Shown piece after piece: positions 1 to 64,000 of a stretch of 64,000 nucleotides of DNA. A program made the position numbers and the translations under genes. A model generated the notes under the pieces. That model did not search any database, was not told where the DNA came from, and saw nothing but the letters and a program-made list of their open reading frames with translations. Positions within the stretch are counted from its first letter, which is position 1; the number at the start of each line of letters is the position of its first letter. The DNA is from Natrinema sp. DC36 (GTDB lineage Archaea; Halobacteriota; Halobacteria; Halobacteriales; Natrialbaceae): assembly GCF_020405225.1 (NCBI RefSeq), contig NZ_CP084472.1:3844001-3908000 (forward strand), in the 5' to 3' direction.

Positions 1-264
1 TCGGCGGTTCGCCGTCGTATCGGCGTTCTGAGCGATCCCCCGCTTGCGCACGGCCACACTGACGTTTATATAACAGGGCGCGGCCAGTGAGACGCATGAC
101 CTCCTGTGCGAACCCCGTCGTCGCGCGGTCCGGACGAGCCGTTTCCGACGGATCGAAACTACCGGGTACGACACGGATACTCCCCATCTCTGTCGGATGG
201 CGCGACACGCTGAGATACCGAATGGATAACGCTTATGCGCGGGCTACCCATGCACGAGCATAGA

Positions 265-1740
265 ATGAGCGACATCGAGGGCGTATATGAGGACCTCGAG
301 GCCGACGTTTCTCTCGAGGAGTTTCGCGAGGCCGTCGAGGCGAAAGTCGAGCAGATGGGGGGACTCGCAGATGAGGAGACGGCGGCGATGCTCGTCGCTC
401 ACGAAGTCGGCGAGAGCGAGGTCGGCGGAATCGCCGACATCGAACCCGGGATGGAGGAGGCGAAGTTCGTCGCCAAAGTGCTCTCGATCGGCGAGGTGCG
501 CACCTTCGAGCGCGATGGCGAGGACGAAGACGGGCAGGTCGTCAACGTCGAGGTGGCAGACGAGACCGGTTCCGTGCGAGCGGCGTTCTGGGACGATCAC
601 GCCCAGGCCGCCATCGAGGAACTCGAGGAGGGCCAGGTCCTGCGGATCAAGGGCCGACCCAAGGAGGGCTTTTCCGGCGTCGAAATCAGCGTGGACGACG
701 TCCAACCCGACGATGATACCGAGATCGACGTGCAGGTCTCCGATACGTACACCGTCGAGGACCTCTCGCTCGGTCTCTCGAACGTCAACCTCGTCGGCCT
801 GCTTCTGGACACCGACAGCGTGCGGACGTTCGACCGCGACGACGGCTCGGAGGGGAAGGTCTCGAACCTCGTCCTCGGCGACTCGACCGGTCGCATTCGC
901 GTGACCCTGTGGGACGAGCAGGCCGATCTCGCAACTGAACTCGAGGCCGGGACGACCGTCGAAGTGATCGACGGCTACGTCAAGGACCGCGACGGCAGCC
1001 TCGAGCTTCACGTCGGTAACCGCGGTGCCGTCGAGGAAGTCGACGAGGAGGTCGAGTACGTCCCCGAGAGCACGCCGATCGAGGACCTCGAGATCGATCA
1101 GATGGTCGACATCGCTGGCGTCGTTCGCTCGGCCGATCCCAAGCGAACGTTCGATCGCGACGACGGCTCGGAGGGACAGGTCCGGAACATCCGCGTCCAG
1201 GACGCGACCGACGACATCCGCGTCGCCCTCTGGGGCGACAAAGCCGACATCGATATCGGTCCGGGCGACGAGGTCGTACTCGGCGACGTCGAGATTCAGG
1301 ACGGCTGGCAGGACGATCTCGAGGCCTCCGCGGGCTGGCAGTCGACGATCACAGTTCTCGAGTCCGACTCGTCCGGCACCGGTGAGTCCGAGGGCGATAC
1401 GAGCGGCTCGAGTGACGAGAACGCCGGCCTGTCTGCCTTTGCCAGTGACGACGGTGGCTCAGGCGAGAACGGCGCCGGTGAGAGCACCTCCTCGAGTGCC
1501 TCGACCGACGCTACCGACGATAGCGCCAGTGCTGACGTCGAGACCGACTCGGACGAACCATCCGACGGCGAGGAACGCGAATTCACCGGCGTCGTCGTGC
1601 AGGCGGGCGACCCGATCGTGCTCGACGACGGCGAAACGACCATGAGTATCGCGACCGACGCCGACGTCGGTCTCGGCGAGGAGGTAACCGCCCGAGGGGT
1701 CGTCCGCGACGGCCGTCTCGACGCAAACGACGTGTTCTGA
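265..1740 (+). CDS. rpa2: RPA-type single-stranded DNA-binding protein, multiple OB folds
   Basis: Binds single-stranded DNA during replication and repair. From the ATG at 265 the 491-residue protein shows three tandem OB-fold repeats (about residues 55-150, 160-255 and 275-370), each with the recurring pattern RTFxRD..., a Val/Asn strand, then (R/I)xxxxWD or WG. A Ser/Asp/Glu-rich linker of about 70 residues follows, then a short fourth OB-like segment at the C-terminus. No zinc finger is seen. The ATG at 265 (MSDIEG) is preferred over 235 because the upstream codons are not acidic like the rest. The next genes are histone and histone deacetylase on the same strand, so this is a chromatin/ssDNA cluster. 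The paralogue number rpa2 is from recalled Haloferax gene order and is less certain than the family. Confidence 0.88.
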   Translation: MSDIEGVYEDLEADVSLEEFREAVEAKVEQMGGLADEETAAMLVAHEVGESEVGGIADIEPGMEEAKFVAKVLSIGEVRTFERDGEDEDGQVVNVEVADETGSVRAAFWDDHAQAAIEELEEGQVLRIKGRPKEGFSGVEISVDDVQPDDDTEIDVQVSDTYTVEDLSLGLSNVNLVGLLLDTDSVRTFDRDDGSEGKVSNLVLGDSTGRIRVTLWDEQADLATELEAGTTVEVIDGYVKDRDGSLELHVGNRGAVEEVDEEVEYVPESTPIEDLEIDQMVDIAGVVRSADPKRTFDRDDGSEGQVRNIRVQDATDDIRVALWGDKADIDIGPGDEVVLGDVEIQDGWQDDLEASAGWQSTITVLESDSSGTGESEGDTSGSSDENAGLSAFASDDGGSGENGAGESTSSSASTDATDDSASADVETDSDEPSDGEEREFTGVVVQAGDPIVLDDGETTMSIATDADVGLGEEVTARGVVRDGRLDANDVF

Positions 1741-1806
1741 CGCGGCGAGCAACCTCATCGGCCGCCTAGGAAAAGCGTTAAGGGAGTTAGCTTCGCCTAT
1801 CATGAT

Positions 1807-2238
1807 ATGAACGTCGAACTCCCGTTCGCCCCGGTGGATACGATCATCCGGCGGAACGCAGGCAATCTTCGGGTGAGTGCTGACGCGTCGAAGCAACTCG
1901 CAACGCGGATTCAGGAACACGGGAGCGAACTCGCAATCGACGCCGCCGAAGAGGCGACGGCTGACGGCCGGAAGACGCTGATGGCGCAGGATTTCGGCGT
2001 CGAAGCGGTCGTCGACAAGGATGGCCTCGAGCTCCCGGTCGCGCCGGTCGATCGCATCGCCAGGCTGGAAATCGACGATCGCTATCGCGTCTCGATGGAC
2101 GCCCGCGTCGCCCTCGCCGATATCCTCGAGGACTACGCGGATAACGTCGCCCGGGCGGCCGCGACTCTCGCACACCACGCCGACCGGCGGACGATCACCG
2201 ACGACGACATCGAGACGTACTTCTCGCTGTTCGAGTGA
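1807..2238 (+). CDS. hstA: Archaeal histone, tandem histone-fold doublet
   Basis: DNA-compacting histone of 143 residues made of two fused histone folds. Both halves begin with LPxAPVDxIxR (residues 5-15 and 74-84), followed by a loop, a long central helix and a C-terminal ITDDDIETYF end typical of histone helix 3. Haloarchaeal histones are usually such fused doublets, whereas most other archaeal histones are single folds. It ends 4 nt before the histone deacetylase start, so the two are almost certainly co-transcribed. The protein is acidic, unlike eukaryotic histones, as expected in a high-salt cytoplasm. Confidence 0.93.
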   Translation: MNVELPFAPVDTIIRRNAGNLRVSADASKQLATRIQEHGSELAIDAAEEATADGRKTLMAQDFGVEAVVDKDGLELPVAPVDRIARLEIDDRYRVSMDARVALADILEDYADNVARAAATLAHHADRRTITDDDIETYFSLFE

Positions 2239-2242
2239 GCAG

Positions 2243-3274
2243 ATGCAGTTCGGCTACAGCGAGCTCTGTCTCGCACACGATCCCGGTTCGCGCCACCCGG
2301 AGTCGCCGGACCGGTTACGGGCGATCCGGGAACGGCTGAAGAAGAAACACGGCGTCACGTACGTCGAGAGCGATCCGTGCGAACTCGACACGATGGCGGC
2401 CGTCCACGACCGCGAGTACCTCGAGTCCGTTCGGGAGTTCTGTACCGACGGTGGCGGGAGCTGGGACCCCGACACCGCCGCCGTCGAGGAAACCTGGGAC
2501 GCGGCCTGCCAGAGCGCCGGGCTCGCCTGCTGGGCCGCCGAGGCGGCGCTCGAGGGTGATACGGGCCGTGACACACCTTTCTCGATCGGTCGGCCGCCGG
2601 GCCACCACGCGGTCTACGACGACGCGATGGGGTTTTGCTTCGTCAATAACGCAGCCGTGGCCGCCCAGTACGCCCTCGATCACGACGCGTACGACGTCGA
2701 CCGGGTGGCGATCCTCGACTGGGACGTCCACCACGGCAACGGAACGCAGGACATCTTCTACGACAGGGGCGACGTGTTCTTCGCCTCGATCCACGAGCAG
2801 GGGCTCTACCCCGGCACCGGCGACGTCGACGAGACCGGCGAGGGAGACGGCGACGGGACGACGATGAACGTTCCGATGCCGGCCGGCACCGACGACCGCG
2901 AGTATCTGGCCGCCGTCGACGGGCCGATCACCGCCGCCTTCACCGCGTTCGATCCCGATCTCCTCCTCATCAGCGCGGGTTTCGACGCCCATCGTCACGA
3001 TCCCATCTCGCGGATCCGACTCTCGACCGAGGCCTACGCGCTGATGAGCGACCGCATGCGGTCCCTCGCCGACGACACCGACGCCGCGCTGGCGTTCGTC
3101 CTCGAGGGCGGCTACGGATTGGACGTGCTCGCCGACAGCGTGGCACTCGTCCACGAGACCTTCGACGGTCGCGAACCGATCGAGCCCGACGACGAACCCG
3201 GCGACAACGCCGAATCGGCCCTCGAGGACGTGCTCGAGGCCCACGATCTCGACGTGGACCTGAACGATCTCTGA
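2243..3274 (+). CDS. hdaI: Histone deacetylase family hydrolase (class II-like)
   Basis: Zinc-dependent amidohydrolase that removes acetyl groups from lysines or acetylpolyamines. From ATG 2243 (343 residues) it has RPPGHHA with the His pair at 121-122, the zinc motif DWDVHHGNGT with ligands D161 and H163, the third ligand in GFDAH (D248), and the transition-state Tyr in GGYG (Y291). All catalytic residues are intact. Starting 4 nt after the histone stop suggests translational coupling and a chromatin role, as recalled for Haloferax volcanii where these genes are also near neighbours. The natural substrate could still be an acetylpolyamine or another acetyl-lysine protein. Confidence 0.93.
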   Translation: MQFGYSELCLAHDPGSRHPESPDRLRAIRERLKKKHGVTYVESDPCELDTMAAVHDREYLESVREFCTDGGGSWDPDTAAVEETWDAACQSAGLACWAAEAALEGDTGRDTPFSIGRPPGHHAVYDDAMGFCFVNNAAVAAQYALDHDAYDVDRVAILDWDVHHGNGTQDIFYDRGDVFFASIHEQGLYPGTGDVDETGEGDGDGTTMNVPMPAGTDDREYLAAVDGPITAAFTAFDPDLLLISAGFDAHRHDPISRIRLSTEAYALMSDRMRSLADDTDAALAFVLEGGYGLDVLADSVALVHETFDGREPIEPDDEPGDNAESALEDVLEAHDLDVDLNDL

Positions 3275-3394
3275 CGAAACGGATCGCGGCAGTGACGAGG
3301 CGCTGCGCTCCTCATACGGTCTGCTGTAACGATGTACCGGTGCGACCGCAGGCTGGATCGCGGTCGCGCCGGAAACGACTGACAGCAGTCCGTA

Positions 3395-4894
3395 TCAGGG
3401 TCGCGGTTCGAAGTACGTTCTCAGCTCCGTGCCGAACTCGGCGAGCAACGTCGTGATCTCCGATCCGACCAGTACTTCGTACTCGTCCTCGAGCGCCGTT
3501 TCGACGTGTGCACCCAGTCCGACGTCGAAGAGGCGGTCGCTCTCGAGGAACGATCGGGCGGAGGTGAACGCCCGCTCGCGCTCGGTGACGTAGCGGTCGC
3601 CCGCGATGAAGGGGCCGTAGGCGTCGGGGTCATCCGCGTAGGACTCGTAAAAGCCGGTCGCGTGGTCGCGGACGTGGACCGGTGGTCCGTCGTGGCGCTC
3701 GACTGCCGGTCGCTCGTCGACCGCGAGTTCGGCGAAGACGACGGCAGTCTCGTCGGCGATAGCCGTCGCCCGGAAGACGTCGAACCCGCGATCGTCCAGC
3801 CCCTTTGTGATGCCCGCCAGCGATTTCCGAAGCTGCGGATAGAGCTGATCCTCGACGAGACCGGGGGCGTCGAACCGGACGGCGACGGGCGTAGTGACCC
3901 GGCGCTCGAGGTGTTCGCGCAGCTCCGACTCGGACAGCGGTTCCGGATCGTCGGGTTCGAAGTGGTCGATCCGCGGGGACGCGAGGAATTCCCGGGCGTA
4001 GTGTTGAAAGCGAGCGACGTTCTCGGCCGAGCAGACCGCGGCGACGTTGCGTTCGGGATCCGTCGGATCGATGACGATCAGCGGATCGTCGAACGGGCGG
4101 TCGGCGTCGCCGGCCGTCTCATTCTGAGACGACTTTGCCGCCTCGTGTGCACGGCCGTGCGCTTCTGGGTCGAGTTCGACCGGCGGCCGCCAGTCGGCCG
4201 CGGCCTCGAGCAGCGGTCGAAACCCGTCGTACTCGCAGACGAGGAGTTCGGTGAGATAGCCGCTGAATCCCCGGGTTCGGAGGTCGCTGCCGTAGACGCC
4301 GATCCCCTTGAGGAACTGCTTGGTGACGCGGACGGCCGCGGCGAGCTCGTCGTCCAGTCGTCGCTGGAGGTACCGGGTGTGAAACGGCGTCCGATCGACC
4401 GCCGAACGGATCTCGGTCGCCGACTCGAGTCTGAAACAGGGGACGACGTCGACGTCGAACCCCTCGACCTCGCCTTTGACGTAGGGATGTTCGGCGTACT
4501 CCTCGTGGCCCTCGGGCAGCGTCGCGTGGCCGACCTCGAGGCCGTACTCCTCGAGCGTTTCGCGGTCGAGCTCCGGCGGAAACCGGACGAAGATATCGAT
4601 ATCGCGGTCGCCGCTGATCCAGGTATCTCTGGCGGTGGAGCCGACCTGTAAGACGTCGGCGTCGGTGCACAGGTCGGTCGCCGCGGACTCGGCCCGATCC
4701 ATGAGCCGGTCGGCCACCTCGCGGAGACGCGCGCGTTCGCCGTCGTCGGGAGTAACTCGCGCTCGGACCTCGGCGACGACCTGCTCGAGATCGCGATCCG
4801 CCTCTCGATTGTCCGGCTCGTCACCGTCGTCAGCGCGGTTTCCGCACTGGCCGCCGGAACCGCGGTCCGCGCTGTCGGCATCCTCCTCGCTCAT
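3395..4894 (-). CDS. cca: CCA tRNA nucleotidyltransferase, archaeal class I
   Basis: Adds the 3'-CCA to tRNAs. The nucleotidyltransferase core is at residues 80-110: the GSTARDTW motif (G85-S86) followed by the metal-binding pair D98 and D100 in GDRDIDIF. Further blocks match archaeal Cca: a palm region around the KQFLKGIGVYGSDLRTRGFSGY stretch (about 190-215) and an ID-PTDPERNVA motif near 280. At 499 residues it is longer than usual because of about 35 acidic N-terminal residues, so the start could lie further in. It is convergent with the deacetylase gene. None of the tRNAs in this window has encoded CCA, so the enzyme is needed. Confidence 0.93.
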   Translation of the reverse strand: MSEEDADSADRGSGGQCGNRADDGDEPDNREADRDLEQVVAEVRARVTPDDGERARLREVADRLMDRAESAATDLCTDADVLQVGSTARDTWISGDRDIDIFVRFPPELDRETLEEYGLEVGHATLPEGHEEYAEHPYVKGEVEGFDVDVVPCFRLESATEIRSAVDRTPFHTRYLQRRLDDELAAAVRVTKQFLKGIGVYGSDLRTRGFSGYLTELLVCEYDGFRPLLEAAADWRPPVELDPEAHGRAHEAAKSSQNETAGDADRPFDDPLIVIDPTDPERNVAAVCSAENVARFQHYAREFLASPRIDHFEPDDPEPLSESELREHLERRVTTPVAVRFDAPGLVEDQLYPQLRKSLAGITKGLDDRGFDVFRATAIADETAVVFAELAVDERPAVERHDGPPVHVRDHATGFYESYADDPDAYGPFIAGDRYVTERERAFTSARSFLESDRLFDVGLGAHVETALEDEYEVLVGSEITTLLAEFGTELRTYFEPRP

Positions 4895-4989
4895 TGGGAA
4901 CGCGTACTCGAGCGGTGCGTGAAAGAGTATCGAACCCGGAGCAGGGAAAACGAAAGCCCTATCAAATGCACCCGACTACCAGATGATGA

Positions 4990-5095
4990 GCCGAAGTAGC
5001 TCAGATGGTAGAGCACCTCGCTGTTACGGCGACTCAGGTATTCCCTGTTCGCCGCAGATACGAGGTTGTCCCAGGTTCGAGTCCTGGCTTCGGCG
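4990..5095 (+). tRNA. tRNA-Asn (GTT) with 33-nt intron
   Basis: Cloverleaf: acceptor arms GCCGAAG (4990-4996) and CTTCGGC (5088-5094) with discriminator G 5095; D stem 4999-5002/5011-5014; anticodon stem CCTCG (5016-5020) with CGAGG (5061-5065); T arm CCAGG-TTCGAGT-CCTGG (5071-5087). Anticodon GTT is 5023-5025. The anticodon loop is interrupted after position 37 by an intron (5027-5059). The encoded gene lacks CCA. Confidence 0.93.
5027..5059 (+). other. Canonical 37/38 tRNA intron with bulge-helix-bulge
   Basis: The intron fits the archaeal splicing-endonuclease motif exactly. The central 4-bp helix is CTGT (5021-5024) with GCAG (5054-5057). The 3-nt bulges are 5025-5027 (cut after 5026) and 5058-5060 (cut after 5059). 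The inner helix is GGCGA (5028-5032) with TCGCC (5049-5053). Cutting at both bulges restores a 7-nt anticodon loop. Confidence 0.9.
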
Positions 5096-5218
5096 CTTCT
5101 CTATTCGTCGCGACTGGTCGGTTTGTAATCGACGATCGAATTATCACCCTCTCACCTGCGAGTTCGACCACCGGTTTTCGGGAGAGGGATTATCGTCCTT
5201 CGCCAGTGACGTAGACGT

Positions 5219-5803
5219 ATGACCGGCGAAACCGACGACCGACGGAGTACCGACCACCACGGACACGATATCATCGATCCGCTCTCCGTTGGGATCGTCA
5301 CCGTCTCGAGTTCGCGCGCGGGCACGGCGGATCCCGACGATCCGGGCGGGGACACCATTCAGGACTGTTTCGAAGCCGATGGCCACGAGGTCCGAGAACG
5401 GCTCCTGGTCCGGGACGACTACTCGGCGATCCGAACCGCCGTCCGCGGCCTCGTTGCACGTCGGGATATCGACGTGGTGTGTACCACGGGCGGCACCGGT
5501 GTCACCGTCGACGACGTCTCTCCGGAGGCGACCGCATCGCTGTTCGAGCGCGAGTTGCCGGGCTTCGGCGAACTGTTTCGCTCGCTCTCGTGGGACGAAG
5601 TTGGAACGCGAGCGATGGCCTCGCGCGCGACGGCGGGAATCGCCGTCGACACGCCCGTCTTCTGCCTCCCCGGGAGCCGGAGCGCCTGCGAAACCGCCTG
5701 TGAGGAACTGATCGTCCCCGAATCGCCCCACCTCGCGGGACTGGCGACGCGTCACCGCGCCGAGACGACCGATCAGACGCTCGCGGAGTATCAGGACGAG
5801 TAG
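5219..5803 (+). CDS. moaB: Molybdopterin adenylyltransferase family protein MoaB
   Basis: MoaB/MogA-fold protein that adenylylates molybdopterin before metal insertion in molybdenum/tungsten cofactor synthesis. The 194-residue sequence has SVGIVTVSSSR near residue 22, a PGGDT substrate loop, the signature TTGGTGVTVDDVSPEA around residues 89-104, and PGSRSAC near the C-terminus. The first ~20 residues are a polar extension before the fold. A TATA-like gattatc lies about 27 nt upstream of the ATG, as in leaderless haloarchaeal transcripts. No other cofactor genes are adjacent. Confidence 0.9.
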   Translation: MTGETDDRRSTDHHGHDIIDPLSVGIVTVSSSRAGTADPDDPGGDTIQDCFEADGHEVRERLLVRDDYSAIRTAVRGLVARRDIDVVCTTGGTGVTVDDVSPEATASLFERELPGFGELFRSLSWDEVGTRAMASRATAGIAVDTPVFCLPGSRSACETACEELIVPESPHLAGLATRHRAETTDQTLAEYQDE

Positions 5804-6009
5804 GCGAACTGCGTTTCCGGTGTCCAGACGCGACTCTCGACCACGGCTCCGGCACTCGAGTGGCGATTTTCTCCTCGAGACGCAGACTGCCTGTAACTGC
5901 GGATTGTGAAGCGCGACCATCCGTGGGCGTTCGTCCTGAGATAGCGAGACGAACAGTCAACTCTCCTGTAACAGCCTTTATTGAGTGCGAGCGCGTGCAT
6001 TCGATTGCT

Positions 6010-6138
6010 ATGTGTCACCACTTCGAATCCGTGACCGACCTCGACGCCGAGGAGCGCGAGGACGTCCTCGAGTCCCACAGCGAGGCGGAGCTCGAGGCCG
6101 AGCTGAGTGACGACGAACTCGAGGCGCTGACTGCGTAA
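6010..6138 (+). CDS. Small acidic haloarchaeal protein, 42 aa
   Basis: Starts MCHHFESV at 6010 and is followed almost wholly by Asp, Glu, Ala and Leu residues in an amphipathic pattern ending LSDDELEALTA. A TATA-like tttattgag about 27-33 nt upstream places transcription start at the ATG, which supports a real leaderless mini-gene. A Cys-His-His cluster at the N-terminus could bind metal. Function is unknown; the family is not one I can name. Confidence 0.6.
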   Translation: MCHHFESVTDLDAEEREDVLESHSEAELEAELSDDELEALTA

Positions 6139-6210
6139 GAACAGGTCCGTTTCCCTCGAGCGAACCGGACAGCAAACGTTAATTACCGCGCACGGTTTTT
6201 CCCGATTGAA

Positions 6211-6285
6211 GGGCCCTTAGCTCAGTCTGGTTAGAGCGCTCGGCTCATAACCGAGTGGTCGATGGTTCGAATCCGTCAGGGCCCA
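6211..6285 (+). tRNA. tRNA-Ile2 (CAT), integration target
   Basis: Acceptor GGGCCCT (6211-6217) pairs with AGGGCCC (6278-6284), discriminator A 6285; anticodon loop CTCATAA carries CAT. The body resembles bacterial ileX/ileY tRNAs (starts GGGCCCTTAGCTCAGT; TCATAA loop; GTGGTCG variable loop), so it is read as the AUA-decoding tRNA-Ile2 whose C34 is modified to agmatidine in archaea, rather than elongator tRNA-Met. It has no intron. Its 3' end is the attachment site of the following element. Confidence 0.85.
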
Positions 6286-6289
6286 TCCG
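6262..6289 (+). repeat. attL: 28-bp direct repeat inside tRNA-Ile2 3' end
   Basis: The 28 bases from the T arm through the tRNA end plus TCCG are identical to 41667-41694, and bases 6273-6291 are identical to 44807-44825. The repeat covers the 3' end of the tRNA, as is usual for tyrosine-integrase target sites. Confidence 0.92.
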
Positions 6290-6525
6290 CATACATAGCG
6301 TCTCAGATTCGCTGTAAGGCGGCGGGTTCCTTTTAAGCAAACTCTTGATTGGGTTCAAGAGTCCATCTGGTTAATGGACGCCCTCTCTGCCGTATGGTGA
6401 TTAGAGAAGAATCGAAATAGAAGTACCGATTATAGTGAGCGCTTTAGAATCCATCTTCATCATGGCTTTCAATTCAGTTGCATTTTTAACATGATCGCCA
6501 ATCTATTCGACCGCGCCCGAGGTCA

Positions 6526-7038
6526 CTACTCGTCTGCGCGTGAGTTACTTCTCATCCAATCTTCAAATTCTTCCATACTACCTTCGTATTCATTTCCATC
6601 CTTCACAGATTCTTCATCCGAGTAGGTTACTTCTTGACCTACCTCATCAGCTTCATCTGAATATATTATCACGAATGGGACGCAGTGGGTGATTGCAAAT
6701 ATAATTGAGTTCTGTAGAATCCCAAACCCAACCGTGTCAATAAAGAGGTCAGGATATTTTGAACCGAAGACTACGAAGAATGCTGTTAGATATGATGATA
6801 GTGCTAAGTATTTTAGACCTTGTACAGTTCGATAGTCACGGCTATAGATTATTAGGAAAATATGAATCCAGACGAGTAATACTGAGATGGTGAAGACGTG
6901 GTAGAGAGTTGCGTCTAACTGCTCCAGTGGAAATTGGAACACAAAACTCCAAAACATGGCTGAAGGCAGAAATACGATTGATACCAAAACCGTCGATAGC
7001 CACAGCTGGACGTAAAAAAACAGACTTCGGAGAATCAT
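6526..7038 (-). CDS. Hypothetical four-TM membrane protein
   Basis: 170 residues with four likely membrane helices (about 8-33, 45-65, 78-98 and 105-124) and an acidic cytoplasmic tail of about 45 residues rich in Glu, Asp and Ser. No family recognised. The ATG overlaps the stop of the upstream coiled-coil gene by one base (TAATG), so the two form an operon. Codon use and composition are AT-rich, unlike the chromosome to the left. Confidence 0.6.
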   Translation of the reverse strand: MILRSLFFYVQLWLSTVLVSIVFLPSAMFWSFVFQFPLEQLDATLYHVFTISVLLVWIHIFLIIYSRDYRTVQGLKYLALSSYLTAFFVVFGSKYPDLFIDTVGFGILQNSIIFAITHCVPFVIIYSDEADEVGQEVTYSDEESVKDGNEYEGSMEEFEDWMRSNSRADE

Positions 7039-7262
7039 TATAGGAACCCTCCTTTCCGTGATTCTATATCCACTTTTAATCTCTCGATGTGCTCCTCAAG
7101 CTCCCTATGGCCACCTCTGGCTAAGTGGCGGTATTCGACTGGGATGGAATTCACCAGTGAAGGGTTGTGGCCTAAATTCTCACCGCCTGTTTCTAAGACT
7201 ACGAGGGCTTCTTGAGCATACTTTAGCTCTCGCTCAAGCCGTTGGATTTCTTCGTCAGTCAT
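7038..7262 (-). CDS. Small coiled-coil protein
   Basis: From the ATG at 7262 (MTDEEIQRLERELKYAQEAL) the 74-residue product is predicted to be two helices: a charged heptad-like N-terminal stretch and a C-terminal stretch ELEEHIERLKVDIES. The alternative start at 7316 adds 18 residues of less regular sequence. Its stop overlaps the next ATG by one base. It may pair with the adjacent membrane protein. Function unknown. Confidence 0.55.
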   Translation of the reverse strand: MTDEEIQRLERELKYAQEALVVLETGGENLGHNPSLVNSIPVEYRHLARGGHRELEEHIERLKVDIESRKGGFL

Positions 7263-7387
7263 GTTATTTACGCCAGGTCGAATGCTATCACTAGCATTCA
7301 ACATTCCGATTTTCATCTGGTGCGCAAATCTCTTGACAGGAGGTGAGCTGATAAAGTCAAAATATGCACCAACCTTGAGGAGAGCGG

Positions 7388-7699
7388 TTAATCGCTAATT
7401 GACGCTGGTGGGTGTTTCTTTCCACACGAACAGGAATAGCCTCCCTTGTCTTCCTCTCTAAGAATCACATTGTGAGATATCTTTCCACCTTCTGGACAGC
7501 GATAATAGAGCTTTCGAAGACACCATTCTTGCTTGCCATTCCAAGGGTCTGTACCATTCACTTCCTCATAGTGGTCTGCACAGAGCTTCCATTCCTTATG
7601 CGGATGTCCATTACTACTGTTGACCACCCGAGAGGCACGGTCTTCACAATTTTTTGCTTGACAAATTGGATAAGTTGCCACTGCATCACTAGACCTCAT
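7388..7699 (-). CDS. Small Cys-rich zinc-binding-type protein
   Basis: 103 residues with an N-terminal CQAKNC pair, a Cys-Ala-Asp-His motif near residue 40, another Cys pair in the middle (WCLRKLYYRC) and CSCGKKH near the C-terminus. The spacing suggests two zinc-binding knuckles. It overlaps the upstream gene (7689-7967) by 11 nt and so is probably translated with it. Function unknown; such proteins are common accessory genes on haloarchaeal plasmids and viruses. Confidence 0.55.
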   Translation of the reverse strand: MRSSDAVATYPICQAKNCEDRASRVVNSSNGHPHKEWKLCADHYEEVNGTDPWNGKQEWCLRKLYYRCPEGGKISHNVILREEDKGGYSCSCGKKHPPASISD

Positions 7700-7967
7700 T
7701 TATCTCACCACCAAGTGTCATAGCTTCTTCTGCGAGGTCATCATGGCCATGATTAAGTGCAATACTCGCTGCAAGGCCCATACTCTTCTTGAACTGTTCT
7801 TCCATCCAGTTTGAGCCAACATGTTCACTTGCACGGGCGAGATAGCTTCTCACCTCATTCATTCGTACAGAAACATTATTATCTTCGTCATCTTCGATGC
7901 GCTCATTAAGTCGTAATACTATATCAAGACCCGAACTAAGCCTTTCAAAATTATCTAAATTCCTCAT
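7689..7967 (-). CDS. Hypothetical helical protein
   Basis: 92 residues, predicted mostly helical, with no cysteines, signal peptide or membrane segment. The 3' end overlaps the following Cys-rich gene by 11 nt in another frame. AT-rich codon use matches the surrounding element. No family recognised. Confidence 0.5.
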   Translation of the reverse strand: MRNLDNFERLSSGLDIVLRLNERIEDDEDNNVSVRMNEVRSYLARASEHVGSNWMEEQFKKSMGLAASIALNHGHDDLAEEAMTLGGEINEV

Positions 7968-8204
7968 ATGCAGTTATACATTCATGCTAGAAGATATTAA
8001 ATATATCGATGAAATTGAGCTAGTGTAGAATAGATGCTTTGAATCAATTTCGAATTGCCTCCTATTTGTGAAGAAGAAATGGAAAAGAAGGCTAAAGGGA
8101 AGGCTCTGGAAGGATCTTTTCCATATACTAGAATAGGTTCTGAATAGTAGCTGCTTGAGATAGAAGACTACTTTAGAGAGATTGTTGAATGTGGAGTTGT
8201 AATT

Positions 8205-8651
8205 ATGGGATTCGAAAAGATTAGTGGTTCCAGCAGAGGTAGCGGCCAACCAAAAATCAGCCTGCGTAAATCAAATAGTATCGGAATCAACAATGCAGCT
8301 TTGGATGAATACTTCGATGAAAACGTTGAATACGTTGAATTCTATTACGACCGTGACGCAGACACACTAGGCATCCGACCGCTTAAGGAAGAATCAGATG
8401 ACAGTTACTCACTGAGCCGAACGGACAGTGGTGGAACTACAGCTCCCACGAGTTTCCTTAAGGTTGAAGGTCTAGTACCCGACGTGACCACGCAATACGA
8501 GCCACGCACGCAGCAGCTTAATAACGACGTTGAGCTTGTCGTCATTGATTTAGACGATGAAATCGGCACCTATGGTCATCCTGATACGGAAGACTCTGAG
8601 GAAGATTCTGAAGAGATTGAAGAGGAAGCTACGGGAGAAGACGAGAGTTAG
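8205..8651 (+). CDS. Hypothetical protein with acidic tail, element-encoded
   Basis: 148 residues. The N-terminal half (PKISLRKSNSIGINNAALDEYF, then YVEFYYDRDADTLGIRPL) looks like a compact beta-rich fold. The C-terminal 35 residues are almost entirely Asp, Glu, Ser and Thr. Similar small proteins are commonly found on haloarchaeal plasmids and viruses, but I cannot name the family. It is transcribed toward the ACCGTGT repeat cluster, which starts about 180 nt after its stop; a link to replication or regulation is only a guess. Confidence 0.6.
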   Translation: MGFEKISGSSRGSGQPKISLRKSNSIGINNAALDEYFDENVEYVEFYYDRDADTLGIRPLKEESDDSYSLSRTDSGGTTAPTSFLKVEGLVPDVTTQYEPRTQQLNNDVELVVIDLDDEIGTYGHPDTEDSEEDSEEIEEEATGEDES

Positions 8652-8833
8652 ATAGTATCTCGTGTTCTCTAGGTTAGAAACATACCTCTGAAAGGGCGTG
8701 TGGTGTCCCAGGGAAGGAGCACACACCCAGTTCGCAGATTTAATAGATAGGTTATCAATCTATTGTAATTCACTAACTTTGCAGTGTTTGATTGTTCCAC
8801 ACGAAGGAAAGGGGGTTGTTCTACTGAATATCC

Positions 8834-8997
8834 ACACGGTTTGACAAACGGTTGAGATTGAATAACAGATTGAGGTATCTTGCTTCTAAGGCGGTGTTTT
8901 ACTACAAAACCGTAGTAAAAATTCCCACACGGTCAACCGTGTGTACCGTGTTAAAATGACATTTTCCTTACCGTGTTATAACCGTGTTAGACCGTGT
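8834..8997 (+). repeat. Iteron-like cluster of ACCGTGT
   Basis: Seven copies of the heptamer: direct at 8936-8942, 8945-8951, 8970-8976, 8981-8987 and 8991-8997, and inverted (ACACGGT) at 8834-8840 and 8927-8933. The 8927/8936 pair forms an 18-bp dyad at 8926-8943 (8-bp arms, 2-nt centre). Start-to-start spacings of 9, 25, 11 and 10 nt put several copies on roughly the same face of the helix. Confidence 0.75.
8897..8920. repeat. Inverted repeat, 9-bp arms
   Basis: TTTTACTAC (8897-8905) and GTAGTAAAA (8912-8920) are perfect inverted arms around a 6-nt loop, immediately left of the iteron cluster. Confidence 0.7.
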
Positions 8998-9043
8998 GAT
9001 GAGAAAAGACGATACCTGTCTATGGGACCCCCTTCAATAATAT

Positions 9044-9165
9044 GGCTCTGTTGAAACCCTCCGCATTTGATAGGGTTTTTGACCGTATTGACAGATAAAT
9101 TCGGTAAGCCAATTCTGGACGTCTTTCGATCCCATGAGGGGAAATTTACTTATTGAATTGAATAA
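9044..9165 (-). mobile_element. Possible IS6-type terminal fragment
   Basis: GGCTCTGTTGAAACC at 9044-9058 has the form of haloarchaeal IS6-family terminal repeats. On the minus strand the next ~100 nt read openly as protein (PLMGSKDVQNWLTEFI and on), running out through the repeat. No complete transposase is present. It lies just upstream of the broken Usp gene. Assignment to IS6 rests on the terminus only. Confidence 0.35.
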
Positions 9166-9242
9166 TAGTTGTGTGGGACAGACGAACAGGGTATCGAACC
9201 TCGCCATTCCTCTATTACCAAATAGGATGATAACTTTAGACG

Positions 9243-10137
9243 ATGCCCGATAATACCGTCTCAACGATCATCCGGCCCGACGGCGGACAGTACCGTGTGA
9301 TGGTTCCCCTGTCCAATCCTGAACACGAACAGGATCTTATTGAACTTGCCTCGGCTATCGCTAAACACCGTGGGGGCGTAGTTGAAGCAGTTCACATCGT
9401 AACTGTGCCCGATCAAACGGCCCTCGAGCAAGCCGCCAGTCACGTCAATGAGATAGACGCTGAATCAGCGGACCTTCTCGCAAGTGCGCGTTCGGACGCA
9501 AATACCTTCGGCATCGACGTCGAGACTCATACTACCTTCGCACACAGGGGTTTCGAGCAAATTTTCGATACTGCCCGTAACCACGGGGCTGACATAGTGG
9601 TGATGGGTTGGGGTGAGCACGGCCAAGTCCGCGTCGAGACACGCCTTGAGGAACCCACAGGAAACCCACCATGCGACTTCCTCGTGTTGCGAGATGGGGG
9701 TTCGATCCGGAACACGTTCTGGTACCAACCGCAGGCGGTCCCGACTCGGATCTGAGTGCGGAGGTCGCGTCCCTGCTCCGGCAGGAGCATGGCTCGGAGG
9801 TGACGTTACTACACGTCCCGACGATTTGGACGAGGGCGAATCGATCCTCCGAGAGTGGGCCGCTAAGCACGACCTAGAGGATGCGACCCTTCAGGTTGAG
9901 TCCGGCGATGTAGAGGTGGCTATCGAACGGGCCGCCCGAGATGCAACGATGGTCGTAATCGGAGCGACTGAGCGAGGACTGTTGGCCCGTTTGGTGACTG
10001 GGTCATTGGTATTGAGTGTCGTTGACGAACTGGAATGTTCGGTGCTACTGGCCAGCGTCCGACGAGACGGTTCTTTCGGGAGCGGCTATTCGGGTTTGGA
10101 AAGTAGACGCTTTCAGGTTGGGAAGTCGCCCCGGTAA
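9243..10137 (+). pseudogene. Tandem universal stress protein, two frameshifts
   Basis: Reads as a two-domain Usp protein like the intact one at 24368-25252, but in three frames. Residues to about CDFLVLRDGG (to ~9698) are in the first frame, FDPEHVLVPTAGGPDSDLS to about LLHVP (~9818) in the second, and DDLDEGES through GATERGLLARLVTGSL to 10137 in the third. The breaks coincide with a GGGGG run (9696-9700) and a CCC run near 9817, so they may be sequencing errors rather than mutations. If intact the protein would bind ATP or act as a stress adaptor next to TrkH. Confidence 0.8.
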
Positions 10138-10191
10138 GGTAGAATGAAGCGACTATTGTATGAACTCGCAGTAAGAGGCACGTCTGCCTGC

Positions 10192-11688
10192 TCACCGTCT
10201 CCAATATGAGGGCGTAAGCAGAACTAAGACAGGAATGATTTCAATACGTCCAATCCACATCAGGAAGATCATCACCACCTTTGTACTCATTGGGAACACC
10301 TCGTAGGTTTCGAATGGTCCGACAATCCCGAACCCGGGACCGATATTGAAGAATGTCGCTGCAGCTGCACTCATCGCCTCGAACTCGCCAATTTGAAGTC
10401 CGACTCGTGAGGTATCAAACACGAGAAATACTGTCGCTGTAATAAAGAAGACGATGCTCACGAGTGTATATGCATAAACATCTCTGATCGTCTCTTCATC
10501 GATGACTTCACCGGATAATCGAACTGGACGAACCGCTTGTGGGTGACCCGCGATAAAGAGATCACGCCTAAAGGACTTTAATACGACGAGCCAGCGAAGT
10601 GCTTTAATCGAACATGTCGTACTGCCTGCCATTCCGCCAATGAACATGCAAATGAATAACAAATTCTTCGTAGAGGCAGACCAGATGTTGAAATCTGCAC
10701 TTGCATATCCGGTTGTTGTGGTTATCGAGACTACTTGAAATATCGCGTGGCGAACCGTCGCTTCTATACTTTCAGGGTATATTGCATCAAAGCTAAGAAT
10801 CGTGGCAACGCCAATACTGAAAAAGAGCAAAATACCAATATAGAATCGGAATTCCTCACTCTCGTAAAGTCGTTTGTGTTGTCCTTGGAGGGCGAGATAG
10901 ATTAGAATGAAATTCGTTGCGCCGATAGCCATGAATGCAATCACAACCCATTGGACTGCAGGCGAGAACGCTGCCAGACTCTCGGGCTGGGGCGAAAACC
11001 CACTTGTCGAAATGGTTGTGAAAGGGTGAGCAATCGCATCGTAGAGCGTCATATTTGGTGCGAGACCGGCAAGATGAAGGAGATACAAGATTACCATTTG
11101 TGAGATAGTAAGACCAGCATATAGAGTCCAAAGAAGGCGTGCAGTTTCCGTGATTCGGGGGGTTAGTTTCGTAACATTCCTCGTTTGTGTTTCCGTTTCC
11201 ATTAGCTGAGCACCCGCAACTCCCAAATGTGAGAAGATTGCTGTCGCGAGAACAAGGATCCCTAATCCTCCAAGCCATTGGATGAGTTGCCGCCACATGA
11301 GGATTGACTGGGAATGGACAGAGAAGTCAACGATAGCTGTTGCGCCTGTTGTTGTGATTCCGCTCATACTCTCGAACAATGCATTGATTGGATGTGCAAG
11401 AGACCCCTCACCAGCAACCACAAACGGAATTGCACCAATTACGGCGACAGCAAGCCAAGTGAGTGCAACCATGAGGAATGCTTCTCTGGTATCGAGATCA
11501 CGATCCTCTGTAAGACGTTCTAATGAAATCCCTACAATTACTGTAACAATGATTGTGATTACGAATGGAGAAAGATCCTCTCTATAAGCAATCGCGACCA
11601 CAACTGGCAATAATAGTGGTGCTGAGAGCCATTTTAACACAGTTCCGACAAGGCTACAGCTCGCACGCCAATTCACACGCATACTCAT
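10192..11688 (-). CDS. trkH: TrkH-family potassium uptake channel subunit
   Basis: K+-translocating membrane subunit, 498 residues. All four pore-loop motifs are visible with their filter glycines: ITTTGAT (about 110), FTTISTSGFSP (about 225), ITTTTGYA (about 325) and FFNIGPGFG (about 450), separated by membrane-helix pairs (M1-P-M2 repeats). It would work with an NAD/ATP-binding TrkA-type gating partner. No complete TrkA is adjacent, although RCK proteins are abundant later in the element. It is convergent with the frameshifted Usp gene upstream. The first methionine is used; MRVNWRAS two residues later is also possible. Confidence 0.93.
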   Translation of the reverse strand: MSMRVNWRASCSLVGTVLKWLSAPLLLPVVVAIAYREDLSPFVITIIVTVIVGISLERLTEDRDLDTREAFLMVALTWLAVAVIGAIPFVVAGEGSLAHPINALFESMSGITTTGATAIVDFSVHSQSILMWRQLIQWLGGLGILVLATAIFSHLGVAGAQLMETETQTRNVTKLTPRITETARLLWTLYAGLTISQMVILYLLHLAGLAPNMTLYDAIAHPFTTISTSGFSPQPESLAAFSPAVQWVVIAFMAIGATNFILIYLALQGQHKRLYESEEFRFYIGILLFFSIGVATILSFDAIYPESIEATVRHAIFQVVSITTTTGYASADFNIWSASTKNLLFICMFIGGMAGSTTCSIKALRWLVVLKSFRRDLFIAGHPQAVRPVRLSGEVIDEETIRDVYAYTLVSIVFFITATVFLVFDTSRVGLQIGEFEAMSAAAATFFNIGPGFGIVGPFETYEVFPMSTKVVMIFLMWIGRIEIIPVLVLLTPSYWRR

Positions 11689-11840
11689 AAGAAAACACCT
11701 CTAGTATGACACACACTCTCTCTTGTAGATAAAGAAGCGGAAAACAGTATGTACATTTTCTCTGTATCTACTGATGAGGTTATTATAGTCCCTCCTACAA
11801 GGCAGAACCGGATTTATTCATCTATCCCTGTATCCTTTGT

Positions 11841-12014
11841 ATGTGGGATACGGATATGTGCCAAACAGTGGACTCTGATCAACAAAGCTCGAATATCATG
11901 ATAATGATTATCGGCCTCCAAATTTCAATACTTGGTATTAGATTTTCTGATGGATTGCTATTAATTGGAGCTGGTCTTACATTCTCTGTAGTTGTGAATC
12001 AAATCAGACCTTAA
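11841..12014 (+). CDS. Small membrane protein, 57 aa
   Basis: ATG 11841 to TAA 12014. A polar N-terminus of about 17 residues is followed by hydrophobic stretches IMIMIIGLQISILGI and LLLIGAGLTFSVVV, predicting two short membrane helices. It resembles the 58-residue protein at 28822-28998 in size and layout. Function unknown; it sits between the K+ transporter and Usp genes. Confidence 0.45.
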   Translation: MWDTDMCQTVDSDQQSSNIMIMIIGLQISILGIRFSDGLLLIGAGLTFSVVVNQIRP

Positions 12015-12101
12015 TTAGCATAAAAATGCAGCATCACCATAAGAACCTGGCAGAAGTATTCCCCAAAGGTAAAGCCTTTTCCTAACCATTTAACAATTGT
12101 A

Positions 12102-12320
12102 ATGAGATATCCCAGCTTCCGCAACCCAGAAGGATTTGGAGATATATTTCCAATCCTCCTTGGATATATTATTCTATTTTGGATTTCCATCGAGACATTC
12201 GATAATATACATACTCGTCGTATCTATATGCTTGGAGCAGTCATCATGCTTGGCTGGACAAGTTGGGCAATATTGTCGATACTCGAAGCTGGTATAGAGG
12301 AGAGAGACAAACAGAATTGA
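12102..12320 (+). CDS. Small two-TM membrane protein
   Basis: 72 residues with helices at about 14-32 (FPILLGYIILFWISIETF) and 41-62, and charged ends. No family recognised. Same strand and about 90 nt after the preceding small membrane gene. Confidence 0.5.
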   Translation: MRYPSFRNPEGFGDIFPILLGYIILFWISIETFDNIHTRRIYMLGAVIMLGWTSWAILSILEAGIEERDKQN

Positions 12321-12356
12321 TTCTGCTTTGGTTTATCTGAAAGGCAAGCCGACTCT

Positions 12357-12503
12357 GTGTCCCCGTGTAGCGCTCGAAATTCACATCGGCCCTTTTTGAC
12401 GACTGGCGGTGGCTGGCGAATTTGCTATTATTACTGCGAAAACTGTGGTCAGCGATACAATCCATATACAAATTTGTTCGAATTATTGACTGATCCTGTG
12501 TAG
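12357..12503 (+). CDS. Possible small zinc-ribbon protein
   Basis: GTG 12357 to TAG 12503 gives 48 residues: VSPCSARNSHRPF at the start and YYYCENCGQRYNPY in the second half. The layout is that of a small zinc ribbon, but only one full CxxC is present. It may be a decayed copy. Short with a GTG start, so treat as tentative. Confidence 0.25.
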   Translation: MSPCSARNSHRPFLTTGGGWRICYYYCENCGQRYNPYTNLFELLTDPV

Positions 12504-12574
12504 GATAAATTCTTTTCCAGAGACACGCGATTGCATGGTGTTCGCTTTTACCTGTCGTTACAGAACAGTAACTC

Positions 12575-13006
12575 ATGTATGACGATATTCTGGTTCCGAC
12601 CGATGGGAGTGAATCGAGTATGGCGGCGGTTGACCAAGCTATCACGATAGCAGAGGGTAAAGCGACGACAGTTCACTTCCTGAATGTAGTGGACGTGGGT
12701 ACGGAGATGTCCGCAAGCGCGTCCGGTAGCATCGCACCCCAACTTACGGAGACGCTTGAGAAGGAAGCCGAGTCAGCCCTCAATGACGCTGTAAATCGAG
12801 CCGACGAGGCAGGCGTGCAGTACGATCGAACTATCCGCGAAGGCGATCCCCACGAAGTAATTGTGGAGAATAGTGTTGAACACAACATCAACCTCATCGT
12901 CATGGGCGCAAGCGGCCGATCAGGTCTGAAAGAACACCTCCTCGGTAGTACATCCGACCGTGTCATTCGCACAGTAGAGACATCTGTCCTACTGGCACGA
13001 GCCTAA
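12575..13006 (+). CDS. Universal stress protein, single domain
   Basis: 143 residues with the standard Usp fold: ILVPTDGSESS at the start, and the nucleotide-binding signature GASGRSGLKEHLLGSTSDRVIR near residues 110-130 (G-2x-G-9x-G-S/T). This pattern predicts ATP binding. It lies about 180 nt upstream of the KhtT/KhtU pair on the same strand and may sense stress for the transporters, as Usp proteins near haloarchaeal transporters are thought to do. Confidence 0.9.
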   Translation: MYDDILVPTDGSESSMAAVDQAITIAEGKATTVHFLNVVDVGTEMSASASGSIAPQLTETLEKEAESALNDAVNRADEAGVQYDRTIREGDPHEVIVENSVEHNINLIVMGASGRSGLKEHLLGSTSDRVIRTVETSVLLARA

Positions 13007-13185
13007 GTAGCTGTCGGTCGATGGCATTCAGTTCGTTTACGTACTAACCAGATGGTTCGCCACTAGATATGTTAAAATAATTATTGAGCAATCCTATACT
13101 ATACCGAGAGCGAATCAACGGAAGGAGTACTCGCAAGTGGTCGAAGGACAGGCCATTTATTAGCATGTCTTTGCTTTTGTGACGT

Positions 13186-13680
13186 ATGGCCGTCTACGAG
13201 AGCGATCTCCCCGGTGTCGGGAAGAAGTTCGAGGTCGAATTCGATGACGGCGAATTGCTGGTCATCGTGACACACAACACGGGGAAGCGGGAAGTATACC
13301 TGAAAGCGGACACGGATGCCGACAGCGAGAAGATATTCGAGGCCTCGGATCAGCTCGCTCGGAAGATCGGTACAATTCTGGAAGGGGCGTACTTTCAACC
13401 AGTGCAGGCTGAACAGGTAGAAACGATGCTCACCGAGGATACCTACCTCGAGTGGTACAGCGTTGCCGAGGGTGCCGAAATAGCCGGTCAGAGCCTCATT
13501 GAGTCGAATATTCGTGATAGGACCGGTGTCTCCATCGTCGCTATTCAGCGTGGTGAGGAACTGATCTCGCCGCCGACGCCTGAGTCGGTCCTCGAGATTG
13601 GCGATACGTTAGTCGTTGTCGGTGACCGCGAGGACTGCACCAAGTTCGAAGAACTGCTCGGAGCTGGACTCGAAGAGTGA
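13186..13680 (+). CDS. khtT: KhtT-like RCK_C regulatory subunit of K+/H+ antiporter
   Basis: 164 residues. The N-terminal part MAVYESDLPGVGKKFEVEF matches the KhtT-type domain; the C-terminal half (about 85-160) is an RCK_C (TrkA-C) domain with GQSLIESNIRDRTGVSIVAI and EIGDTLVVVGDRED. In Bacillus, KhtT controls the CPA2 antiporter KhtU, binding c-di-AMP and sensing pH and salt. The antiporter gene follows 34 nt downstream, so the pair reads as a KhtTU operon. A GTG-started membrane partner and close spacing suggest coupled translation. Confidence 0.88.
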   Translation: MAVYESDLPGVGKKFEVEFDDGELLVIVTHNTGKREVYLKADTDADSEKIFEASDQLARKIGTILEGAYFQPVQAEQVETMLTEDTYLEWYSVAEGAEIAGQSLIESNIRDRTGVSIVAIQRGEELISPPTPESVLEIGDTLVVVGDREDCTKFEELLGAGLEE

Positions 13681-13714
13681 TCGCGACAAATGTTCCTTCC
13701 TCAGGTGAGCGATA

Positions 13715-15046
13715 GTGGCGACTGAAACGGCACTCGTCGACGTCGGCATCCTCTTTACCGCAGTCGCACTAGTTGGTTTCCTCTCGAGTCGGATTGATCA
13801 GTCGGTGATCCCGTTTTACATCATCATTGGGGTGTTATTAGGATCGAATGTATTGGGCGAACTCCCCGCCCTCGCAGGCAGTGAGGTCGGAATTGGCGGT
13901 ATCACAGTCACCGTTCCTGAGGTAACTATTGGCGGGATCGAACTTCTCGCAGCGCTTGGCGGACTCGCACTCAGCGAAACCGACTTTATCGTCGTCGGTG
14001 CAGAGATTGGGATCGTCCTTCTATTATTCTTCCTAGGCCTCGAGTTTAACCTGAGTCGATTGATCGCGAGTAAGGACCGTATCGGCAAAGCGGGATCTGT
14101 CGATCTTGTCATCAACTTCGGTATCGGGCTAGTCTTTGGCTATCTCATTTTTGGGAGCTTTCTCGCGGCTTTCCTTACAGCAGGAATCGTCTACATCTCC
14201 TCGAGTGCAATCATTACGAAGTCACTGATTGATCTGGGCTGGATCGCTAATGACGAGTCCGAACCGATGCTAGGGACGCTCGTCTACGAGGACCTGTTTA
14301 TCGCGATCTACCTAGCGATTGCATCCGCGCTAGTCTTGGGTGGCGGCGATATCGGGGAGGCCGCGGGCCAGATCGGAATCGCGGTCGGGTTCATTCTTGT
14401 GTTGCTCGGGCTCGTTACCTTCGGAACCGATTTCTTTCAGTGCTTTCTCGATGCCGACACGAACGAGTTTCTAGTTGTCCGCGCATTAGGCGTCACAATC
14501 CTCGTCGCTGGAATCGCGCTTGCGTTGGGCGTCAGTGAGGCCGTCGCCGCGTTCTTCGTCGGTATGGCCTTTTCGTCGACCGATCACGTCCACGACTTGG
14601 AGCAACTGCTTGAGCCGTTGCGAGACGCCTTCGCGGCGATCTTCTTCTTCTGGATCGGCCTCGTGACCGATCCGGGGCTGTTCACGCTCTCAATTCTCGG
14701 GATGATCGTCGCCGCCGTCGTCGTGACGACGCCGACAAAAATTGTCAGTGGCTACCTCGGTGGGCGGATATATGGCCTTGATGACCGTCGATCGCTTCGG
14801 GTCGGATTTGGAATGGCCACCCGCGGCGAGTTCTCCCTGATCATCTCGAGTCTTGCCCTCTCTGGGGCCGGCAGTAGCATGGCAGCGGAGACGGCGCAGA
14901 CGATCTATGCCTTTACCGTCGGGTACGTTCTCGTCATGAGCATTCTCGGGACGTCGCTCATGCAGTACTCAAGCCAAATCGAGCCCGTCGCCGTCTCGCT
15001 GTTCGAACGGGCCCGCAACGGAACTCCACGGCCGACCGACAATTGA
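13715..15046 (+). CDS. khtU: KhtU-like CPA2 cation/proton antiporter
   Basis: GTG start at 13715; 443 residues and about 12 membrane helices with no cytoplasmic RCK tail, as in KhtU. CPA2 landmarks include a long N-terminal hydrophobic region, LLFFLGLEFNLSRL (about 105-118), SSSAIITKSLIDLGW (about 165) and the C-terminal GFGMATRGEFSLIISSLAL (about 365). It should exchange K+ (or Na+) for H+ across the membrane under control of the KhtT subunit encoded just upstream. Direction and ion choice cannot be read from sequence. Confidence 0.88.
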   Translation: MATETALVDVGILFTAVALVGFLSSRIDQSVIPFYIIIGVLLGSNVLGELPALAGSEVGIGGITVTVPEVTIGGIELLAALGGLALSETDFIVVGAEIGIVLLLFFLGLEFNLSRLIASKDRIGKAGSVDLVINFGIGLVFGYLIFGSFLAAFLTAGIVYISSSAIITKSLIDLGWIANDESEPMLGTLVYEDLFIAIYLAIASALVLGGGDIGEAAGQIGIAVGFILVLLGLVTFGTDFFQCFLDADTNEFLVVRALGVTILVAGIALALGVSEAVAAFFVGMAFSSTDHVHDLEQLLEPLRDAFAAIFFFWIGLVTDPGLFTLSILGMIVAAVVVTTPTKIVSGYLGGRIYGLDDRRSLRVGFGMATRGEFSLIISSLALSGAGSSMAAETAQTIYAFTVGYVLVMSILGTSLMQYSSQIEPVAVSLFERARNGTPRPTDN

Positions 15047-15297
15047 GTGGCCAGCACCAAACTATTCTGCGAATCACTCAACAATACCATTCTCACGTCA
15101 TCAGAGAAACTTGGATGATAAAATCGCATCTGTAGGTGCCATAGGAGTCAGCCAAGATCAAAGTGAATGAACCATACTGTCGTGATAGGTACAAATGAGA
15201 CAATTATCGTGGAGCAGTCTGAGAGTTCTGAGAGGTGAACCACCCAAAATGATTACCAAAGAAATAACGGGGCAGGAATTTTTTCAGTTATTAAAGA
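15047..15297. other. Intergenic, no gene seen
   Basis: About 250 nt of AT-rich sequence after khtU. An ATG at 15249 opens a 26-codon frame that runs into the zinc-ribbon gene in another frame, so a frameshift joining the two is possible but not shown. Confidence 0.4.
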
Positions 15298-15429
15298 GTG
15301 ATCAGTGCTCGTTGTCCCAAATGCGATGACGGGCTTGGAGAACAAATTGATAAATACGTCTCTGGGGGAGAGACAATAGCAGACTTCAAGTGCACAGATT
15401 GTGGCCACGATTGGTCACTCCCACTGTAA
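15298..15429 (+). CDS. Small zinc-ribbon protein, 43 aa
   Basis: GTG 15298 to TAA 15429. Two CxxC knuckles, CPKC and CTDC, are separated by about 24 residues (EQIDKYVSGGETIADFK), followed by GHDWSLPL. This is the layout of a minimal zinc ribbon that could bind nucleic acid. No ATG is available because an in-frame TAA lies just upstream. Confidence 0.5.
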   Translation: MISARCPKCDDGLGEQIDKYVSGGETIADFKCTDCGHDWSLPL

Positions 15430-15535
15430 TCCAACCGAATTTGTTTTTGTCCCTTCTACTAAGAGAATGTACAGTATAGGCAAACGATATACTGTATCCA
15501 ACAGAGACAAGGGCCGGCGACCACCACAGATTTGT

Positions 15536-15784
15536 ATGGACGATTCTGATGATCTGCCGAGTTCTGACTCTGATATGGTCGTTGATCGTGGTGAAACGTA
15601 CAATCACGCCGAACACGGCCAAGTTGAAGTTACAGGGATTTGGAAGGGTGTCGAGCAAGTTGATAAAGCCCGTCACACCGATGAGAAGGATGTGTTCATC
15701 GTCCGGTATTCGGCTGAAATCAACGGCGAGGAGGTTGACGAACTCACAGACACATTGGACGAATTTCTCCAATCGACCGAATGA
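15536..15784 (+). CDS. Hypothetical haloarchaeal protein, 82 aa
   Basis: From ATG 15536 (MDDSDDLPSSDSDMVVDRG) the protein is acidic and beta-rich, with a VEVTGIWKGVEQVDKARHTDEKDVFIVRYSAE core. The longer frame from 15401 overlaps the zinc-ribbon gene and is less acidic, so the internal start is preferred. Small soluble proteins of this type are frequent in haloarchaea; function unknown. Confidence 0.55.
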   Translation: MDDSDDLPSSDSDMVVDRGETYNHAEHGQVEVTGIWKGVEQVDKARHTDEKDVFIVRYSAEINGEEVDELTDTLDEFLQSTE

Positions 15785-16005
15785 TCAAGGTATATCTCTA
15801 ACTGTTCTCCCCTCAGAATGTCCCCAGTCAGTTCGCAGGTGTAGTGTGTATTAGATTCGAGAGAGTAAGGGTCTAAAACATATTTCGACAGAGTCGAAAA
15901 AGCGGCGTACTGGAGGCGTGTCAACCCATAGTCGGAGCCAAGGAACTCTGGTGCAATCAGCCTCCCATCCTTAATGCGGAGGTCGCCACTCCCCTCGAGA
16001 ATTAC
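15780..16005 (-). pseudogene. Protein-coding remnant
   Basis: On the minus strand a good coding stretch reads ILEGSGDLRIKDGRLIAPEF, then LQYAAFSTLSKYVLDPYSLE and THYTCELTGDILRGEQLEIYL. It has no plausible start (in-frame stop just upstream) and then runs antisense into the 15536 gene. It is taken as the remnant of a gene of unknown family. Confidence 0.4.
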
Positions 16006-16066
16006 ACATTATCGCCGATAGTTGACTCTTCTCTATCCGAAGGAAGTTCTGGTACTGGAAGAGCAG

Positions 16067-16717
16067 TCATTGTTTTTCACCAATTTGCAGCTTTCTTTCC
16101 ACTTTACCAATTGCCGCATTAAGGCTCTCCCACGTACCTAACGCATCAAAACCGTACTCGTGGGATATACAAACTTTCCACTCTGAATTAGTATCAATAC
16201 GGAGGTGAATTTTTGGACGGCGATTGTTGCTACTGAAGGCGACCTCTTTAGTTTCCACATCAACCTCAACAACGTATTCTATCAGTCCGCAATCCTTGAG
16301 ATGTGTTCCGAGTTCTGGATTGACCTCCTCAATCAGCCACTCTGGATATGTAGGTGTGCCACCACTCTTCGGGTCAGTTGCAGGGTGATGCTGTCTAACA
16401 GCACCACTAGCGCCGTAGGCGTTCTCGAACTGACCGAGGATTGTTTGGTGCATCCCTGGAATCTCGCGGATAACTATCCAACTCTGACCCACCGTGTGAG
16501 CAATCGTGAACAGGGTCTCCTCATCGCTCTGCTGTTCTTGTAGACCACACCCGATCTCGACGTATCCCAATACAGTATCTCCCAGAAGAGGTCTTCCGTA
16601 TTCCGTGTTGGCTTCGATAATGAATTCCTCCAATTGCAATTCGACTAGTGCATCTGCGAATTCGCTATCAAATTCTGCAATTTTATTACTAGTTTCATCT
16701 ATTTCTTTTTCTTCCAT
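16067..16717 (-). CDS. Hypothetical soluble protein, 216 aa
   Basis: Acidic mixed alpha/beta sequence without membrane segments. Features are an N-terminal Glu-rich helix, a middle part LGYVEIGCGLQEQQSDEETL, and a C-terminal basic stretch GKVERKLQIGEKQ. No motif recognised. Isolated gene in an AT-rich zone of the element. Confidence 0.55.
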   Translation of the reverse strand: MEEKEIDETSNKIAEFDSEFADALVELQLEEFIIEANTEYGRPLLGDTVLGYVEIGCGLQEQQSDEETLFTIAHTVGQSWIVIREIPGMHQTILGQFENAYGASGAVRQHHPATDPKSGGTPTYPEWLIEEVNPELGTHLKDCGLIEYVVEVDVETKEVAFSSNNRRPKIHLRIDTNSEWKVCISHEYGFDALGTWESLNAAIGKVERKLQIGEKQ

Positions 16718-17640
16718 ATTTATTACAATAGTATTGTAGTAGTATTAACGTATAAAACACTGGGTCGATTTATATTAGAAGATATACATTAGATGGGGTT
16801 TTAGAAGATTATGGTAGTGGGAGTCGTTGAATTAGGCCACCTGAATTCACGCGGTCTGCAACTGCCTGTGGACAGCCCAGCACCTCAATTTCTATTTGAG
16901 TTTTTGCTCGCATCGCAAATCGTCTAGAGTTTCGTGTTATAGCGAATAATATCTGTTCTCTAGCTATCACAGAACTTGCTAAGAAGAACCGAATGCCTCG
17001 TTCAGAACGTCTTCTCTGTACTAAACCAGTGGCTCGTGAGCGTTCTTTTGTGGCGAGGCACTCTACCATTTCACGAAAACGACGGATTATTCATAACGAT
17101 GAGAAATGAGGTCTGTACGACCTCTAATTTCTTTTTCCAGTAGTCTATAGAAATTGGACCGACAGAAACTGTGTCCAGAAATACTGTATAGTGGTTAAAA
17201 CGCCTCAAAGTAAAAAACTCTCCAACAAAGACTGTATACACATAACCTTAACAAGAATTAGTATAAAGGAGACCGATTAAGGTATACTCATTCAGCATAA
17301 TTGGATTTAGTAGTCGTATTAATTATACTCCTGAATATATACTATGTATCTCCCCTAATCAGCCATATAAATAAACAAATGCTTGTTATAAGTACACCTA
17401 TTCAATATACCTTGCTGTGTCTATATTCTCTTCAGCCTTTTCTATAATCGACAATTCCTCCTAGTATAATTCCTGTAACTGGTAGAGAAAGGTTTTATTC
17501 CCGATCTGGGTCTAATGGGTTTCCATACGCTTCCGAGACCTATCTTGTGAGCCTCTGAAAAAAGAAACTCCACTTCTTAGTTGTGCCTTCAGATAGTGTG
17601 TGATTTACCAACAATAACTAAATTGTTTAATCATTCATAA
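16718..17640. other. AT-rich intergenic zone
   Basis: About 920 nt with no convincing gene. A 86-codon minus-strand frame (16809-17069) has no recognisable motif and is not called. The rest is strongly AT-rich with many stops. It contains one copy of the 31-bp direct repeat (17311-17341). Confidence 0.5.
17311..17341 (+). repeat. 31-bp direct repeat, copy 1
   Basis: Identical to 35852-35882. Weaker similarity extends on both sides (for example AATCAGCCATATAA here versus AATCAGCGATATAA there), so the two loci descend from a longer common sequence. The two copies bracket an 18.5-kb block that includes the antiporter and channel genes. Confidence 0.8.
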
Positions 17641-17933
17641 ACCGATATAGTTCAAAAAATTATCTGTGAGTTTGAGACTTCCTTGAGCTACGAACAGGTA
17701 GAAGATTTGGTAGTAGTTATCGACGAAGACACAAACCTGATCGATTGGTGGATCCAATTCTTCCGTAGTCTCGGATTTGACGAGGACTGTCCTTCACGGT
17801 TCCTGTAGCAGATGCTTCCGCGATCAGTGGCGGCGAAGTCGAGGAAAGAGAAATCAATGTCGACGTATGGGTACCTCTAACTGGATCCGTCCTACTGGTC
17901 TCCGGGTTACTGTATTATCTTAGACGTCCTTAG
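17641..17933 (+). pseudogene. Remnant of a membrane-anchored surface protein
   Basis: Two frames together read as one protein: first TDIVQKIICEFETSLSYEQV through LIDWWIQFFRSLGFDED, then after a shift near 17790 SFTVPVADASAISGGEVEER through VWVPLTGSVLLVSGLLYYLRR and a stop at 17933. The end is a typical C-terminal membrane anchor (hydrophobic run plus Arg-Arg). There is no start codon. The original was probably a secreted or surface protein of unknown family. Confidence 0.45.
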
Positions 17934-17948
17934 GGGGGACAAATGCGT

Positions 17949-19112
17949 TCACAGGTATCTTCGACGTCTAAAAAGATGCTGTAGGAACCCGGTTAATAAG
18001 ATGAGTTGTATGAAAAGAAGTGTGTACTCAGCCGCTTTGAATGGCTCGTACCAAATTATCTGTATCACCAGAAAAAGAAATATGATCGGCACTGATAGCA
18101 CTCCAAATTCCCACCAGTACGACTGATATCCGGAATGCTGCTCTCTCAAATAGCTTATGTCTTTCAGCCATCCTGGTAGGATGGAGAAACCTATGAATAC
18201 GGATATAAGTAGAGTAAGAAAGCGAAATACCTCATAAAGATCTTCACCTCCCTTTGTGAGAAATATCCAACCATAGAAGACAAGTACTATAGTTGCTGCA
18301 GTACTGTACACGAAGACACTGTACCAGCGTTCAGATCCACTACTTAGATGATATATCGGGTTTTTATCGTCAGCGGTTTCTATCTGGTTCCGTATCTGAT
18401 CGTGATCTTCAGCATCAACAGGTTCAATCATCGCTAGTCCACTAAAGAAAACTTCAGTGAAAGCCGCTATACGCGAAATTCCTCTTCTCTGCCGATATAT
18501 CGTTAGCAAGCGATATACCCGAACCCACTTCGAAGGTAGTAAAGATTGGAAAGTCCATCTCAAATCCTGGTATGTGCTTCTGATCAATCTCCTCCACCCA
18601 AAAACATGAATTAACACCCGGGACAGACCATTTATAAAAACACCTGCAACTATCGCATACCAGCCAGCAATGATAGTAAAGACAAAAGATCCCAATAAAA
18701 AGTCCATAGAGATCATGTCTGCTTCCAACTCCCTGATCTCAAAATGGCCAATCGAAATTCCATAATATCCCGCATGTAGAAGAAGAATTCCAAATAAGAA
18801 ATCAGAAGCATGCGCTTCCCCATGAGGATCTGCTCGAGAAATTTTCTGAAAAGTATTAGTCAAGTGAAAAAATAGTGATACAATAACTACAGCACCTCCA
18901 ACGACAAATGGCATCTCAAATAAACTTAAAATGCCTGTTATCTCCCCGTCAACATTAGAGACAAGTGTAAGGAACAACCAAAACAAACCGACAATCAAAG
19001 CAGAGCCAATTAGGTAGAAGCCAGACTCCACGATCTGCGCGGACTTCCGGAAGGTAAACTCAAGAAATCTGAACGGCTTAGATTTAGTATTTACCGAAGT
19101 GTCTGTTGACAT
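17949..19112 (-). CDS. Hypothetical multi-TM membrane protein
   Basis: From ATG 19112 (MSTDTSVNTKSKPFRFLEF) 387 residues with about eight hydrophobic segments: two near 30-80, two near 105-160, and a C-terminal group (about 255-380). A basic cytoplasmic loop separates the halves. The longer frame to 19328 overlaps the rhomboid gene and gives low-complexity residues, so the internal start is used. It follows the rhomboid gene by 58 nt on the same strand and could be a partner or substrate. No family recognised. Confidence 0.55.
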   Translation of the reverse strand: MSTDTSVNTKSKPFRFLEFTFRKSAQIVESGFYLIGSALIVGLFWLFLTLVSNVDGEITGILSLFEMPFVVGGAVVIVSLFFHLTNTFQKISRADPHGEAHASDFLFGILLLHAGYYGISIGHFEIRELEADMISMDFLLGSFVFTIIAGWYAIVAGVFINGLSRVLIHVFGWRRLIRSTYQDLRWTFQSLLPSKWVRVYRLLTIYRQRRGISRIAAFTEVFFSGLAMIEPVDAEDHDQIRNQIETADDKNPIYHLSSGSERWYSVFVYSTAATIVLVFYGWIFLTKGGEDLYEVFRFLTLLISVFIGFSILPGWLKDISYLREQHSGYQSYWWEFGVLSVPIIFLFLVIQIIWYEPFKAAEYTLLFIQLILLTGFLQHLFRRRRYL

Positions 19113-19170
19113 ACTCTGTCCAATGATTTCTTCTCCAAATAAATCAATTCCACCTATACTATGACCGAAG

Positions 19171-20019
19171 TTAGACTTTGAACGCAGAATATCTCCAAGT
19201 GATGAGAGCAAAAAGTGCACCCCAGATGAATCCTGCTGCATGCGCGAAGATGTTTCTGAAGTTCCCGTTCTCAACGATGGCGGTGGGAAACATCGCGAAC
19301 ACGAAGTAGGTGAGTACCAAGACAACAAGACCTCCTAATATAGTTGGTTTGAAAGCCTGAAGCGTAACAGAGTCAATGTTGGATTTGATATCATGTTCCC
19401 AAAGATAGAATACCACCATCAAGACGACTCCAAACAGAGAGAGACCGACAATCAACGGATCAATCCTACCGGTGTAGATGAAACTGATTTCTATAAGGAG
19501 TAAAAAGACGACTGCTGCACCGATGATGTTTCCGAGAGCTGGATTGTAGTGCTTCCGCAGGTAGATGACCAATGCGACCAAGAGAAATCCTCCGAATCCG
19601 GAGGCAACACCAGAGAATCCTCGTTCCGGTGGTAGTGTCCCTGAGAAGGAGATCTTCAAGATGAGGTAGCTTGTGAATGTGATTAGAGGCGGAAGCACTA
19701 CTAGAAGTGCGGCGAAAGTACGGCGGAACCATTGACGGGTATTCACTGCGGAACAGAGCCAATAAGTGTAGGCGGCGGCCATGGAATAGGCCGTGAGGTT
19801 GTTCAGCAGGTGGGTGAAATTAGTGTGGATGTACGCAGCGGTGTAGAGACCCCAGATATTGAATTCTGAATGATTGAAGGCCAGTACTGCTTTAGCTGAT
19901 TCAGGTACGAATAATTGGATGGCTGTGAGTAGGAGTCCGACGCTGACCATGAGTGCGGCGTCGAATATTGTGATTGTCTGGCTTTGCAGCGTCTGGATGA
20001 TGTCTTTCTGTTCAGGCAT
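19171..20019 (-). CDS. Rhomboid-family intramembrane serine protease
   Basis: Cleaves substrates inside the membrane. 282 residues, about seven membrane helices. The catalytic Ser is in GFSGVASGF (GxSGxxxG, about residue 136); the helix-2 His/Asn motif is HTNFTHLLNN (about 66-75); the catalytic His is in FAHAAGFIWG near the C-terminus (about 266). All three are intact, so it should be active. In this AT-rich block it lies next to membrane proteins and a wHTH-TM protein, which are plausible but unproven substrates. Confidence 0.88.
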   Translation of the reverse strand: MPEQKDIIQTLQSQTITIFDAALMVSVGLLLTAIQLFVPESAKAVLAFNHSEFNIWGLYTAAYIHTNFTHLLNNLTAYSMAAAYTYWLCSAVNTRQWFRRTFAALLVVLPPLITFTSYLILKISFSGTLPPERGFSGVASGFGGFLLVALVIYLRKHYNPALGNIIGAAVVFLLLIEISFIYTGRIDPLIVGLSLFGVVLMVVFYLWEHDIKSNIDSVTLQAFKPTILGGLVVLVLTYFVFAMFPTAIVENGNFRNIFAHAAGFIWGALFALITWRYSAFKV

Positions 20020-20139
20020 CCGGTTAGGTCCGTGTTCCTATAGGTTCATAACCATAGAATGTCATTGAACGGTTGGTGACTGACAATTGGTGGTCAACAA
20101 ACCCTCTGATAGGGAGTTTGTGATCATCAATTGGAGTGT

Positions 20140-20688
20140 ATGACTGAAATTCCTGACTGGATTGAAGAGAAAATCAGTTTCGATAAGACACGAGATGTAC
20201 AGGATAGTCATATTGTAGAGGTGTTTCTGGAGTCTGACCGGCCTTACTTGTCAAATCGGAAGGTTGCCTCAGAGATCGGGCTTACAAAGCAGGGAACAAC
20301 ACCTCGGCTTGAGGAATTAGTGGATATTGATATTCTAGATGGGGATAGTGCTGCGGGAGGTCGGATCTTCTGGATCCATGATGACAGGTCGGAATGGCCG
20401 ATACCGCCGGATGTTGAGGTTGAGCCGGTTCAAGAGGAGATGACGGTGAACGAATACTTCAACCAGCTACACGTAAAATACGGCCTTCTTGCTATAGGAG
20501 GGACAATGATCGGTGCATTGCTTATGATGGCATTCACACTTTTCGTGGGCTATGAGATACAGATGCCTTTGATCAATGCAAGCGGTTTGCTTCTTGGCGG
20601 TGTTATTTTCACTGTTCTCGGGTACTCGTTTGTCTTTCTTGCTCTAGGATTCGGTGCTTGGGACCGTTTCAGCTCACAAAATATCTAA
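20140..20688 (+). CDS. Membrane-anchored winged-helix protein
   Basis: From ATG 20140 (MTEIPDWIEEKISFD) 182 residues. The N-terminal half looks like a winged helix (RPYLSNRKVASEIGLTKQGT, then LEELVDIDILDG, then GGRIFWI). The C-terminal half carries two membrane helices (about 108-132 and 140-168). A DNA-binding domain tethered to the membrane beside a rhomboid protease recalls regulators released by intramembrane cleavage; that link is inference. Its 3' end overlaps the convergent PadR gene by 4 nt. Confidence 0.6.
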   Translation: MTEIPDWIEEKISFDKTRDVQDSHIVEVFLESDRPYLSNRKVASEIGLTKQGTTPRLEELVDIDILDGDSAAGGRIFWIHDDRSEWPIPPDVEVEPVQEEMTVNEYFNQLHVKYGLLAIGGTMIGALLMMAFTLFVGYEIQMPLINASGLLLGGVIFTVLGYSFVFLALGFGAWDRFSSQNI

Positions 20689-20963
20689 TCGAGATCTACG
20701 TATTGGTTTTCCCAGTCTCGGCGGGCTTCAAGTTCCCGAGTACCACGAGAAGTGATTGAGTAGATATTGGTACGCTGGTCTCTTTCACCTTTCTCGACGA
20801 GTCCTTTGTCGACGACTTCGTCTAGGTTTGGGTAGAGTCGTCCATGATGGATTTCTTTCTCGTAGTAGTTCTCGAGTTCGTCTTTGATGGCGAGGCCGTG
20901 TGGTTTCTCTTGGCCGGCGATGACGTACAGTAGGTCGCGTTGGAATCCCGTGAGGTCGTACAT
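20685..20963 (-). CDS. PadR-family winged-helix regulator
   Basis: 92 residues: DLTGFQRDLLYVIAGQEKP, then the recognition region GLAIKDELENYYEKEIHHGR, the wing LYPNLDEVVDKGLVEKGE and DQRTNIYSITSRG. This is the short haloarchaeal PadR form without a C-terminal dimer helix. Close paralogues occur at 55108-55383 (chromosome) and as a truncated copy at 37451-37618. It presumably represses nearby genes; no operator was identified. Confidence 0.85.
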   Translation of the reverse strand: MYDLTGFQRDLLYVIAGQEKPHGLAIKDELENYYEKEIHHGRLYPNLDEVVDKGLVEKGERDQRTNIYSITSRGTRELEARRDWENQYVDLD

Positions 20964-21060
20964 ACTATTGGATTCTCTGACTGTACCTATAAAATCCCGT
21001 CTATGTGTTACAAGGTTTTTAGGGAATGATAAGGATCAAAGCTGAGAAGTTTATTGAAAC

Positions 21061-21747
21061 TCAGTAGCTGACGATATCTCGGACGAACTCTATCTCCCGA
21101 TCTCGAGGAAGATAGCCAACGTCGATCCTGCGATCAAACTCATCTATTCTATCCTTCAGCTGGCGGATATCCTTCTCAAGAGTCAAGTTGTCATAACCAT
21201 CTCGCGGCCACCAATCCATGAATAAGAAATACCGCCTGCCGACCTTTCCAGGGAATTCAGCTAATGCCTTGATATCTGTCTCACCGCCACTTCGAAATCT
21301 CCCACTCATATTCATCGAATGCTTGATCTCACACAGCACCGAGACCTCTGATCGATTCAGGTCTATAAAATTCCCTATCCCCTCCTTTTTCCCCTGCATC
21401 GTGATGTCGGACTTCGCGGGAAAAACTGCTAAATCGAAGTCGGTTTTAGCTCCTCCCCATATCCCGTTGTCGTAGAATCTGACCTCCGGACGAACTCTAG
21501 GAATCTTGTGTCCTTCCTTGTCTAACCGGTTGAACATCTCCCTGTTCCGCCAGTCGTCCATGTTACTGTGATCTTGGAGATATTGGACTGGAACTGTTTC
21601 TGGACTGAGTTTCGTTCTGAGTCTACGGTATAGCTCTGGCATTATCGGATTTTCATTTCCGTAGTGGAAAGGGTGGTCCAGAAAATCCTGGTGCAGCTGC
21701 TGTAGAGTATCTTCAAATAATCTGATGTCGGCGCTTTCAGAAGTCAT
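21061..21747 (-). CDS. PD-(D/E)XK nuclease-like protein
   Basis: 228 residues. The arrangement E88 (RPEVRF), D103/D105 (GAKTDFDLAVF) and E140-x-K142 (VLCEIKHS) fits the PD-(D/E)XK nuclease core: an acidic residue, then a strand ending ExK about 35 residues on. A helical N-terminus precedes it. No methyltransferase is adjacent, so a classical restriction pair is unlikely; a defence or repair nuclease is possible. The motif assignment is by eye only. Confidence 0.45.
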   Translation of the reverse strand: MTSESADIRLFEDTLQQLHQDFLDHPFHYGNENPIMPELYRRLRTKLSPETVPVQYLQDHSNMDDWRNREMFNRLDKEGHKIPRVRPEVRFYDNGIWGGAKTDFDLAVFPAKSDITMQGKKEGIGNFIDLNRSEVSVLCEIKHSMNMSGRFRSGGETDIKALAEFPGKVGRRYFLFMDWWPRDGYDNLTLEKDIRQLKDRIDEFDRRIDVGYLPRDREIEFVRDIVSY

Positions 21748-21879
21748 GGAACAAAGGCATACTCGGAGACCATATTAATCTCTGGGAGTTCGATGCTTGG
21801 GGATGAGAACAGGGATAATCCGTTGACAACTGAAGAAGACAAACGGGAATGTATTATTCAGCAGAAAAGAGAAGCAGCT

Positions 21880-22773
21880 CTATTTAGAGTAATAGCAGTC
21901 ATTGGGCAGGACAGGCATAGCTGCATAGTATTCCAGTGTATCCTCTAACTGCTGATATTGCTCTGAGATCAACTCATTAAATGCTTCACCAGCGTTTACG
22001 ATATGATTGTTATAGGCTTGTAACCCAAAATCGAATTCAGCATACTTCTTGTACTCGTGAAGCAACTTCTCAACCTGGATTTCAGGTACTCTATTCTGAG
22101 TCGTAATGATCGGTGCATTAGTTACTTGATGTCGATCTCTCTTCTTTTCAGTTAGAGTGTAGTAGTGATATTCACCATCCCGCTCAACCACTTTCAAACC
22201 ATTTTCAATCGTCTCAGGACTCCACCATAGAATTTCCTCCTGAAAGTGGCCTCCTGTATACTCCGCTACCAAAACCTCTCTAAGCCAGATTGCCAACTGC
22301 TGTTGATCGACCTCAGCCCAGTCCTTACTTACCTCAGAAAGCATTTCTTCCATCTTCTCTGACTCAATGACTTCCTCTTGGTATGCTCTTTTTTCAGACC
22401 GGATCTCTTCGACATTCTCCATCATCTCCTCGAGAAGCTCATCTAAATCGGTTGGCGCTTCTTCATCTAAATGATGTTCTAAAAAATGCTTCTTCAGCGC
22501 TTCTGAAATCTTATCTGGGTACAGCTTGAATCCATTACCAGTGAGATTGGCGATTACGGATTCTGAACCGCCGTCTGAACCTATAGGAGAAGATGCACGG
22601 TATGAAGGAAGGTTTTCGATCCAAGGCTCTAGTACCTGTCTGCGGATATCATTTGTATGTCGGATCCTCAGCCTGGTACGGATATCTTTTCTTACCGTCC
22701 AATAAGTCGCAGCGGCAATTGAGAGGGTAGCTAAAATCCCGACAAGACTAACTACAGTTTCAACGCTTGCCAT
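21880..22773 (-). CDS. Hypothetical membrane-anchored helical protein
   Basis: 297 residues. One membrane helix at 5-27 (VVSLVGILATLSIAAATYW) with a cytoplasmic, largely helical and acidic body including an EELLEEM-type coiled stretch (about 110-150). No catalytic motif seen. It lies 130 nt upstream of the nuclease-like gene on the same strand, so the two could act together. Confidence 0.5.
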   Translation of the reverse strand: MASVETVVSLVGILATLSIAAATYWTVRKDIRTRLRIRHTNDIRRQVLEPWIENLPSYRASSPIGSDGGSESVIANLTGNGFKLYPDKISEALKKHFLEHHLDEEAPTDLDELLEEMMENVEEIRSEKRAYQEEVIESEKMEEMLSEVSKDWAEVDQQQLAIWLREVLVAEYTGGHFQEEILWWSPETIENGLKVVERDGEYHYYTLTEKKRDRHQVTNAPIITTQNRVPEIQVEKLLHEYKKYAEFDFGLQAYNNHIVNAGEAFNELISEQYQQLEDTLEYYAAMPVLPNDCYYSK

Positions 22774-22922
22774 TATACGAGAAAATCATCACAATCTGCT
22801 AAAACTATCGGTCGCTCTTCTTAGTAGACCTGGGAGCCTTGTCTATTAAGTGCAGAAGTGCCTTCGAGCTCAATCACTAACACAAGTATATTTATAGTCT
22901 CTTCCAGAGGATCTCTATTCTG

Positions 22923-23147
22923 ATGGCGGTACTCAAACGGTATGCTGATTCAACCCCGAAGGACGGCTACTTTGTTCATGCCCCTTTTTCCGATCTTCCT
23001 CATCCGTTGCCGCTTCAAACGCCGAAAATAACTGAAGAGATTTACAAGGAACTTGGATACGGACATGGCGATAACGTCCCTAATGAGCTTACTTGGAAGC
23101 TCTACGATGTCGGTCTTCACTGGACGGAGTTCTACTTAGTTGCTTGA
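22923..23147 (+). CDS. Small hypothetical protein, 74 aa
   Basis: MAVLKRYADSTPKDGYFVHA and so on, with no cysteines or membrane segment. A TATA-like tatatttatag lies about 30 nt upstream. Its 3' end overlaps the convergent mscS gene by 12 nt. Function unknown. Confidence 0.45.
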   Translation: MAVLKRYADSTPKDGYFVHAPFSDLPHPLPLQTPKITEEIYKELGYGHGDNVPNELTWKLYDVGLHWTEFYLVA

Positions 23148-24296
23148 CTCATCTGTGGGTGGTTTTGTCTCCTCCTCATCGTATACTCGTTCCACCGGTT
23201 GTTGTGGAGGGGCTTCTTGTTCCGAATCAAGGAAGCTAATTTCCCGCTGCGGGAAGGGAATGACGATGTCTGCGTCGTCGAATTCGTCGTAGACCAGCCG
23301 ATTAATCTGGTCAATCGCTCGCTGCTCGCTAAATGGATGGGCAACGAAGGCCCAGAGTTCGAAGATGAGCGCAGAATCACCAAATTCGCGGAACATCACC
23401 CGTGGAGAGGGTGAGTCAAGGATAAGTTGTATTTCGTCGCAGACCCCAAGGAGAATCTCTTCGACATCTCGGTAGTCCGTTCCATATGCGGCTGTGATTG
23501 GAACACGGATTCGCTTTCGTCGTTGTGGTGCTGACTCGTTAACGACCGATGCGGAGTTCAAAACCGCGTTTGGGACTGTAACCAGAATATTGTCGCGTGT
23601 GAGGACCGTCGTACTTCGGATACCGATGTCAGTGACTGTCCCTCGCTGGCCGTTCTCCAAGATAATCACGTCTCCGGTTTTATAGGTATCGTCGAAATAT
23701 AACGAAACGCCGCCGATCAAATTACCGATAGCTTCCTGTGCAGCCAACCCAAGGATAATCCCGATGATCCCTGCCGAAGCGAGAAACGGAGTGATATCAA
23801 TCTCCCAAATGACGAGAAGACTGATTCCAGTTCCGAGTATGATGAGGATTGTCCAGAAGTTCTTGAAGATTGGCGAGAATTCATAGTCACTCTCAGTCGC
23901 ATTCACGGCCTCGATCCACTGTCCCCCGAAGCGTTTTGCTGCTCGCATCCACAGCACGACGAGTACCGATAGGATGGTGCCGACGAGGAAGTAACTCGAT
24001 TCGACGACCCCGAAAATGCTTAGACTAAGGTAAATTCCACTGAGAGCCACCGAAATGTACAGGGGCATGTGTATCTCCTGGAAAAAAGCGCGGTTGATCG
24101 AGTTGTCGGGCCAGCGGTCAGATTGGTCTAAGAGTTTCTGCCCGCTCCACTCGATAAGCCGTGAGAGAAGGTACGAGATGACGAGGATAGCGATGACGAG
24201 TAACCACGGCCGATCACTGAGAGGGATATCGCTAGCGGTTTGGAGTATAAATTCTGGACTGTGTGAGATATCGATCATCGTCAATGTCCTGTCCAT
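23136..24296 (-). CDS. mscS: MscS-family mechanosensitive channel
   Basis: Opens under membrane tension to release solutes. 386 residues: five hydrophobic segments in the first ~190 residues, the last being the pore helix TPFLASAGIIGIILGLAAQEAIGN with the Gly/Ala pattern of TM3, then the conserved beta domain YFDDTYKTGDVIILENGQRGTVTDIGIRST (about 210-240) and VTVPNAVL. The C-terminal vestibule domain is followed by about 35 disordered Pro/Glu/Asp-rich residues. It heads the leftward cluster of Usp and two antiporters and fits a role in osmotic down-shock. Confidence 0.92.
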   Translation of the reverse strand: MDRTLTMIDISHSPEFILQTASDIPLSDRPWLLVIAILVISYLLSRLIEWSGQKLLDQSDRWPDNSINRAFFQEIHMPLYISVALSGIYLSLSIFGVVESSYFLVGTILSVLVVLWMRAAKRFGGQWIEAVNATESDYEFSPIFKNFWTILIILGTGISLLVIWEIDITPFLASAGIIGIILGLAAQEAIGNLIGGVSLYFDDTYKTGDVIILENGQRGTVTDIGIRSTTVLTRDNILVTVPNAVLNSASVVNESAPQRRKRIRVPITAAYGTDYRDVEEILLGVCDEIQLILDSPSPRVMFREFGDSALIFELWAFVAHPFSEQRAIDQINRLVYDEFDDADIVIPFPQREISFLDSEQEAPPQQPVERVYDEEETKPPTDESSN

Positions 24297-24367
24297 AGTC
24301 GATTCCGAGTATAAGTGTGTAGTGAGTGGCTCTCGAACTCATTTCGGAGTTCCGATTTCCGCTAACG

Positions 24368-25252
24368 TTAGAAACGAAGTATTTCGCGTCGGAGGCGCGA
24401 GGTGAGCCTTGCCAGGCGGGAGGGGAGATTTCGGTGCTCTTTAACCATCAGCACCGAGCTAGCTGATTGTCGCCCCACCTGTTCTGGAAGTGTCCCGATA
24501 ATAGAACGACCGAAGAGGTCTTCGGAAGTCGCCCCGAGAACAACGAGATTTACGTCTTCCGATTGATTGACTATTGTATCACCAACAGAGTCGCTCTCCA
24601 CAATTTCCTGAGTGATCACTGGAACACCAGTGAACCCGGCGATAACACGCGCTAACATCGTTTCTTTCTCGTCACGTGCTGTTGCTGTCTCGTTGGGTGA
24701 GTTGACGACGATGACATGGACCTCCGCATCGTGAACGCGAGCGAGGGAGCCTGCTACGGTTGCTGCTAGCTCGGTGTTCGGACCTCCAGCGACGGGAAGT
24801 AGAATCCGCTGTAGCTCCTCGTCGCCGTCCATTCGTTTAACGAGTACGTCACACGGTGCTTTTCGGAGCACTTGATCGAGATGGGATCCTAAGATGATGT
24901 CCCGTCGACGTGGACGCCCTCGCCATCCCATAAGAATTGTCTCAATGTCCCCTTCCTCTGCTATGCTGAGGATTCCGCTCGCTATCGAGCGAGCAAATCG
25001 GATGCGGCTCGTTACCTCGATAGCCTGATCGTTGACGATATCAGCAGCATAGTCGATAACCTCACGCTCATCGTCGACGAGTCGCTCACCTTCAGAAAGC
25101 GGTACCTGTTCGGGAACTCTGATTACCGTCAGTAGTTCGAGTGGACGCCCGGTATCAGTCGCGATATCTGCAGCTGTCGAGATGAGTTGGTCAGCCGTCT
25201 CTGGATTCGCGATCGGAACGAGAATCGAGCCCCGCGTGGTCTGATTAGTCAT
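24368..25252 (-). CDS. Tandem universal stress protein
   Basis: Two Usp domains in 294 residues from ATG 25252 (MTNQTTRGSILVPIANPETAD). Domain 1 (about 8-140) has degenerate nucleotide motifs; domain 2 (about 150-280) starts ILLPVAGGPNTELA and has LVVLGATSEDLFGRSIIGTL. A basic C-terminal tail (RLARLTSRLRREIL) could bind the membrane or a partner. It is the intact counterpart of the broken gene at 9243-10137. It follows two antiporter genes and is likely in their operon, a known arrangement for transporter-associated Usp proteins. Confidence 0.85.
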   Translation of the reverse strand: MTNQTTRGSILVPIANPETADQLISTAADIATDTGRPLELLTVIRVPEQVPLSEGERLVDDEREVIDYAADIVNDQAIEVTSRIRFARSIASGILSIAEEGDIETILMGWRGRPRRRDIILGSHLDQVLRKAPCDVLVKRMDGDEELQRILLPVAGGPNTELAATVAGSLARVHDAEVHVIVVNSPNETATARDEKETMLARVIAGFTGVPVITQEIVESDSVGDTIVNQSEDVNLVVLGATSEDLFGRSIIGTLPEQVGRQSASSVLMVKEHRNLPSRLARLTSRLRREILRF

Positions 25253-25366
25253 TACGTATTGAATGTTCCACACCGGATTTAGGAGTTCGGTCCGAACGAT
25301 ATGTAATCGGAGTGAACGAGTTTACAGTGGTGTCGGATTGGCTCGACTTCAATGTCCTGCCCATCA

Positions 25367-27016
25367 CTATCGAAATTCTAGGTCCTCGTGTAAGCGGCGT
25401 TTGTTCCGTGATCCCAACTCTTCGAGCGACACGTCTTCGGTGAGTACCATTCGGATCTTTTCTAGGAGCTGTTCTGAGGCAAGGAAGTCGGGAACGATAA
25501 CGTAATCTGCACCAGCTTCCAGCAAGTCCCCTGCTTCATCGACGCGGTCCGATCGAAGGATGACATCCGCATCCGTCTCTAACCCGAGAATTTGGCTAGA
25601 GACCTGTCGGTCGGATACTGTCGAGAGAATCAATTGCGCTTCATCGGCGTTCGCTCGCTCCCAAGTTTCGCTGCTAACTGCATCGCCGAAGATGTGATTC
25701 TCGTGGGTTGTAGCCAATTCGTGCCGGTCCGGATCGTGTTCGACCACGATAACGGGTTGATCTTCATCTTCACACGTCTGCGCAGCAAGCGTTCCGAGTC
25801 GGCCGTATCCGATGATAATGACGTGGTCTTTCAGGGATGAGTCGACGGAACTTCGACTATTCAGCTTGGAGTGCGTCGATTCAAGCGGGAGGACCCGCAT
25901 CAGAACTCGGTATAGTGGCTCGCTGTACTGGCGAGTCGCGGTTGACGTGATCATCGTGAGTGCTGCAACGAGGATGATCGCCTCGAAGACGTCCGGTTGA
26001 ATCCGCTCTAGGATCAACGCCTGGATCGCGATGATGAGGGCGAACTCGCTCACTTGGTCGAGCCCGAAGCTCGTCAATGATGCTGTTCTGGTTTCGTATC
26101 CCTGATAGAGAAGCGCGTAGATCGTCACCAGAGGCTTGAGTACGACGATTACGAACAATAGTACCCCCGCGAACAACAGTGCACGCGGTGTGGGAACCGT
26201 GATCAGACTGCCGACGGTGACAAAGAAGACGGCAGCGAAGAAATCATCGAACGACTCGAGACCCGCTTCAAGCGCCAATTTGTCCGGGAACTCCCGTGTA
26301 ATCGCTAACCCGGCAGCGAACGCCCCGACGACGATCGAGATGCCGGTCAACTCTGCGAGGCTGATGAACCCGAGGAGGAGTGCGACTCCGGTTAAAATGA
26401 TGAGCTCGTCGGAGTCTCCCGACAGCGAGACAAGTATACCGAACAAGTACACTCGAACGAGCGCTGCGACGAGGAGGATGACGACGCCGTATCCGAGTTT
26501 GAGTACAATACCGTCTGGAGTGAACACGTCCGCGCTCAACACGAGTATGAGCACGACTGCGAACAGGTCCTGTGCGAAATGAATCGACGAGATGAGGCGT
26601 CCCTGAATGAGATTTCGACGGATGTCATGTACGGCGAGTTCTCGTCCGACGAGTGAGGAACTGAGTGCAGCTGCACTCGCGAAGTAGATTGCGTTCAGCG
26701 TGTCGAGTTCGAATACGAGTCCTAGACCGAATACGAGACTTCCGACAAGCAGGACTTGTAGGGCAGCGACGTGCTCGCTGTCCCGTGCGACAGCCCGGAA
26801 CCGTCCTGGTTCGACCTCGACACCGAAGGTGAACACGAGGAATGCGACTCCCCATTGTGCGAGCTCAAGCGTCGTCCCTTGCGGGATAAACGGCGCCAGT
26901 ATCACTCCGACGATGATATAGATCGGCACTGCGGGTATCCCCAGTCGCGTCGCAAACACGAGGAAGATGCCGGCGATGATGAAGATCGCTCCGAGGGGCG
27001 TCAGGAGCTCAACCAT
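25367..27016 (-). CDS. CPA2 antiporter with RCK domain (Kef-like)
   Basis: Kef/NhaS-type cation/H+ antiporter fused to an NAD-binding regulator. From ATG 27016 (MVELLTPLGAIF) 549 residues: about 12 membrane helices to residue ~370, including SSIHFAQDLFAVVL and FGLDQVSEFALIIAI, then an RCK_N domain beginning HVIIIGYGRLGTLAAQ (about 396) with an intact GxGxxG. The C-terminal TrkA-C domain is absent. Its start overlaps the stop of the upstream antiporter by 8 nt, so the two are translationally coupled and may form a heteromer. Confidence 0.9.
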   Translation of the reverse strand: MVELLTPLGAIFIIAGIFLVFATRLGIPAVPIYIIVGVILAPFIPQGTTLELAQWGVAFLVFTFGVEVEPGRFRAVARDSEHVAALQVLLVGSLVFGLGLVFELDTLNAIYFASAAALSSSLVGRELAVHDIRRNLIQGRLISSIHFAQDLFAVVLILVLSADVFTPDGIVLKLGYGVVILLVAALVRVYLFGILVSLSGDSDELIILTGVALLLGFISLAELTGISIVVGAFAAGLAITREFPDKLALEAGLESFDDFFAAVFFVTVGSLITVPTPRALLFAGVLLFVIVVLKPLVTIYALLYQGYETRTASLTSFGLDQVSEFALIIAIQALILERIQPDVFEAIILVAALTMITSTATRQYSEPLYRVLMRVLPLESTHSKLNSRSSVDSSLKDHVIIIGYGRLGTLAAQTCEDEDQPVIVVEHDPDRHELATTHENHIFGDAVSSETWERANADEAQLILSTVSDRQVSSQILGLETDADVILRSDRVDEAGDLLEAGADYVIVPDFLASEQLLEKIRMVLTEDVSLEELGSRNKRRLHEDLEFR

Positions 27017-28715
27017 CAAACTCACCTCGGATCCAACGGAGGTGGCCAATGTCGCTGTCTACCACCGCCCAGAACTCCTCGGATTCGTTGAAATACAGAC
27101 GCAGGTGGTCGGTCAACTTTTCGCTCGTGAGGGCAGTACTGAGGATGACGTAGTGGGCACCGCGGTCGTACAGGTCAGCTGCATCCTCCGTTGATTCGGC
27201 CTCGGCGAAGACGACTGTATCGTCCCCAATTTCTTCAAGGAGAATTCGGTTAATATCCGGCTCAACCGTCGAACTCAACACGAACGCTGCTCGCTTGAGT
27301 CCGGCACCGCTACGAATCTCACCGTGTTTGAAATCGCCGTAGATGTACTCGTAGTCGGCGGATTGATGGACCTCTGCGTGGGCGGGATTCCGATCGACGA
27401 CGACGACGTCGCCGAAGTGCTCCTGGAGTAACGGTAACGCGGTGCGAATGATTTCGTCGTACCCAACGACGACGGCATGATCTTGATAGACGTGGAGATC
27501 GACGTCCCGTTTTTCCTCACTCTCAAAACGTGCCAGATAGGGTTTCACTCGCTCGTAAATCTGGTAGTTGTAGTTAATGAGGTACGTCGAGAGACTCATC
27601 GTCACTATCGCCATCAGGCTGAGATACCCCAGTATCGACGCGTCGATGAAGCCCCGGGTAACCGCAAGAGCGCCGACCACGAGCGAGAACTCGCTCACCT
27701 GGGCCATGTTGAGGCTCCCGATGAACGACGTTTCAGGCGTGAACTGCTCCCGGTCGATGAGGTAGAAGATGATCAGGAAGTTCCCGACCATAAGCGCGGC
27801 CGAGGCGATCAACGCTTCGACCCAGTAGGCCAGAAGGCTATCCGCAGCCAGCTGAAGGCCGATACTGGTGAAGAACACGACCATAAAGAAGTCGGTGATC
27901 GGCCGAACTCGTTCTGTGAGTTCGCTCGTATACGGTACCTGTGCGAGACTTAGTCCCGCGAGGAACGCACCGACTTCGAGTGAGAGGTTGAGCTGTTCGG
28001 TTCCGAGGATGAAGACGAATGCCCACGCAATACCGACGATGAAAAACGCCCGTCTGTCCTCAGCAACAGCCCTGAACAGCGATGGCAAGAGATACCGTGC
28101 GGAGAGATAGGAGATGATGCCAACGCCACCCATCAACAGCAGTATCGTTCCGACACTGACGGCGATTTCTTGAGGGTTCGAGAGTGACTCAGCGCTCAGG
28201 ACCGCAAGCAGAATAACGAGATAGATGTCCTGGATGATGAGTACGCCGACGTCGATCTTCCCCGGGAGCGTTGCCAGTTCGTCCTTGTCGGAAAGCAGTT
28301 TCACGATAATCGGTGTCGCCCCGAAGACGGTCGCGAGTGCGATGACTGTCGTTTCGAGTAACGTGAAACCCAGCGCGAAGGCGACCACAAAGGCGAGTGC
28401 GGTCTGCAGAATCGTCTGCCAGATTGCGATATTGATGATGGGGCGGAGGATCTCACGAATATCGTCGATACGCATCTTCATTCCGATGAGGAAGAGGAGA
28501 AATCCAAGCCCGAGTTCGCTCATCAAGACCACCAGTTCGGACTGGGAAACGACGTCAAGGAAGACCGGACCGAGGACTAAGCCTGTGAAGATGTATGCGA
28601 CGATCGTCGGTTGCCCCGTTAACCGAGCGAGATAACTAAGAAGAACAGCTGTAATAATGATAACCGCAAAATCTGTCGCAAAAGGGAGCGATCCGGTCTG
28701 CAGAAGTCCAATCAT
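27009..28715 (-). CDS. CPA2 antiporter with degenerate RCK domain
   Basis: From ATG 28715 (MIGLLQTGSLPFATDF) 568 residues; an in-frame ATG at 28766 would add 17 atypical ones. Transmembrane region to about residue 390 with LGLGFLLFLIGMKMRIDDIR, VGVLIIQDIYLVILL and LNMAQVSEFSLVVGA, typical of CPA2. The following RCK-like domain starts HAVVVGYDEIIRTALPLL: the nucleotide-binding GxGxxG is replaced, so NAD binding may be lost. It is paired by overlap with the antiporter at 25367-27016 whose RCK motif is intact. Confidence 0.88.
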   Translation of the reverse strand: MIGLLQTGSLPFATDFAVIIITAVLLSYLARLTGQPTIVAYIFTGLVLGPVFLDVVSQSELVVLMSELGLGFLLFLIGMKMRIDDIREILRPIINIAIWQTILQTALAFVVAFALGFTLLETTVIALATVFGATPIIVKLLSDKDELATLPGKIDVGVLIIQDIYLVILLAVLSAESLSNPQEIAVSVGTILLLMGGVGIISYLSARYLLPSLFRAVAEDRRAFFIVGIAWAFVFILGTEQLNLSLEVGAFLAGLSLAQVPYTSELTERVRPITDFFMVVFFTSIGLQLAADSLLAYWVEALIASAALMVGNFLIIFYLIDREQFTPETSFIGSLNMAQVSEFSLVVGALAVTRGFIDASILGYLSLMAIVTMSLSTYLINYNYQIYERVKPYLARFESEEKRDVDLHVYQDHAVVVGYDEIIRTALPLLQEHFGDVVVVDRNPAHAEVHQSADYEYIYGDFKHGEIRSGAGLKRAAFVLSSTVEPDINRILLEEIGDDTVVFAEAESTEDAADLYDRGAHYVILSTALTSEKLTDHLRLYFNESEEFWAVVDSDIGHLRWIRGEFDG

Positions 28716-28821
28716 ACATACCGTTCCCGTCTCAACTCCAATGAGTATACTGATTTGAGTAGCCAACCGCTCCTTGATTCACCGTGGAGTATTCTTGTTC
28801 TTGGATGACGATACGTGAACT

Positions 28822-28998
28822 ATGGCGCGTACACGTCGGTATTGGTACATTCGTATTGGTATTCTCACACTATGCGGTTTACTGGCAGAAGCGAGTGTCT
28901 GGGTTAGTGTTGGCCGAATTGTTTTCTCAGGGGTTGGTGTGATCGTGATGGTGCTGTTGGCTCTCACTTGGGGGATCGTTCAATTTGAAAATATCTGA
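28822..28998 (+). CDS. Small membrane protein, 58 aa
   Basis: ATG 28822 to TGA 28998. A basic N-terminus (MARTRRYWYIR) is followed by two membrane helices (IGILTLCGLLAEASVWVSV and VFSGVGVIVMVLLALTWGIV). It is divergent from the antiporter gene. Size and layout match the small membrane gene at 11841-12014. Function unknown; it may be a small transporter-associated subunit. Confidence 0.5.
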   Translation: MARTRRYWYIRIGILTLCGLLAEASVWVSVGRIVFSGVGVIVMVLLALTWGIVQFENI

Positions 28999-29041
28999 CC
29001 AAATCGCATACTTGTGATATCATCACATCAATTATCGCCCT

Positions 29042-29227
29042 CTAAGAGTTATATCTTCTTTCGGACAAAACATCCGGAAGCTCGAACAGGCTGGGGCTGA
29101 TCGGGTGCTCAGTCCAGCCGTCATCGGCGCCCAGCTCCTTGTTGAGTCCGCTCTCGAGGGAACCAATCCGAATAATCTACTAAAGAACGTAGAACTGGAT
29201 AATGTTGAGTCTGGGAGTAGAAACTGA
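29042..29227 (+). pseudogene. Remnant of an RCK_N (TrkA-N) domain
   Basis: Reads NIRKLEQAGADRVLSPAVIG then AQLLVESALEGTNPNN to a stop at 29227. This is the end of the RCK_N domain of ligand-gated K+ channels (the AGADxVLSPxxIGxxxL signature). No start, no nucleotide-binding part and no channel precede it, so it is a truncated remnant. It lies 120 nt before the aspartoacylase-like gene. Confidence 0.6.
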
Positions 29228-29350
29228 GAGTCGTTATTCCTCACTGAGCCTATGTCATTATTTGTGACTCGTTGATCAGCCATGGAGCGATGTTGGTTCA
29301 ATACTCCGCATATCGCTGTGTCTTTAATGGATTGATGAGTGGTATGCCCT

Positions 29351-30418
29351 ATGGAGTTCGACGTTTCAGAACCGGAACCCTTCAGGTACGATGCGGAGGT
29401 CGACCCCGGCGAGAAGCGGCAGATTCGTTATGAAGTGGGCGAGAATTATCTTGGGGATTCGGTTGAAATCCCGGTTACGATAATCAACGGTGCGTATGGT
29501 GGACCGACCGTATTTCTGACCGCAGCCATTCATGGTGACGAACTCAACGGGGTGAAGGTCCTTCAAGAGGTTGCCGACCGGTATCGCCCGGGAGAACTCC
29601 ACGGAACGATTGTGTGTCTCCACGTAGTGAACGTGCCGGCCTATCACGCTCAGCAGCGATACATCCCGATCTACGATCAGGACCTCAATCGAGCATTCCC
29701 TGGCCGAGAGCGAAGCAATACCGCCGAACGGATGGCCCACCAGATCTACAGCCGCTTCATCAGTAACTGCGATCTGGGAATCGATTTCCATACGTCGACG
29801 CGTAACCGAACCACGATGTTCCACGTGCGAGCAGACCTCGACAACGAAGACGTCGAACCGCTCGCTCGGTCTTTTGGGGCGAACGTAATCCTGTATGGGG
29901 CAGGCGAATCGAAGTCGTTGCGGTCGGTCGCAACGTCGAGTGGAATTCCAACCATCACTGTCGAGATGGGGCGCGCACAGCGGTTCCAACCGGCGTTGAT
30001 CGAGAAGGCGATAGACGGCGTCGAGAGCGTCTTAGCGCAGTACAGAGCCCTCCCAGATGTCCCAGTCCATTGGCCCGGCTGGTACAAGGTCACAGCGGCC
30101 GACAGTGAGAAGCAGTGGCTTCGAGCCGACACGGGTGGTCTCGTTGATATGGAATGGGGCCCGTATCCGCTTGTACATGAAGGTGATACGATTTGCACGA
30201 TTACGGATCATTTCAAAACCGAGGAACACGTCGTAACCGCGCCCTTCACGGGATTGATTGTTGGTGTACTCGAGAATCCGATCGCACTACCGGGGCACCC
30301 GCTTTGTCATCTCGTTCGACTTGATACTGAGACGCGTGATGAGATCGAGCGCGAGATCCGACGTGGCGAATTCGATGGATATCGCAAGTATAATGGTGAT
30401 TTCAGCGTCGACGCGTAA
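29351..30418 (+). CDS. Succinylglutamate desuccinylase/aspartoacylase-family hydrolase
   Basis: Zinc carboxypeptidase-fold amidohydrolase that removes acyl groups from N-acyl amino acids or related compounds. From ATG 29351 (355 residues): zinc motif AAIHGDELNG (H and E, about 60-69), DLNRAFPG substrate loop, third ligand in DLGIDFHTS, and an ITVEMG active-site Glu near 205. The C-terminal beta domain (about 250-355) matches the family. A TATA-like ctttaatgg about 25 nt upstream supports this start. Substrate is unknown. Its place among K+ transporters suggests a role with an acylated osmolyte or amino acid, which is inference. Confidence 0.85.
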   Translation: MEFDVSEPEPFRYDAEVDPGEKRQIRYEVGENYLGDSVEIPVTIINGAYGGPTVFLTAAIHGDELNGVKVLQEVADRYRPGELHGTIVCLHVVNVPAYHAQQRYIPIYDQDLNRAFPGRERSNTAERMAHQIYSRFISNCDLGIDFHTSTRNRTTMFHVRADLDNEDVEPLARSFGANVILYGAGESKSLRSVATSSGIPTITVEMGRAQRFQPALIEKAIDGVESVLAQYRALPDVPVHWPGWYKVTAADSEKQWLRADTGGLVDMEWGPYPLVHEGDTICTITDHFKTEEHVVTAPFTGLIVGVLENPIALPGHPLCHLVRLDTETRDEIEREIRRGEFDGYRKYNGDFSVDA

Positions 30419-30479
30419 AGATTAAGTACGGAGGGCCTGCGTGAAGGCGTCGGTCTGTCTTGATGTCTGCCTCCTACTA

Positions 30480-30660
30480 TCATATCAGGGTAAGCCCCAG
30501 AAGAACGCGACGGTGAGCTACCCTACTCGCCACGGCTGACGCCGTTCGCTCCTTGAGGGTAGGGCTTCCTGTTTCCACGACGCGCTTTGCAGATACAGAC
30601 GTATCTATAGGGAGCGCAGTCTCCACAGGCGTTGATTCGGAGTATCGAATCTTCGTGTGA
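30480..30660 (-). pseudogene. TnpB C-terminal remnant (IS605/IS1341 type)
   Basis: The minus strand reads STPVETALPIDTSVSAKRVV and ETGSPTLKERTASAV, the highly conserved tail that follows the zinc finger in haloarchaeal IS1341-type TnpB proteins, then diverges to a stop at 30480. The catalytic RuvC part and zinc finger are absent. The surrounding 350-nt gap holds no other gene. Confidence 0.7.
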
Positions 30661-30771
30661 GTGATTTGTTGTCAAAGACTGGTCCCTCGTGATATCGGTC
30701 GCTATTCTGATCGTACTGGAAACAGTGAACGAACAGTATGTCTATACTGCTCCAGTTACTGTGAGCAATAT

Positions 30772-31989
30772 ATGGTTCTGGCACCGATAACTGAGGGTAT
30801 ATTTGGAATTTATCTTGGATTATTAGCAGCTATTTTCCCAGCATTCATCGCGTTTTCTATCGGATTCATATTTAAGTATTTCACCACAGTTACTATCCCG
30901 GGACTCGGCGTCGTTGCCCTGGGTGGCACGCTTGCGGGGGTATCAGGCGGATTGATGGGTTTGATGGATCCGACGCTCTCCGAGAGCTGGACAGGCATCA
31001 GCGCTGTCTTAGTAATCCTGATGGCCTGTCTATGGGCGCATAGTCAAGGGGACAAACTTGCGGTTGCCACCCCTCGGAGACTGACGTTGAAATCAATTCG
31101 AGAAACGAAACTCTCTGTAGATCTCACTGAGCGCGTTGATTCCTACGGTCAGGTGCGTATCCGCCCTATCGGAGAGATTCACGACATTGAGGGGTATCCA
31201 CAGTTATCCGAAGACCTGCGAGAACAACTCAGCAACAGCTCTTGGAAGTTTCCCGCCGACCTCTCGCTACCTGAACTCGAATCGCGTCTTGAGGAGCGTC
31301 TGTCGACTGACTACGAACTCGCCGAAGTGAACGCTACTATCGACAAACAGGGGCGGGCCCAGATTGCTGCGGCACCGACCGCCGCGGGACTGTCTCGGCG
31401 CATCCCATCGGGGAAGCGGGCTGTTACAATTCAAACCGTCCTTCCAACCGGTGTCGCACGTGGCGACCACGTGACGCTCCAGTTCCCTGACGGAAACGTT
31501 ACGGGTCCCGTGGTTAGCGCACGGACGACGGGAGTCGAGGCGAAGAGCGAACCCGCCCCAGCGGAGGAGATAGACGGTGAGGAAGGCAGTGTGAAACAGA
31601 TCGTCCCGAAGATGACAACGACTGGCGGAGAGGGCGCTGTTACCATCGCTGTCTCACTTGACGACGGGAAGCGAATCGTCCGCGATGATTTCGCACCGAT
31701 GACGGTCAACTCACGAGGGAAACAGCGAGAGTACGAAACGATTGCCGTTCTCAAACAACACGGCAACCGGTTTCGAAAACTGGTTGTGAACGAACGGGGT
31801 CCACTCGCGGGCACCACCATCGGTGCTTCACAGGTGCGTGACGCCTACGGGGTAGCGGTTCTGGCGGTTCGGCGTGCATCGGAGTTAATCATCGCACCGC
31901 GAGGGGCTACCGAACTCCTTGCTGGTGACGAACTAATCGTCGTCGGAAAACCCTCCCAACTCCGTGCGTTCGAGGAGGCGACAACATGA
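30772..31989 (+). CDS. Membrane protein with C-terminal RCK_C domain (pair, first gene)
   Basis: From ATG 30772 (MVLAPITEGIFGIYLGLLAA) 405 residues: about three membrane helices (6-30, 40-60, 74-92), a long cytoplasmic region with repeated beta-rich segments (VDSYGQVRIRPIGEIHDIEG and on), and a C-terminal RCK_C domain (about 340-400: AGTTIGASQVRDAYGVAVLA, then AGDELIVVGKPSQLRAFEEA). RCK_C domains sense ligands or nucleotides in K+ channels, but no pore motif is present here. It overlaps the next gene by 4 nt (ATGA). Known channel families do not match; function is unassigned. Confidence 0.75.
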   Translation: MVLAPITEGIFGIYLGLLAAIFPAFIAFSIGFIFKYFTTVTIPGLGVVALGGTLAGVSGGLMGLMDPTLSESWTGISAVLVILMACLWAHSQGDKLAVATPRRLTLKSIRETKLSVDLTERVDSYGQVRIRPIGEIHDIEGYPQLSEDLREQLSNSSWKFPADLSLPELESRLEERLSTDYELAEVNATIDKQGRAQIAAAPTAAGLSRRIPSGKRAVTIQTVLPTGVARGDHVTLQFPDGNVTGPVVSARTTGVEAKSEPAPAEEIDGEEGSVKQIVPKMTTTGGEGAVTIAVSLDDGKRIVRDDFAPMTVNSRGKQREYETIAVLKQHGNRFRKLVVNERGPLAGTTIGASQVRDAYGVAVLAVRRASELIIAPRGATELLAGDELIVVGKPSQLRAFEEATT

Positions 31990-33233
31990 GTTTGGTTTCG
32001 ACAGTTCTCACGAATCCGTTTGTCGAAGGATTGGTCAGGATACTTGGTCTCTCGTTATTGGCGTTTACAGTAACGACAGTCGTCACGTTCGTGTTCCGGG
32101 TTCGGGTTCGCCAACAATTCCCGGAAGGTGCGACACTCATCGTCGGGCTGGGTGTCGTTGCAATCTACCTCAACTCCCGTTCGGCGCTCATCCAATTCAT
32201 CAGTAACACGGGTGATCCCGTCACTGCAGAGGAAGCGATTCTCAATGTGTCAGCATTCGTCGTAGCTGGGATCGTGTCGTATGCAGGCCGATACGTGGGC
32301 GATAGAGCGGGGGCATCAGAGCGAGTTCGATGGCGGAACACCGCGCCGGATTTCAGCCCGTTGGTTCGAGCTACTGGTCGATTCATTACAGTTACCTTAC
32401 CGGAAACCGTCGAGGATATTGACGGCTACGACGCCGTCGATGCGGAAATGAAGAAAATAGTTTCCGGAAAGACAATGGATTTCCCCCGCGGGTTAACAAT
32501 CGAAGAATTGGAGTCCCAGATTACAGCTCGGTTGAAGGACGAACACGATATCGGCTACGTCGATGCCGACCTTGACGCGGATGGGGTCGTCCAGTACCTC
32601 GCTATCGGTCAACGTGCGGCGGGGCTCGGACAGACGCTCCCGCAGAAATCCGCGGCTGTAGCAGTTCGTGCAGATCCCCCTTATAGTGCAACTGCGGGAG
32701 ACACAGTGCAGGTGTGGCAGACAAACGACGACGGCGTCAAAACACGCCTCGGGGAGGCAGAACTCCGGGGGAGTGTTGGGACGTTTGCGACGCTCGCGAT
32801 GGATTCGGCCTCAGCTACTGAAATCGATCCTACAGAGGAATATCGGCTGATGACGCTATCCGCTGATTCGAACCCTGAGCGAGAGTTCGCTGCGATGCTC
32901 AGGCGTGAAGACGAGACGATGAGCACCGTCGAAATCACAGCCGATAGCCCGCTTATCGGGTGCACCATCGGAGCATTAGACGTGACTGTCATCGCCATTC
33001 GAAGCAACGACGGAGAGCTCGAAACCATTCCCCAACGAGAGCACACCATTCAGTCGGGAGATCTTCTCTTTTCAATCGGTCGTCCGGAAGTGCTCCGGAA
33101 GTTAGAGTCCGAGGTAGGCGCACGTATCACTCCCGTCGAAGACGTCCTCGAAGACACCGATCAACTCTCGTTCCAACAGACACCATCCGACGATCAACTG
33201 GAGACTTCAACTGTCGATAACAAGCCGTCTTGA
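31986..33233 (+). CDS. Membrane protein with C-terminal RCK_C domain (pair, second gene)
   Basis: 415 residues, paralogous in layout to the preceding gene: three membrane helices (about 10-38, 47-64, 84-102), a VEDIDGYDAVDAEMKKIVSG linker, a cytoplasmic beta-rich body, and an RCK_C domain at about 315-385 (DSPLIGCTIGALDVTVIAIR, then IQSGDLLFSIGRPEVLRKLE). An acidic tail follows. The 4-nt ATGA overlap with the first gene implies a stable two-subunit complex. No ion-selectivity filter is visible, so it may be a regulatory or novel transport assembly. Confidence 0.75.
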   Translation: MSLVSTVLTNPFVEGLVRILGLSLLAFTVTTVVTFVFRVRVRQQFPEGATLIVGLGVVAIYLNSRSALIQFISNTGDPVTAEEAILNVSAFVVAGIVSYAGRYVGDRAGASERVRWRNTAPDFSPLVRATGRFITVTLPETVEDIDGYDAVDAEMKKIVSGKTMDFPRGLTIEELESQITARLKDEHDIGYVDADLDADGVVQYLAIGQRAAGLGQTLPQKSAAVAVRADPPYSATAGDTVQVWQTNDDGVKTRLGEAELRGSVGTFATLAMDSASATEIDPTEEYRLMTLSADSNPEREFAAMLRREDETMSTVEITADSPLIGCTIGALDVTVIAIRSNDGELETIPQREHTIQSGDLLFSIGRPEVLRKLESEVGARITPVEDVLEDTDQLSFQQTPSDDQLETSTVDNKPS

Positions 33234-33375
33234 TCCACCGTTTCGAGGCGGAAGTTCGCCCCCTCAGCGAGCGAGCGGATCTAAAGACCTCCAAACGAAG
33301 TAGGCAGGGACGTTTCCTTTTGACTGTTGCACATTACCACATCCTATATACGGGTCGTTTACTGAGAACTGACGT

Positions 33376-33762
33376 ATGATTCCGTTCTACATCGGTGAGG
33401 TGATGCGAAAGCGAGCTGAGGAACTCGAAAAAGAGCGAAAGGCTGCCAGAGCTATCGAAAAACTCGAAGACCCAGAAGTAGACCTCGTTGTCGTTACTGA
33501 TCGTGGTAACCCAGTTGGAGTCTTTACCGACGCTGAAGTGGTTACCCTAATTGCCGAGAAAAAAGACATGGCTGAAACCACCCTTGCTGAGTGTCAACTC
33601 TCCCCTGTCGTGACGATTAATGAACTTGAGGAGGTTGAAACTGCAGCGACATTGATGAATGAACATGGGATGCGCCATCTCCTCGTTACGAAAGCAAATC
33701 AGATCATCGGATATTTGATGGATAAGGATGTGAGAGGCGCAGTTACAAAAGACCCGAAATAA
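33376..33762 (+). CDS. CBS-domain protein
   Basis: 128 residues forming a Bateman module of two CBS motifs: DLVVVTDRGNPVGVFTDAEV (about 36-55) and GMRHLLVTKANQIIGYLMDK (about 95-115). Such modules bind AMP, ATP or S-adenosylmethionine and gate channels or enzymes. The first ~30 residues form a charged helix (KRAEELEKERKAARAIEKLE) rather than a standard first motif, so it may oligomerise. It lies between the RCK_C pair and the K+ channel. Confidence 0.8.
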   Translation: MIPFYIGEVMRKRAEELEKERKAARAIEKLEDPEVDLVVVTDRGNPVGVFTDAEVVTLIAEKKDMAETTLAECQLSPVVTINELEEVETAATLMNEHGMRHLLVTKANQIIGYLMDKDVRGAVTKDPK

Positions 33763-33765
33763 ATC

Positions 33766-33966
33766 TCACTCAAATAATTTTTTATAAGCATACCACATAT
33801 TTTGAATAATAAATACGAAAAGTAAAAGAAGAAATGAAAGTGTTGCGTACCAGTGGGAACTTGTACCCCAAAAGACCACTGTAATGAGTGAGATTAAAAT
33901 CACAAGTGGATTGAAATTATATCTGACAAGATCTTTTATCGTATCTTTCTCCGGCAGGTTAGTCAT
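33766..33966 (-). CDS. Small membrane protein
   Basis: From ATG 33966 (MTNLPEKDTIKDLVRYNF) 66 residues with two membrane helices (PLVILISLITVVFWGT and LSFLLLLFVFIIQNMW) and a basic end. It follows the K+ channel gene on the same strand (51 nt gap) and may be an accessory subunit. AT-rich codons, unlike the channel gene, suggest a different origin. Confidence 0.45.
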   Translation of the reverse strand: MTNLPEKDTIKDLVRYNFNPLVILISLITVVFWGTSSHWYATLSFLLLLFVFIIQNMWYAYKKLFE

Positions 33967-34017
33967 GTATGGGTTCTGAATTGGGTGTTTGAATACTCTA
34001 CTCCTTTGCAACGGCCA

Positions 34018-34887
34018 TCACTCTGTTCCAGCTTCGGTTTCAGTATCAGTATGGTTTTCGGGCGGTCTGTTAGTAAGTTCATCTACCTCCCCGCCGCAAT
34101 GGGGACAGTATTGCGTCCCCTGACGTCGACGGTCCAGTTCCTCCGCAAAGCCGGAGGCAATGATACCGGCCGGCAGCGCGAACAGCGCGATACCCAGCAA
34201 CGCGATCATCGCCCCGAGCGCCCGCCCAAGCGGTGTGATTGGTACAACATCACCGTACCCAACAGTTGTCAAGGTAACAATTCCCCACCAGAGAGCGGCC
34301 GGAATACTGGAGTACACCTCTGGTTGGGCGCCCCGTTCGGCGTAGTACATGAGACTAGAAACAAAGACGAGCCAAATACTCATCACGAGGACGGTAATCA
34401 GCAACTCTTCCGCTTTCCGGCGAAACACGTTCGTAATCAGTGTCAGCGAATTCGAGTAGCGCGCAATCTTCAGCAGACGGAACAGGCGGAAGATCCGGAG
34501 CACCCGTTCTGCGCCCTTTTCACCAAGGACTATCGGTAGATAGAATGGGAAGATGGCGATCAGGTCGATGAGCGCATAAGGTGAGAGCATGAACCGAATG
34601 CGACCACGAACGGGACTCGAGTACCGCTTGTTGACGGTACACGACCAAACACGGAGCACGTACTCGACGGTGAACACACTGACACAGAACACGTCAAAGG
34701 CGTCGAAGAGTTGTCCATACTGTGCGCTGACCCACGGCACCGTTCCCGCGATATACGTGGCGACGTTGAGGACGATGAGCGCCATAATGAAGAGGTTCGT
34801 CCCGAAGGAGATCCAACTCTCTCTGTGTGATCCGTCAAGAAGGAAGTAGACGCGTTCTTTGAGGGGCCGAGACGAGTCCATCGCCAT
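34018..34887 (-). CDS. Voltage-gated-type K+ channel with zinc-ribbon tail
   Basis: 289 residues, six membrane helices. S4 carries regularly spaced Arg/Lys (RVLRIFRLFRLLKIARYS, about 128-145), and the selectivity filter TTVGYGD is at 207-213, so it should be K+-selective and voltage-responsive. After S6 a short cytoplasmic tail contains CPHCGGE (261-267), one CxxC knuckle, then an acidic end. No RCK domain is attached, though RCK proteins are encoded on both sides. Tetramerisation would bring four CxxC knuckles together, which could form a metal or redox site (inference). Confidence 0.9.
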   Translation of the reverse strand: MAMDSSRPLKERVYFLLDGSHRESWISFGTNLFIMALIVLNVATYIAGTVPWVSAQYGQLFDAFDVFCVSVFTVEYVLRVWSCTVNKRYSSPVRGRIRFMLSPYALIDLIAIFPFYLPIVLGEKGAERVLRIFRLFRLLKIARYSNSLTLITNVFRRKAEELLITVLVMSIWLVFVSSLMYYAERGAQPEVYSSIPAALWWGIVTLTTVGYGDVVPITPLGRALGAMIALLGIALFALPAGIIASGFAEELDRRRQGTQYCPHCGGEVDELTNRPPENHTDTETEAGTE

Positions 34888-35011
34888 TTGATGTTTACTC
34901 AGTCGAACGACGATATAAGAGCCCTGTTATAAGTTTGTGCTGGGATGAAATACAATAGCTTCGCGGTAAGAGAGGCCGAACAGTAATTACCCCGCCCGGT
35001 CCATTACGACT

Positions 35012-35491
35012 ATGCAGGTTTTTGAGACACAGTTACCGGGCATCGGACGGCGATACCAAGTCTCGTTCCCCGACGGAGGAACGTTCACGATCGTCATTCA
35101 CAACGACGGATTACGGCGGGTGTTCTGGCGAGACGATCCGGACGGCGACAGCGAGGAACTGTTCACGACAACCGAACGCGACGCACAGAAACTCGCAGAG
35201 ATCTTCGAAGGAGTGTTCTTCGAACCCGTTTCTGACGACCTCGACGATGCACTCTCCGAGTCCCGCGTCAAATGGGTGGTTATTCCGGACGAATCATCAG
35301 TTGTCGGACAGACAATTGGCGAAGTTGGTATCCGGGCGCGGACGGGAATCTCGATTCTTGCCATCGAACGCGGTGACCAAACAATAGCAAATCCGCCGCC
35401 AGATGCACAGTTACAGGCAGATGATATCCTCGTCGTCGTCGGTGAAGACGATGCATATCAGGCACTCGATACCCTGCTCTCTCAACCCTGA
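35012..35491 (+). CDS. Orphan KhtT-like RCK_C protein
   Basis: 159 residues, same architecture as the KhtT at 13186-13680: N-terminal MQVFETQLPGIGRRYQVSFP domain, C-terminal RCK_C (VVGQTIGEVGIRARTGISIL, then LQADDILVVVGEDDAYQALD). No KhtU-type antiporter follows; instead an IS remnant comes 15 nt after the stop, so the partner may have been lost. Otherwise it could regulate one of the other transporters. It is divergent from the K+ channel with a 124-nt shared promoter region. Confidence 0.85.
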   Translation: MQVFETQLPGIGRRYQVSFPDGGTFTIVIHNDGLRRVFWRDDPDGDSEELFTTTERDAQKLAEIFEGVFFEPVSDDLDDALSESRVKWVVIPDESSVVGQTIGEVGIRARTGISILAIERGDQTIANPPPDAQLQADDILVVVGEDDAYQALDTLLSQP

Positions 35492-35505
35492 AGGTATGCA
35501 AAGAT

Positions 35506-35610
35506 GGCACTGTCTAGTTCTGCACCTCCTCGGCTGGTGTTTTTCCGTCGAGAGCTTGATTCGGTCTTTGCTGGTTGTAGTAATTCGAGAGACTATACGA
35601 CGGACTATCT
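35506..35610 (-). pseudogene. DDE transposase C-terminal fragment (IS6-like)
   Basis: The minus strand reads NYYNQQRPNQALDGKTPAEE then VQN and a stop at 35514. This is the conserved end of rve-type transposases (RPHQALxGxTPAE). GGCACTGTC at 35506-35514 resembles the terminal repeat of IS6-type elements. The rest of the transposase is missing. Confidence 0.7.
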
Positions 35611-35851
35611 ACAATAATGAAACACGTGAGCTGTATGGCCTTTCACCCGCTTAAGTTTAAGTTAATAATTTCTTTTTTCAGCTATATTTGAAGAAGAACT
35701 TAGGAATACTTCGAAACATGAGGATCGATACGACGATTAGATGCGTTATCGAGCATATAATCTGGCTATAACTACAAGTGGATTAAAGTGCTAACCACTT
35801 TCAAACCATCTCTGGTATCTTGGGTATGCTTGAGTAGCCTAATTAGAGTTG

Positions 35852-35882
35852 TTAGTCGTATTAATTATACTCCTGAATATAT
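35852..35882 (+). repeat. 31-bp direct repeat, copy 2
   Basis: Identical to 17311-17341, with decayed similarity on both sides. It contains a strongly TATA-like core (TATTAATTATA), so it may also be a shared promoter or regulatory module. Confidence 0.8.
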
Positions 35883-36196
35883 AGAAGTCGATCTTTGACA
35901 ATCAGCGATATAATAATGTATAATTCTTAGATTCAGTATATGGGTTTGGGGTACCTCGATCTTGTTCATACTCTACCCAGTCAGCAGTCAAACTCAATAT
36001 TCCAAGACAAGTATTTTCCAAAGTTGCTTTACAGGTCATATCCTCTCGGTTTAGAATCTATCACCATAACACATCGCAGAAGTCTTTCTCTCCAATTGGT
36101 TGAAAAAGAAATACTGCGACTGTACAATCTACGTTTGCTTCATCCTAATTATCCCCGAAACATTTAATTATGGCCAAAACATAGTTAATTGTGTAT

Positions 36197-37432
36197 ATGA
36201 AAAGGACTGAAAATTTATGTGATATTAGACCTGTGAATATGACAATATTGGATGGGAATGATGCGACGAATAAACAAGTCTCCATGCCTGTATGGGTCCA
36301 TCAGTTACTCTCTGATACTGCTAAAGATGGGAATAGACGTATGTCGCAGGGAGTCGTAGCATATGAATCGCTACTCTTCACTATAGGAAGTTTCCATGAT
36401 TTAATAACTGAATATGAAAGTACAATTGATAAACAATTGGTAGAACAGGATATTGAACCCTGTACACTAAATTCTATCAAATCAAATTCTAAATCAGAGA
36501 TAGAGGAAGCATTTGTCTCTCGTGTATATGAGGAAAATGAGAAACGTGATGATGGTAATAAGAAAGACCCATATGGAACTCAAGAAAGGGTGAAAATATG
36601 GATTCCACCCACAGTTGAAGAACAAGCTGAATTCCAACGTGGTTGGGGCGCTAAGGTAGAAGAAGCCTTATTGAATATTACAACTAGTAGCTACCGAGAC
36701 CGACAAGACCGTATTGAATGTAAGAGACAGCTTTTGAAATACCTAAAAGATAGACAATCAATAGTGGACCATCCTGTTGCTGATGCCATCATTAGCAAAA
36801 ACACTACGGATTATAATATACCCAGAAGTCTCATGATTAGGTTCTCAGGCGATGGGCTCCGTTGGCACGAACGGGAAGACCTATCGATAGATGACATAAT
36901 CAAAATGCAAGATACAGAGCAGAGGCTAAAACAATCAGAATGGAATAAACGGCTTGCTGCCTTCCGAACTGCACACTTAAATCATTCTACTCGACTTGTG
37001 AAACATGGTGCCAAGAAGTTGTTCGTTGATTGTTGGGGTCTTCAAAGTGAGAAGCAACAAAACAAGCGATTTAAGGACTATATTGAGAAATACAGTGTCG
37101 AATTCAAACATCCAATTGCAGTCGATGGCTTTCACGGTTTCAATGTGTCAGAGCTAGCAGAGGAGATTTATATTGATGAAGATGAGGTGGTATTCATGAA
37201 TGAGATGTTCAAGTATTTCGAAGAAGAAAATTCAACGTCGAAGATTTCAGTTAGTGACATTTCTAAGACCATGTATGAAGCAGGCCTCATTAGTACTAAC
37301 CCAAGAAGCAACTCTTCACAAGCATATCGAAAAGTCACCGAAAAGATAGTTAGCTTAAATAGTAATCATGGGATAGATAGGCTCAAATACATAGACAAAG
37401 GTCGGATATACCTCTCATCACACATTGAATAG
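36197..37432 (+). CDS. Unrecognised 411-aa element protein
   Basis: From ATG 36197 (MKRTENLCDIRPVNMTILDG) 411 residues; a TATA-like box about 30 nt upstream supports this start. Charged, mostly helical and very AT-rich in codon use. The N-terminal part (MPVWVHQLLSDTAKDGNRRM) and C-terminal part (SVSDISKTMYEAGLIS, then YRKVTEKIVSLN) look like helix-turn-helix or winged-helix pieces. No Walker, HUH or polymerase motif was found. As the largest protein at the AT-rich end it could be a replication or packaging protein of the original element; this is a guess. Confidence 0.6.
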   Translation: MKRTENLCDIRPVNMTILDGNDATNKQVSMPVWVHQLLSDTAKDGNRRMSQGVVAYESLLFTIGSFHDLITEYESTIDKQLVEQDIEPCTLNSIKSNSKSEIEEAFVSRVYEENEKRDDGNKKDPYGTQERVKIWIPPTVEEQAEFQRGWGAKVEEALLNITTSSYRDRQDRIECKRQLLKYLKDRQSIVDHPVADAIISKNTTDYNIPRSLMIRFSGDGLRWHEREDLSIDDIIKMQDTEQRLKQSEWNKRLAAFRTAHLNHSTRLVKHGAKKLFVDCWGLQSEKQQNKRFKDYIEKYSVEFKHPIAVDGFHGFNVSELAEEIYIDEDEVVFMNEMFKYFEEENSTSKISVSDISKTMYEAGLISTNPRSNSSQAYRKVTEKIVSLNSNHGIDRLKYIDKGRIYLSSHIE

Positions 37433-37450
37433 AGAAAAACCGTTTTGTCC

Positions 37451-37618
37451 GGTGAAATAAATTATGGCAGACTGTACTCGAACCTCGATACGCTCATGAA
37501 CAAAAAGCTGGTCAAGAAAGAGAAATTTGATCGAAGGACGAATTTCTACGATATCACAGAGGATGCAAAGGAACTTATTGAGGAAAGAAAAGAGTGGGAG
37601 CAGCAGTATATCGACTGA
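37451..37618 (+). pseudogene. Truncated PadR regulator, C-terminal half
   Basis: Reads GEINYGRLYSNLDTLMNKKL, then DRRTNFYDITEDAKELIEER and EWEQQYID to a TGA at 37616-37618, matching the wing and C-terminus of the PadR genes at 55108 (closest, EINHGRLYPNLDTLVNKELV) and 20685. The N-terminal DNA-recognition half is missing. It lies in the same frame as the 36197-37432 gene, directly after its stop. Confidence 0.8.
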
Positions 37619-37857
37619 ATTTCAACAGATCCTCGCCCCAGATTCGAATCTTCAATAGTACTTCTGCGGTAAGTACAGTAAGTCACAGAGCGATTGTTGT
37701 CCATAGGCATCTCCTCAAGATCGACTTGATAGACCAGACCTTGATGAGTTTCTGTTACGCCAATCACGATCTCGTGTCCTGAATGAAAGTGAAAGTCAGG
37801 GACACTCCTATCAGGAATGTCGATTAGTGCACAATCTCCGAGCCAATATCGATTCAT
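37546..37857 (-). CDS. Uncertain small protein antisense to PadR remnant
   Basis: 103 residues starting MNRYWLGDCALIDIPDRSVP. The first ~80 residues look protein-like (beta-rich, FHFHSGHEIVIGVTETHQGL), but the last ~25 run antisense through the PadR remnant and are Ser/Cys-rich. It may be a real short gene whose 3' end was replaced. No family recognised. Confidence 0.35.
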   Translation of the reverse strand: MNRYWLGDCALIDIPDRSVPDFHFHSGHEIVIGVTETHQGLVYQVDLEEMPMDNNRSVTYCTYRRSTIEDSNLGRGSVEIQSIYCCSHSFLSSISSFASSVIS

Positions 37858-37948
37858 AGCCTTTCTCGCTGCGTGATCTTATTCGAAATCTCACTACTTT
37901 CACTTCGGTTTCCATATATTCATTATCACACTCGGCATATTCTCTATC

Positions 37949-38113
37949 ATGGCAACAATAGACATAGGGGGACTACCGAGTTGGATAATGGTTGTGTTGA
38001 TAGGCTTCGGTATAGTATTTTTACTGAGCAACCCAGTTGGATGGACAATTATGTTCGCAGGGCTAACGCTCGGTGCAGTCTACTTCTTGTTGGACATCTC
38101 GAATAAGCTCTGA
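37949..38113 (+). CDS. Small membrane protein, 54 aa
   Basis: ATG 37949 to TGA 38113, MATIDIGGLPSWIMVVLIGF followed by a second hydrophobic stretch WTIMFAGLTLGAVYFLLDI. Two short membrane helices predicted. Function unknown. Confidence 0.45.
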   Translation: MATIDIGGLPSWIMVVLIGFGIVFLLSNPVGWTIMFAGLTLGAVYFLLDISNKL

Positions 38114-38238
38114 CGCTATGTCTGGGAGCCCGAGATTGTTTACAGGGTGGAACGCTACTTCTGGCTCAGGATGATGATAAGTGAATCAGATTTATAGCCT
38201 CGAACCTTAGACTATAGCGATTAAAAGTAGCTGCTCTC

Positions 38239-38931
38239 CTACAGAAGGTCTTCAATCATCTCCCCGACACGACCTGCAACTTCCGACTTCTCTCCGTCAG
38301 AAAACTCCTTGATTAGCTCCACCTTCTCATGAAGGTCTTCTACATCTTCCACAGGAACGGATTCGTTCACAGGTTCTTCTTCCTCTATTCTGTCCTCTGC
38401 TTCCTCTGTTTCCTCTTTCAATTTTTCAACCGACTTAGATTTTGATTCAACAACAGGAACAGGACTTACATCCCCTTCCTCTACGTAATCTATAATAATA
38501 TTCCTAACAGTATGATACTTCGTATCAACTTCCTTCCTCTCGCACGCTCTATTTATTTCAGCATACGAGGTCGAAGGCGAGGAGAAATATACCTGAAGAA
38601 TCTTCTCTTGCTTCGTGGTTAATTGTGAAGCGTTCTCTAAGGAAATAGTTCTGAATTCCCCTTCTTCGGTATCATCTGAAGGAGTCTCGCCGTTAGGCCT
38701 ATATTCACTAATCTCTTCTCCGTCCTCGTCTAATGCAATAACTGTAGATGTCATATTATAACCATTCCGTCCTTTATGATTCGAATCGTCTTCGGTCGTG
38801 ATGTGCTGTCGAATATCCTGTTCAGTGTCTTCTAAGTGAGAACAATGGGGACACTTCCAAGAAGCAGCTAACTCTTTTCTCTCCGTGATATACTGGTCCG
38901 TCCCGTCAAGAGATAATTTAGAACTACTCAT
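38239..38931 (-). CDS. Zinc-finger protein with possible HTH and acidic coiled coil
   Basis: 230 residues. A C2H2-like finger is near the N-terminus (WKCPHCSHLEDTEQDIRQHI, Cys 27 and 30, then His residues). The centre has a helix-turn-helix-like region (QLTTKQEKILQVYFSSPSTS, then YAEINRACERKEV). The C-terminal third is a Glu-rich probable coiled coil. A regulatory or DNA-packaging role for the element is likely; no family named. Confidence 0.55.
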   Translation of the reverse strand: MSSSKLSLDGTDQYITERKELAASWKCPHCSHLEDTEQDIRQHITTEDDSNHKGRNGYNMTSTVIALDEDGEEISEYRPNGETPSDDTEEGEFRTISLENASQLTTKQEKILQVYFSSPSTSYAEINRACERKEVDTKYHTVRNIIIDYVEEGDVSPVPVVESKSKSVEKLKEETEEAEDRIEEEEPVNESVPVEDVEDLHEKVELIKEFSDGEKSEVAGRVGEMIEDLL

Positions 38932-39051
38932 TGTCCTACACCTCTCTCGCCGTTCAAAAATTCAACAGGGGATAGAACCTTTTTAACCACGTCTGAAAGC
39001 TTTAGAAACCGACCCCACTTATTTTTCTGTCCGTCAAGTCTTGAACTATAA

Positions 39052-39582
39052 TTAATTGTCATTATTTTCATCCTCCATATCTCCATCTATCCTCTTTAGG
39101 TTATTTATTAAATACTGTTTAGAGTAATCTTCAATCGTATCTAGTGGAATTGAATGAGATTCGAATTGTTTTCCGTGCATTATCTTACGAAATTCACCTA
39201 TTTTATTCTGGTCCATTTCAGTAGGATACCATTCAGCGGTTAAATCATGATAGCGCTCAGTCTCTCCGCCAATCTTAACCTGTTCATCTGTGTATAGTAA
39301 CGATGGTTTTCCTAAGCAGACCGACTTCGAAAGTATTGCAGTTGATGCCAACCCGATTCCGCCTCGAATACTTAATAATCTCACAATCGGGCTACTATTT
39401 TCAGAACAATCCACATCTCTATTTCTGAATTCCAAGTCGTATGTGCATTGGTTAATTCCGACGTTGTCTTTTTCCGTGGCTACTATCGTGTCTTTATTAT
39501 TGATATTGGAATCATTCCTAAATTTTTGAATACCTAGTTTCAATCCTCTTGTCGGGGTATAATCTCCATTCATATTATTCAC
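39052..39582 (-). CDS. Hypothetical element protein, 176 aa
   Basis: AT-rich, Asn-rich sequence without membrane segment or catalytic motif; contains RLLSIRGGIGLASTAILSK near the middle. It may be co-transcribed with the zinc-finger gene 120 nt downstream. Unrecognised. Confidence 0.45.
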   Translation of the reverse strand: MNNMNGDYTPTRGLKLGIQKFRNDSNINNKDTIVATEKDNVGINQCTYDLEFRNRDVDCSENSSPIVRLLSIRGGIGLASTAILSKSVCLGKPSLLYTDEQVKIGGETERYHDLTAEWYPTEMDQNKIGEFRKIMHGKQFESHSIPLDTIEDYSKQYLINNLKRIDGDMEDENNDN

Positions 39583-39937
39583 CTCTAATTGTTGTTCTGC
39601 TGTTTGAATCTAGGAGGCTAACGAAAAATGGCTTATAGCTACTTTCTCTATCGATTGCAACTTTATTTTGTATCATTACAAGTAATCAGTTGTGCCATTA
39701 TGTAATAAAACTTTCTAATTTGGTGTAAGACTTTTCGATATAAATGGGATCGTATGTGATTGGAAACTGCACTTTATAAGTAAATATGAGACATTATGAG
39801 ATAGGATGAGCGGGTGAAGAAGAGAGAGATTTTGAGTTAGTATATCGAACGATGTTGTTTCTATTTCAGAGCAAATTGAGAGGATCTTCTAAATGAAAAT
39901 CGGAGTCTTTTCATTCTACTATCTGCTAGGAGTTAGC
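39583..39937. other. AT-rich intergenic zone, no gene seen
   Basis: About 350 nt between divergent small genes, strongly AT-rich and full of stops in all frames. It probably holds the two promoters; no clear repeat was found. Confidence 0.5.
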
Positions 39938-40156
39938 ATGGATAGAGAAAAGCACGTAGACAAGCGTCTGGAGGTCTGTTCTGAGATAGCTGAGCTAAAC
40001 GATATGACGTTGCGTGAGGTTGCTCTACGAGAGGTTAGTCTGTATCGAGAAGTATTGCACGAGGTGAGCGATGACTACCGTGGGATTGATGATGATGAGA
40101 AATTTCACAAGTTGACTGAAATGGAGGTTGATTCATATGAGAGGGAAAATCGATGA
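39938..40156 (+). CDS. Small helical protein
   Basis: From ATG 39938 (MDREKHVDKRLEVCSEIAEL) 72 residues, charged and helical, with a repeated pattern LREVALREVSLYREVLHEVS. A longer frame from 39893 adds a hydrophobic stretch and is less likely. Possibly a small DNA-binding or antitoxin-like protein; unproven. Confidence 0.45.
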   Translation: MDREKHVDKRLEVCSEIAELNDMTLREVALREVSLYREVLHEVSDDYRGIDDDEKFHKLTEMEVDSYERENR

Positions 40157-40185
40157 CGCGGTTGTAACTCAATAAGTGGCTAACT

Positions 40186-40539
40186 CTATTCCTCAAAGAT
40201 TGAATCGTCTTCTTTTCGGTTACCTTCCTTGAATTCGTATTTTTGACGCTTTGTGTCTACGTGGACAAGGTATGGTCTCTCAAGTGGCTCCTCGACTTCA
40301 TCTCCTTCTTTTAGAATAAGGAAACTAAACAGCACATCCGTCAATTCATGGATAATATCTATCGGAATATCCTGGTAAGGTGGACTGAATTCCCATCCGC
40401 CTTTTTTATGACCAGCTATGAATAGATGGATATTTGAATTATACGTCACTCCGTTCTCAACATCTCGTATCAGTAGCTCATTCTCATCGAATTTGAAAGC
40501 ATACGCGATGTCCTTTACTGCTCCCCAGATATAGGGCAT
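40186..40539 (-). CDS. Hypothetical protein next to integrase
   Basis: From ATG 40539 (MPYIWGAVKDIAYAFKFDEN) 117 residues, mixed alpha/beta, ending in a Lys/Glu-rich tail. It lies 48 nt after the integrase gene on the same strand and could be a directionality or accessory factor, but no excisionase feature is visible. Confidence 0.5.
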   Translation of the reverse strand: MPYIWGAVKDIAYAFKFDENELLIRDVENGVTYNSNIHLFIAGHKKGGWEFSPPYQDIPIDIIHELTDVLFSFLILKEGDEVEEPLERPYLVHVDTKRQKYEFKEGNRKEDDSIFEE

Positions 40540-40587
40540 ACAAATTGATAGGCAGAGCACCCTAAAAGAGAATGTGGCCGAACCTTC

Positions 40588-41610
40588 CTAGAGGTTATCG
40601 AGGAATTCCCTCCGCTGTTCCATCTTCTCTTCTTGGTCTCTCGCGTCATAATGTCTCTCCAGAACTTTTGGACTGACGTTAGCTCGGTCGGCTACTGCTC
40701 TGGTAGGCCAATCTCTGTTGAGCCAGTGGGTGATTGCACTCCTACGTATGGCGTGTGGGCTCACGCTCGATGGGCACTCATACGCGTAATCGTAGGAAGT
40801 AGCTCGGCACTCATCAGGGTCCACATCCTCGTGCGGGCACTCGTTTGTATACTTACACGGGCGCGTGAGATTGTAGATGACGTTCCTCAATGTCGTCTTG
40901 TGCATCCTCCCTTGAGTAGTCGTCACCAAGGGTTCACGTCCGTATTCATCCGTGATATCTGCTCTATGGTGTTCTAACCAGTCATCGAGGACTTCACACG
41001 AATCGTCTTTTAACCCTACTACACGTTCTCCCTTCTGACCCTTCTTGAGACGAGTGCCTTCATCTGGACGGTGTTCTATAGTGAGACACTGTTTTTCTCG
41101 GTTGTAATCACTTACGTCCAAGGATTGTACAGCACTAATCCTCAGGGAACAACGCCACATCACCATGAAAGCCACATGATGACGTTGAGCGTAATTGAAT
41201 TTGTTCAGATACCCCAGTATCTCTTCTGCTGTCTCTGAGTCTATGAACACGTCCCTGCTCCTATCCTCATCGGAGAGAGTGGGTGACTGGACTGACTGGT
41301 GAAGGTCTCGGGGAACGCCTTCGATGCTCTCCAGGTATTTGATGAATACCCTTAGCGTGTCCATCTGCGTCTTCTCACTAGCAGGGGAAAGGTCACCGTC
41401 TTCTCTTCTCCAGTTCCGATACTGCTGTATTTCCCTTCCTGTGAGCCCGTTCAAATTCTTGATTTCCTCTGATTCACACCAACGGATGAAGTGATTGAGT
41501 CTGTATTCCTGTGACTGAATAGTGCTTGGAGCAGCCTCCCTCTTCTTGTCTTGCAAGTATAGCGTCTGTGCCTCTTCAGGACTGATGGGTTCCAGTCTAT
41601 CTCGTGCCAT
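40588..41610 (-). CDS. int: Tyrosine recombinase (integrase) of element 1
   Basis: 340 residues. SAM-like core-binding domain at about 10-105; catalytic domain with R157 (CSLRISAV), HxxR at H286/R289 (SPHAIRRSAITHWL) and nucleophile Y321 (RHYDAR). A Cys insert, CKYTNECPHEDVDPDEC and a later Cys, lies between the motifs as in the haloarchaeal XerC-like integrases. It reads away from the 41667 attachment site that begins 56 nt upstream. It recombines the 28-bp tRNA-Ile2 sequence. The integrase at 43710 is a clear paralogue. Confidence 0.93.
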   Translation of the reverse strand: MARDRLEPISPEEAQTLYLQDKKREAAPSTIQSQEYRLNHFIRWCESEEIKNLNGLTGREIQQYRNWRREDGDLSPASEKTQMDTLRVFIKYLESIEGVPRDLHQSVQSPTLSDEDRSRDVFIDSETAEEILGYLNKFNYAQRHHVAFMVMWRCSLRISAVQSLDVSDYNREKQCLTIEHRPDEGTRLKKGQKGERVVGLKDDSCEVLDDWLEHHRADITDEYGREPLVTTTQGRMHKTTLRNVIYNLTRPCKYTNECPHEDVDPDECRATSYDYAYECPSSVSPHAIRRSAITHWLNRDWPTRAVADRANVSPKVLERHYDARDQEEKMEQRREFLDNL

Positions 41611-41666
41611 TGTGGGTTCAACCTTGTTGGCAGAGTGGACGCCCCCTAGTTATTTTCAGATGGGAT

Positions 41667-41694
41667 ATGGTTCGAATCCGTCAGGGCCCATCCG
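41667..41694 (+). repeat. Central attachment site (28-bp copy)
   Basis: Exact copy of 6262-6289 (tRNA-Ile2 3' end). It is the right end of element 1 and, if element 2 is real, the left end of that one. Confidence 0.92.
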
Positions 41695-41810
41695 ATTTCT
41701 GGATGGTTCAGATCCAAGGGACGGCGTCGGGAGGTGCTCGATGAGATTTTGCGCGACGGTTCGGGCGACCGCTGACCGATTCGTCGATCCGATCCGTATC
41801 CGATCGGTTT

Positions 41811-42470
41811 TCACTCGTCGGTCGACCGCTCGGTCTCGTACTCGCACGCCGCTTCGAACGGACACGACTCGCAGTTCGGATCCCTCGCCGTGCAGACCGC
41901 CGCGCCGAAGTCGATGAGCGCGTGGAGGAAATCGTCGCACCGACCCGAGGGTGCCAATCGATCCGAGAGATCCCACATTTCGGGCGATTCGGGTTCCGCC
42001 GATTCGCTCCCGAAAGCGCGGGCCAGTACGCGCGCCACGTTCGTGTCCACCGCCGAGGCATCACGTTCGTGCGCGTGTGCGAGCACCGAGGCGGCGGTGT
42101 ACTCGCCGACCCCGTGCAAATCGAGGAGTTCCGATCGCGAGTCGGGCACGCGACCGTCGTGACGCGCGAGGAGCTGGGCGGAAGCGCGCCTGAAGTACTC
42201 CGTCCGTTTTCGTAGCCCCAGCGGCTCGATCGCCTCGCCGATGTCGGTCTCCGCGGCCGCGAGAACGGCGCCGGCCGTCGGGTACTGCTCCACGAATTCG
42301 TCGTAGACGCCGGTGACCTGCTCCGCCGAGGTCTGCTGGAGCATGAGCTCGGCGATCAGTATCTCGAAGCGCGAAGCGTCCGGATCGCGCCACGGTAGAT
42401 CGTGGCGTCCGTTTTCGGCGTACCACTCGAGCAGGGTTTCGACGAATTCGTCACCGTCCTCAACACGCAT
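41811..42470 (-). CDS. MutY/MIG-like DNA glycosylase, short form
   Basis: HhH-GPD glycosylase of 219 residues from ATG 42470. It has LMLQQTSAEQV with the MutY-type Glu (IAELMLQQ), the helix-hairpin-helix LHGVGEYTAASVL where Tyr replaces the Lys of endonuclease III, catalytic Asp in SAVDTNVARVL, and a 4Fe-4S cluster motif C-x6-C-x2-C-x5-C near the end. It lacks the C-terminal NUDIX-like domain of full MutY. It may therefore remove A opposite 8-oxoG, or T opposite G as archaeal MIG does. TATA-like CTAAGTACGA at 42491-42500 (minus) gives it its own promoter. Confidence 0.85.
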   Translation of the reverse strand: MRVEDGDEFVETLLEWYAENGRHDLPWRDPDASRFEILIAELMLQQTSAEQVTGVYDEFVEQYPTAGAVLAAAETDIGEAIEPLGLRKRTEYFRRASAQLLARHDGRVPDSRSELLDLHGVGEYTAASVLAHAHERDASAVDTNVARVLARAFGSESAEPESPEMWDLSDRLAPSGRCDDFLHALIDFGAAVCTARDPNCESCPFEAACEYETERSTDE

Positions 42471-42514
42471 GCCGGACCGTGGTCCCCTCATCGTACTTAG
42501 GGGGTCGGCTGCGG

Positions 42515-42997
42515 TCACTCGCAGAGGCAGTCCCGAGTCCGGGTCAATTGGACGATCTCGTCGTGGAGCTGCACCGCGAGCCCGTAAATCGTCCGCGCCC
42601 GGTACTCGCCGGCGACGCCGGTCCGGTAGTACGACTCCGACCGGTTCTCGATCCAGAGCTCCTCGAGCCGTTCGGCGACGTCCCGCGAGAAGAGCCCCGC
42701 TCGCACTCCCAGCTCGTAGACTTCGGTGTGGCGCTGCCCGGCGACGTCGTACCCCTTCTCCTCGACGTAGAACTGGATCGAGCGTTCGATCGCGACGAAA
42801 GAACTCTCGATGATGACGGTGAAGTGGCCGTTCCGATCGAGGAGGAAACCGGCGGCGTCGAGGAGGCGACACGACTTCCGCAACTGGAGCACGGCCGGAT
42901 CGGAGACGTGCTCGAGTCCGACCTCCGGATTCTGGGGTTTCCGCTGGAACGCGTCCTCGGCGTCTCCGAGCGCCGCCTCGAGGTCCTTCGACGTCAT
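42515..42997 (-). CDS. HEPN-domain protein, putative toxin
   Basis: 160 residues, all-helical, with LDAAGFLLDRNGHFTVIIES, FVAIERSIQFYVEEKGYD and WIENRSESYYRTG. This is the HEPN pattern in which an Arg-rich helix forms an RNase or nucleotide-binding site. It overlaps the MNT gene by 4 nt. In characterised MNT/HEPN modules the HEPN protein is the toxin and MNT neutralises it by AMPylation. The classical RX4-6H is not clean here, so activity is uncertain. Confidence 0.7.
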   Translation of the reverse strand: MTSKDLEAALGDAEDAFQRKPQNPEVGLEHVSDPAVLQLRKSCRLLDAAGFLLDRNGHFTVIIESSFVAIERSIQFYVEEKGYDVAGQRHTEVYELGVRAGLFSRDVAERLEELWIENRSESYYRTGVAGEYRARTIYGLAVQLHDEIVQLTRTRDCLCE

Positions 42998-43650
42998 TCG
43001 TCCACCCCGAAGACGTCGCGCTTCACCCGCCGGAACGTCTCGCTTTCGACGAGGGGAATCCCCTCCTGCAGGATGGGGCGCAAATCCTCGCCGCGCTTGC
43101 GGGCGCTCTCGGGCGATTCGACGAAGACCTCGAACTCGTACCGATCGCCGTCGATCGGCTCTTCCTCGAGATCGCGAACGACGTCCGAGACGGTTCGTCG
43201 CGCCGAAACCGGATCTTCGTCCTCGTCGACGAGGACGAAGAGGTCGACGTCGCTCGCGCGGTCGGCCTCGCCGCGCGCCACGCTGCCGAAACAGAGGATT
43301 CCGGCGATCGAGGGTACTTGGTTGTCCACTCGTTCGACGAATCGTCCGAGCGGCTCGCGAAACTTCGACTGAGGGATTTTGAGAAGCGGGTCGTCGGCGT
43401 CGCGAAGTCGACGTTCATCGATCCGGTATAGGGTCCGATTCCCGGCGTCGCGCCTAACGATGAGACCCATCGTCTCGAGGAGGGAGAGCGCCTTCGAGAC
43501 GCTGGGACCGCCGTAACCGGTCAGTCGCTGGAGATCTCGGTTCGAGAACTCCTCGGTCGGGTTGCGGGCGAGTATCTCGAGCGCCTCGTCCATCGCAGCG
43601 TACCGAAAGACCTGCTCTTCCGGGAGTGGTAATCGTACTTCGACGGCCAT
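42994..43650 (-). CDS. MNT nucleotidyltransferase antitoxin with N-terminal wHTH
   Basis: 218 residues. A winged helix occupies about 15-75 (FSNRDLQRLTGYGGPSVSKA, then LLETMGLIVRRD). The minimal nucleotidyltransferase domain follows with CFGSVARGEADRASDVDLFV (about 118-137; GS plus DxD). The DNA-binding domain predicts autorepression, and a large dyad directly upstream of the start (43652-43689) is the obvious operator. The gene overlaps HEPN by ATGA. Confidence 0.85.
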   Translation of the reverse strand: MAVEVRLPLPEEQVFRYAAMDEALEILARNPTEEFSNRDLQRLTGYGGPSVSKALSLLETMGLIVRRDAGNRTLYRIDERRLRDADDPLLKIPQSKFREPLGRFVERVDNQVPSIAGILCFGSVARGEADRASDVDLFVLVDEDEDPVSARRTVSDVVRDLEEEPIDGDRYEFEVFVESPESARKRGEDLRPILQEGIPLVESETFRRVKRDVFGVDE

Positions 43651-43651
43651 T

Positions 43652-43689
43652 CGTTATATGAGATGTAACGGGTTACACCACATATAACG
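43652..43689. promoter_or_regulatory. Concentric inverted-repeat operator of the MNT-HEPN operon
   Basis: Outer arms CGTTATATG (43652-43660) and CATATAACG (43681-43689); inner arms TGTAAC (43664-43669) and GTTACA (43672-43677). Both pairs share one centre at 43670/43671, giving a 38-bp dyad that begins 1 nt before the MNT start codon. The outer TATATG overlaps the expected promoter, so binding would block transcription. Confidence 0.75.
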
Positions 43690-43709
43690 ATTTCCGTCTC
43701 GGACCCTGC

Positions 43710-44720
43710 TCAGATGTTCCCCAGATGGTCCCTCCGTTGCTCCATCTTCTCCTTCTCGGTCCGACGGTCATAGTGCATCTCGAGCACTCGCTGGCTTACG
43801 TTCGCTCGATCTCCGACAGCAGTTTCCGGCACGTCGCTATTTAGATGGTGCGTGATGCTCCCCCGCCGGATTGCGTGCGGATTCACGTTCGACGGGCACT
43901 TCGACAGTTCGTCGGTGTTAGTGGCCTCACAGGCCTCTGGATCGCGGTCGTGTGGACACTCCTGTCCGACGGCGCACGGTCGCGTGTACTGATAGCAGTA
44001 TCGTCGAACGGTCGACTTGAATGAACGGCCGTACGGCGTTGCCAGGAGCGGCTCCCGATCGTGCTCGTCCGTCACGTCCGGGCGCTGATCACGGAGCCAA
44101 TCGTCCAGCAGCATGCATAGCTCACCCGACAAAGCAACGTGTCGCTCGCCCTGAGACCCCTTCTTGATCGGCGTCCCGGTCTCAGGCCTGTGTTCGACGG
44201 TCAGATACTGTTCCTCCGGCGAGTAGTCGCCAACGTCGAGCGCTCGAACCGCACCGAGCCGCATCATCGTATGCCAGAGGAGCGCGAGCGTCACGTGGGG
44301 TAGCGACGCGTATTCGTAGCGCTCGAGGTAGTCCAGGACCGGATCGGCCTGTTCGTGGTCGAGCATCACGTCTCGGACGTCGTCTCCCGGTTTGAGATCG
44401 GGCGACCGGACTTTCTGATGCAGGTCGGGGTGGACGCCGTCGATGGTGCCAAGGAAACGAATGAACACGCGGAGCGTGTCCATTTGCGTCTTCAGTGTCG
44501 TCTTCTTCAGGTCACCGTCGTTCCGCCGCCAGAGGCGATATTCGTGGAGTTTCCGTCCCGTAAGGTCGTTCAGATTCTCTATCTCGCGCTCCCCACACCA
44601 GCGGACGAATTGGTTCAATCGCGCCCCGTGGGAGCGGATCGTCGATTCGGCTGCTTCGGCCTCGCGCTCGGCGAGGTACAGTTCGACTGCGGTTTCTGGA
44701 TCGATTGGTTCGAGGTTCAT
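43710..44720 (-). CDS. int: Tyrosine recombinase (integrase) of element 2
   Basis: From ATG 44720 (MNLEPIDPETAVELYLAERE) 336 residues, aligned along its length with the integrase at 40588: R154 (MMRLGAVRA), H282 and R285 (PHAIRRGSITHHL), Y317 (EMHYDRR), and the same Cys insert (CAVGQECPHDRDPEAC). The 44783 start would add 21 atypical residues. It lies next to the 44807 attachment copy. Codon use is GC-rich, unlike the element-1 integrase, so the two came from different hosts. Confidence 0.92.
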   Translation of the reverse strand: MNLEPIDPETAVELYLAEREAEAAESTIRSHGARLNQFVRWCGEREIENLNDLTGRKLHEYRLWRRNDGDLKKTTLKTQMDTLRVFIRFLGTIDGVHPDLHQKVRSPDLKPGDDVRDVMLDHEQADPVLDYLERYEYASLPHVTLALLWHTMMRLGAVRALDVGDYSPEEQYLTVEHRPETGTPIKKGSQGERHVALSGELCMLLDDWLRDQRPDVTDEHDREPLLATPYGRSFKSTVRRYCYQYTRPCAVGQECPHDRDPEACEATNTDELSKCPSNVNPHAIRRGSITHHLNSDVPETAVGDRANVSQRVLEMHYDRRTEKEKMEQRRDHLGNI

Positions 44721-44806
44721 GGTTCGCTCAGTTGCGAACCACACGAGAACACGACCCTCGCACCCCGATCGGTGAATCACCAATTATCTCGCCGTCTCGG
44801 GTGGAC

Positions 44807-44825
44807 CCGTCAGGGCCCATCCGCA
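44807..44825 (+). repeat. attR copy (19 bp) of the tRNA-Ile2 end
   Basis: Nineteen bases identical to 6273-6291. It shares two bases (CA) beyond the 28-bp repeat with the tRNA copy that the central copy lacks, which suggests this is the boundary of the first integration event. Confidence 0.8.
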
Positions 44826-44986
44826 AAAACCCGGAGCGTGGCCGAAGCCGGTTCGGCTGATAACTGGGGCCTGAACCACACGAAGTTCAAATTTTCTGTT
44901 TCCGAGTTACCCTCGTCTGAACCTGAACCGAACCAGTCACTGGTTCCGGGTCGTCGCCGTCCTGCGAAATTAGTAACCGAAACGGG

Positions 44987-45226
44987 GTGGTCAGCGTGAC
45001 GGTCGTGACGTACCCGTCGGTTGACAATTCGACCTGTAAGCACTGCGGAGCCCACGTCACCGACCACTTCTCTCGGGTTTTCGGTGACAACCGAAACCGA
45101 GCCCACTGCTGTGGTGACTGCGATACCTACGCGCGACTGAGCCGCGGCTCCGCTGCTGGCGTCGCCGTTTCGATTCTGGACCCGGAGACATCGCCCGGCC
45201 GCCACGGAGGTGAGACCGATGTGTAG
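44987..45226 (+). CDS. Small zinc-finger protein (DUF7563-like)
   Basis: 79 residues from GTG; STCKHCGAHVTDHFSRVFGD and CCGDCDTYARL give two CxxC knuckles with the CxxCGAxVTxxFxRVFGD core of a common haloarchaeal small protein family. GTG 44996 is an alternative start. Probably nucleic-acid binding. It lies just outside the integrated elements. Confidence 0.7.
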   Translation: MVSVTVVTYPSVDNSTCKHCGAHVTDHFSRVFGDNRNRAHCCGDCDTYARLSRGSAAGVAVSILDPETSPGRHGGETDV

Positions 45227-45396
45227 CTGGTTCGTTCCGGTGAATCGGCTGTACGATGTCGGGAATCAGATACCCATAGCCCATCTGGCCCATCAAGCGA
45301 CTGACGAGGACGTTTGGCGGACGCTCGAGAATCGAGTGATTCGCACCGACGGCGGACACTCCTCGAGCGGGGCTGTACAGTCCAGAACGGATGCTG

Positions 45397-45492
45397 TCAG
45401 AACGAACCGCCGACAGCGACATACACGAAAATACCGACTACAGTTGCAATCACATCAAGCACGTACAGAATCACGTAGTCTTTTGCTTCCAT
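45397..45492 (-). CDS. Possible 31-aa single-TM peptide
   Basis: MEAKDYVILYVLDVIATVVG followed by IFVYVAVGGSF. One membrane helix. A TATA-like CTTAGTAATC lies about 27 nt upstream on the minus strand, as for leaderless genes, which is the main support. Function unknown. Confidence 0.35.
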   Translation of the reverse strand: MEAKDYVILYVLDVIATVVGIFVYVAVGGSF

Positions 45493-45959
45493 ACACACAT
45501 GATTCTTGACTGATTACTAAGTCTCTCTGGGACAGGTACCGCTCACTACAGCCGGGCACTGATCGCGAGGATGATGGTTCGCGATAATCGCCTCGTCGAG
45601 TCCGACGAGTGCGAACGGTGGTGACCGCATCGGCGCGTTCGCCGGCTGTGCTCGGCCTGTATGCGCATCCGTTAATGCGCGGGAGGGGCCGTATGAGTCC
45701 CTCGAGCCCGGAACTCGAACGTTCGAAGGGCAGCGGCGACGCCCACGAGGCCGAGACCGTCCAGACCGTCGACGCGCTCGAGTCCGTGAGCGATCACACG
45801 CGACCTGGCACGACGCGCAGACGATGACCGTCCTCGAGCCGCGCCGGGAGATCGCCGAGACACTCTCGACTCGAGCTGTGGCTTTCGAAGTCACTACTGA
45901 GACAGCCGTTGAGACCGACTAATAAGAGATTGAAATTCAGCCCCGGGGCGCAGAGCGGG
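45493..45959. other. Intergenic, no clear gene
   Basis: About 470 nt. A 44-codon frame at 45693-45827 (MSPSSPELERSKGSGDAHEA) has haloarchaeal composition but no recognised family and may be the head of a decayed gene. Confidence 0.4.
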
Positions 45960-46253
45960 TCACACTGCCGTTTTATCGGGATCGAAGGCTGCTATGCGTT
46001 CCTCGATATCTACATCGCCTGTACTATCGACAGTTACCGTGTAGCCTCTGTAGACGAATTCGACGGTAGACGGAGTCCTCCCGGAATCACTTGCTTGATA
46101 GAGCGAGTCGAGTGCGTCCGTGTTAATCGCGTCGTGGATCGGAGGGTGGAGTTCTTCCGGTTCGATCCCTTCTCGTTCGGAAATTTTTTCTACAACTTTC
46201 AGACTGAGTGATTGAGTCCGTTGCACAGTCTCCGATGTCAGGAACTGCCACAT
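45960..46253 (-). CDS. HalOD1 output-domain protein
   Basis: 97 residues with the HalOD1 pattern: VVEKISEREGIEPEELHPPI, DAINTDALDSLY, then VEFVYRGYTVTVDSTGDVDI. HalOD1 is a haloarchaeal domain found alone or at the end of response regulators; its biochemical role is not settled. Single-gene unit. Confidence 0.85.
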   Translation of the reverse strand: MWQFLTSETVQRTQSLSLKVVEKISEREGIEPEELHPPIHDAINTDALDSLYQASDSGRTPSTVEFVYRGYTVTVDSTGDVDIEERIAAFDPDKTAV

Positions 46254-47100
46254 AAAACCAGACGTTCCTCTAATGACGTGTGTCAGACAACGGCTACTGA
46301 TACGTTTCCATGACAGACACCGATCCGAGGGAAATAGGTGATTAAGGCGGAGTAGAATCGCTTATTCGGAAGGTAGTGTCGATCGACCTTTTCGCTTGCT
46401 CGGTTCCACAGTGATCGCCGCCACCGTGCCACCGGAGCGGTGGGACGTCGCTCGAATGGACCCTTTTATCACGTAGGATCGTACAGCCGGAGTGCCTATG
46501 CGCTCGATAGACGACGAAACAGTACCAGTCGTCGTAACGTCTGCGCTTCTCGAAATACTCACGAGACACCCTCCAGTTCCCGGGCTTCTCATCGGCGCGC
46601 TCGTGCATTGTCGACTTGATATCGACGGTTGCCGACCCTCGAATCGTGCCAACTGGCCCGCTTGAGATCGAACCGCCGCTTCCCGGCCATTCGTTTTGGC
46701 GCGCTGAGGAATGCACCGAGAACCTGAACACACTCACTGGTCGGCCTGTACGCCTATGTGTCCGCCAGTAAGAGCGTGAGCGATACGACGCTCAAACCCG
46801 ATCGTGTTCTCGAGATTTTTGATTACCTTCAGCGGTGCGAAGACACCTCGAGAAGACACATCATCTTACTTTTGCTCTGACGCACGGGCGCGCGTGCGAG
46901 AGGTAGATGATCTTGATCACTCTCACAGGGAGTGAGGAGTATCAGCGAGCGGTCTGTGAGGATAGTGATTTGTCCGGTAATATACACACTGACACTTATC
47001 CCATCTGTATTTCTGATAGCATCTTCTCTATTATTATAGTTCAAACATCATTTTGGAGTGGCAATACTGTCCTATCAGTGTGTGCCACTGACTACCTTCG
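46254..47100. other. Region upstream of rRNA operon with a gene remnant
   Basis: Apart from the nuclease-like remnant (46342-46680), no gene is seen. The right part becomes AT-rich toward the rRNA promoters. Confidence 0.5.
46342..46680 (-). pseudogene. Nuclease-like gene remnant
   Basis: The minus strand reads GSATVDIKSTMHERADEKPG, NWRVSREYFEK, YDDWYCFVVYRAHRHSGCTI, LRDKRVHSSDVPPLRWHGGG. The VDIKST strand followed by Tyr/Trp-rich strands recalls PD-(D/E)XK nucleases. The N-terminal part before it is out of character, so the gene is truncated or frameshifted. Confidence 0.4.
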
Positions 47101-47102
47101 GA

Positions 47103-47126
47103 CCTGCGGTTCGCAGGCCTTAAGTA
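47103..47126 (+). promoter_or_regulatory. rRNA upstream promoter with hairpin
   Basis: CCTGCG-GTT-CGCAGG (47103-47117) is a perfect 6-bp hairpin. It is followed at once by CTTAAGTA (47119-47126), which matches the haloarchaeal rRNA promoter box. Another TATA-like gaatatatac follows at about 47142. Confidence 0.55.
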
Positions 47127-47204
47127 GTGATCGGCGATTGTGAATATATACGAAGATGTGGCGACGGGGCGTTTGGATACGCCGCATCGTCACGGACGAT
47201 TTGG

Positions 47205-47230
47205 AGTCCGAAGGGGTTATGTACCCCAGA
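47205..47230 (+). promoter_or_regulatory. Second rRNA promoter
   Basis: The sequence GTCCGAAGGGGTTATGTACC then CC resembles recalled haloarchaeal 16S promoters (TTCGA..., then TTATGTACCCC). Tandem promoters are normal for these operons. Confidence 0.5.
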
Positions 47231-47297
47231 CGGCTTACAAATACGTCCGAAGGAAATGAGGATCCTACCCCTGCGGTCCGCCGTACAGATGGGATCT

Positions 47298-47361
47298 GAT
47301 GTGAGCCTTGGTAGTTCGGTGACGCCCGCTTGGTCGTTCGACCAGCGTCATCGAACGTGGA
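47298..47361 (+). other. 16S rRNA processing stem, 5' side
   Basis: 47298-47317 pairs (with one G-U) with 49005-49024, and 47348-47361 pairs with 48960-48974 with one bulged base. Together they loop out the 16S rRNA and form the bulge-helix-bulge stem cut by the splicing endonuclease in archaea. Confidence 0.75.
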
Positions 47362-47435
47362 CCATTTAGTGTGAGTGTGTTTGCAACATTCACCGCCAAC
47401 AGACCCTCCCCTTCACGGGGGAGTATATACATAGC

Positions 47436-48907
<1,472 letters not shown>

Positions 48908-49059
48908 ACAGACCGGGATCGGGGCGTCGCCCCGACCCACCTTAGCGGATTGCGATTGCGGTTCCACGTTCGATCGACCAGCGACCGGCCGATCGGGCAC
49001 CTTAGAACTACCAAGGTTCACATCCAACTCCGTGCCTGTCTCGATCATGAGACGGGCGT

Positions 49060-49131
49060 GGGCCCATAGCTCAGTGGTAGAGTGCCTCCTTTGCAAGGAG
49101 GATGCCCAGGGTTCGAATCCCTGTGGGTCCA
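49060..49131 (+). tRNA. tRNA-Ala (TGC)
   Basis: Acceptor GGGCCCA (49060-49066) with TGGGTCC (49124-49130), discriminator A; anticodon stem CCTCC/GGAGG around loop TTTGCAA. It is in the 16S-23S spacer, the usual archaeal position. No intron, no encoded CCA. Confidence 0.96.
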
Positions 49132-49271
49132 TGTCTCGGAGGACAACCGAATCGTGCCCCTTAAGTGGGGCAGACGATTTCGGTTTAATCCGAACAACAA
49201 CCGATGCACCAGCCCGTGTAAACGTGGCTGGGAAGGGTTAATGCATGCCGCGTCTACGGCGTGCAAATGAG

Positions 49272-49316
49272 ACCGTGTGTACGTGTAGTCCAGGCGTCCA
49301 CTGGACCCGTTCCCGG
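49272..49316 (+). other. 23S rRNA processing stem, 5' side
   Basis: 49272-49293 is complementary to 52332-52353 (one mismatch), and the following segment up to CGTTCCC pairs with GAGAACGGGTCCGGAC at 52311-52326. This is the 23S excision stem. Confidence 0.75.
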
Positions 49317-49363
49317 GTCACTCTTGAATTACAACTGCAGGTTGCAATTCAGATCCGATGAAC

Positions 49364-52280
<2,917 letters not shown>

Positions 52281-52365
52281 ATACATTACATCGCATTGGA
52301 TCCGTGACGCGAGAACGGGTCCGGACGTAAACTGGACTACACATACACACGGTTTGAGACACACC

Positions 52366-52454
52366 ACCGATTACGGTTTCTTGGGCGGAAGTCCAAGGCT
52401 CGGAAGACGTGACATAGTCTTCCGTTGGACAACGGTTCGATTCCGTTGGTCGGC
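52366..52454 (+). ncRNA. tRNA-like element upstream of first 5S rRNA
   Basis: A full cloverleaf can be drawn: acceptor ACCGATT (52366-52372) with GGTCGGC (52448-52454); D-like stem CTTGG/CCAAG (52380-52384/52393-52397); anticodon-like stem GGAAGAC/GTCTTCC (52402-52408/52417-52423); T arm AACGG-TTCGATT-CCGTT (52431-52447). It ends 1 nt before 5S. Such elements upstream of 5S are described in Haloferax volcanii, where tRNase Z and RNase P use them to release 5S RNA. The anticodon-like loop has 8 nt, so it is not a decoding tRNA. Confidence 0.7.
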
Positions 52455-52455
52455 G

Positions 52456-52577
52456 TTAGGGCGGCCACAGCGGCGAGGTTCCTCCCGTACCCATCCCGAA
52501 CACGGAAGATAAGCTCGCCAGCGTTACGGTGAGTACTGGAGTGCGCGAGCCTCTGGGAAACTCGTTTCGCCGCCTCC
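52456..52577 (+). rRNA. rrf: 5S ribosomal RNA, copy 1
   Basis: TTAGGGCGGCCACAGCGG start, CCCGTACCCATCCCGAACAC core, GGAGTGCGCGAGCCTCTGGG and CGCCGCCTCC end; 122 nt, with complementary ends (GGCGG/CCGCC). Confidence 0.95.
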
Positions 52578-52605
52578 ACTCATATCGACCAATCCGGTCG
52601 AGCGA

Positions 52606-52645
52606 CCGATCGTGGTCTGACGGCGGTTCGATTCCGCCGATCGGC
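52606..52645 (+). ncRNA. Acceptor/T-arm mini-element upstream of second 5S
   Basis: CCGATC (52606-52611) pairs with GATCGG (52639-52644), enclosing a T arm GGCGG-TTCGATT-CCGCC (52622-52638). It is the minimal acceptor plus T-arm helix that tRNase Z can recognise and ends 2 nt before 5S copy 2. The D and anticodon arms of the first element are missing. Confidence 0.6.
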
Positions 52646-52646
52646 A

Positions 52647-52767
52647 TTACAGCGGCCACAGTGGCGAGGTTCCTCCCGTACCCGTTCCGAACACGGAAGA
52701 TAAGCTCGCCTACGTTTCGGTCAGTACTGGAGTGCGCGAGCCTCTGGGAAATTCGATTCGCCGCTCC
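52647..52767 (+). rRNA. rrf: 5S ribosomal RNA, copy 2
   Basis: Second tandem 5S gene of 121 nt; differs from copy 1 at scattered sites (for example CCCGTTCCGAAC versus CCCATCCCGAAC, and AGCGGCC versus GGCGGCC near the start) but keeps the fold-defining blocks. A terminator follows directly. Confidence 0.93.
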
Positions 52768-52777
52768 TATTCATACT

Positions 52778-52812
52778 AAAACCCACACAGCAGTTGCTGT
52801 GTGGGTTTTTTT
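52778..52812 (+). terminator. rRNA operon terminator
   Basis: AACCCACACAGCA and TGCTGTGTGGGTT form a 13-bp or longer hairpin (52778-52792/52795-52809) that runs into TTTTTTT. It separates the operon from the convergent RNase J gene. Confidence 0.85.
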
Positions 52813-52890
52813 GCGTTATTTACGCACGAGGACGCCGTTACTCGCTATTCGAACTCTGCAACAAAAGAAGATAGCCGCAGCAATGGTCGC

Positions 52891-54231
52891 TTAGACCAGC
52901 TGGATGATGTTTCCGTTCGAGGTAACGTGGAGATCGCGTCCGAGCTTGTATCCGCGATTGGAGGCGAGATCGACGTATCCCGAGAAGCCGCTCATGTTCT
53001 GGTGGGCCGGAATGACGTTTTCGGGTTGTAGTGCATCGAGCATCTCGTAGTGTCCCTCTTGACAGAGGTGGCCAGACACGTGAATGTCGTCGTAGATGCG
53101 TGCACCCTGCATGCGGAGTAGCTTTTCGGCCTGGTAGCGCTGGCCTTCGTTCGTCGGCTCCGGAATCACGCGAGCGGAGAAGACGACTTTGTCGCCGTCC
53201 TCCAGTTCGTACGGCGTTTCGCCGCGGCCCATTCGTGTGAGCGTCGCTCGAGGCTCGCCTTGATGGCCGGTGACGACGGGCAGGAAGTTCTCCTTGCCTT
53301 CGTTCATGATGCGTTCGAACGTCTGCTCGATGGACTGGCGGTAGCCGACCATCTCGACGTCGGAGGGGAAGTCGATTCCGATCTGTTTCGCGGTCCCGGA
53401 GTAGGTCTCCATCGAACGGCCGAGGAGGATCGGCGTGCGATCGATATCGCGAGCGAATTCGATGAGGGATTTCACGCGGGCGATGTGGCTCGAGAAGGTG
53501 GTGGCGACGATGCCGCCGTCGTAGTCCTCCATGCTGTAGAGGACGTCCCGGAGGTGTTCGCGCGCGACGTTCTCGGAGGGTGTTCGTCCCTTTTTGTTCG
53601 CGTTGGTACAGTCTTCGATGTAAGCGAGGACGCCTTCGCGACCGATCTCGCGGAAGCGCTCCATGTCGATCGGGTCGCCGATGACGGGCGTGTGGTCCAT
53701 CCGCTTGTCGAGCCCGTAGACGACCGCGCCTTCGGGCGTGTGGAGGACGGGGTTGATCGCCTGGACGATCGAGTGCGTGACGTTGACGAACTCGAGCTCG
53801 ACTTCGCCGGAGTCGCCGATCGACATCGTTTCGCCGGCGTCCATTTTGACGAGTTCGTTCTCGGTGTTGAACTTCCCTTCTTCCTCGAGTTCACCTTTGA
53901 CGAGTTCGAGCGTGAACGGTGTCGCGACGATGGGTGCGTCGTACCGGTGTGCGAGTTTGCTGATCGCACCGATGTGGTCGAGGTGGCCGTGGGTGGGGAC
54001 GATCGCTTTGACGTCTCCCTCGAGGTCGCTCATGACCCGGTCGTCCGGGATGGCTCCCATGTCGATCAGATCGAGGCTGTGCATTCCTTCGGTTCGGATG
54101 TTGTCGTGAATGAGAACCTTCGACAGGTTCAGTCCCATGTCGAAGATCACGATGTCGTCACCGGCGCGCACCGCCGTCATCTGTCGCCCGACTTCCTCGT
54201 AACCGCCAATTGTCGCAATTTCAATTTCCAT
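52891..54231 (-). CDS. rnj: Ribonuclease J
   Basis: Metallo-beta-lactamase/beta-CASP 5'-3' exoribonuclease. From ATG 54231 ([20 protein letters not shown]) 446 residues: zinc motif [10 protein letters not shown] (H81, H83, D85, H86), [10 protein letters not shown] for motif III, beta-CASP motifs [11 protein letters not shown] and [21 protein letters not shown], and C-terminal [15 protein letters not shown] plus [10 protein letters not shown]. It is convergent with the rRNA operon, 79 nt from its terminator. The 6 codons before 54231 are in frame but not family-like. Confidence 0.95.
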
Positions 54232-55107
54232 TGTTGTAGGGCCGATCATAGCAGTCCTGTGGACAGTCGTGCAGCCGGAATGGCTGCTGGGAGCGGCGTC
54301 CTGCGACGTGAGCCGGCTTCGATAACGTCCGCGGTGGCTCGAATCGAAGGCTCAGTCCCGACCGTGCCAGGGACAGCGCCTATTTCGGTTAGTGGATTAA
54401 CGGCTCTCCCGACGTAAGTAGTTCTGGGTTTTGAGGTAGCAGTGGGGCAAGGAAGCGAACTCGAGGGACCCTCTCGAGTCACAGACAGATCGCGTTCATC
54501 GACCGATGAAGCTCCGTCTCCTCGAGGAGTATCGTCGGTGCTGTCCATTTTGGGGACTCGTTCGTGACTCTAGCTGTCGACGGAGCCGAGGCGGGAGTCG
54601 GGTACGGAACGTGGGCGTCCCGCGTGATGCGCGTTACGATCCTGTGGCTGCCGGCCCGGAACGGTCGATCGAGTCGAGTTGTGACGAGCGATGGGACTCG
54701 TGATTGCAACACGAGGGGATTCGGTTCGCGGTTATCGAGGGATCAGACGGTCGGCTGTAACTGGGTATCGGAGCAACCAATGCCGTATCGAGGGTGCTTC
54801 GGAACGGACTTGCAGCCGACTGTATCAGTCCCGCGCTGTCAGTAGTGGTGGAACGACGGGCGGAGAGGGCTGCCGGAACGAAAATCGCGGGTGATGTCTC
54901 TCGAGTGGCGAAACGAGACCGTTTCTGCCGACAGGCACCCGTTGATGACGGTGTACGAGCGGGTTTTGCCATCACGTGCTCGATCACACCGGCTCGGTTG
55001 CCATGAGTGGATCCTACAGCACCTGCTATCCGCCGATATCGGCCGTTACCGCCGGTGCGTGTCGCTTGGCGATCGAGGCGGAGAGTGCAGGACTGGTCGG
55101 TGTCGAA
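54232..55107. other. Intergenic, no gene seen
   Basis: About 875 nt between RNase J and the PadR gene. Open frames here have no recognisable features and lack the acidic composition of host proteins. It must contain the rnj promoter; no RNA gene or repeat could be identified. Confidence 0.5.
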
Positions 55108-55383
55108 CTAGTCGTCGATATACTGTTGTTCCCACTCCCGGCGCTGCTCGATCGTCTGTCGGCCGCGATCACTGATCTCGTAGTAGTTGGTTCGTCGATC
55201 GAGCTCCCCTTTTTCGACGAGCTCTTTGTTGACCAGTGTGTCGAGATTCGGATACAATCGGCCGTGATTGATCTCGCTGTTGTAGTATGTCTCGACTTCG
55301 CCTTTCACGTCCTGGCCGGAGGGCTGATCGGCCCCTGCGATCACGTACAGAAGGTCTCGTTGAAACCCTGTCAGATCATCCAT
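55108..55383 (-). CDS. PadR-family winged-helix regulator (chromosomal)
   Basis: From ATG 55383 (MDDLTGFQRDLLYVIAGADQ) 91 residues: GQDVKGEVETYYNSEINHGR recognition region, LYPNLDTLVNKELVEKGELD wing, then YYEISDRGRQTIEQRREWEQ. Nearly the same layout as the element gene at 20685 and the remnant at 37451, so the element copies could cross-talk with this one. The longer frame to 55458 is not family-like. Target genes are unknown. Confidence 0.88.
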   Translation of the reverse strand: MDDLTGFQRDLLYVIAGADQPSGQDVKGEVETYYNSEINHGRLYPNLDTLVNKELVEKGELDRRTNYYEISDRGRQTIEQRREWEQQYIDD

Positions 55384-55781
55384 TTTGTACTCGAGTGAAC
55401 GAACGGGTACCCGGCTATTTGTTATCGATTTCGTATCAACCGTTCCGCATACGTTCACCGAAGCTAACTAAGTCAATCAGACTAATACTTCGCGTTTCGT
55501 TTCGTAAGGACATGCTAAATCCGGTTCCGGAGCCGTACAGAGAGCCCGTCTAGAGACTCGTTACGTATTTCGTGAAAGTTACGCAAAACGAAACAGACCG
55601 CTCACGGTCACTCAAACGGAATACTGTTCATCGAGTTGATTGGTTGTCGCGGATCGACACTATCAGTACTAACAACTCGATCGTCTAGTCGCAATATCAC
55701 GAAGCTGTCGCTGGCTATCGTGTTGTGTGCTAAAGAATGATAATCGAATGTGAAACCCGTTACCGAACGTGAAAAGCCGTT
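55384..55781. other. Intergenic, possible operator
   Basis: About 400 nt without a gene. TTTCGTTTCGTAAG near 55497 and the related inverted motif GTTACGCAAAACGAAAC near 55574 could be a regulatory pair. No hairpin terminator was seen. Confidence 0.35.
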
Positions 55782-55976
55782 TTACAGGCGGGTGACGTTG
55801 GTGGCGCGGGGGCCCTTGGGGGCCTGTTCGATATCGAATTCGATGTCTGTACCTTCTTCGAGGTCCGGACCGCCAACGTCTTCCATGTGGAAGAAAACGT
55901 CATCGTCTGCGTCGTCCGTCTCAATGAAACCGTAGCCGCCTGTGTCGTTGAAGAAATCAACGTTTCCTTTCGCCAT
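55782..55976 (-). CDS. cspA: Cold-shock domain protein
   Basis: 64-residue single-strand nucleic-acid-binding OB fold. RNP1-like KGNVDFFNDTGGYGFIE and RNP2-like DVFFHMEDV are intact, ending PKGPRATNVTRL. It acts as an RNA chaperone or antiterminator. On the minus strand a TATA-like GTTATACGTAT lies about 22-34 nt upstream of the ATG. Monocistronic. Confidence 0.95.
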   Translation of the reverse strand: MAKGNVDFFNDTGGYGFIETDDADDDVFFHMEDVGGPDLEEGTDIEFDIEQAPKGPRATNVTRL

Positions 55977-56447
55977 TGCAATTCAATCGAGGCCCGGGAT
56001 ACGTATAACAGTTGTGTTACGGATCGCCTGTCGAAACAAAAAGAATTTCGCCGTGAACCCGACGGTCATCGGACTGTGGCGGTGAAAACAGCGGAGTCTA
56101 TTTTTCTATCTCTCCGAGATATTGACCCCGGCGGTAGCGAACTGCTGACCCCTACAAGACGGAAAACGAGTCGGTACGAGGGAGGAATGGACAGCTCATC
56201 CCGTCAGTGAGCGGGTGAGAAGCCCCGTATTTCGCCGTTTTCGATCGAATTCGACCGACCGTCCGTCCAGAACCGGCCGCGGCTCGACGAACGGCTGTGA
56301 TCGTCTCGAGGACGATTCCGGGGGACGATTTCGGGATCCGCTCACGGTCGACGACTGTCTAGTGAGAATATCCCCTGCGGACCGGGATCATCCTCGAGGT
56401 GCACTGGAATAGTATCGTTTAGGTGGTTCCGACGGGAACGCCGCGGC
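55977..56447. other. Intergenic, no gene seen
   Basis: About 470 nt between divergent cspA and the transporter gene. It carries the cspA promoter at its left end; the rest has no visible signal. Confidence 0.45.
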
Positions 56448-57173
56448 ATGAACCGGACAGAGGCCCGAGGAGCGCCGACGATCGCGCAGGTCGCGCTGAT
56501 CGGTCTCTTCGTGACCGCACTCGTCACCGCGCAGTTGACCGCGTCGAAGGTACTGGCGTTCGAACTCCCGGTCGCGCTCCCGGTGACGGGGGCACAGCTC
56601 GCGTTGCCCGGGGCAGCCCTCGCGTATGCGTTGACGTTCCTTGCGAGCGACTGTTACACCGAACTGTACGGCCGCCGCGCAGCCCAGATCGTCGTCAACG
56701 TGGGCTTCGTCCTGAACTTCGTCGTCCTCGCGCTCGTCTGGTCGACGATCGCCGCGCCGGCCGCCCCCTCGAGTGTCGATCCCGCTGCGTTCGAGACGGC
56801 ACTCGGTGCATCGACGAACGTGGTCCTCGGGAGTCTGTTGGCCTACCTCGTCAGCCAGAACTGGGACGTGATCGTCTTTCACCGGATTCGGGATCACACC
56901 GGCTCGGAGAAGCTCTGGCTCCGCAACATCGCGTCGACGGCGAGCAGTCAGGCGATCGATACCGTCATCTTCGTCTCGGTCGCGTTCGCCGTCGCACCTG
57001 CCGTCCTCGGCGTCGGTGCCGTTCTCCCGACTAACGTCATCCTCTCGTTGATGGTCGGTCAGTATCTGCTGAAACTCGCGATCGCCCTCCTCGACACGCC
57101 GATCGTCTACGCTATCGTCTCGCTCGTGCGCTCGCGCGAGGGGCTCGCCGCCGAGGAGACGCACGCCGCCTGA
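56448..57173 (+). CDS. Queuosine-precursor transporter-family protein (YhhQ-like)
   Basis: 241 residues, about six membrane helices. Family motifs QLTASKVLAF (about 28-37) and FLASDCYTELYGRRAAQ (about 63-79), plus YLVSQNWDVIVFHRIR. YhhQ proteins import 7-deazaguanine precursors. In archaea these feed archaeosine in tRNA, so a salvage role in tRNA modification is likely. Single gene. Confidence 0.88.
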   Translation: MNRTEARGAPTIAQVALIGLFVTALVTAQLTASKVLAFELPVALPVTGAQLALPGAALAYALTFLASDCYTELYGRRAAQIVVNVGFVLNFVVLALVWSTIAAPAAPSSVDPAAFETALGASTNVVLGSLLAYLVSQNWDVIVFHRIRDHTGSEKLWLRNIASTASSQAIDTVIFVSVAFAVAPAVLGVGAVLPTNVILSLMVGQYLLKLAIALLDTPIVYAIVSLVRSREGLAAEETHAA

Positions 57174-57360
57174 TTTCTCCTCGTCGGAATCCGTCCGGTC
57201 CGATCGCGCGACGGGGAGCGATCGGTGTCGCGCTCGTTTCGGACGGACCGTTGGAAATCAGTTCCGGAGCAACCGCGAACCGTCCTACGATTGCTCCGGT
57301 ACATCAGTACGGAAGACCGCATCAGTGGCTACTATAGGACCCCGCTCGAGAGGAACGACC

Positions 57361-58455
57361 ATGGACGAACGCGTATGCGAACACGCCGAGGTGCTGGTCG
57401 ACTGGAGCGCTCGCGTCGAAGCGGGCGACGACGTCGTTTTGTCGGTGGGGCCGGACGCGCACGAGCTGGCGGTCGCCGTCGCCGAAAAACTCGGCGAGCG
57501 GGGTGCGAACCTGCTCGCGACCTACGGCTCGGGCGAGGTCACGCGGGCCTATCTCCGTGCCCACGACGGCGATTTCGACGCGAATCCGGCTCACGAACTC
57601 GCGCTGGTCGAGAACGCCGACGTCTATCTCTCGCTCGGCGGCGGGCGGAATACGAGTGCGACGGCCGATGTCTCCGGCGAACAGCGACGGGCGTACAACA
57701 ACGCAAGAAGCGAAATTCGCGAGACTCGATTGGGGACCCGCTGGGTGTCGACGGTTCATCCGACGCGCTCGCTCGCCCAGCAGGCCAACATGGCCTACGA
57801 GGAGTACCAGGAGTTCGCGTACGACGCGATCCTCCGCGACTGGGAGTCGCTGGCCGAGGAAATGGCCCACCTGAAGGCGTTGCTCGACGAGGGGAGCGAG
57901 GTCCGACTCGTCTCGAGGGGGACCGACCTGACGATGCGGATCGAGGGCCGAACGGCGGTCAACAGCGCCGCGTCGGTCGCCTACGACTCGCACAACCTGC
58001 CCAGCGGCGAGGTCTTCACTGCACCCTACGCGACCGAGGGCGAGGTGACCTTCGACGTCCCGATGACGATACGGGGAGAGTCCGTCCGGGACGTCCGCCT
58101 CGAGTTTGCCGAGGGTGAGGTCGTCGATTACGACGCCGCGCAGGGCGGGGATGTGATCGGCGAGATCATCGAGACGGACGACGGAGCGCGCCGGCTGGGC
58201 GAACTCGGAATCGGAATGAATCGGGGTATCGACCGTTACACGGACAACATCCTCTTCGACGAGAAGATGGGTGATACCGTCCATCTGGCGCTCGGTCGGG
58301 CCTACGACGCCTGTCTCCCCGACGGCGAGTCCGGCAACGACTCGGCGGTCCACGTCGATCTTATCACGGACGTCAGCGAGGACTCCCGCCTCGGGGTCGA
58401 CGGTGAAGTGATTCAACGAAACGGGACGTTCACGTTCGAGGACGGCGAGGTCTGA
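57361..58455 (+). CDS. Aminopeptidase, M29 family
   Basis: Two-metal leucyl-type aminopeptidase, 364 residues from ATG 57361. N-terminal half VCEHAEVLVDWSARVEAGDD is the usual start. The metal-binding region is in the second half: GEVFTAPYATEGEVTFDVP, then GMNRGIDRYTDNILFDEKMG and DTVHLALGRAYDACLPDGES and HVDLITDV, holding the Glu/His/Tyr/His/Asp set. Cytoplasmic peptide turnover. Length is typical. Confidence 0.92.
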   Translation: MDERVCEHAEVLVDWSARVEAGDDVVLSVGPDAHELAVAVAEKLGERGANLLATYGSGEVTRAYLRAHDGDFDANPAHELALVENADVYLSLGGGRNTSATADVSGEQRRAYNNARSEIRETRLGTRWVSTVHPTRSLAQQANMAYEEYQEFAYDAILRDWESLAEEMAHLKALLDEGSEVRLVSRGTDLTMRIEGRTAVNSAASVAYDSHNLPSGEVFTAPYATEGEVTFDVPMTIRGESVRDVRLEFAEGEVVDYDAAQGGDVIGEIIETDDGARRLGELGIGMNRGIDRYTDNILFDEKMGDTVHLALGRAYDACLPDGESGNDSAVHVDLITDVSEDSRLGVDGEVIQRNGTFTFEDGEV

Positions 58456-58903
58456 GTTCGCGAGACGCTCGGTTCGGAGCGGCGAGCGCGGTGAGTCGTC
58501 GAGACGGTTTCGAAACGTCTGCGGTGTTTTTGCTGGCGATACACGAGTTACGTCTGGGACGGATTCGGGCTCATCGCTCCCCTCGAGCGACGGTACGGAC
58601 GTCCTACGGATCGGTGGCAGCTCCCCGTACCGTGCGAAGCCATCGCATACTAATATGTATGCTCGCCCTCACCTCGAGTACCGCCGGACCGGTGGCGGCT
58701 AGTAACCGGTTAGGGCGTCGACACGCCCTGGATTCCCCCAATCAACAGTTGTCTGTCTCGCCCTGCCGGAGGCGGTAGTGTGCTGTCGGCACCCCGGCGA
58801 CGCGGCGTCCCCGCTCCCGGTGTGACCCGGTCGCCGTGCCGGCAGGATATCCGGCGGTCACCGTTTTCGTCACGTTCTCGAGTCTCGAGCCCCAAGGACG
58901 GCT
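58456..58903. other. Intergenic with small hairpin
   Basis: About 450 nt, no gene. AGGGCGT-CGAC-ACGCCCT at 58712-58729 is a perfect hairpin, possibly a transcript end or protein site. Nothing else stands out. Confidence 0.4.
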
Positions 58904-59518
58904 ATGCGCGATCGGCTTCGGGCGGGCGTCGCCATCTTCAACAGTGGCCACTACCACGCCGCCCACGACGCCTGGGAGGACCGGTGGCTCGAACTCGAGG
59001 CCGGGAGCGACGACGAGCGCCTGCTTCACGGGCTCATTCAGTACAGCGGCGCGGTCTATCACGCCCGCGAGCGCAACTGGGAGGGGGCCGTCGGGCTCGC
59101 AGAGAGCGCCGGCGAGTACCTCGCGGGGCTGCCCGCCGACTCCCGCGACCTCCGACTCGAGCCGATTCGAGCGGAGTTGGCTCGTCTCGCGGCCGACCCC
59201 GAAATCATCGAGCGGCGGCCGCCGGGACGGATCGAACACGAGGGCGACAGTCCCGGTCTGACGGATCTCGGCTTCGAGCCGACGGCGATCGCGGCGGTCG
59301 TCCTCGCCGAGGAGTTCGGATACGACGAGGTGCCTGTCGGGCGGGCTCGAGCGTACGCACGGCAAGATCTCGAGGCGGGTGATGACGGCAGCGTCTTCAT
59401 CACGCTGCTGTTCGATTTCGTCCGCGAGGACGAGAATCGCGGGATCATCTCCCAGCGGCTCACGGATCACGTCGGCAGGCGACGGGCCCGCGAGGAGGAC
59501 GTGGACGGGTTGTTCTGA
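58904..59518 (+). CDS. DUF309-family protein
   Basis: 204 residues with the DUF309 signature FNSGHYHAAHDAWEDRWLEL (about 10-29) and HGLIQYSGAVYHARERNWEG (about 47-66). The family is helical and uncharacterised; the conserved His/Glu residues suggest a metal or nucleotide site. The C-terminal ~110 residues are an extension with GRARAYARQDLEAGDDGSVF. Isolated gene. Confidence 0.88.
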   Translation: MRDRLRAGVAIFNSGHYHAAHDAWEDRWLELEAGSDDERLLHGLIQYSGAVYHARERNWEGAVGLAESAGEYLAGLPADSRDLRLEPIRAELARLAADPEIIERRPPGRIEHEGDSPGLTDLGFEPTAIAAVVLAEEFGYDEVPVGRARAYARQDLEAGDDGSVFITLLFDFVREDENRGIISQRLTDHVGRRRAREEDVDGLF

Positions 59519-59606
59519 TCGGTCAGCGGTGCTCGAGAACGGTCGTGGGAGGTCACCCACGTAATTTCCGAACAGTGGCGATGAATCGAGCCGTCTGCTC
59601 GCGCTG

Positions 59607-59783
59607 GCGGCAGGGAATCGCCACGCCCTCCCCAGCCGATTGCGGTCCTCGCTCCCGCTGGCCGCTGCGGACCTCATCCACTGTCGGAGCAAGCTCTGAC
59701 AAGCCTTCCCTCACTATGTTCGCGAAGATCTCGCGCATTGTCGCGGTTCGCCGTTGGCTTCACCGCGACCCAGCGCGCGCCAC
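59607..59783 (+). repeat. Intergenic repeat, copy A (inverted relative to copy B)
   Basis: Shares blocks AGGGAATCGCCACGCC and TCGCGGTTCGCCGTTGGCTT-CACCGCGACCCAGCGCGC with 62778-62897 read on the opposite strand; the middles differ. MITE-like or a multi-copy haloarchaeal intergenic element. Confidence 0.8.
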
Positions 59784-59895
59784 CGCGTGCGGACCCAGTG
59801 TTCGACTCCGCATGCAGATAGCTCAATATTGCCGATGGCCGCCGTCGTTCAGTCTCGACGGGAGTTTCAAGTCCGGGCCGGCCGAACCCGAGGGC

Positions 59896-60768
59896 ATGGA
59901 AATCGGTACCGTGCTCCCGCAACTCGAGATCGGCCACGACCCGCGAACGCTCGCCGACTACGCACAGCGGGTCGAGGAGTCGGGGTACGAACACGTGCTG
60001 GCGTACGATCACGTCCTCGGCGTCGATCCCGATCGCGAGGGGTGGGACGGTCCCTACGACTACGAGAGCACGTTCCACGAACCGCTGACCACGTACTCCT
60101 ACCTGGCGGGGCAGACCGACGAACTGGCCTTTATGACCGGAATTCTCGTCCTGCCCCAGCGCCAGACCGCGCTCGTCGCGAAGCAGGCCGCCCAGCTGGA
60201 TCGCTTCACCGACGGGCGGTTTCGCATGGGGGTCGGCGTCGGCTGGAACGAACCCGAGTACGTCGCGCTGGGGGAGGATTTCTCGCGGCGAGGGCGGCGA
60301 ATCGAGGAGCAAGTCGAGGTGCTCCGCCGACTCTGGACCGACGAACTCGTCGACTTCGAGGGCGAGTTTCACGAGATTCCGGACGTCGGCATCCGGCCGC
60401 GTCCGGTCCAGCAGCCGATTCCGCTCTGGATGGGTGGCATGGCCGATCCGGTCAAGCGCCGCGTCGCTCGGATCGCGGATGGCTGGTTACCCCAGTTCCA
60501 GCCGGGCGACGAAGCCGAGGAACACCTCGCGGACCTCTACGAGTACGCCGAGGCGGCGGGCCGCGACCCCGACGATATCGGCCTCGGCGGCCGGATGTAC
60601 GCCGTTCCCGACGAGGAAGACGAATGGATCGAGCGCGCGCAGGCCTGGCGGGAGCTCGGCGCCGACCACCTCTCGATCACGACGATGTACCAGGGGCTCG
60701 AGGAGGAGGAGCACGCGACCCACCTCGAGCGGGTCGCCGAGGTGCTGAACGGCGTCGATCTGTTGTAG
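59896..60768 (+). CDS. LLM-class F420-dependent oxidoreductase
   Basis: Luciferase-like TIM-barrel enzyme of 290 residues from ATG 59896 (MEIGTVLPQLEIGHDPRTLA). LLM features: VLAYDHVLGVD, LAFMTGILVLPQRQTALVAK, GVGVGWNEPEYVALG, PLWMGGMADPVKRRVARIAD. In haloarchaea such enzymes use coenzyme F420; the substrate is unknown. The upstream in-frame extension (to 59545) is the intergenic repeat and not coding. Confidence 0.9.
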   Translation: MEIGTVLPQLEIGHDPRTLADYAQRVEESGYEHVLAYDHVLGVDPDREGWDGPYDYESTFHEPLTTYSYLAGQTDELAFMTGILVLPQRQTALVAKQAAQLDRFTDGRFRMGVGVGWNEPEYVALGEDFSRRGRRIEEQVEVLRRLWTDELVDFEGEFHEIPDVGIRPRPVQQPIPLWMGGMADPVKRRVARIADGWLPQFQPGDEAEEHLADLYEYAEAAGRDPDDIGLGGRMYAVPDEEDEWIERAQAWRELGADHLSITTMYQGLEEEEHATHLERVAEVLNGVDLL

Positions 60769-60795
60769 CGGGCGCTTCGCGAGCGGCGCGTTCGG

Positions 60796-61767
60796 CTACT
60801 CGTGACCCGCCACCGGCAGCGGTTCGTAGGGTTCTTCGAGGGATTCCATCTCCGACTCGGAGAGATCGATCTCGAGGGCCTCGACGGCGTCTTCCAGGTG
60901 CTCGACGCTGGTCGTCCCGACGATGGGGGCGTCGACCCAGTCCTTGTGGAGCAGCCACGCGAGCGAGATCTGGGCCATCGAGACGCCCTTTTCGTCGGCG
61001 AGTTCCTGAATTCGCTCGTTGATCTCCTCGCCGCCGCCCTGGAGGTAGGACATCTGCTCGAGGTACTTGTCGGTCTGGCCGCGGGTCGTCGATTCGATCG
61101 CTTCGTGGGGACGGGTCGCGACGCCGCGGGCCAGCGGCGACCACGGAATGACGCCGACCCCCTCGTTCTCACAGAGCGGCAGCATCTCTCGCTCCTCCTC
61201 GCGGTAGAGCACGTTGTAGTGGTTTTGCATCGTGGCGAAGCGCTCGAGGCCGAGCGCGTCGCTCGCGTGGAGGGCGTCGGCGAACTGGTGGGCCCACATC
61301 GAGGAGGTGCCGATGTAGCGCACCTTCCCGCGCCGAACCGCATCGTCGAGCGCGCGGAGGGTTTCCTCGACCGGCGTGTCGTAATCCCACCGGTGGGTCT
61401 GGTAGAGGTCGATGGTGTCCATCCCCAGGCGGTCGAGACTCGCCTCGAGTTCCTGTTCGACCGCTTTGCGGGAGAGGCCGCTCGCGTTCGGATCGTCGGG
61501 ATCCATCTCGCCGAAGACCTTCGTCGCGATCACCTGCGAATCGCGGTCGTATCCCTCGAGCGCGTCGCCCAGAATCTCCTCGGACTCGCCCGTCGAGTAG
61601 ACGTTCGCGGTATCGAAGAAGTTGATCCCCAGATCGATCGCGCGCTCGATGAGTTCCTCGCTCTCCTCGGGCTCGAGCATCCACTCCCGATCAGTCCCGA
61701 AGCTCATACAGCCCAGACAGATGCGGCTGACCGTCATCCCCGTGTTTCCGAGCGTGGTGTACTCCAT
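60796..61767 (-). CDS. Aldo/keto reductase
   Basis: 323 residues from ATG 61767 (MEYTTLGNTGMTVSRICLGC). The tetrad is visible: D and Y in FFDTANVYSTGESEEILG, K in IATKVFG, H in YQTHRWDYDTP. NADPH-site blocks VGVIPWSPLARGV and PIVGTTSVEHLEDAVEALE follow. Likely NADP-linked carbonyl reduction. It is convergent with the LLM gene and 109 nt after azf on the same strand. Confidence 0.93.
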   Translation of the reverse strand: MEYTTLGNTGMTVSRICLGCMSFGTDREWMLEPEESEELIERAIDLGINFFDTANVYSTGESEEILGDALEGYDRDSQVIATKVFGEMDPDDPNASGLSRKAVEQELEASLDRLGMDTIDLYQTHRWDYDTPVEETLRALDDAVRRGKVRYIGTSSMWAHQFADALHASDALGLERFATMQNHYNVLYREEEREMLPLCENEGVGVIPWSPLARGVATRPHEAIESTTRGQTDKYLEQMSYLQGGGEEINERIQELADEKGVSMAQISLAWLLHKDWVDAPIVGTTSVEHLEDAVEALEIDLSESEMESLEEPYEPLPVAGHE

Positions 61768-61876
61768 GCCGTCAGTACCCACGCCGAGCGTCAAAAGCTC
61801 GCGGCTCGTCCGAGTCGGTTGCCGATTCTGGACGGCGCGGTCGCAGCAAAAGCGGGCAGACGACGGGAGAGCGCGA

Positions 61877-62650
61877 TCAGGCGTCGGGTTCGACGACCCG
61901 ATCCTCGCCGTCGTAGTACGCGGAATTGTCCTGTGGCTCGTAGTCGAGGGCTTCGCGGGCGCGCTCGAGCGAGTAGTACTTCCGGTCGTTGTCGGAGATG
62001 CCGTAGACGATCTCGTACTCGTAGTCGGCGCGGATACAGCGGTCGAAGAGGTGTGCACAGTCGCGGTAGGAGAGCCACATCGCCTGTCCGCGCTCGTAGT
62101 CGATCGGCGGGTGGCCCTGCGTGAGGTTGCCGATGCGGACGCAGACGACCGAGAGGTCGTATTCGTCGTGGTAGTATCTCCCCAGGGACTCGCCGGCGGC
62201 CTTCGAGACGCCGTAGAGGTTGCTCGGCCGGGGGAGTTCGGTGCCGTCGAGGAGGTAGTCGTCGTGCTCGCGGTACAGGTCGGGCGTGCGCTCGTCGGTC
62301 TCGTAGTTGCCGACGGCGTGGTTCGACGAGGCGAAGACGACCTGCTCGACGCCGGCGTCGACGGCGGCCTCGAAGATCGTCTGGGTGCCGTCGATATTGT
62401 TTGTCAGGACGCTGTCCCACGGCGCTTCCGGTCGCGGATCGCCCGCGAGGTGAACCACGACGTCGATTCCCTCCATCGCCTCGCGGACGGCGTCCTCGTC
62501 GGTGATGTCCGCGACGACGAACTCGCCCGGCTGGTCGTCCGTCGGGGGAGCGCGATCCAGCAACCGCCACTCGTGGTCGTCCGCGAGGCCGCCGAGGATG
62601 GCGTCTCCGACTCGCCCCGCAGCCCCGGTGAGCAGGACTGACTGTGCCAT
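61877..62650 (-). CDS. azf: NAD-dependent glucose-6-phosphate dehydrogenase (Azf)
   Basis: Extended short-chain dehydrogenase fold, 257 residues from ATG 62650. TGAAGRVGDAIL nucleotide motif, DGTQTIFEAAVDAGVEQVVF, catalytic NLYGVSKAAGE (Tyr-x3-Lys), and IVYGISDNDRKYYSLERARE. This matches recalled Haloferax Azf closely. In haloarchaea it starts the oxidative pentose phosphate pathway. The aldo/keto reductase gene downstream may share its transcript. Confidence 0.92.
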   Translation of the reverse strand: MAQSVLLTGAAGRVGDAILGGLADDHEWRLLDRAPPTDDQPGEFVVADITDEDAVREAMEGIDVVVHLAGDPRPEAPWDSVLTNNIDGTQTIFEAAVDAGVEQVVFASSNHAVGNYETDERTPDLYREHDDYLLDGTELPRPSNLYGVSKAAGESLGRYYHDEYDLSVVCVRIGNLTQGHPPIDYERGQAMWLSYRDCAHLFDRCIRADYEYEIVYGISDNDRKYYSLERAREALDYEPQDNSAYYDGEDRVVEPDA

Positions 62651-62777
62651 TCGTTCGGTGTGAGGGACAGCGTCGATAAGTACCATGCGGTTCCGCTGCA
62701 GTTCGGGCGGGAGTGTCACGCGACCCAGTGCAGCACCTGAGACCCACCCTTTCGTTCCTGACCGACGATCCACATGC

Positions 62778-62897
62778 TGTGGTGCGCGCTGGGTCGCGGT
62801 GAAGCCAACGGCGAACCGCGACACGAACACCGTGCGAGGGATGAGCGAGTGCAACGAGCGAATCGGTTGGGGAAGGCGTGGCGATTCCCTGTTGCCA
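62778..62897 (-). repeat. Intergenic repeat, copy B
   Basis: Inverted partner of copy A (59607-59783). It runs from the GTGGTGCGCGCTGGGTCGCGG block to GGCGATTCCCTGTTGCCA. Its middle contains a different internal segment (GAGTGCAACGAGCGAATCGG). Confidence 0.8.
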
Positions 62898-63018
62898 CGA
62901 TAGCAGGACATGCTTCGTTCCGTTATCCAACGTTCTACAGCCAGTCGATAGAACGACTCTCCCTGCGACGTTCCAGTACATCGCAATCCCCTTGCCGACC
63001 GCACGCGAGCACTGGCAC

Positions 63019-63378
63019 ATGCCGACAGACACGTCACCCACGGACGCCGAGGCCGCCTGCTTCGAGGCCGGCATCAAGTTCGGCTCGCTCTACCACCAGT
63101 TCGCCGGCACGCCCGTCTCGCCGGACAGCGCCGACAGCCTCGAGACGGCGATCGAAGACTCGATCGAGAACCAGCCCCACTGCGTCGACGTCTCCGTGGA
63201 CGTCCTGACCGACGAACTCGAGGCCGAACTCGCCGACTCGAGCGCCGACTACACCGAACTGACGGGTCGATTCCTCGCGGTTGAAATCGTCGTCGACTAC
63301 GAGGGCTGCGAGGTCGTCACGCGCATGGAAATGGAAGACGGCTATCCGCTGATGCGACTCGAGTCAGTTCGCGACTAG
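63019..63378 (+). CDS. mptD: Dihydroneopterin aldolase, archaeal MptD
   Basis: 119 residues from ATG 63019 (MPTDTSPTDAEAACFEAGIK). FEAGIKFGSLYHQFAGTPVS and SLETAIEDSIENQPHC, then YTELTGRFLAVEIVVDYEG, match archaeal MptD. MptD makes 6-hydroxymethyl-7,8-dihydropterin for archaeal folate or methanopterin-type cofactors. Length is typical. Confidence 0.85.
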   Translation: MPTDTSPTDAEAACFEAGIKFGSLYHQFAGTPVSPDSADSLETAIEDSIENQPHCVDVSVDVLTDELEAELADSSADYTELTGRFLAVEIVVDYEGCEVVTRMEMEDGYPLMRLESVRD

Positions 63379-63718
63379 GGATCTGACATTTCGATTTCTC
63401 GAGACGGCATTGAACGCGGGCGGTACGCAAGCATCCGCTCGCGTCGCGAGCGGTTTTCCGCCGGAGCGGGGTGAAACCCCGCGACGGCGGTCTTTTGGCA
63501 TCAACGGGTTTTGCCGGGGTTCGACCGAGTGAGAGAAGCGAACGAGGGAGGACCCCGGTAAAAGAGGTTGCTGGGTTGAGCAGTTACACCTCGATCGAAG
63601 TTCGATGACTTTCCTTTCGAAATCTCGATGCCGTTCGACGGATATCGATGCGCTCCCGACCGATTTCACTTTCACTTTCGGGCTATCTTTTAACCCCGGC
63701 GGTCGCAAAGACGATGAC
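63379..63718. other. Structured intergenic region
   Basis: 340 nt with three stems: CCGCTCGCG-T-CGCGAGCGG near 63437, GCGGGGTGAAACCCCGC near 63466, and a long arm pair CCGGGGTT ... GGACCCCGG enclosing ACCGAGTGAGAGAAGCGAAC near 63515-63560. No gene. It could be a repeat-type element or a terminator set. Confidence 0.45.
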
Positions 63719-64000
63719 ATGAGCCAAGCCACGCTCGGCGACGACGAGGAACTGTTCGGGGAAGCGGCCAACGAGATGCGCGAGGACGTCGAAGCATCGC
63801 TCGAGGAGGCCTGGGCGGCGCTGCCCGCCGCCGACGACATTTGGGAGACCGACGCCGACAACGTGCTGGGCGTCCTCAACGGCCTCAATTCGGCGCTCGA
63901 CGCCGGCGATGCCGAGGACAGCCTCCGCGATGCGAAAAAGTGGTTCACGATGGGCCAGCGCGCCGACGCCTTCGACGACGCGGACGACCTCGAGGAAGAG
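63719..64000 (+). CDS. DUF5790-like haloarchaeal protein (cut by window end)
   Basis: Starts MSQATLGDDEELFGEAANEM; the visible 94 residues are acidic and helical (DIWETDADNVLGVLNGLNSA, then LRDAKKWFTMGQRADAFDD). It resembles a conserved haloarchaeal family of unknown function. A TATA-like tcttttaacc about 30 nt upstream supports the start. The 3' end lies beyond the window. Confidence 0.75.
   Translation, partial: MSQATLGDDEELFGEAANEMREDVEASLEEAWAALPAADDIWETDADNVLGVLNGLNSALDAGDAEDSLRDAKKWFTMGQRADAFDDADDLEEE

Follow-up and report, generated by a model that had tools for sequence, protein, structure and literature searches.

A putative K+/turgor-control module spread laterally among haloarchaea and carried on a tRNA-integrated element of Natrinema sp. 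DC36

The 64-kb stretch of Natrinema sp. DC36 DNA analysed here (the window) contains an integrated element, and positions 23.1–35.5 kb within it hold what is, on comparison of genes and their order, a real, laterally transferred module predicted to control K+ and turgor in haloarchaea. In the sister copies of this module, the gene for a short diadenylate-cyclase (DAC) domain protein is linked to mscS, which is a new observation. Such linkage, seen in the sister copies and on plasmids, points to c-di-AMP as the common signal, which would be synthesized by the DAC protein and bound by the regulators of the module. The copy in the window would have been captured on the tRNA-integrated element along with a separate TrkH/Usp/KhtTU segment; this explanation as a whole, the c-di-AMP scheme included, is held at slightly better than even.

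The element is 35.4 kb long and lies between exact 28-nt direct repeats of a tRNA 3′ end. The tRNA gene (6211–6285) has a CAT anticodon and is labelled Met(CAT) by ARAGORN. The two marks of an integrative element, the tRNA 3′-end repeat at both borders and an integrase gene within the borders, are present:

6262..6289 (+), attL, 28-nt repeat, 3′ end of tRNA(CAT) 6211–6285, exact direct repeat
40588..41610 (-), tyrosine integrase of the element (PF00589 E 5e-13; phrog_1 E 1e-27)
41667..41694 (+), attR, exact copy of the 28-nt tRNA 3′ end

The GC content of the element is 39–57%, versus about 65% in the flanking DNA. The 28-nt att repeats at the tRNA 3′ end and the integrase beside attR are the layout of tRNA-integrated haloarchaeal elements with a tyrosine integrase, from which the present element differs by its cation-module cargo and by the lack of recognizable viral genes. 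A viral origin of the backbone was rejected, as the integrase was the sole match in the PHROGs search.

The cation genes of the element were identified by their Pfam domains. The first-pass annotation had described a cluster of cation-homeostasis families on one integrated element, and these domains, together with the 28-nt repeats and the integrase, bear this description out. The module itself consists of the following genes:

23136..24296 (-), MscS mechanosensitive channel, left end of the module (PF00924, PF21082)
24368..25273 (-), two-domain universal stress protein (Usp; PF00582 in two stretches, E 6e-35)
25367..27049 (-), Kef-type antiporter A (CPA2 + TrkA_N; PF00999 + PF02254)
27009..28766 (-), Kef-type antiporter B (CPA2 + TrkA_N; PF00999 + PF02254), 41-bp overlap with A
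29339..30418 (+), AstE/AspA-family zinc hydrolase (PF24827 E 7e-43)
30772..31989 (+), RCK_C membrane protein 1, rck1 (PF02080; three predicted N-terminal helices, soluble middle, RCK_C)
31986..33233 (+), RCK_C membrane protein 2 (PF02080), 4-bp overlap with protein 1
33376..33762 (+), CBS-domain protein (PF00571 E 4e-13)
34018..34887 (-), voltage-gated-type K+ channel (Ion_trans PF00520 E 1e-32)
35012..35491 (+), second KhtT, khtT2, right end of the module, without an adjacent KhtU (KhtT 7agv E 5e-19)

The antiporter pair shares the CPA2 transmembrane and TrkA_N domains with the K+ efflux antiporters KefB/KefC, but differs in being a tandem overlapping pair with scores far under the curated equivalog cut-offs (87–135 bits versus 752–804), and the proteins are therefore Kef-type rather than KefB/KefC proper. 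The nearest NCBIfam model of the zinc hydrolase is DoeB, with a score below its cut-off. The structure model of rck1 is poor overall (pTM 0.29), and the RCK_C domain is the sole part matched.

The transferable module was initially proposed to span 9.2–35.5 kb. This extent was rejected, since the sister copies share 23.1–35.5 kb only and KhtTU has independent copies; three further close copies of KhtTU are found in the Natrinema sp. DC36 genome, away from the block. The left segment at 9.2–15.0 kb (broken usp, trkH, usp2, khtTU) is separate from the module and has its own relatives, while the stretch at 15.1–23.1 kb is unrelated filler of low GC in which, a PadR-like gene aside, nothing has a counterpart in the sister copies:

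9243..10137 (+), frameshifted Usp remnant of an amino-acid-permease/Usp fusion (ORFs 9243–9755 and 9613–10137)
10192..11688 (-), TrkH K+ uptake subunit (PF02386 E 5e-69)
12575..13006 (+), universal stress protein, usp2 (PF00582 E 1e-32)
13186..13680 (+), KhtT, khtT1 (N-domain + RCK_C; B. subtilis KhtT 7agv E 1e-26)
13715..15046 (+), KhtU-like CPA2 K+/H+ antiporter (PF00999 E 9e-46)
20685..20963 (-), PadR-like regulator, with a 71% identical homologue beyond the DAC gene in pNVE500 and genome G238

The first of these had been read as two tandem Usp genes. When aligned to a permease/Usp fusion (L009:12333-14669), the two ORFs fall on a single Usp pair and do so in three different frames, which makes them a single frameshifted remnant. 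A TrkA partner for TrkH was searched for within the element and is absent there. The khtT1 arrangement (13186–15046) resembles KhtTU of B. subtilis (CpeAB in Streptomyces), in which a KhtT N-domain with RCK_C stands next to a CPA2 antiporter. The matches of khtT1 and khtT2 cover both domains of 7agv, and the adjacent antiporter is found for khtT1 but not for khtT2. The window version differs from KhtTU in its location in a larger mobile element, in the second KhtT and in a c-di-AMP ligand that is putative. The PadR-like gene belongs to a broad family with paralogues elsewhere in the window. Its link to the sister copies is thus weak, and it was not accepted as proving that a DAC region had been lost.

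The order of the ten genes is conserved on no fewer than three further replicons: the plasmid-like contig C3 of the same genome and, from two other species, pNVE500 of Natrinema versiforme and the genome of Halorientalis salina (G230). Partial copies are present in genomes G238 and G227 and in N. caseinilyticus. Such recurrence on separate elements, gene order included, argues for a transferable module instead of chance juxtaposition, and the conserved order expected of such a module was thus found for 23.1–35.5 kb, plasmid pNVE500 included. Most pieces of the C3 copy have 90–97% nucleotide identity to the window copy. In G230, G238 and G227, kefB is 93–94% identical to the window copy, versus only 71–74% for the core DacZ; between families, KefB identity is 91–94%, and such conservation indicates lateral movement of the module. 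The DAC genes of these three genomes are 88–92% identical to the C3 copy. The haloarchaeal osmoadaptation model (PMC4230888) includes the same transporter classes (Trk, Kef, MscS) for K+ uptake and loss; its account of these transporters is given by class, and a mobile DAC-linked block is not described in that account.

The short DAC-domain gene adjoins mscS in C3, pNVE500, G230, G238, G227 and N. caseinilyticus, including all five sister copies which retain mscS-usp-kefA-kefB. An arrangement of this kind is known from Haloferax volcanii, where dacZ and mscS2 form an operon (PMC6741144), and the dacZ of the DC36 genome likewise overlaps an mscS gene. The mobile DAC differs from DacZ of that operon: it is a protein of 186 aa without the DacZ N-domain, and its gene, which converges with mscS, belongs to a large transporter cluster. 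The element in the window has no DAC gene by tblastn of the window, and PF02457 is found in the Natrinema sp. DC36 genome at C1:1956932 and C3:327112 only, so a DAC hidden in the window was rejected. In the AlphaFold model (pLDDT 85.9), the module DAC has a DAC fold: the best 50 PDB matches listed by Foldseek are DacA/CdaA/CdaM/DacM/DisA cyclases, the top ones (DacA/CdaA/DacM/DisA) with E around 1e-6 and TM 0.5–0.56. In an alignment of 30 sequences that included DacZ, the DGA and RHM motifs were common to the module DAC and the genome's own DacZ. On motifs and model, the module DAC is a candidate c-di-AMP synthase.

The same module could, however, carry in this short domain a degenerate, non-catalytic nucleotide sensor and no synthase. 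The Pfam match is weak, covering 68 of the 119 DAC positions (28.7 bits for the C3 copy, over the cut-off of 27; 27.0 for pNVE500, at the cut-off; 24.4 for N. caseinilyticus, below it), the DacZ N-domain is absent and RHM replaces the usual RHR. Against this, DGA is retained in nearly all members, G-x-R-H and a further Arg are retained, and the genome's DacZ, which has the same domain layout as the characterized Hfx. volcanii enzyme, also has RHM. A non-catalytic domain is accordingly considered unlikely.

The linkage of DAC to K+ genes extends beyond the module. Of the 19 genomes with both a DAC gene and a close KefB relative, 9 have the two no more than 10 kb apart, versus 0.18 expected, and five diverged arrangements are among these nine. 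Near plasmid DACs related to the module DAC, monovalent-cation transport genes are present in 11 of 16 stretches versus none of the 8 control stretches of the same plasmids. A general rule that short DACs always stand beside K+ genes was rejected: relatives at 51–56% identity, mostly from Natrialbaceae, sit away from K+ genes, 17 of the 19 neighbourhoods of other short DACs have no module transporter, and the sampled neighbours are of other kinds, among them a peptidase and a catalase. A lone mscS relative on a Natronorubrum aibiense plasmid has no adjoining DAC.

In the proposed scheme, the host DacZ would supply c-di-AMP, joined by the DAC protein of the module in copies that encode one. The signal would be read by the RCK_C proteins (KhtT and the RCK_C membrane pair), the CBS protein and the Usp proteins, which upon an external salt or pH shift may adjust K+ efflux through KhtTU and the Kef pair, the activity of the K+ channel and the release of turgor via MscS. 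For the window copy, the signal may come from the host DacZ or, in trans, from the DAC encoded on contig C3. Sensing through nucleotide-binding domains had been suggested in the first-pass annotation; because the sister copies, though not the window copy, encode the DAC-domain protein, this can be narrowed to a probable c-di-AMP circuit. KhtT and RCK_C relatives have solved structures with c-di-AMP (7agv, 4xtt), and c-di-AMP activates KhtTU in B. subtilis, while in Streptomyces only two of six RCK_C proteins bind it (PMC10117811). The published RCK_C signature for c-di-AMP is matched at 4 of 7 positions by khtT1 and khtT2 and at 3 of 7 by rck1; the proven binder B. subtilis KhtT also has 4 of 7, and KtrA 7 of 7. 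In Hfx. volcanii, c-di-AMP is essential and osmotically implicated, and mscS2 is deletable and judged not a main target (PMC6741144). A transferred module governed by c-di-AMP is favored with modest confidence; its catalysis, ligand, receptor binding and flux directions are predictions.

Alternatively, the module may be a transferable K+/osmotic set with no common second messenger, co-selected on plasmids for salt/alkaline tolerance, in which the regulators respond to separate ligands (NAD(H), ATP/ADP, Na+, pH) and DAC is one more co-selected stress gene. Plasmid islands do vary widely in composition, the RCK_C signature is incomplete, the window copy retains its transporters without DAC, and the window Kef antiporters carry TrkA_N domains. 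Such domains bind nucleotides in KtrA/KefC relatives. The position of DAC beside mscS in all five sister copies with mscS-usp-kefA-kefB and its excess linkage to KefB relatives, diverged arrangements included, speak against this reading, and the alternative is possible but on balance doubtful. That separate insertions brought unrelated cation genes together by chance in one element is very improbable: the stretches at 9.2–15.0 and 15.1–23.1 kb do differ from the module in relatives and partly in GC, and there is a TnpB remnant at 30518–30646, but the shared ten-gene order contradicts this idea for 23.1–35.5 kb, and it holds only for how the left segment came to adjoin the module. Mobility and a nucleotide-cyclase-like gene adjoining channels would also fit an anti-virus system that uses a cyclic nucleotide and acts through channels, an idea that is scarcely credible when none of 10 tested proteins matches PADLOC and the transporters belong to K+ families of ordinary housekeeping type.

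As of 2019, the c-di-AMP targets in Haloferax were still to be found (PMC6741144). This module and its plasmid relatives narrow the search to a few candidate receptors encoded next to a candidate second synthase, so that the targets can be tested directly in a haloarchaeon amenable to genetics. More tentatively, haloarchaea may exchange self-contained, second-messenger-governed ion-homeostasis kits on plasmids and tRNA-integrated elements, the kits frequently including a short diadenylate cyclase; a newly gained replicon would then add a second c-di-AMP circuit atop the essential chromosomal DacZ circuit and reset the salt set point of the cell. The findings suggest that haloarchaea trade whole, signal-controlled salt-balance kits instead of single transporters, and that the salt and pH tolerance of salt-in organisms may be obtainable by one transfer.

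The order of the cation genes was compared with other replicons, and the first-pass annotation's reading of them as a transferable module is borne out in part. The block at 23.1-35.5 kb of the window recurs in the same order on C3, a 334-kb plasmid-like contig of the same genome, on the Natrinema versiforme plasmid pNVE500 and in Halorientalis salina, and the relatives found belong to Natrialbaceae and other Halobacteriales. The C3 copy matches positions 23122-35506, mostly in pieces of 90-97% nucleotide identity, with 87% for a duplicated CBS/channel piece. It retains the window order and carries, besides this duplication, an NhaP-type antiporter and an amino-acid-permease/Usp fusion. The order in pNVE500 is mscS, usp, kefA, kefB, AstE/AspA, (FAD oxidoreductase), rck1 and rck2, followed by a small ORF, CBS, a small ORF, the channel and khtT, while Halorientalis salina has an added khtU and a further khtT. 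Of two genomes from other families, one (G238) holds a partial copy without AstE/AspA and the RCK_C pair, and the copy of the other (G227) ends at kefB, which is the contig end. N. caseinilyticus retains mscS-usp with trkH-trkA, a Natronosalvus amylolyticus plasmid has a rearranged, more diverged set of module genes, and a Natronorubrum aibiense plasmid carries a lone mscS relative without the remaining block.

The window occupies positions 3844001-3908000 of the 4.1-Mb main contig in a 5.1-Mb genome of 7 contigs. Within it, the 35.4-kb stretch between two 28-nt repeats is an integrated element, with the following features at its borders:

6211-6285: tRNA gene (CAT anticodon), whose 3′ end is the 28-nt sequence repeated exactly at 41667-41694
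40588-41610, minus strand: tyrosine integrase, adjoining the right 28-nt repeat copy

The GC content is about 65% outside the element versus 39-57% inside. When 10 element proteins, mostly small or unknown, were searched against PHROGs, the integrase was the sole match. A second tyrosine integrase (43710-44783, minus strand), 55% identical to the element's own, adjoins a partial att copy (44796-44823, 18 nt identical), which suggests that an older element sits in tandem at this tRNA gene, within 41695-44823. A 61-nt direct repeat (17281-17341 and 35823-35883; 82% identical, the final 31 nt exact) flanks the module on its two sides, both copies being intergenic. Between AstE/AspA and rck1, about 129 nt (30518-30646) match IS200/IS605 TnpB elements of many haloarchaeal plasmids and are a TnpB remnant, probably from an old insertion.

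The listed cation-gene families are backed by Pfam. The claim of two tandem Usp proteins did not survive, as the C3-encoded permease/Usp fusion (residues 460-739) aligns in three frames with the two ORFs, 9243-9755 and 9613-10137, which are therefore remnants of one gene. A TrkA query had no match in the window, so TrkH stands there without TrkA. The nearest curated model of AstE/AspA is the ectoine-pathway deacetylase DoeB, with a score far below the cut-off; its retention in diverged copies argues that it is part of the module.

In C3, pNVE500, Halorientalis salina, G238, G227 and N. caseinilyticus, mscS adjoins a 186-aa protein with a diadenylate-cyclase (DAC) domain; the lone mscS of Natronorubrum aibiense lacks it. 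The DGA and G-x-R-H-M motifs are kept, the latter as in DacZ, the core chromosomal DAC protein of the same genome. The AlphaFold model (pLDDT 85.9, pTM 0.83) has diadenylate cyclases (DacA, CdaA, CdaM, DacM, DisA) as its best 50 PDB matches listed. Directly upstream of the DAC gene, C3, pNVE500, Halorientalis salina and G238 have an ORF of 55 aa whose DUF1931/histone-fold matches are weak. The search for DAC genes returned none in the window, and only dacZ and the C3 copy in the whole genome. At the position of DAC in the sister copies, beyond mscS, the window has two ORFs without family matches (21061-22773).

The linkage of DAC and K+ genes extends beyond these copies. In a set of 292 genomes, close relatives of KefB and relatives of the short DAC occur together in 19, and in 9 of these the two lie no more than 10 kb apart, where random placement expects 0.18; Poisson values are a guide only, the genomes being related. 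Four of the 9 have a near-identical block, and the five with diverged arrangements alone are still far above expectation. From 24 plasmid records of the short DAC, 16 neighbourhoods were inspected: KhtTU, TrkA/H, Kef or K+ channel genes occur within about 8 kb in 11, MgtE with CBS in 2 more, and neither in 3. The Halorussus limi and Halosimplex aquaticum neighbourhoods are one common piece, so these two are not independent. Control stretches on the same plasmids had monovalent-cation transport genes in 0 of 8. Against the linkage, DAC relatives at 51-56% identity, mostly from Natrialbaceae, sit apart from K+ genes. The Mg2+ transporter MgtE is located near the short DAC on C3 (with CBS; 13362-14621 of the extracted stretch) and on plasmids of Haladaptatus and Halorussus halophilus, a hint that a Mg2+ counterpart of the kit exists.

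Identity to the counterparts in Halorientalis salina, G238 and G227, all members of other families, is 93-94% for window KefB and 88-92% for the C3 DAC, whereas core DacZ shares 71-74% between the same genomes. The block therefore moved after the lineages split. In pNVE500, conjugation genes lie a few kb from it. Halorussus limi and Halosimplex aquaticum, from different families, have a common permease-DAC-TrkA-TrkH-KhtTU stretch with identical protein accessions, a case of recent transfer.

CBS domains of some transporters bind c-di-AMP. The match of KhtT1 (13186-13680) and KhtT2 (35012-35491) to B. subtilis KhtT covers both domains; KtrA 4xtt is a further match of their RCK_C, and both the KhtT and the KtrA structure were solved with c-di-AMP. 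The RCK_C signature for c-di-AMP (PMC10117811) is present at 7/7 positions in KtrA, 4/7 in B. subtilis KhtT and both window KhtTs, and 3/7 in rck1. Known c-di-AMP receptors include RCK_C proteins (PMC8517857) and, through its Usp domain, KdpD of S. aureus (PMC4686210). Relatives of rck1 occur in 245/291 good-quality haloarchaeal genomes, and the genome of the window has such a pair on its main contig (C1):

C1:3960000-3970000, at 3.6-6.1 kb of the stretch: RCK_C membrane pair of the near-universal type

This pair, of which the literature search found no study, is a candidate for nucleotide-sensing transporters or regulators. Because rck1 relatives are near-universal and adjoin an rck2 relative at every locus examined, the pair in the module would seem to be a specialised paralogue of the near-universal one.

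Export by KhtTU of B. subtilis is activated by c-di-AMP, with a strong effect at high pH (PMC10117811). For Hfx. volcanii, c-di-AMP is essential and linked to salt, and dacZ shares an operon with mscS2 (PMC6741144). The open-access papers searched hold no account of such a block or of a plasmid-borne haloarchaeal DAC; the parts are of known kinds, and their mobile DAC-linked combination appears undescribed in archaea. The source of c-di-AMP for the window copy would be DacZ, or the C3 DAC in trans. We infer every step from c-di-AMP synthesis to ion flux, and the module would most likely tune K+ efflux and turgor under c-di-AMP.
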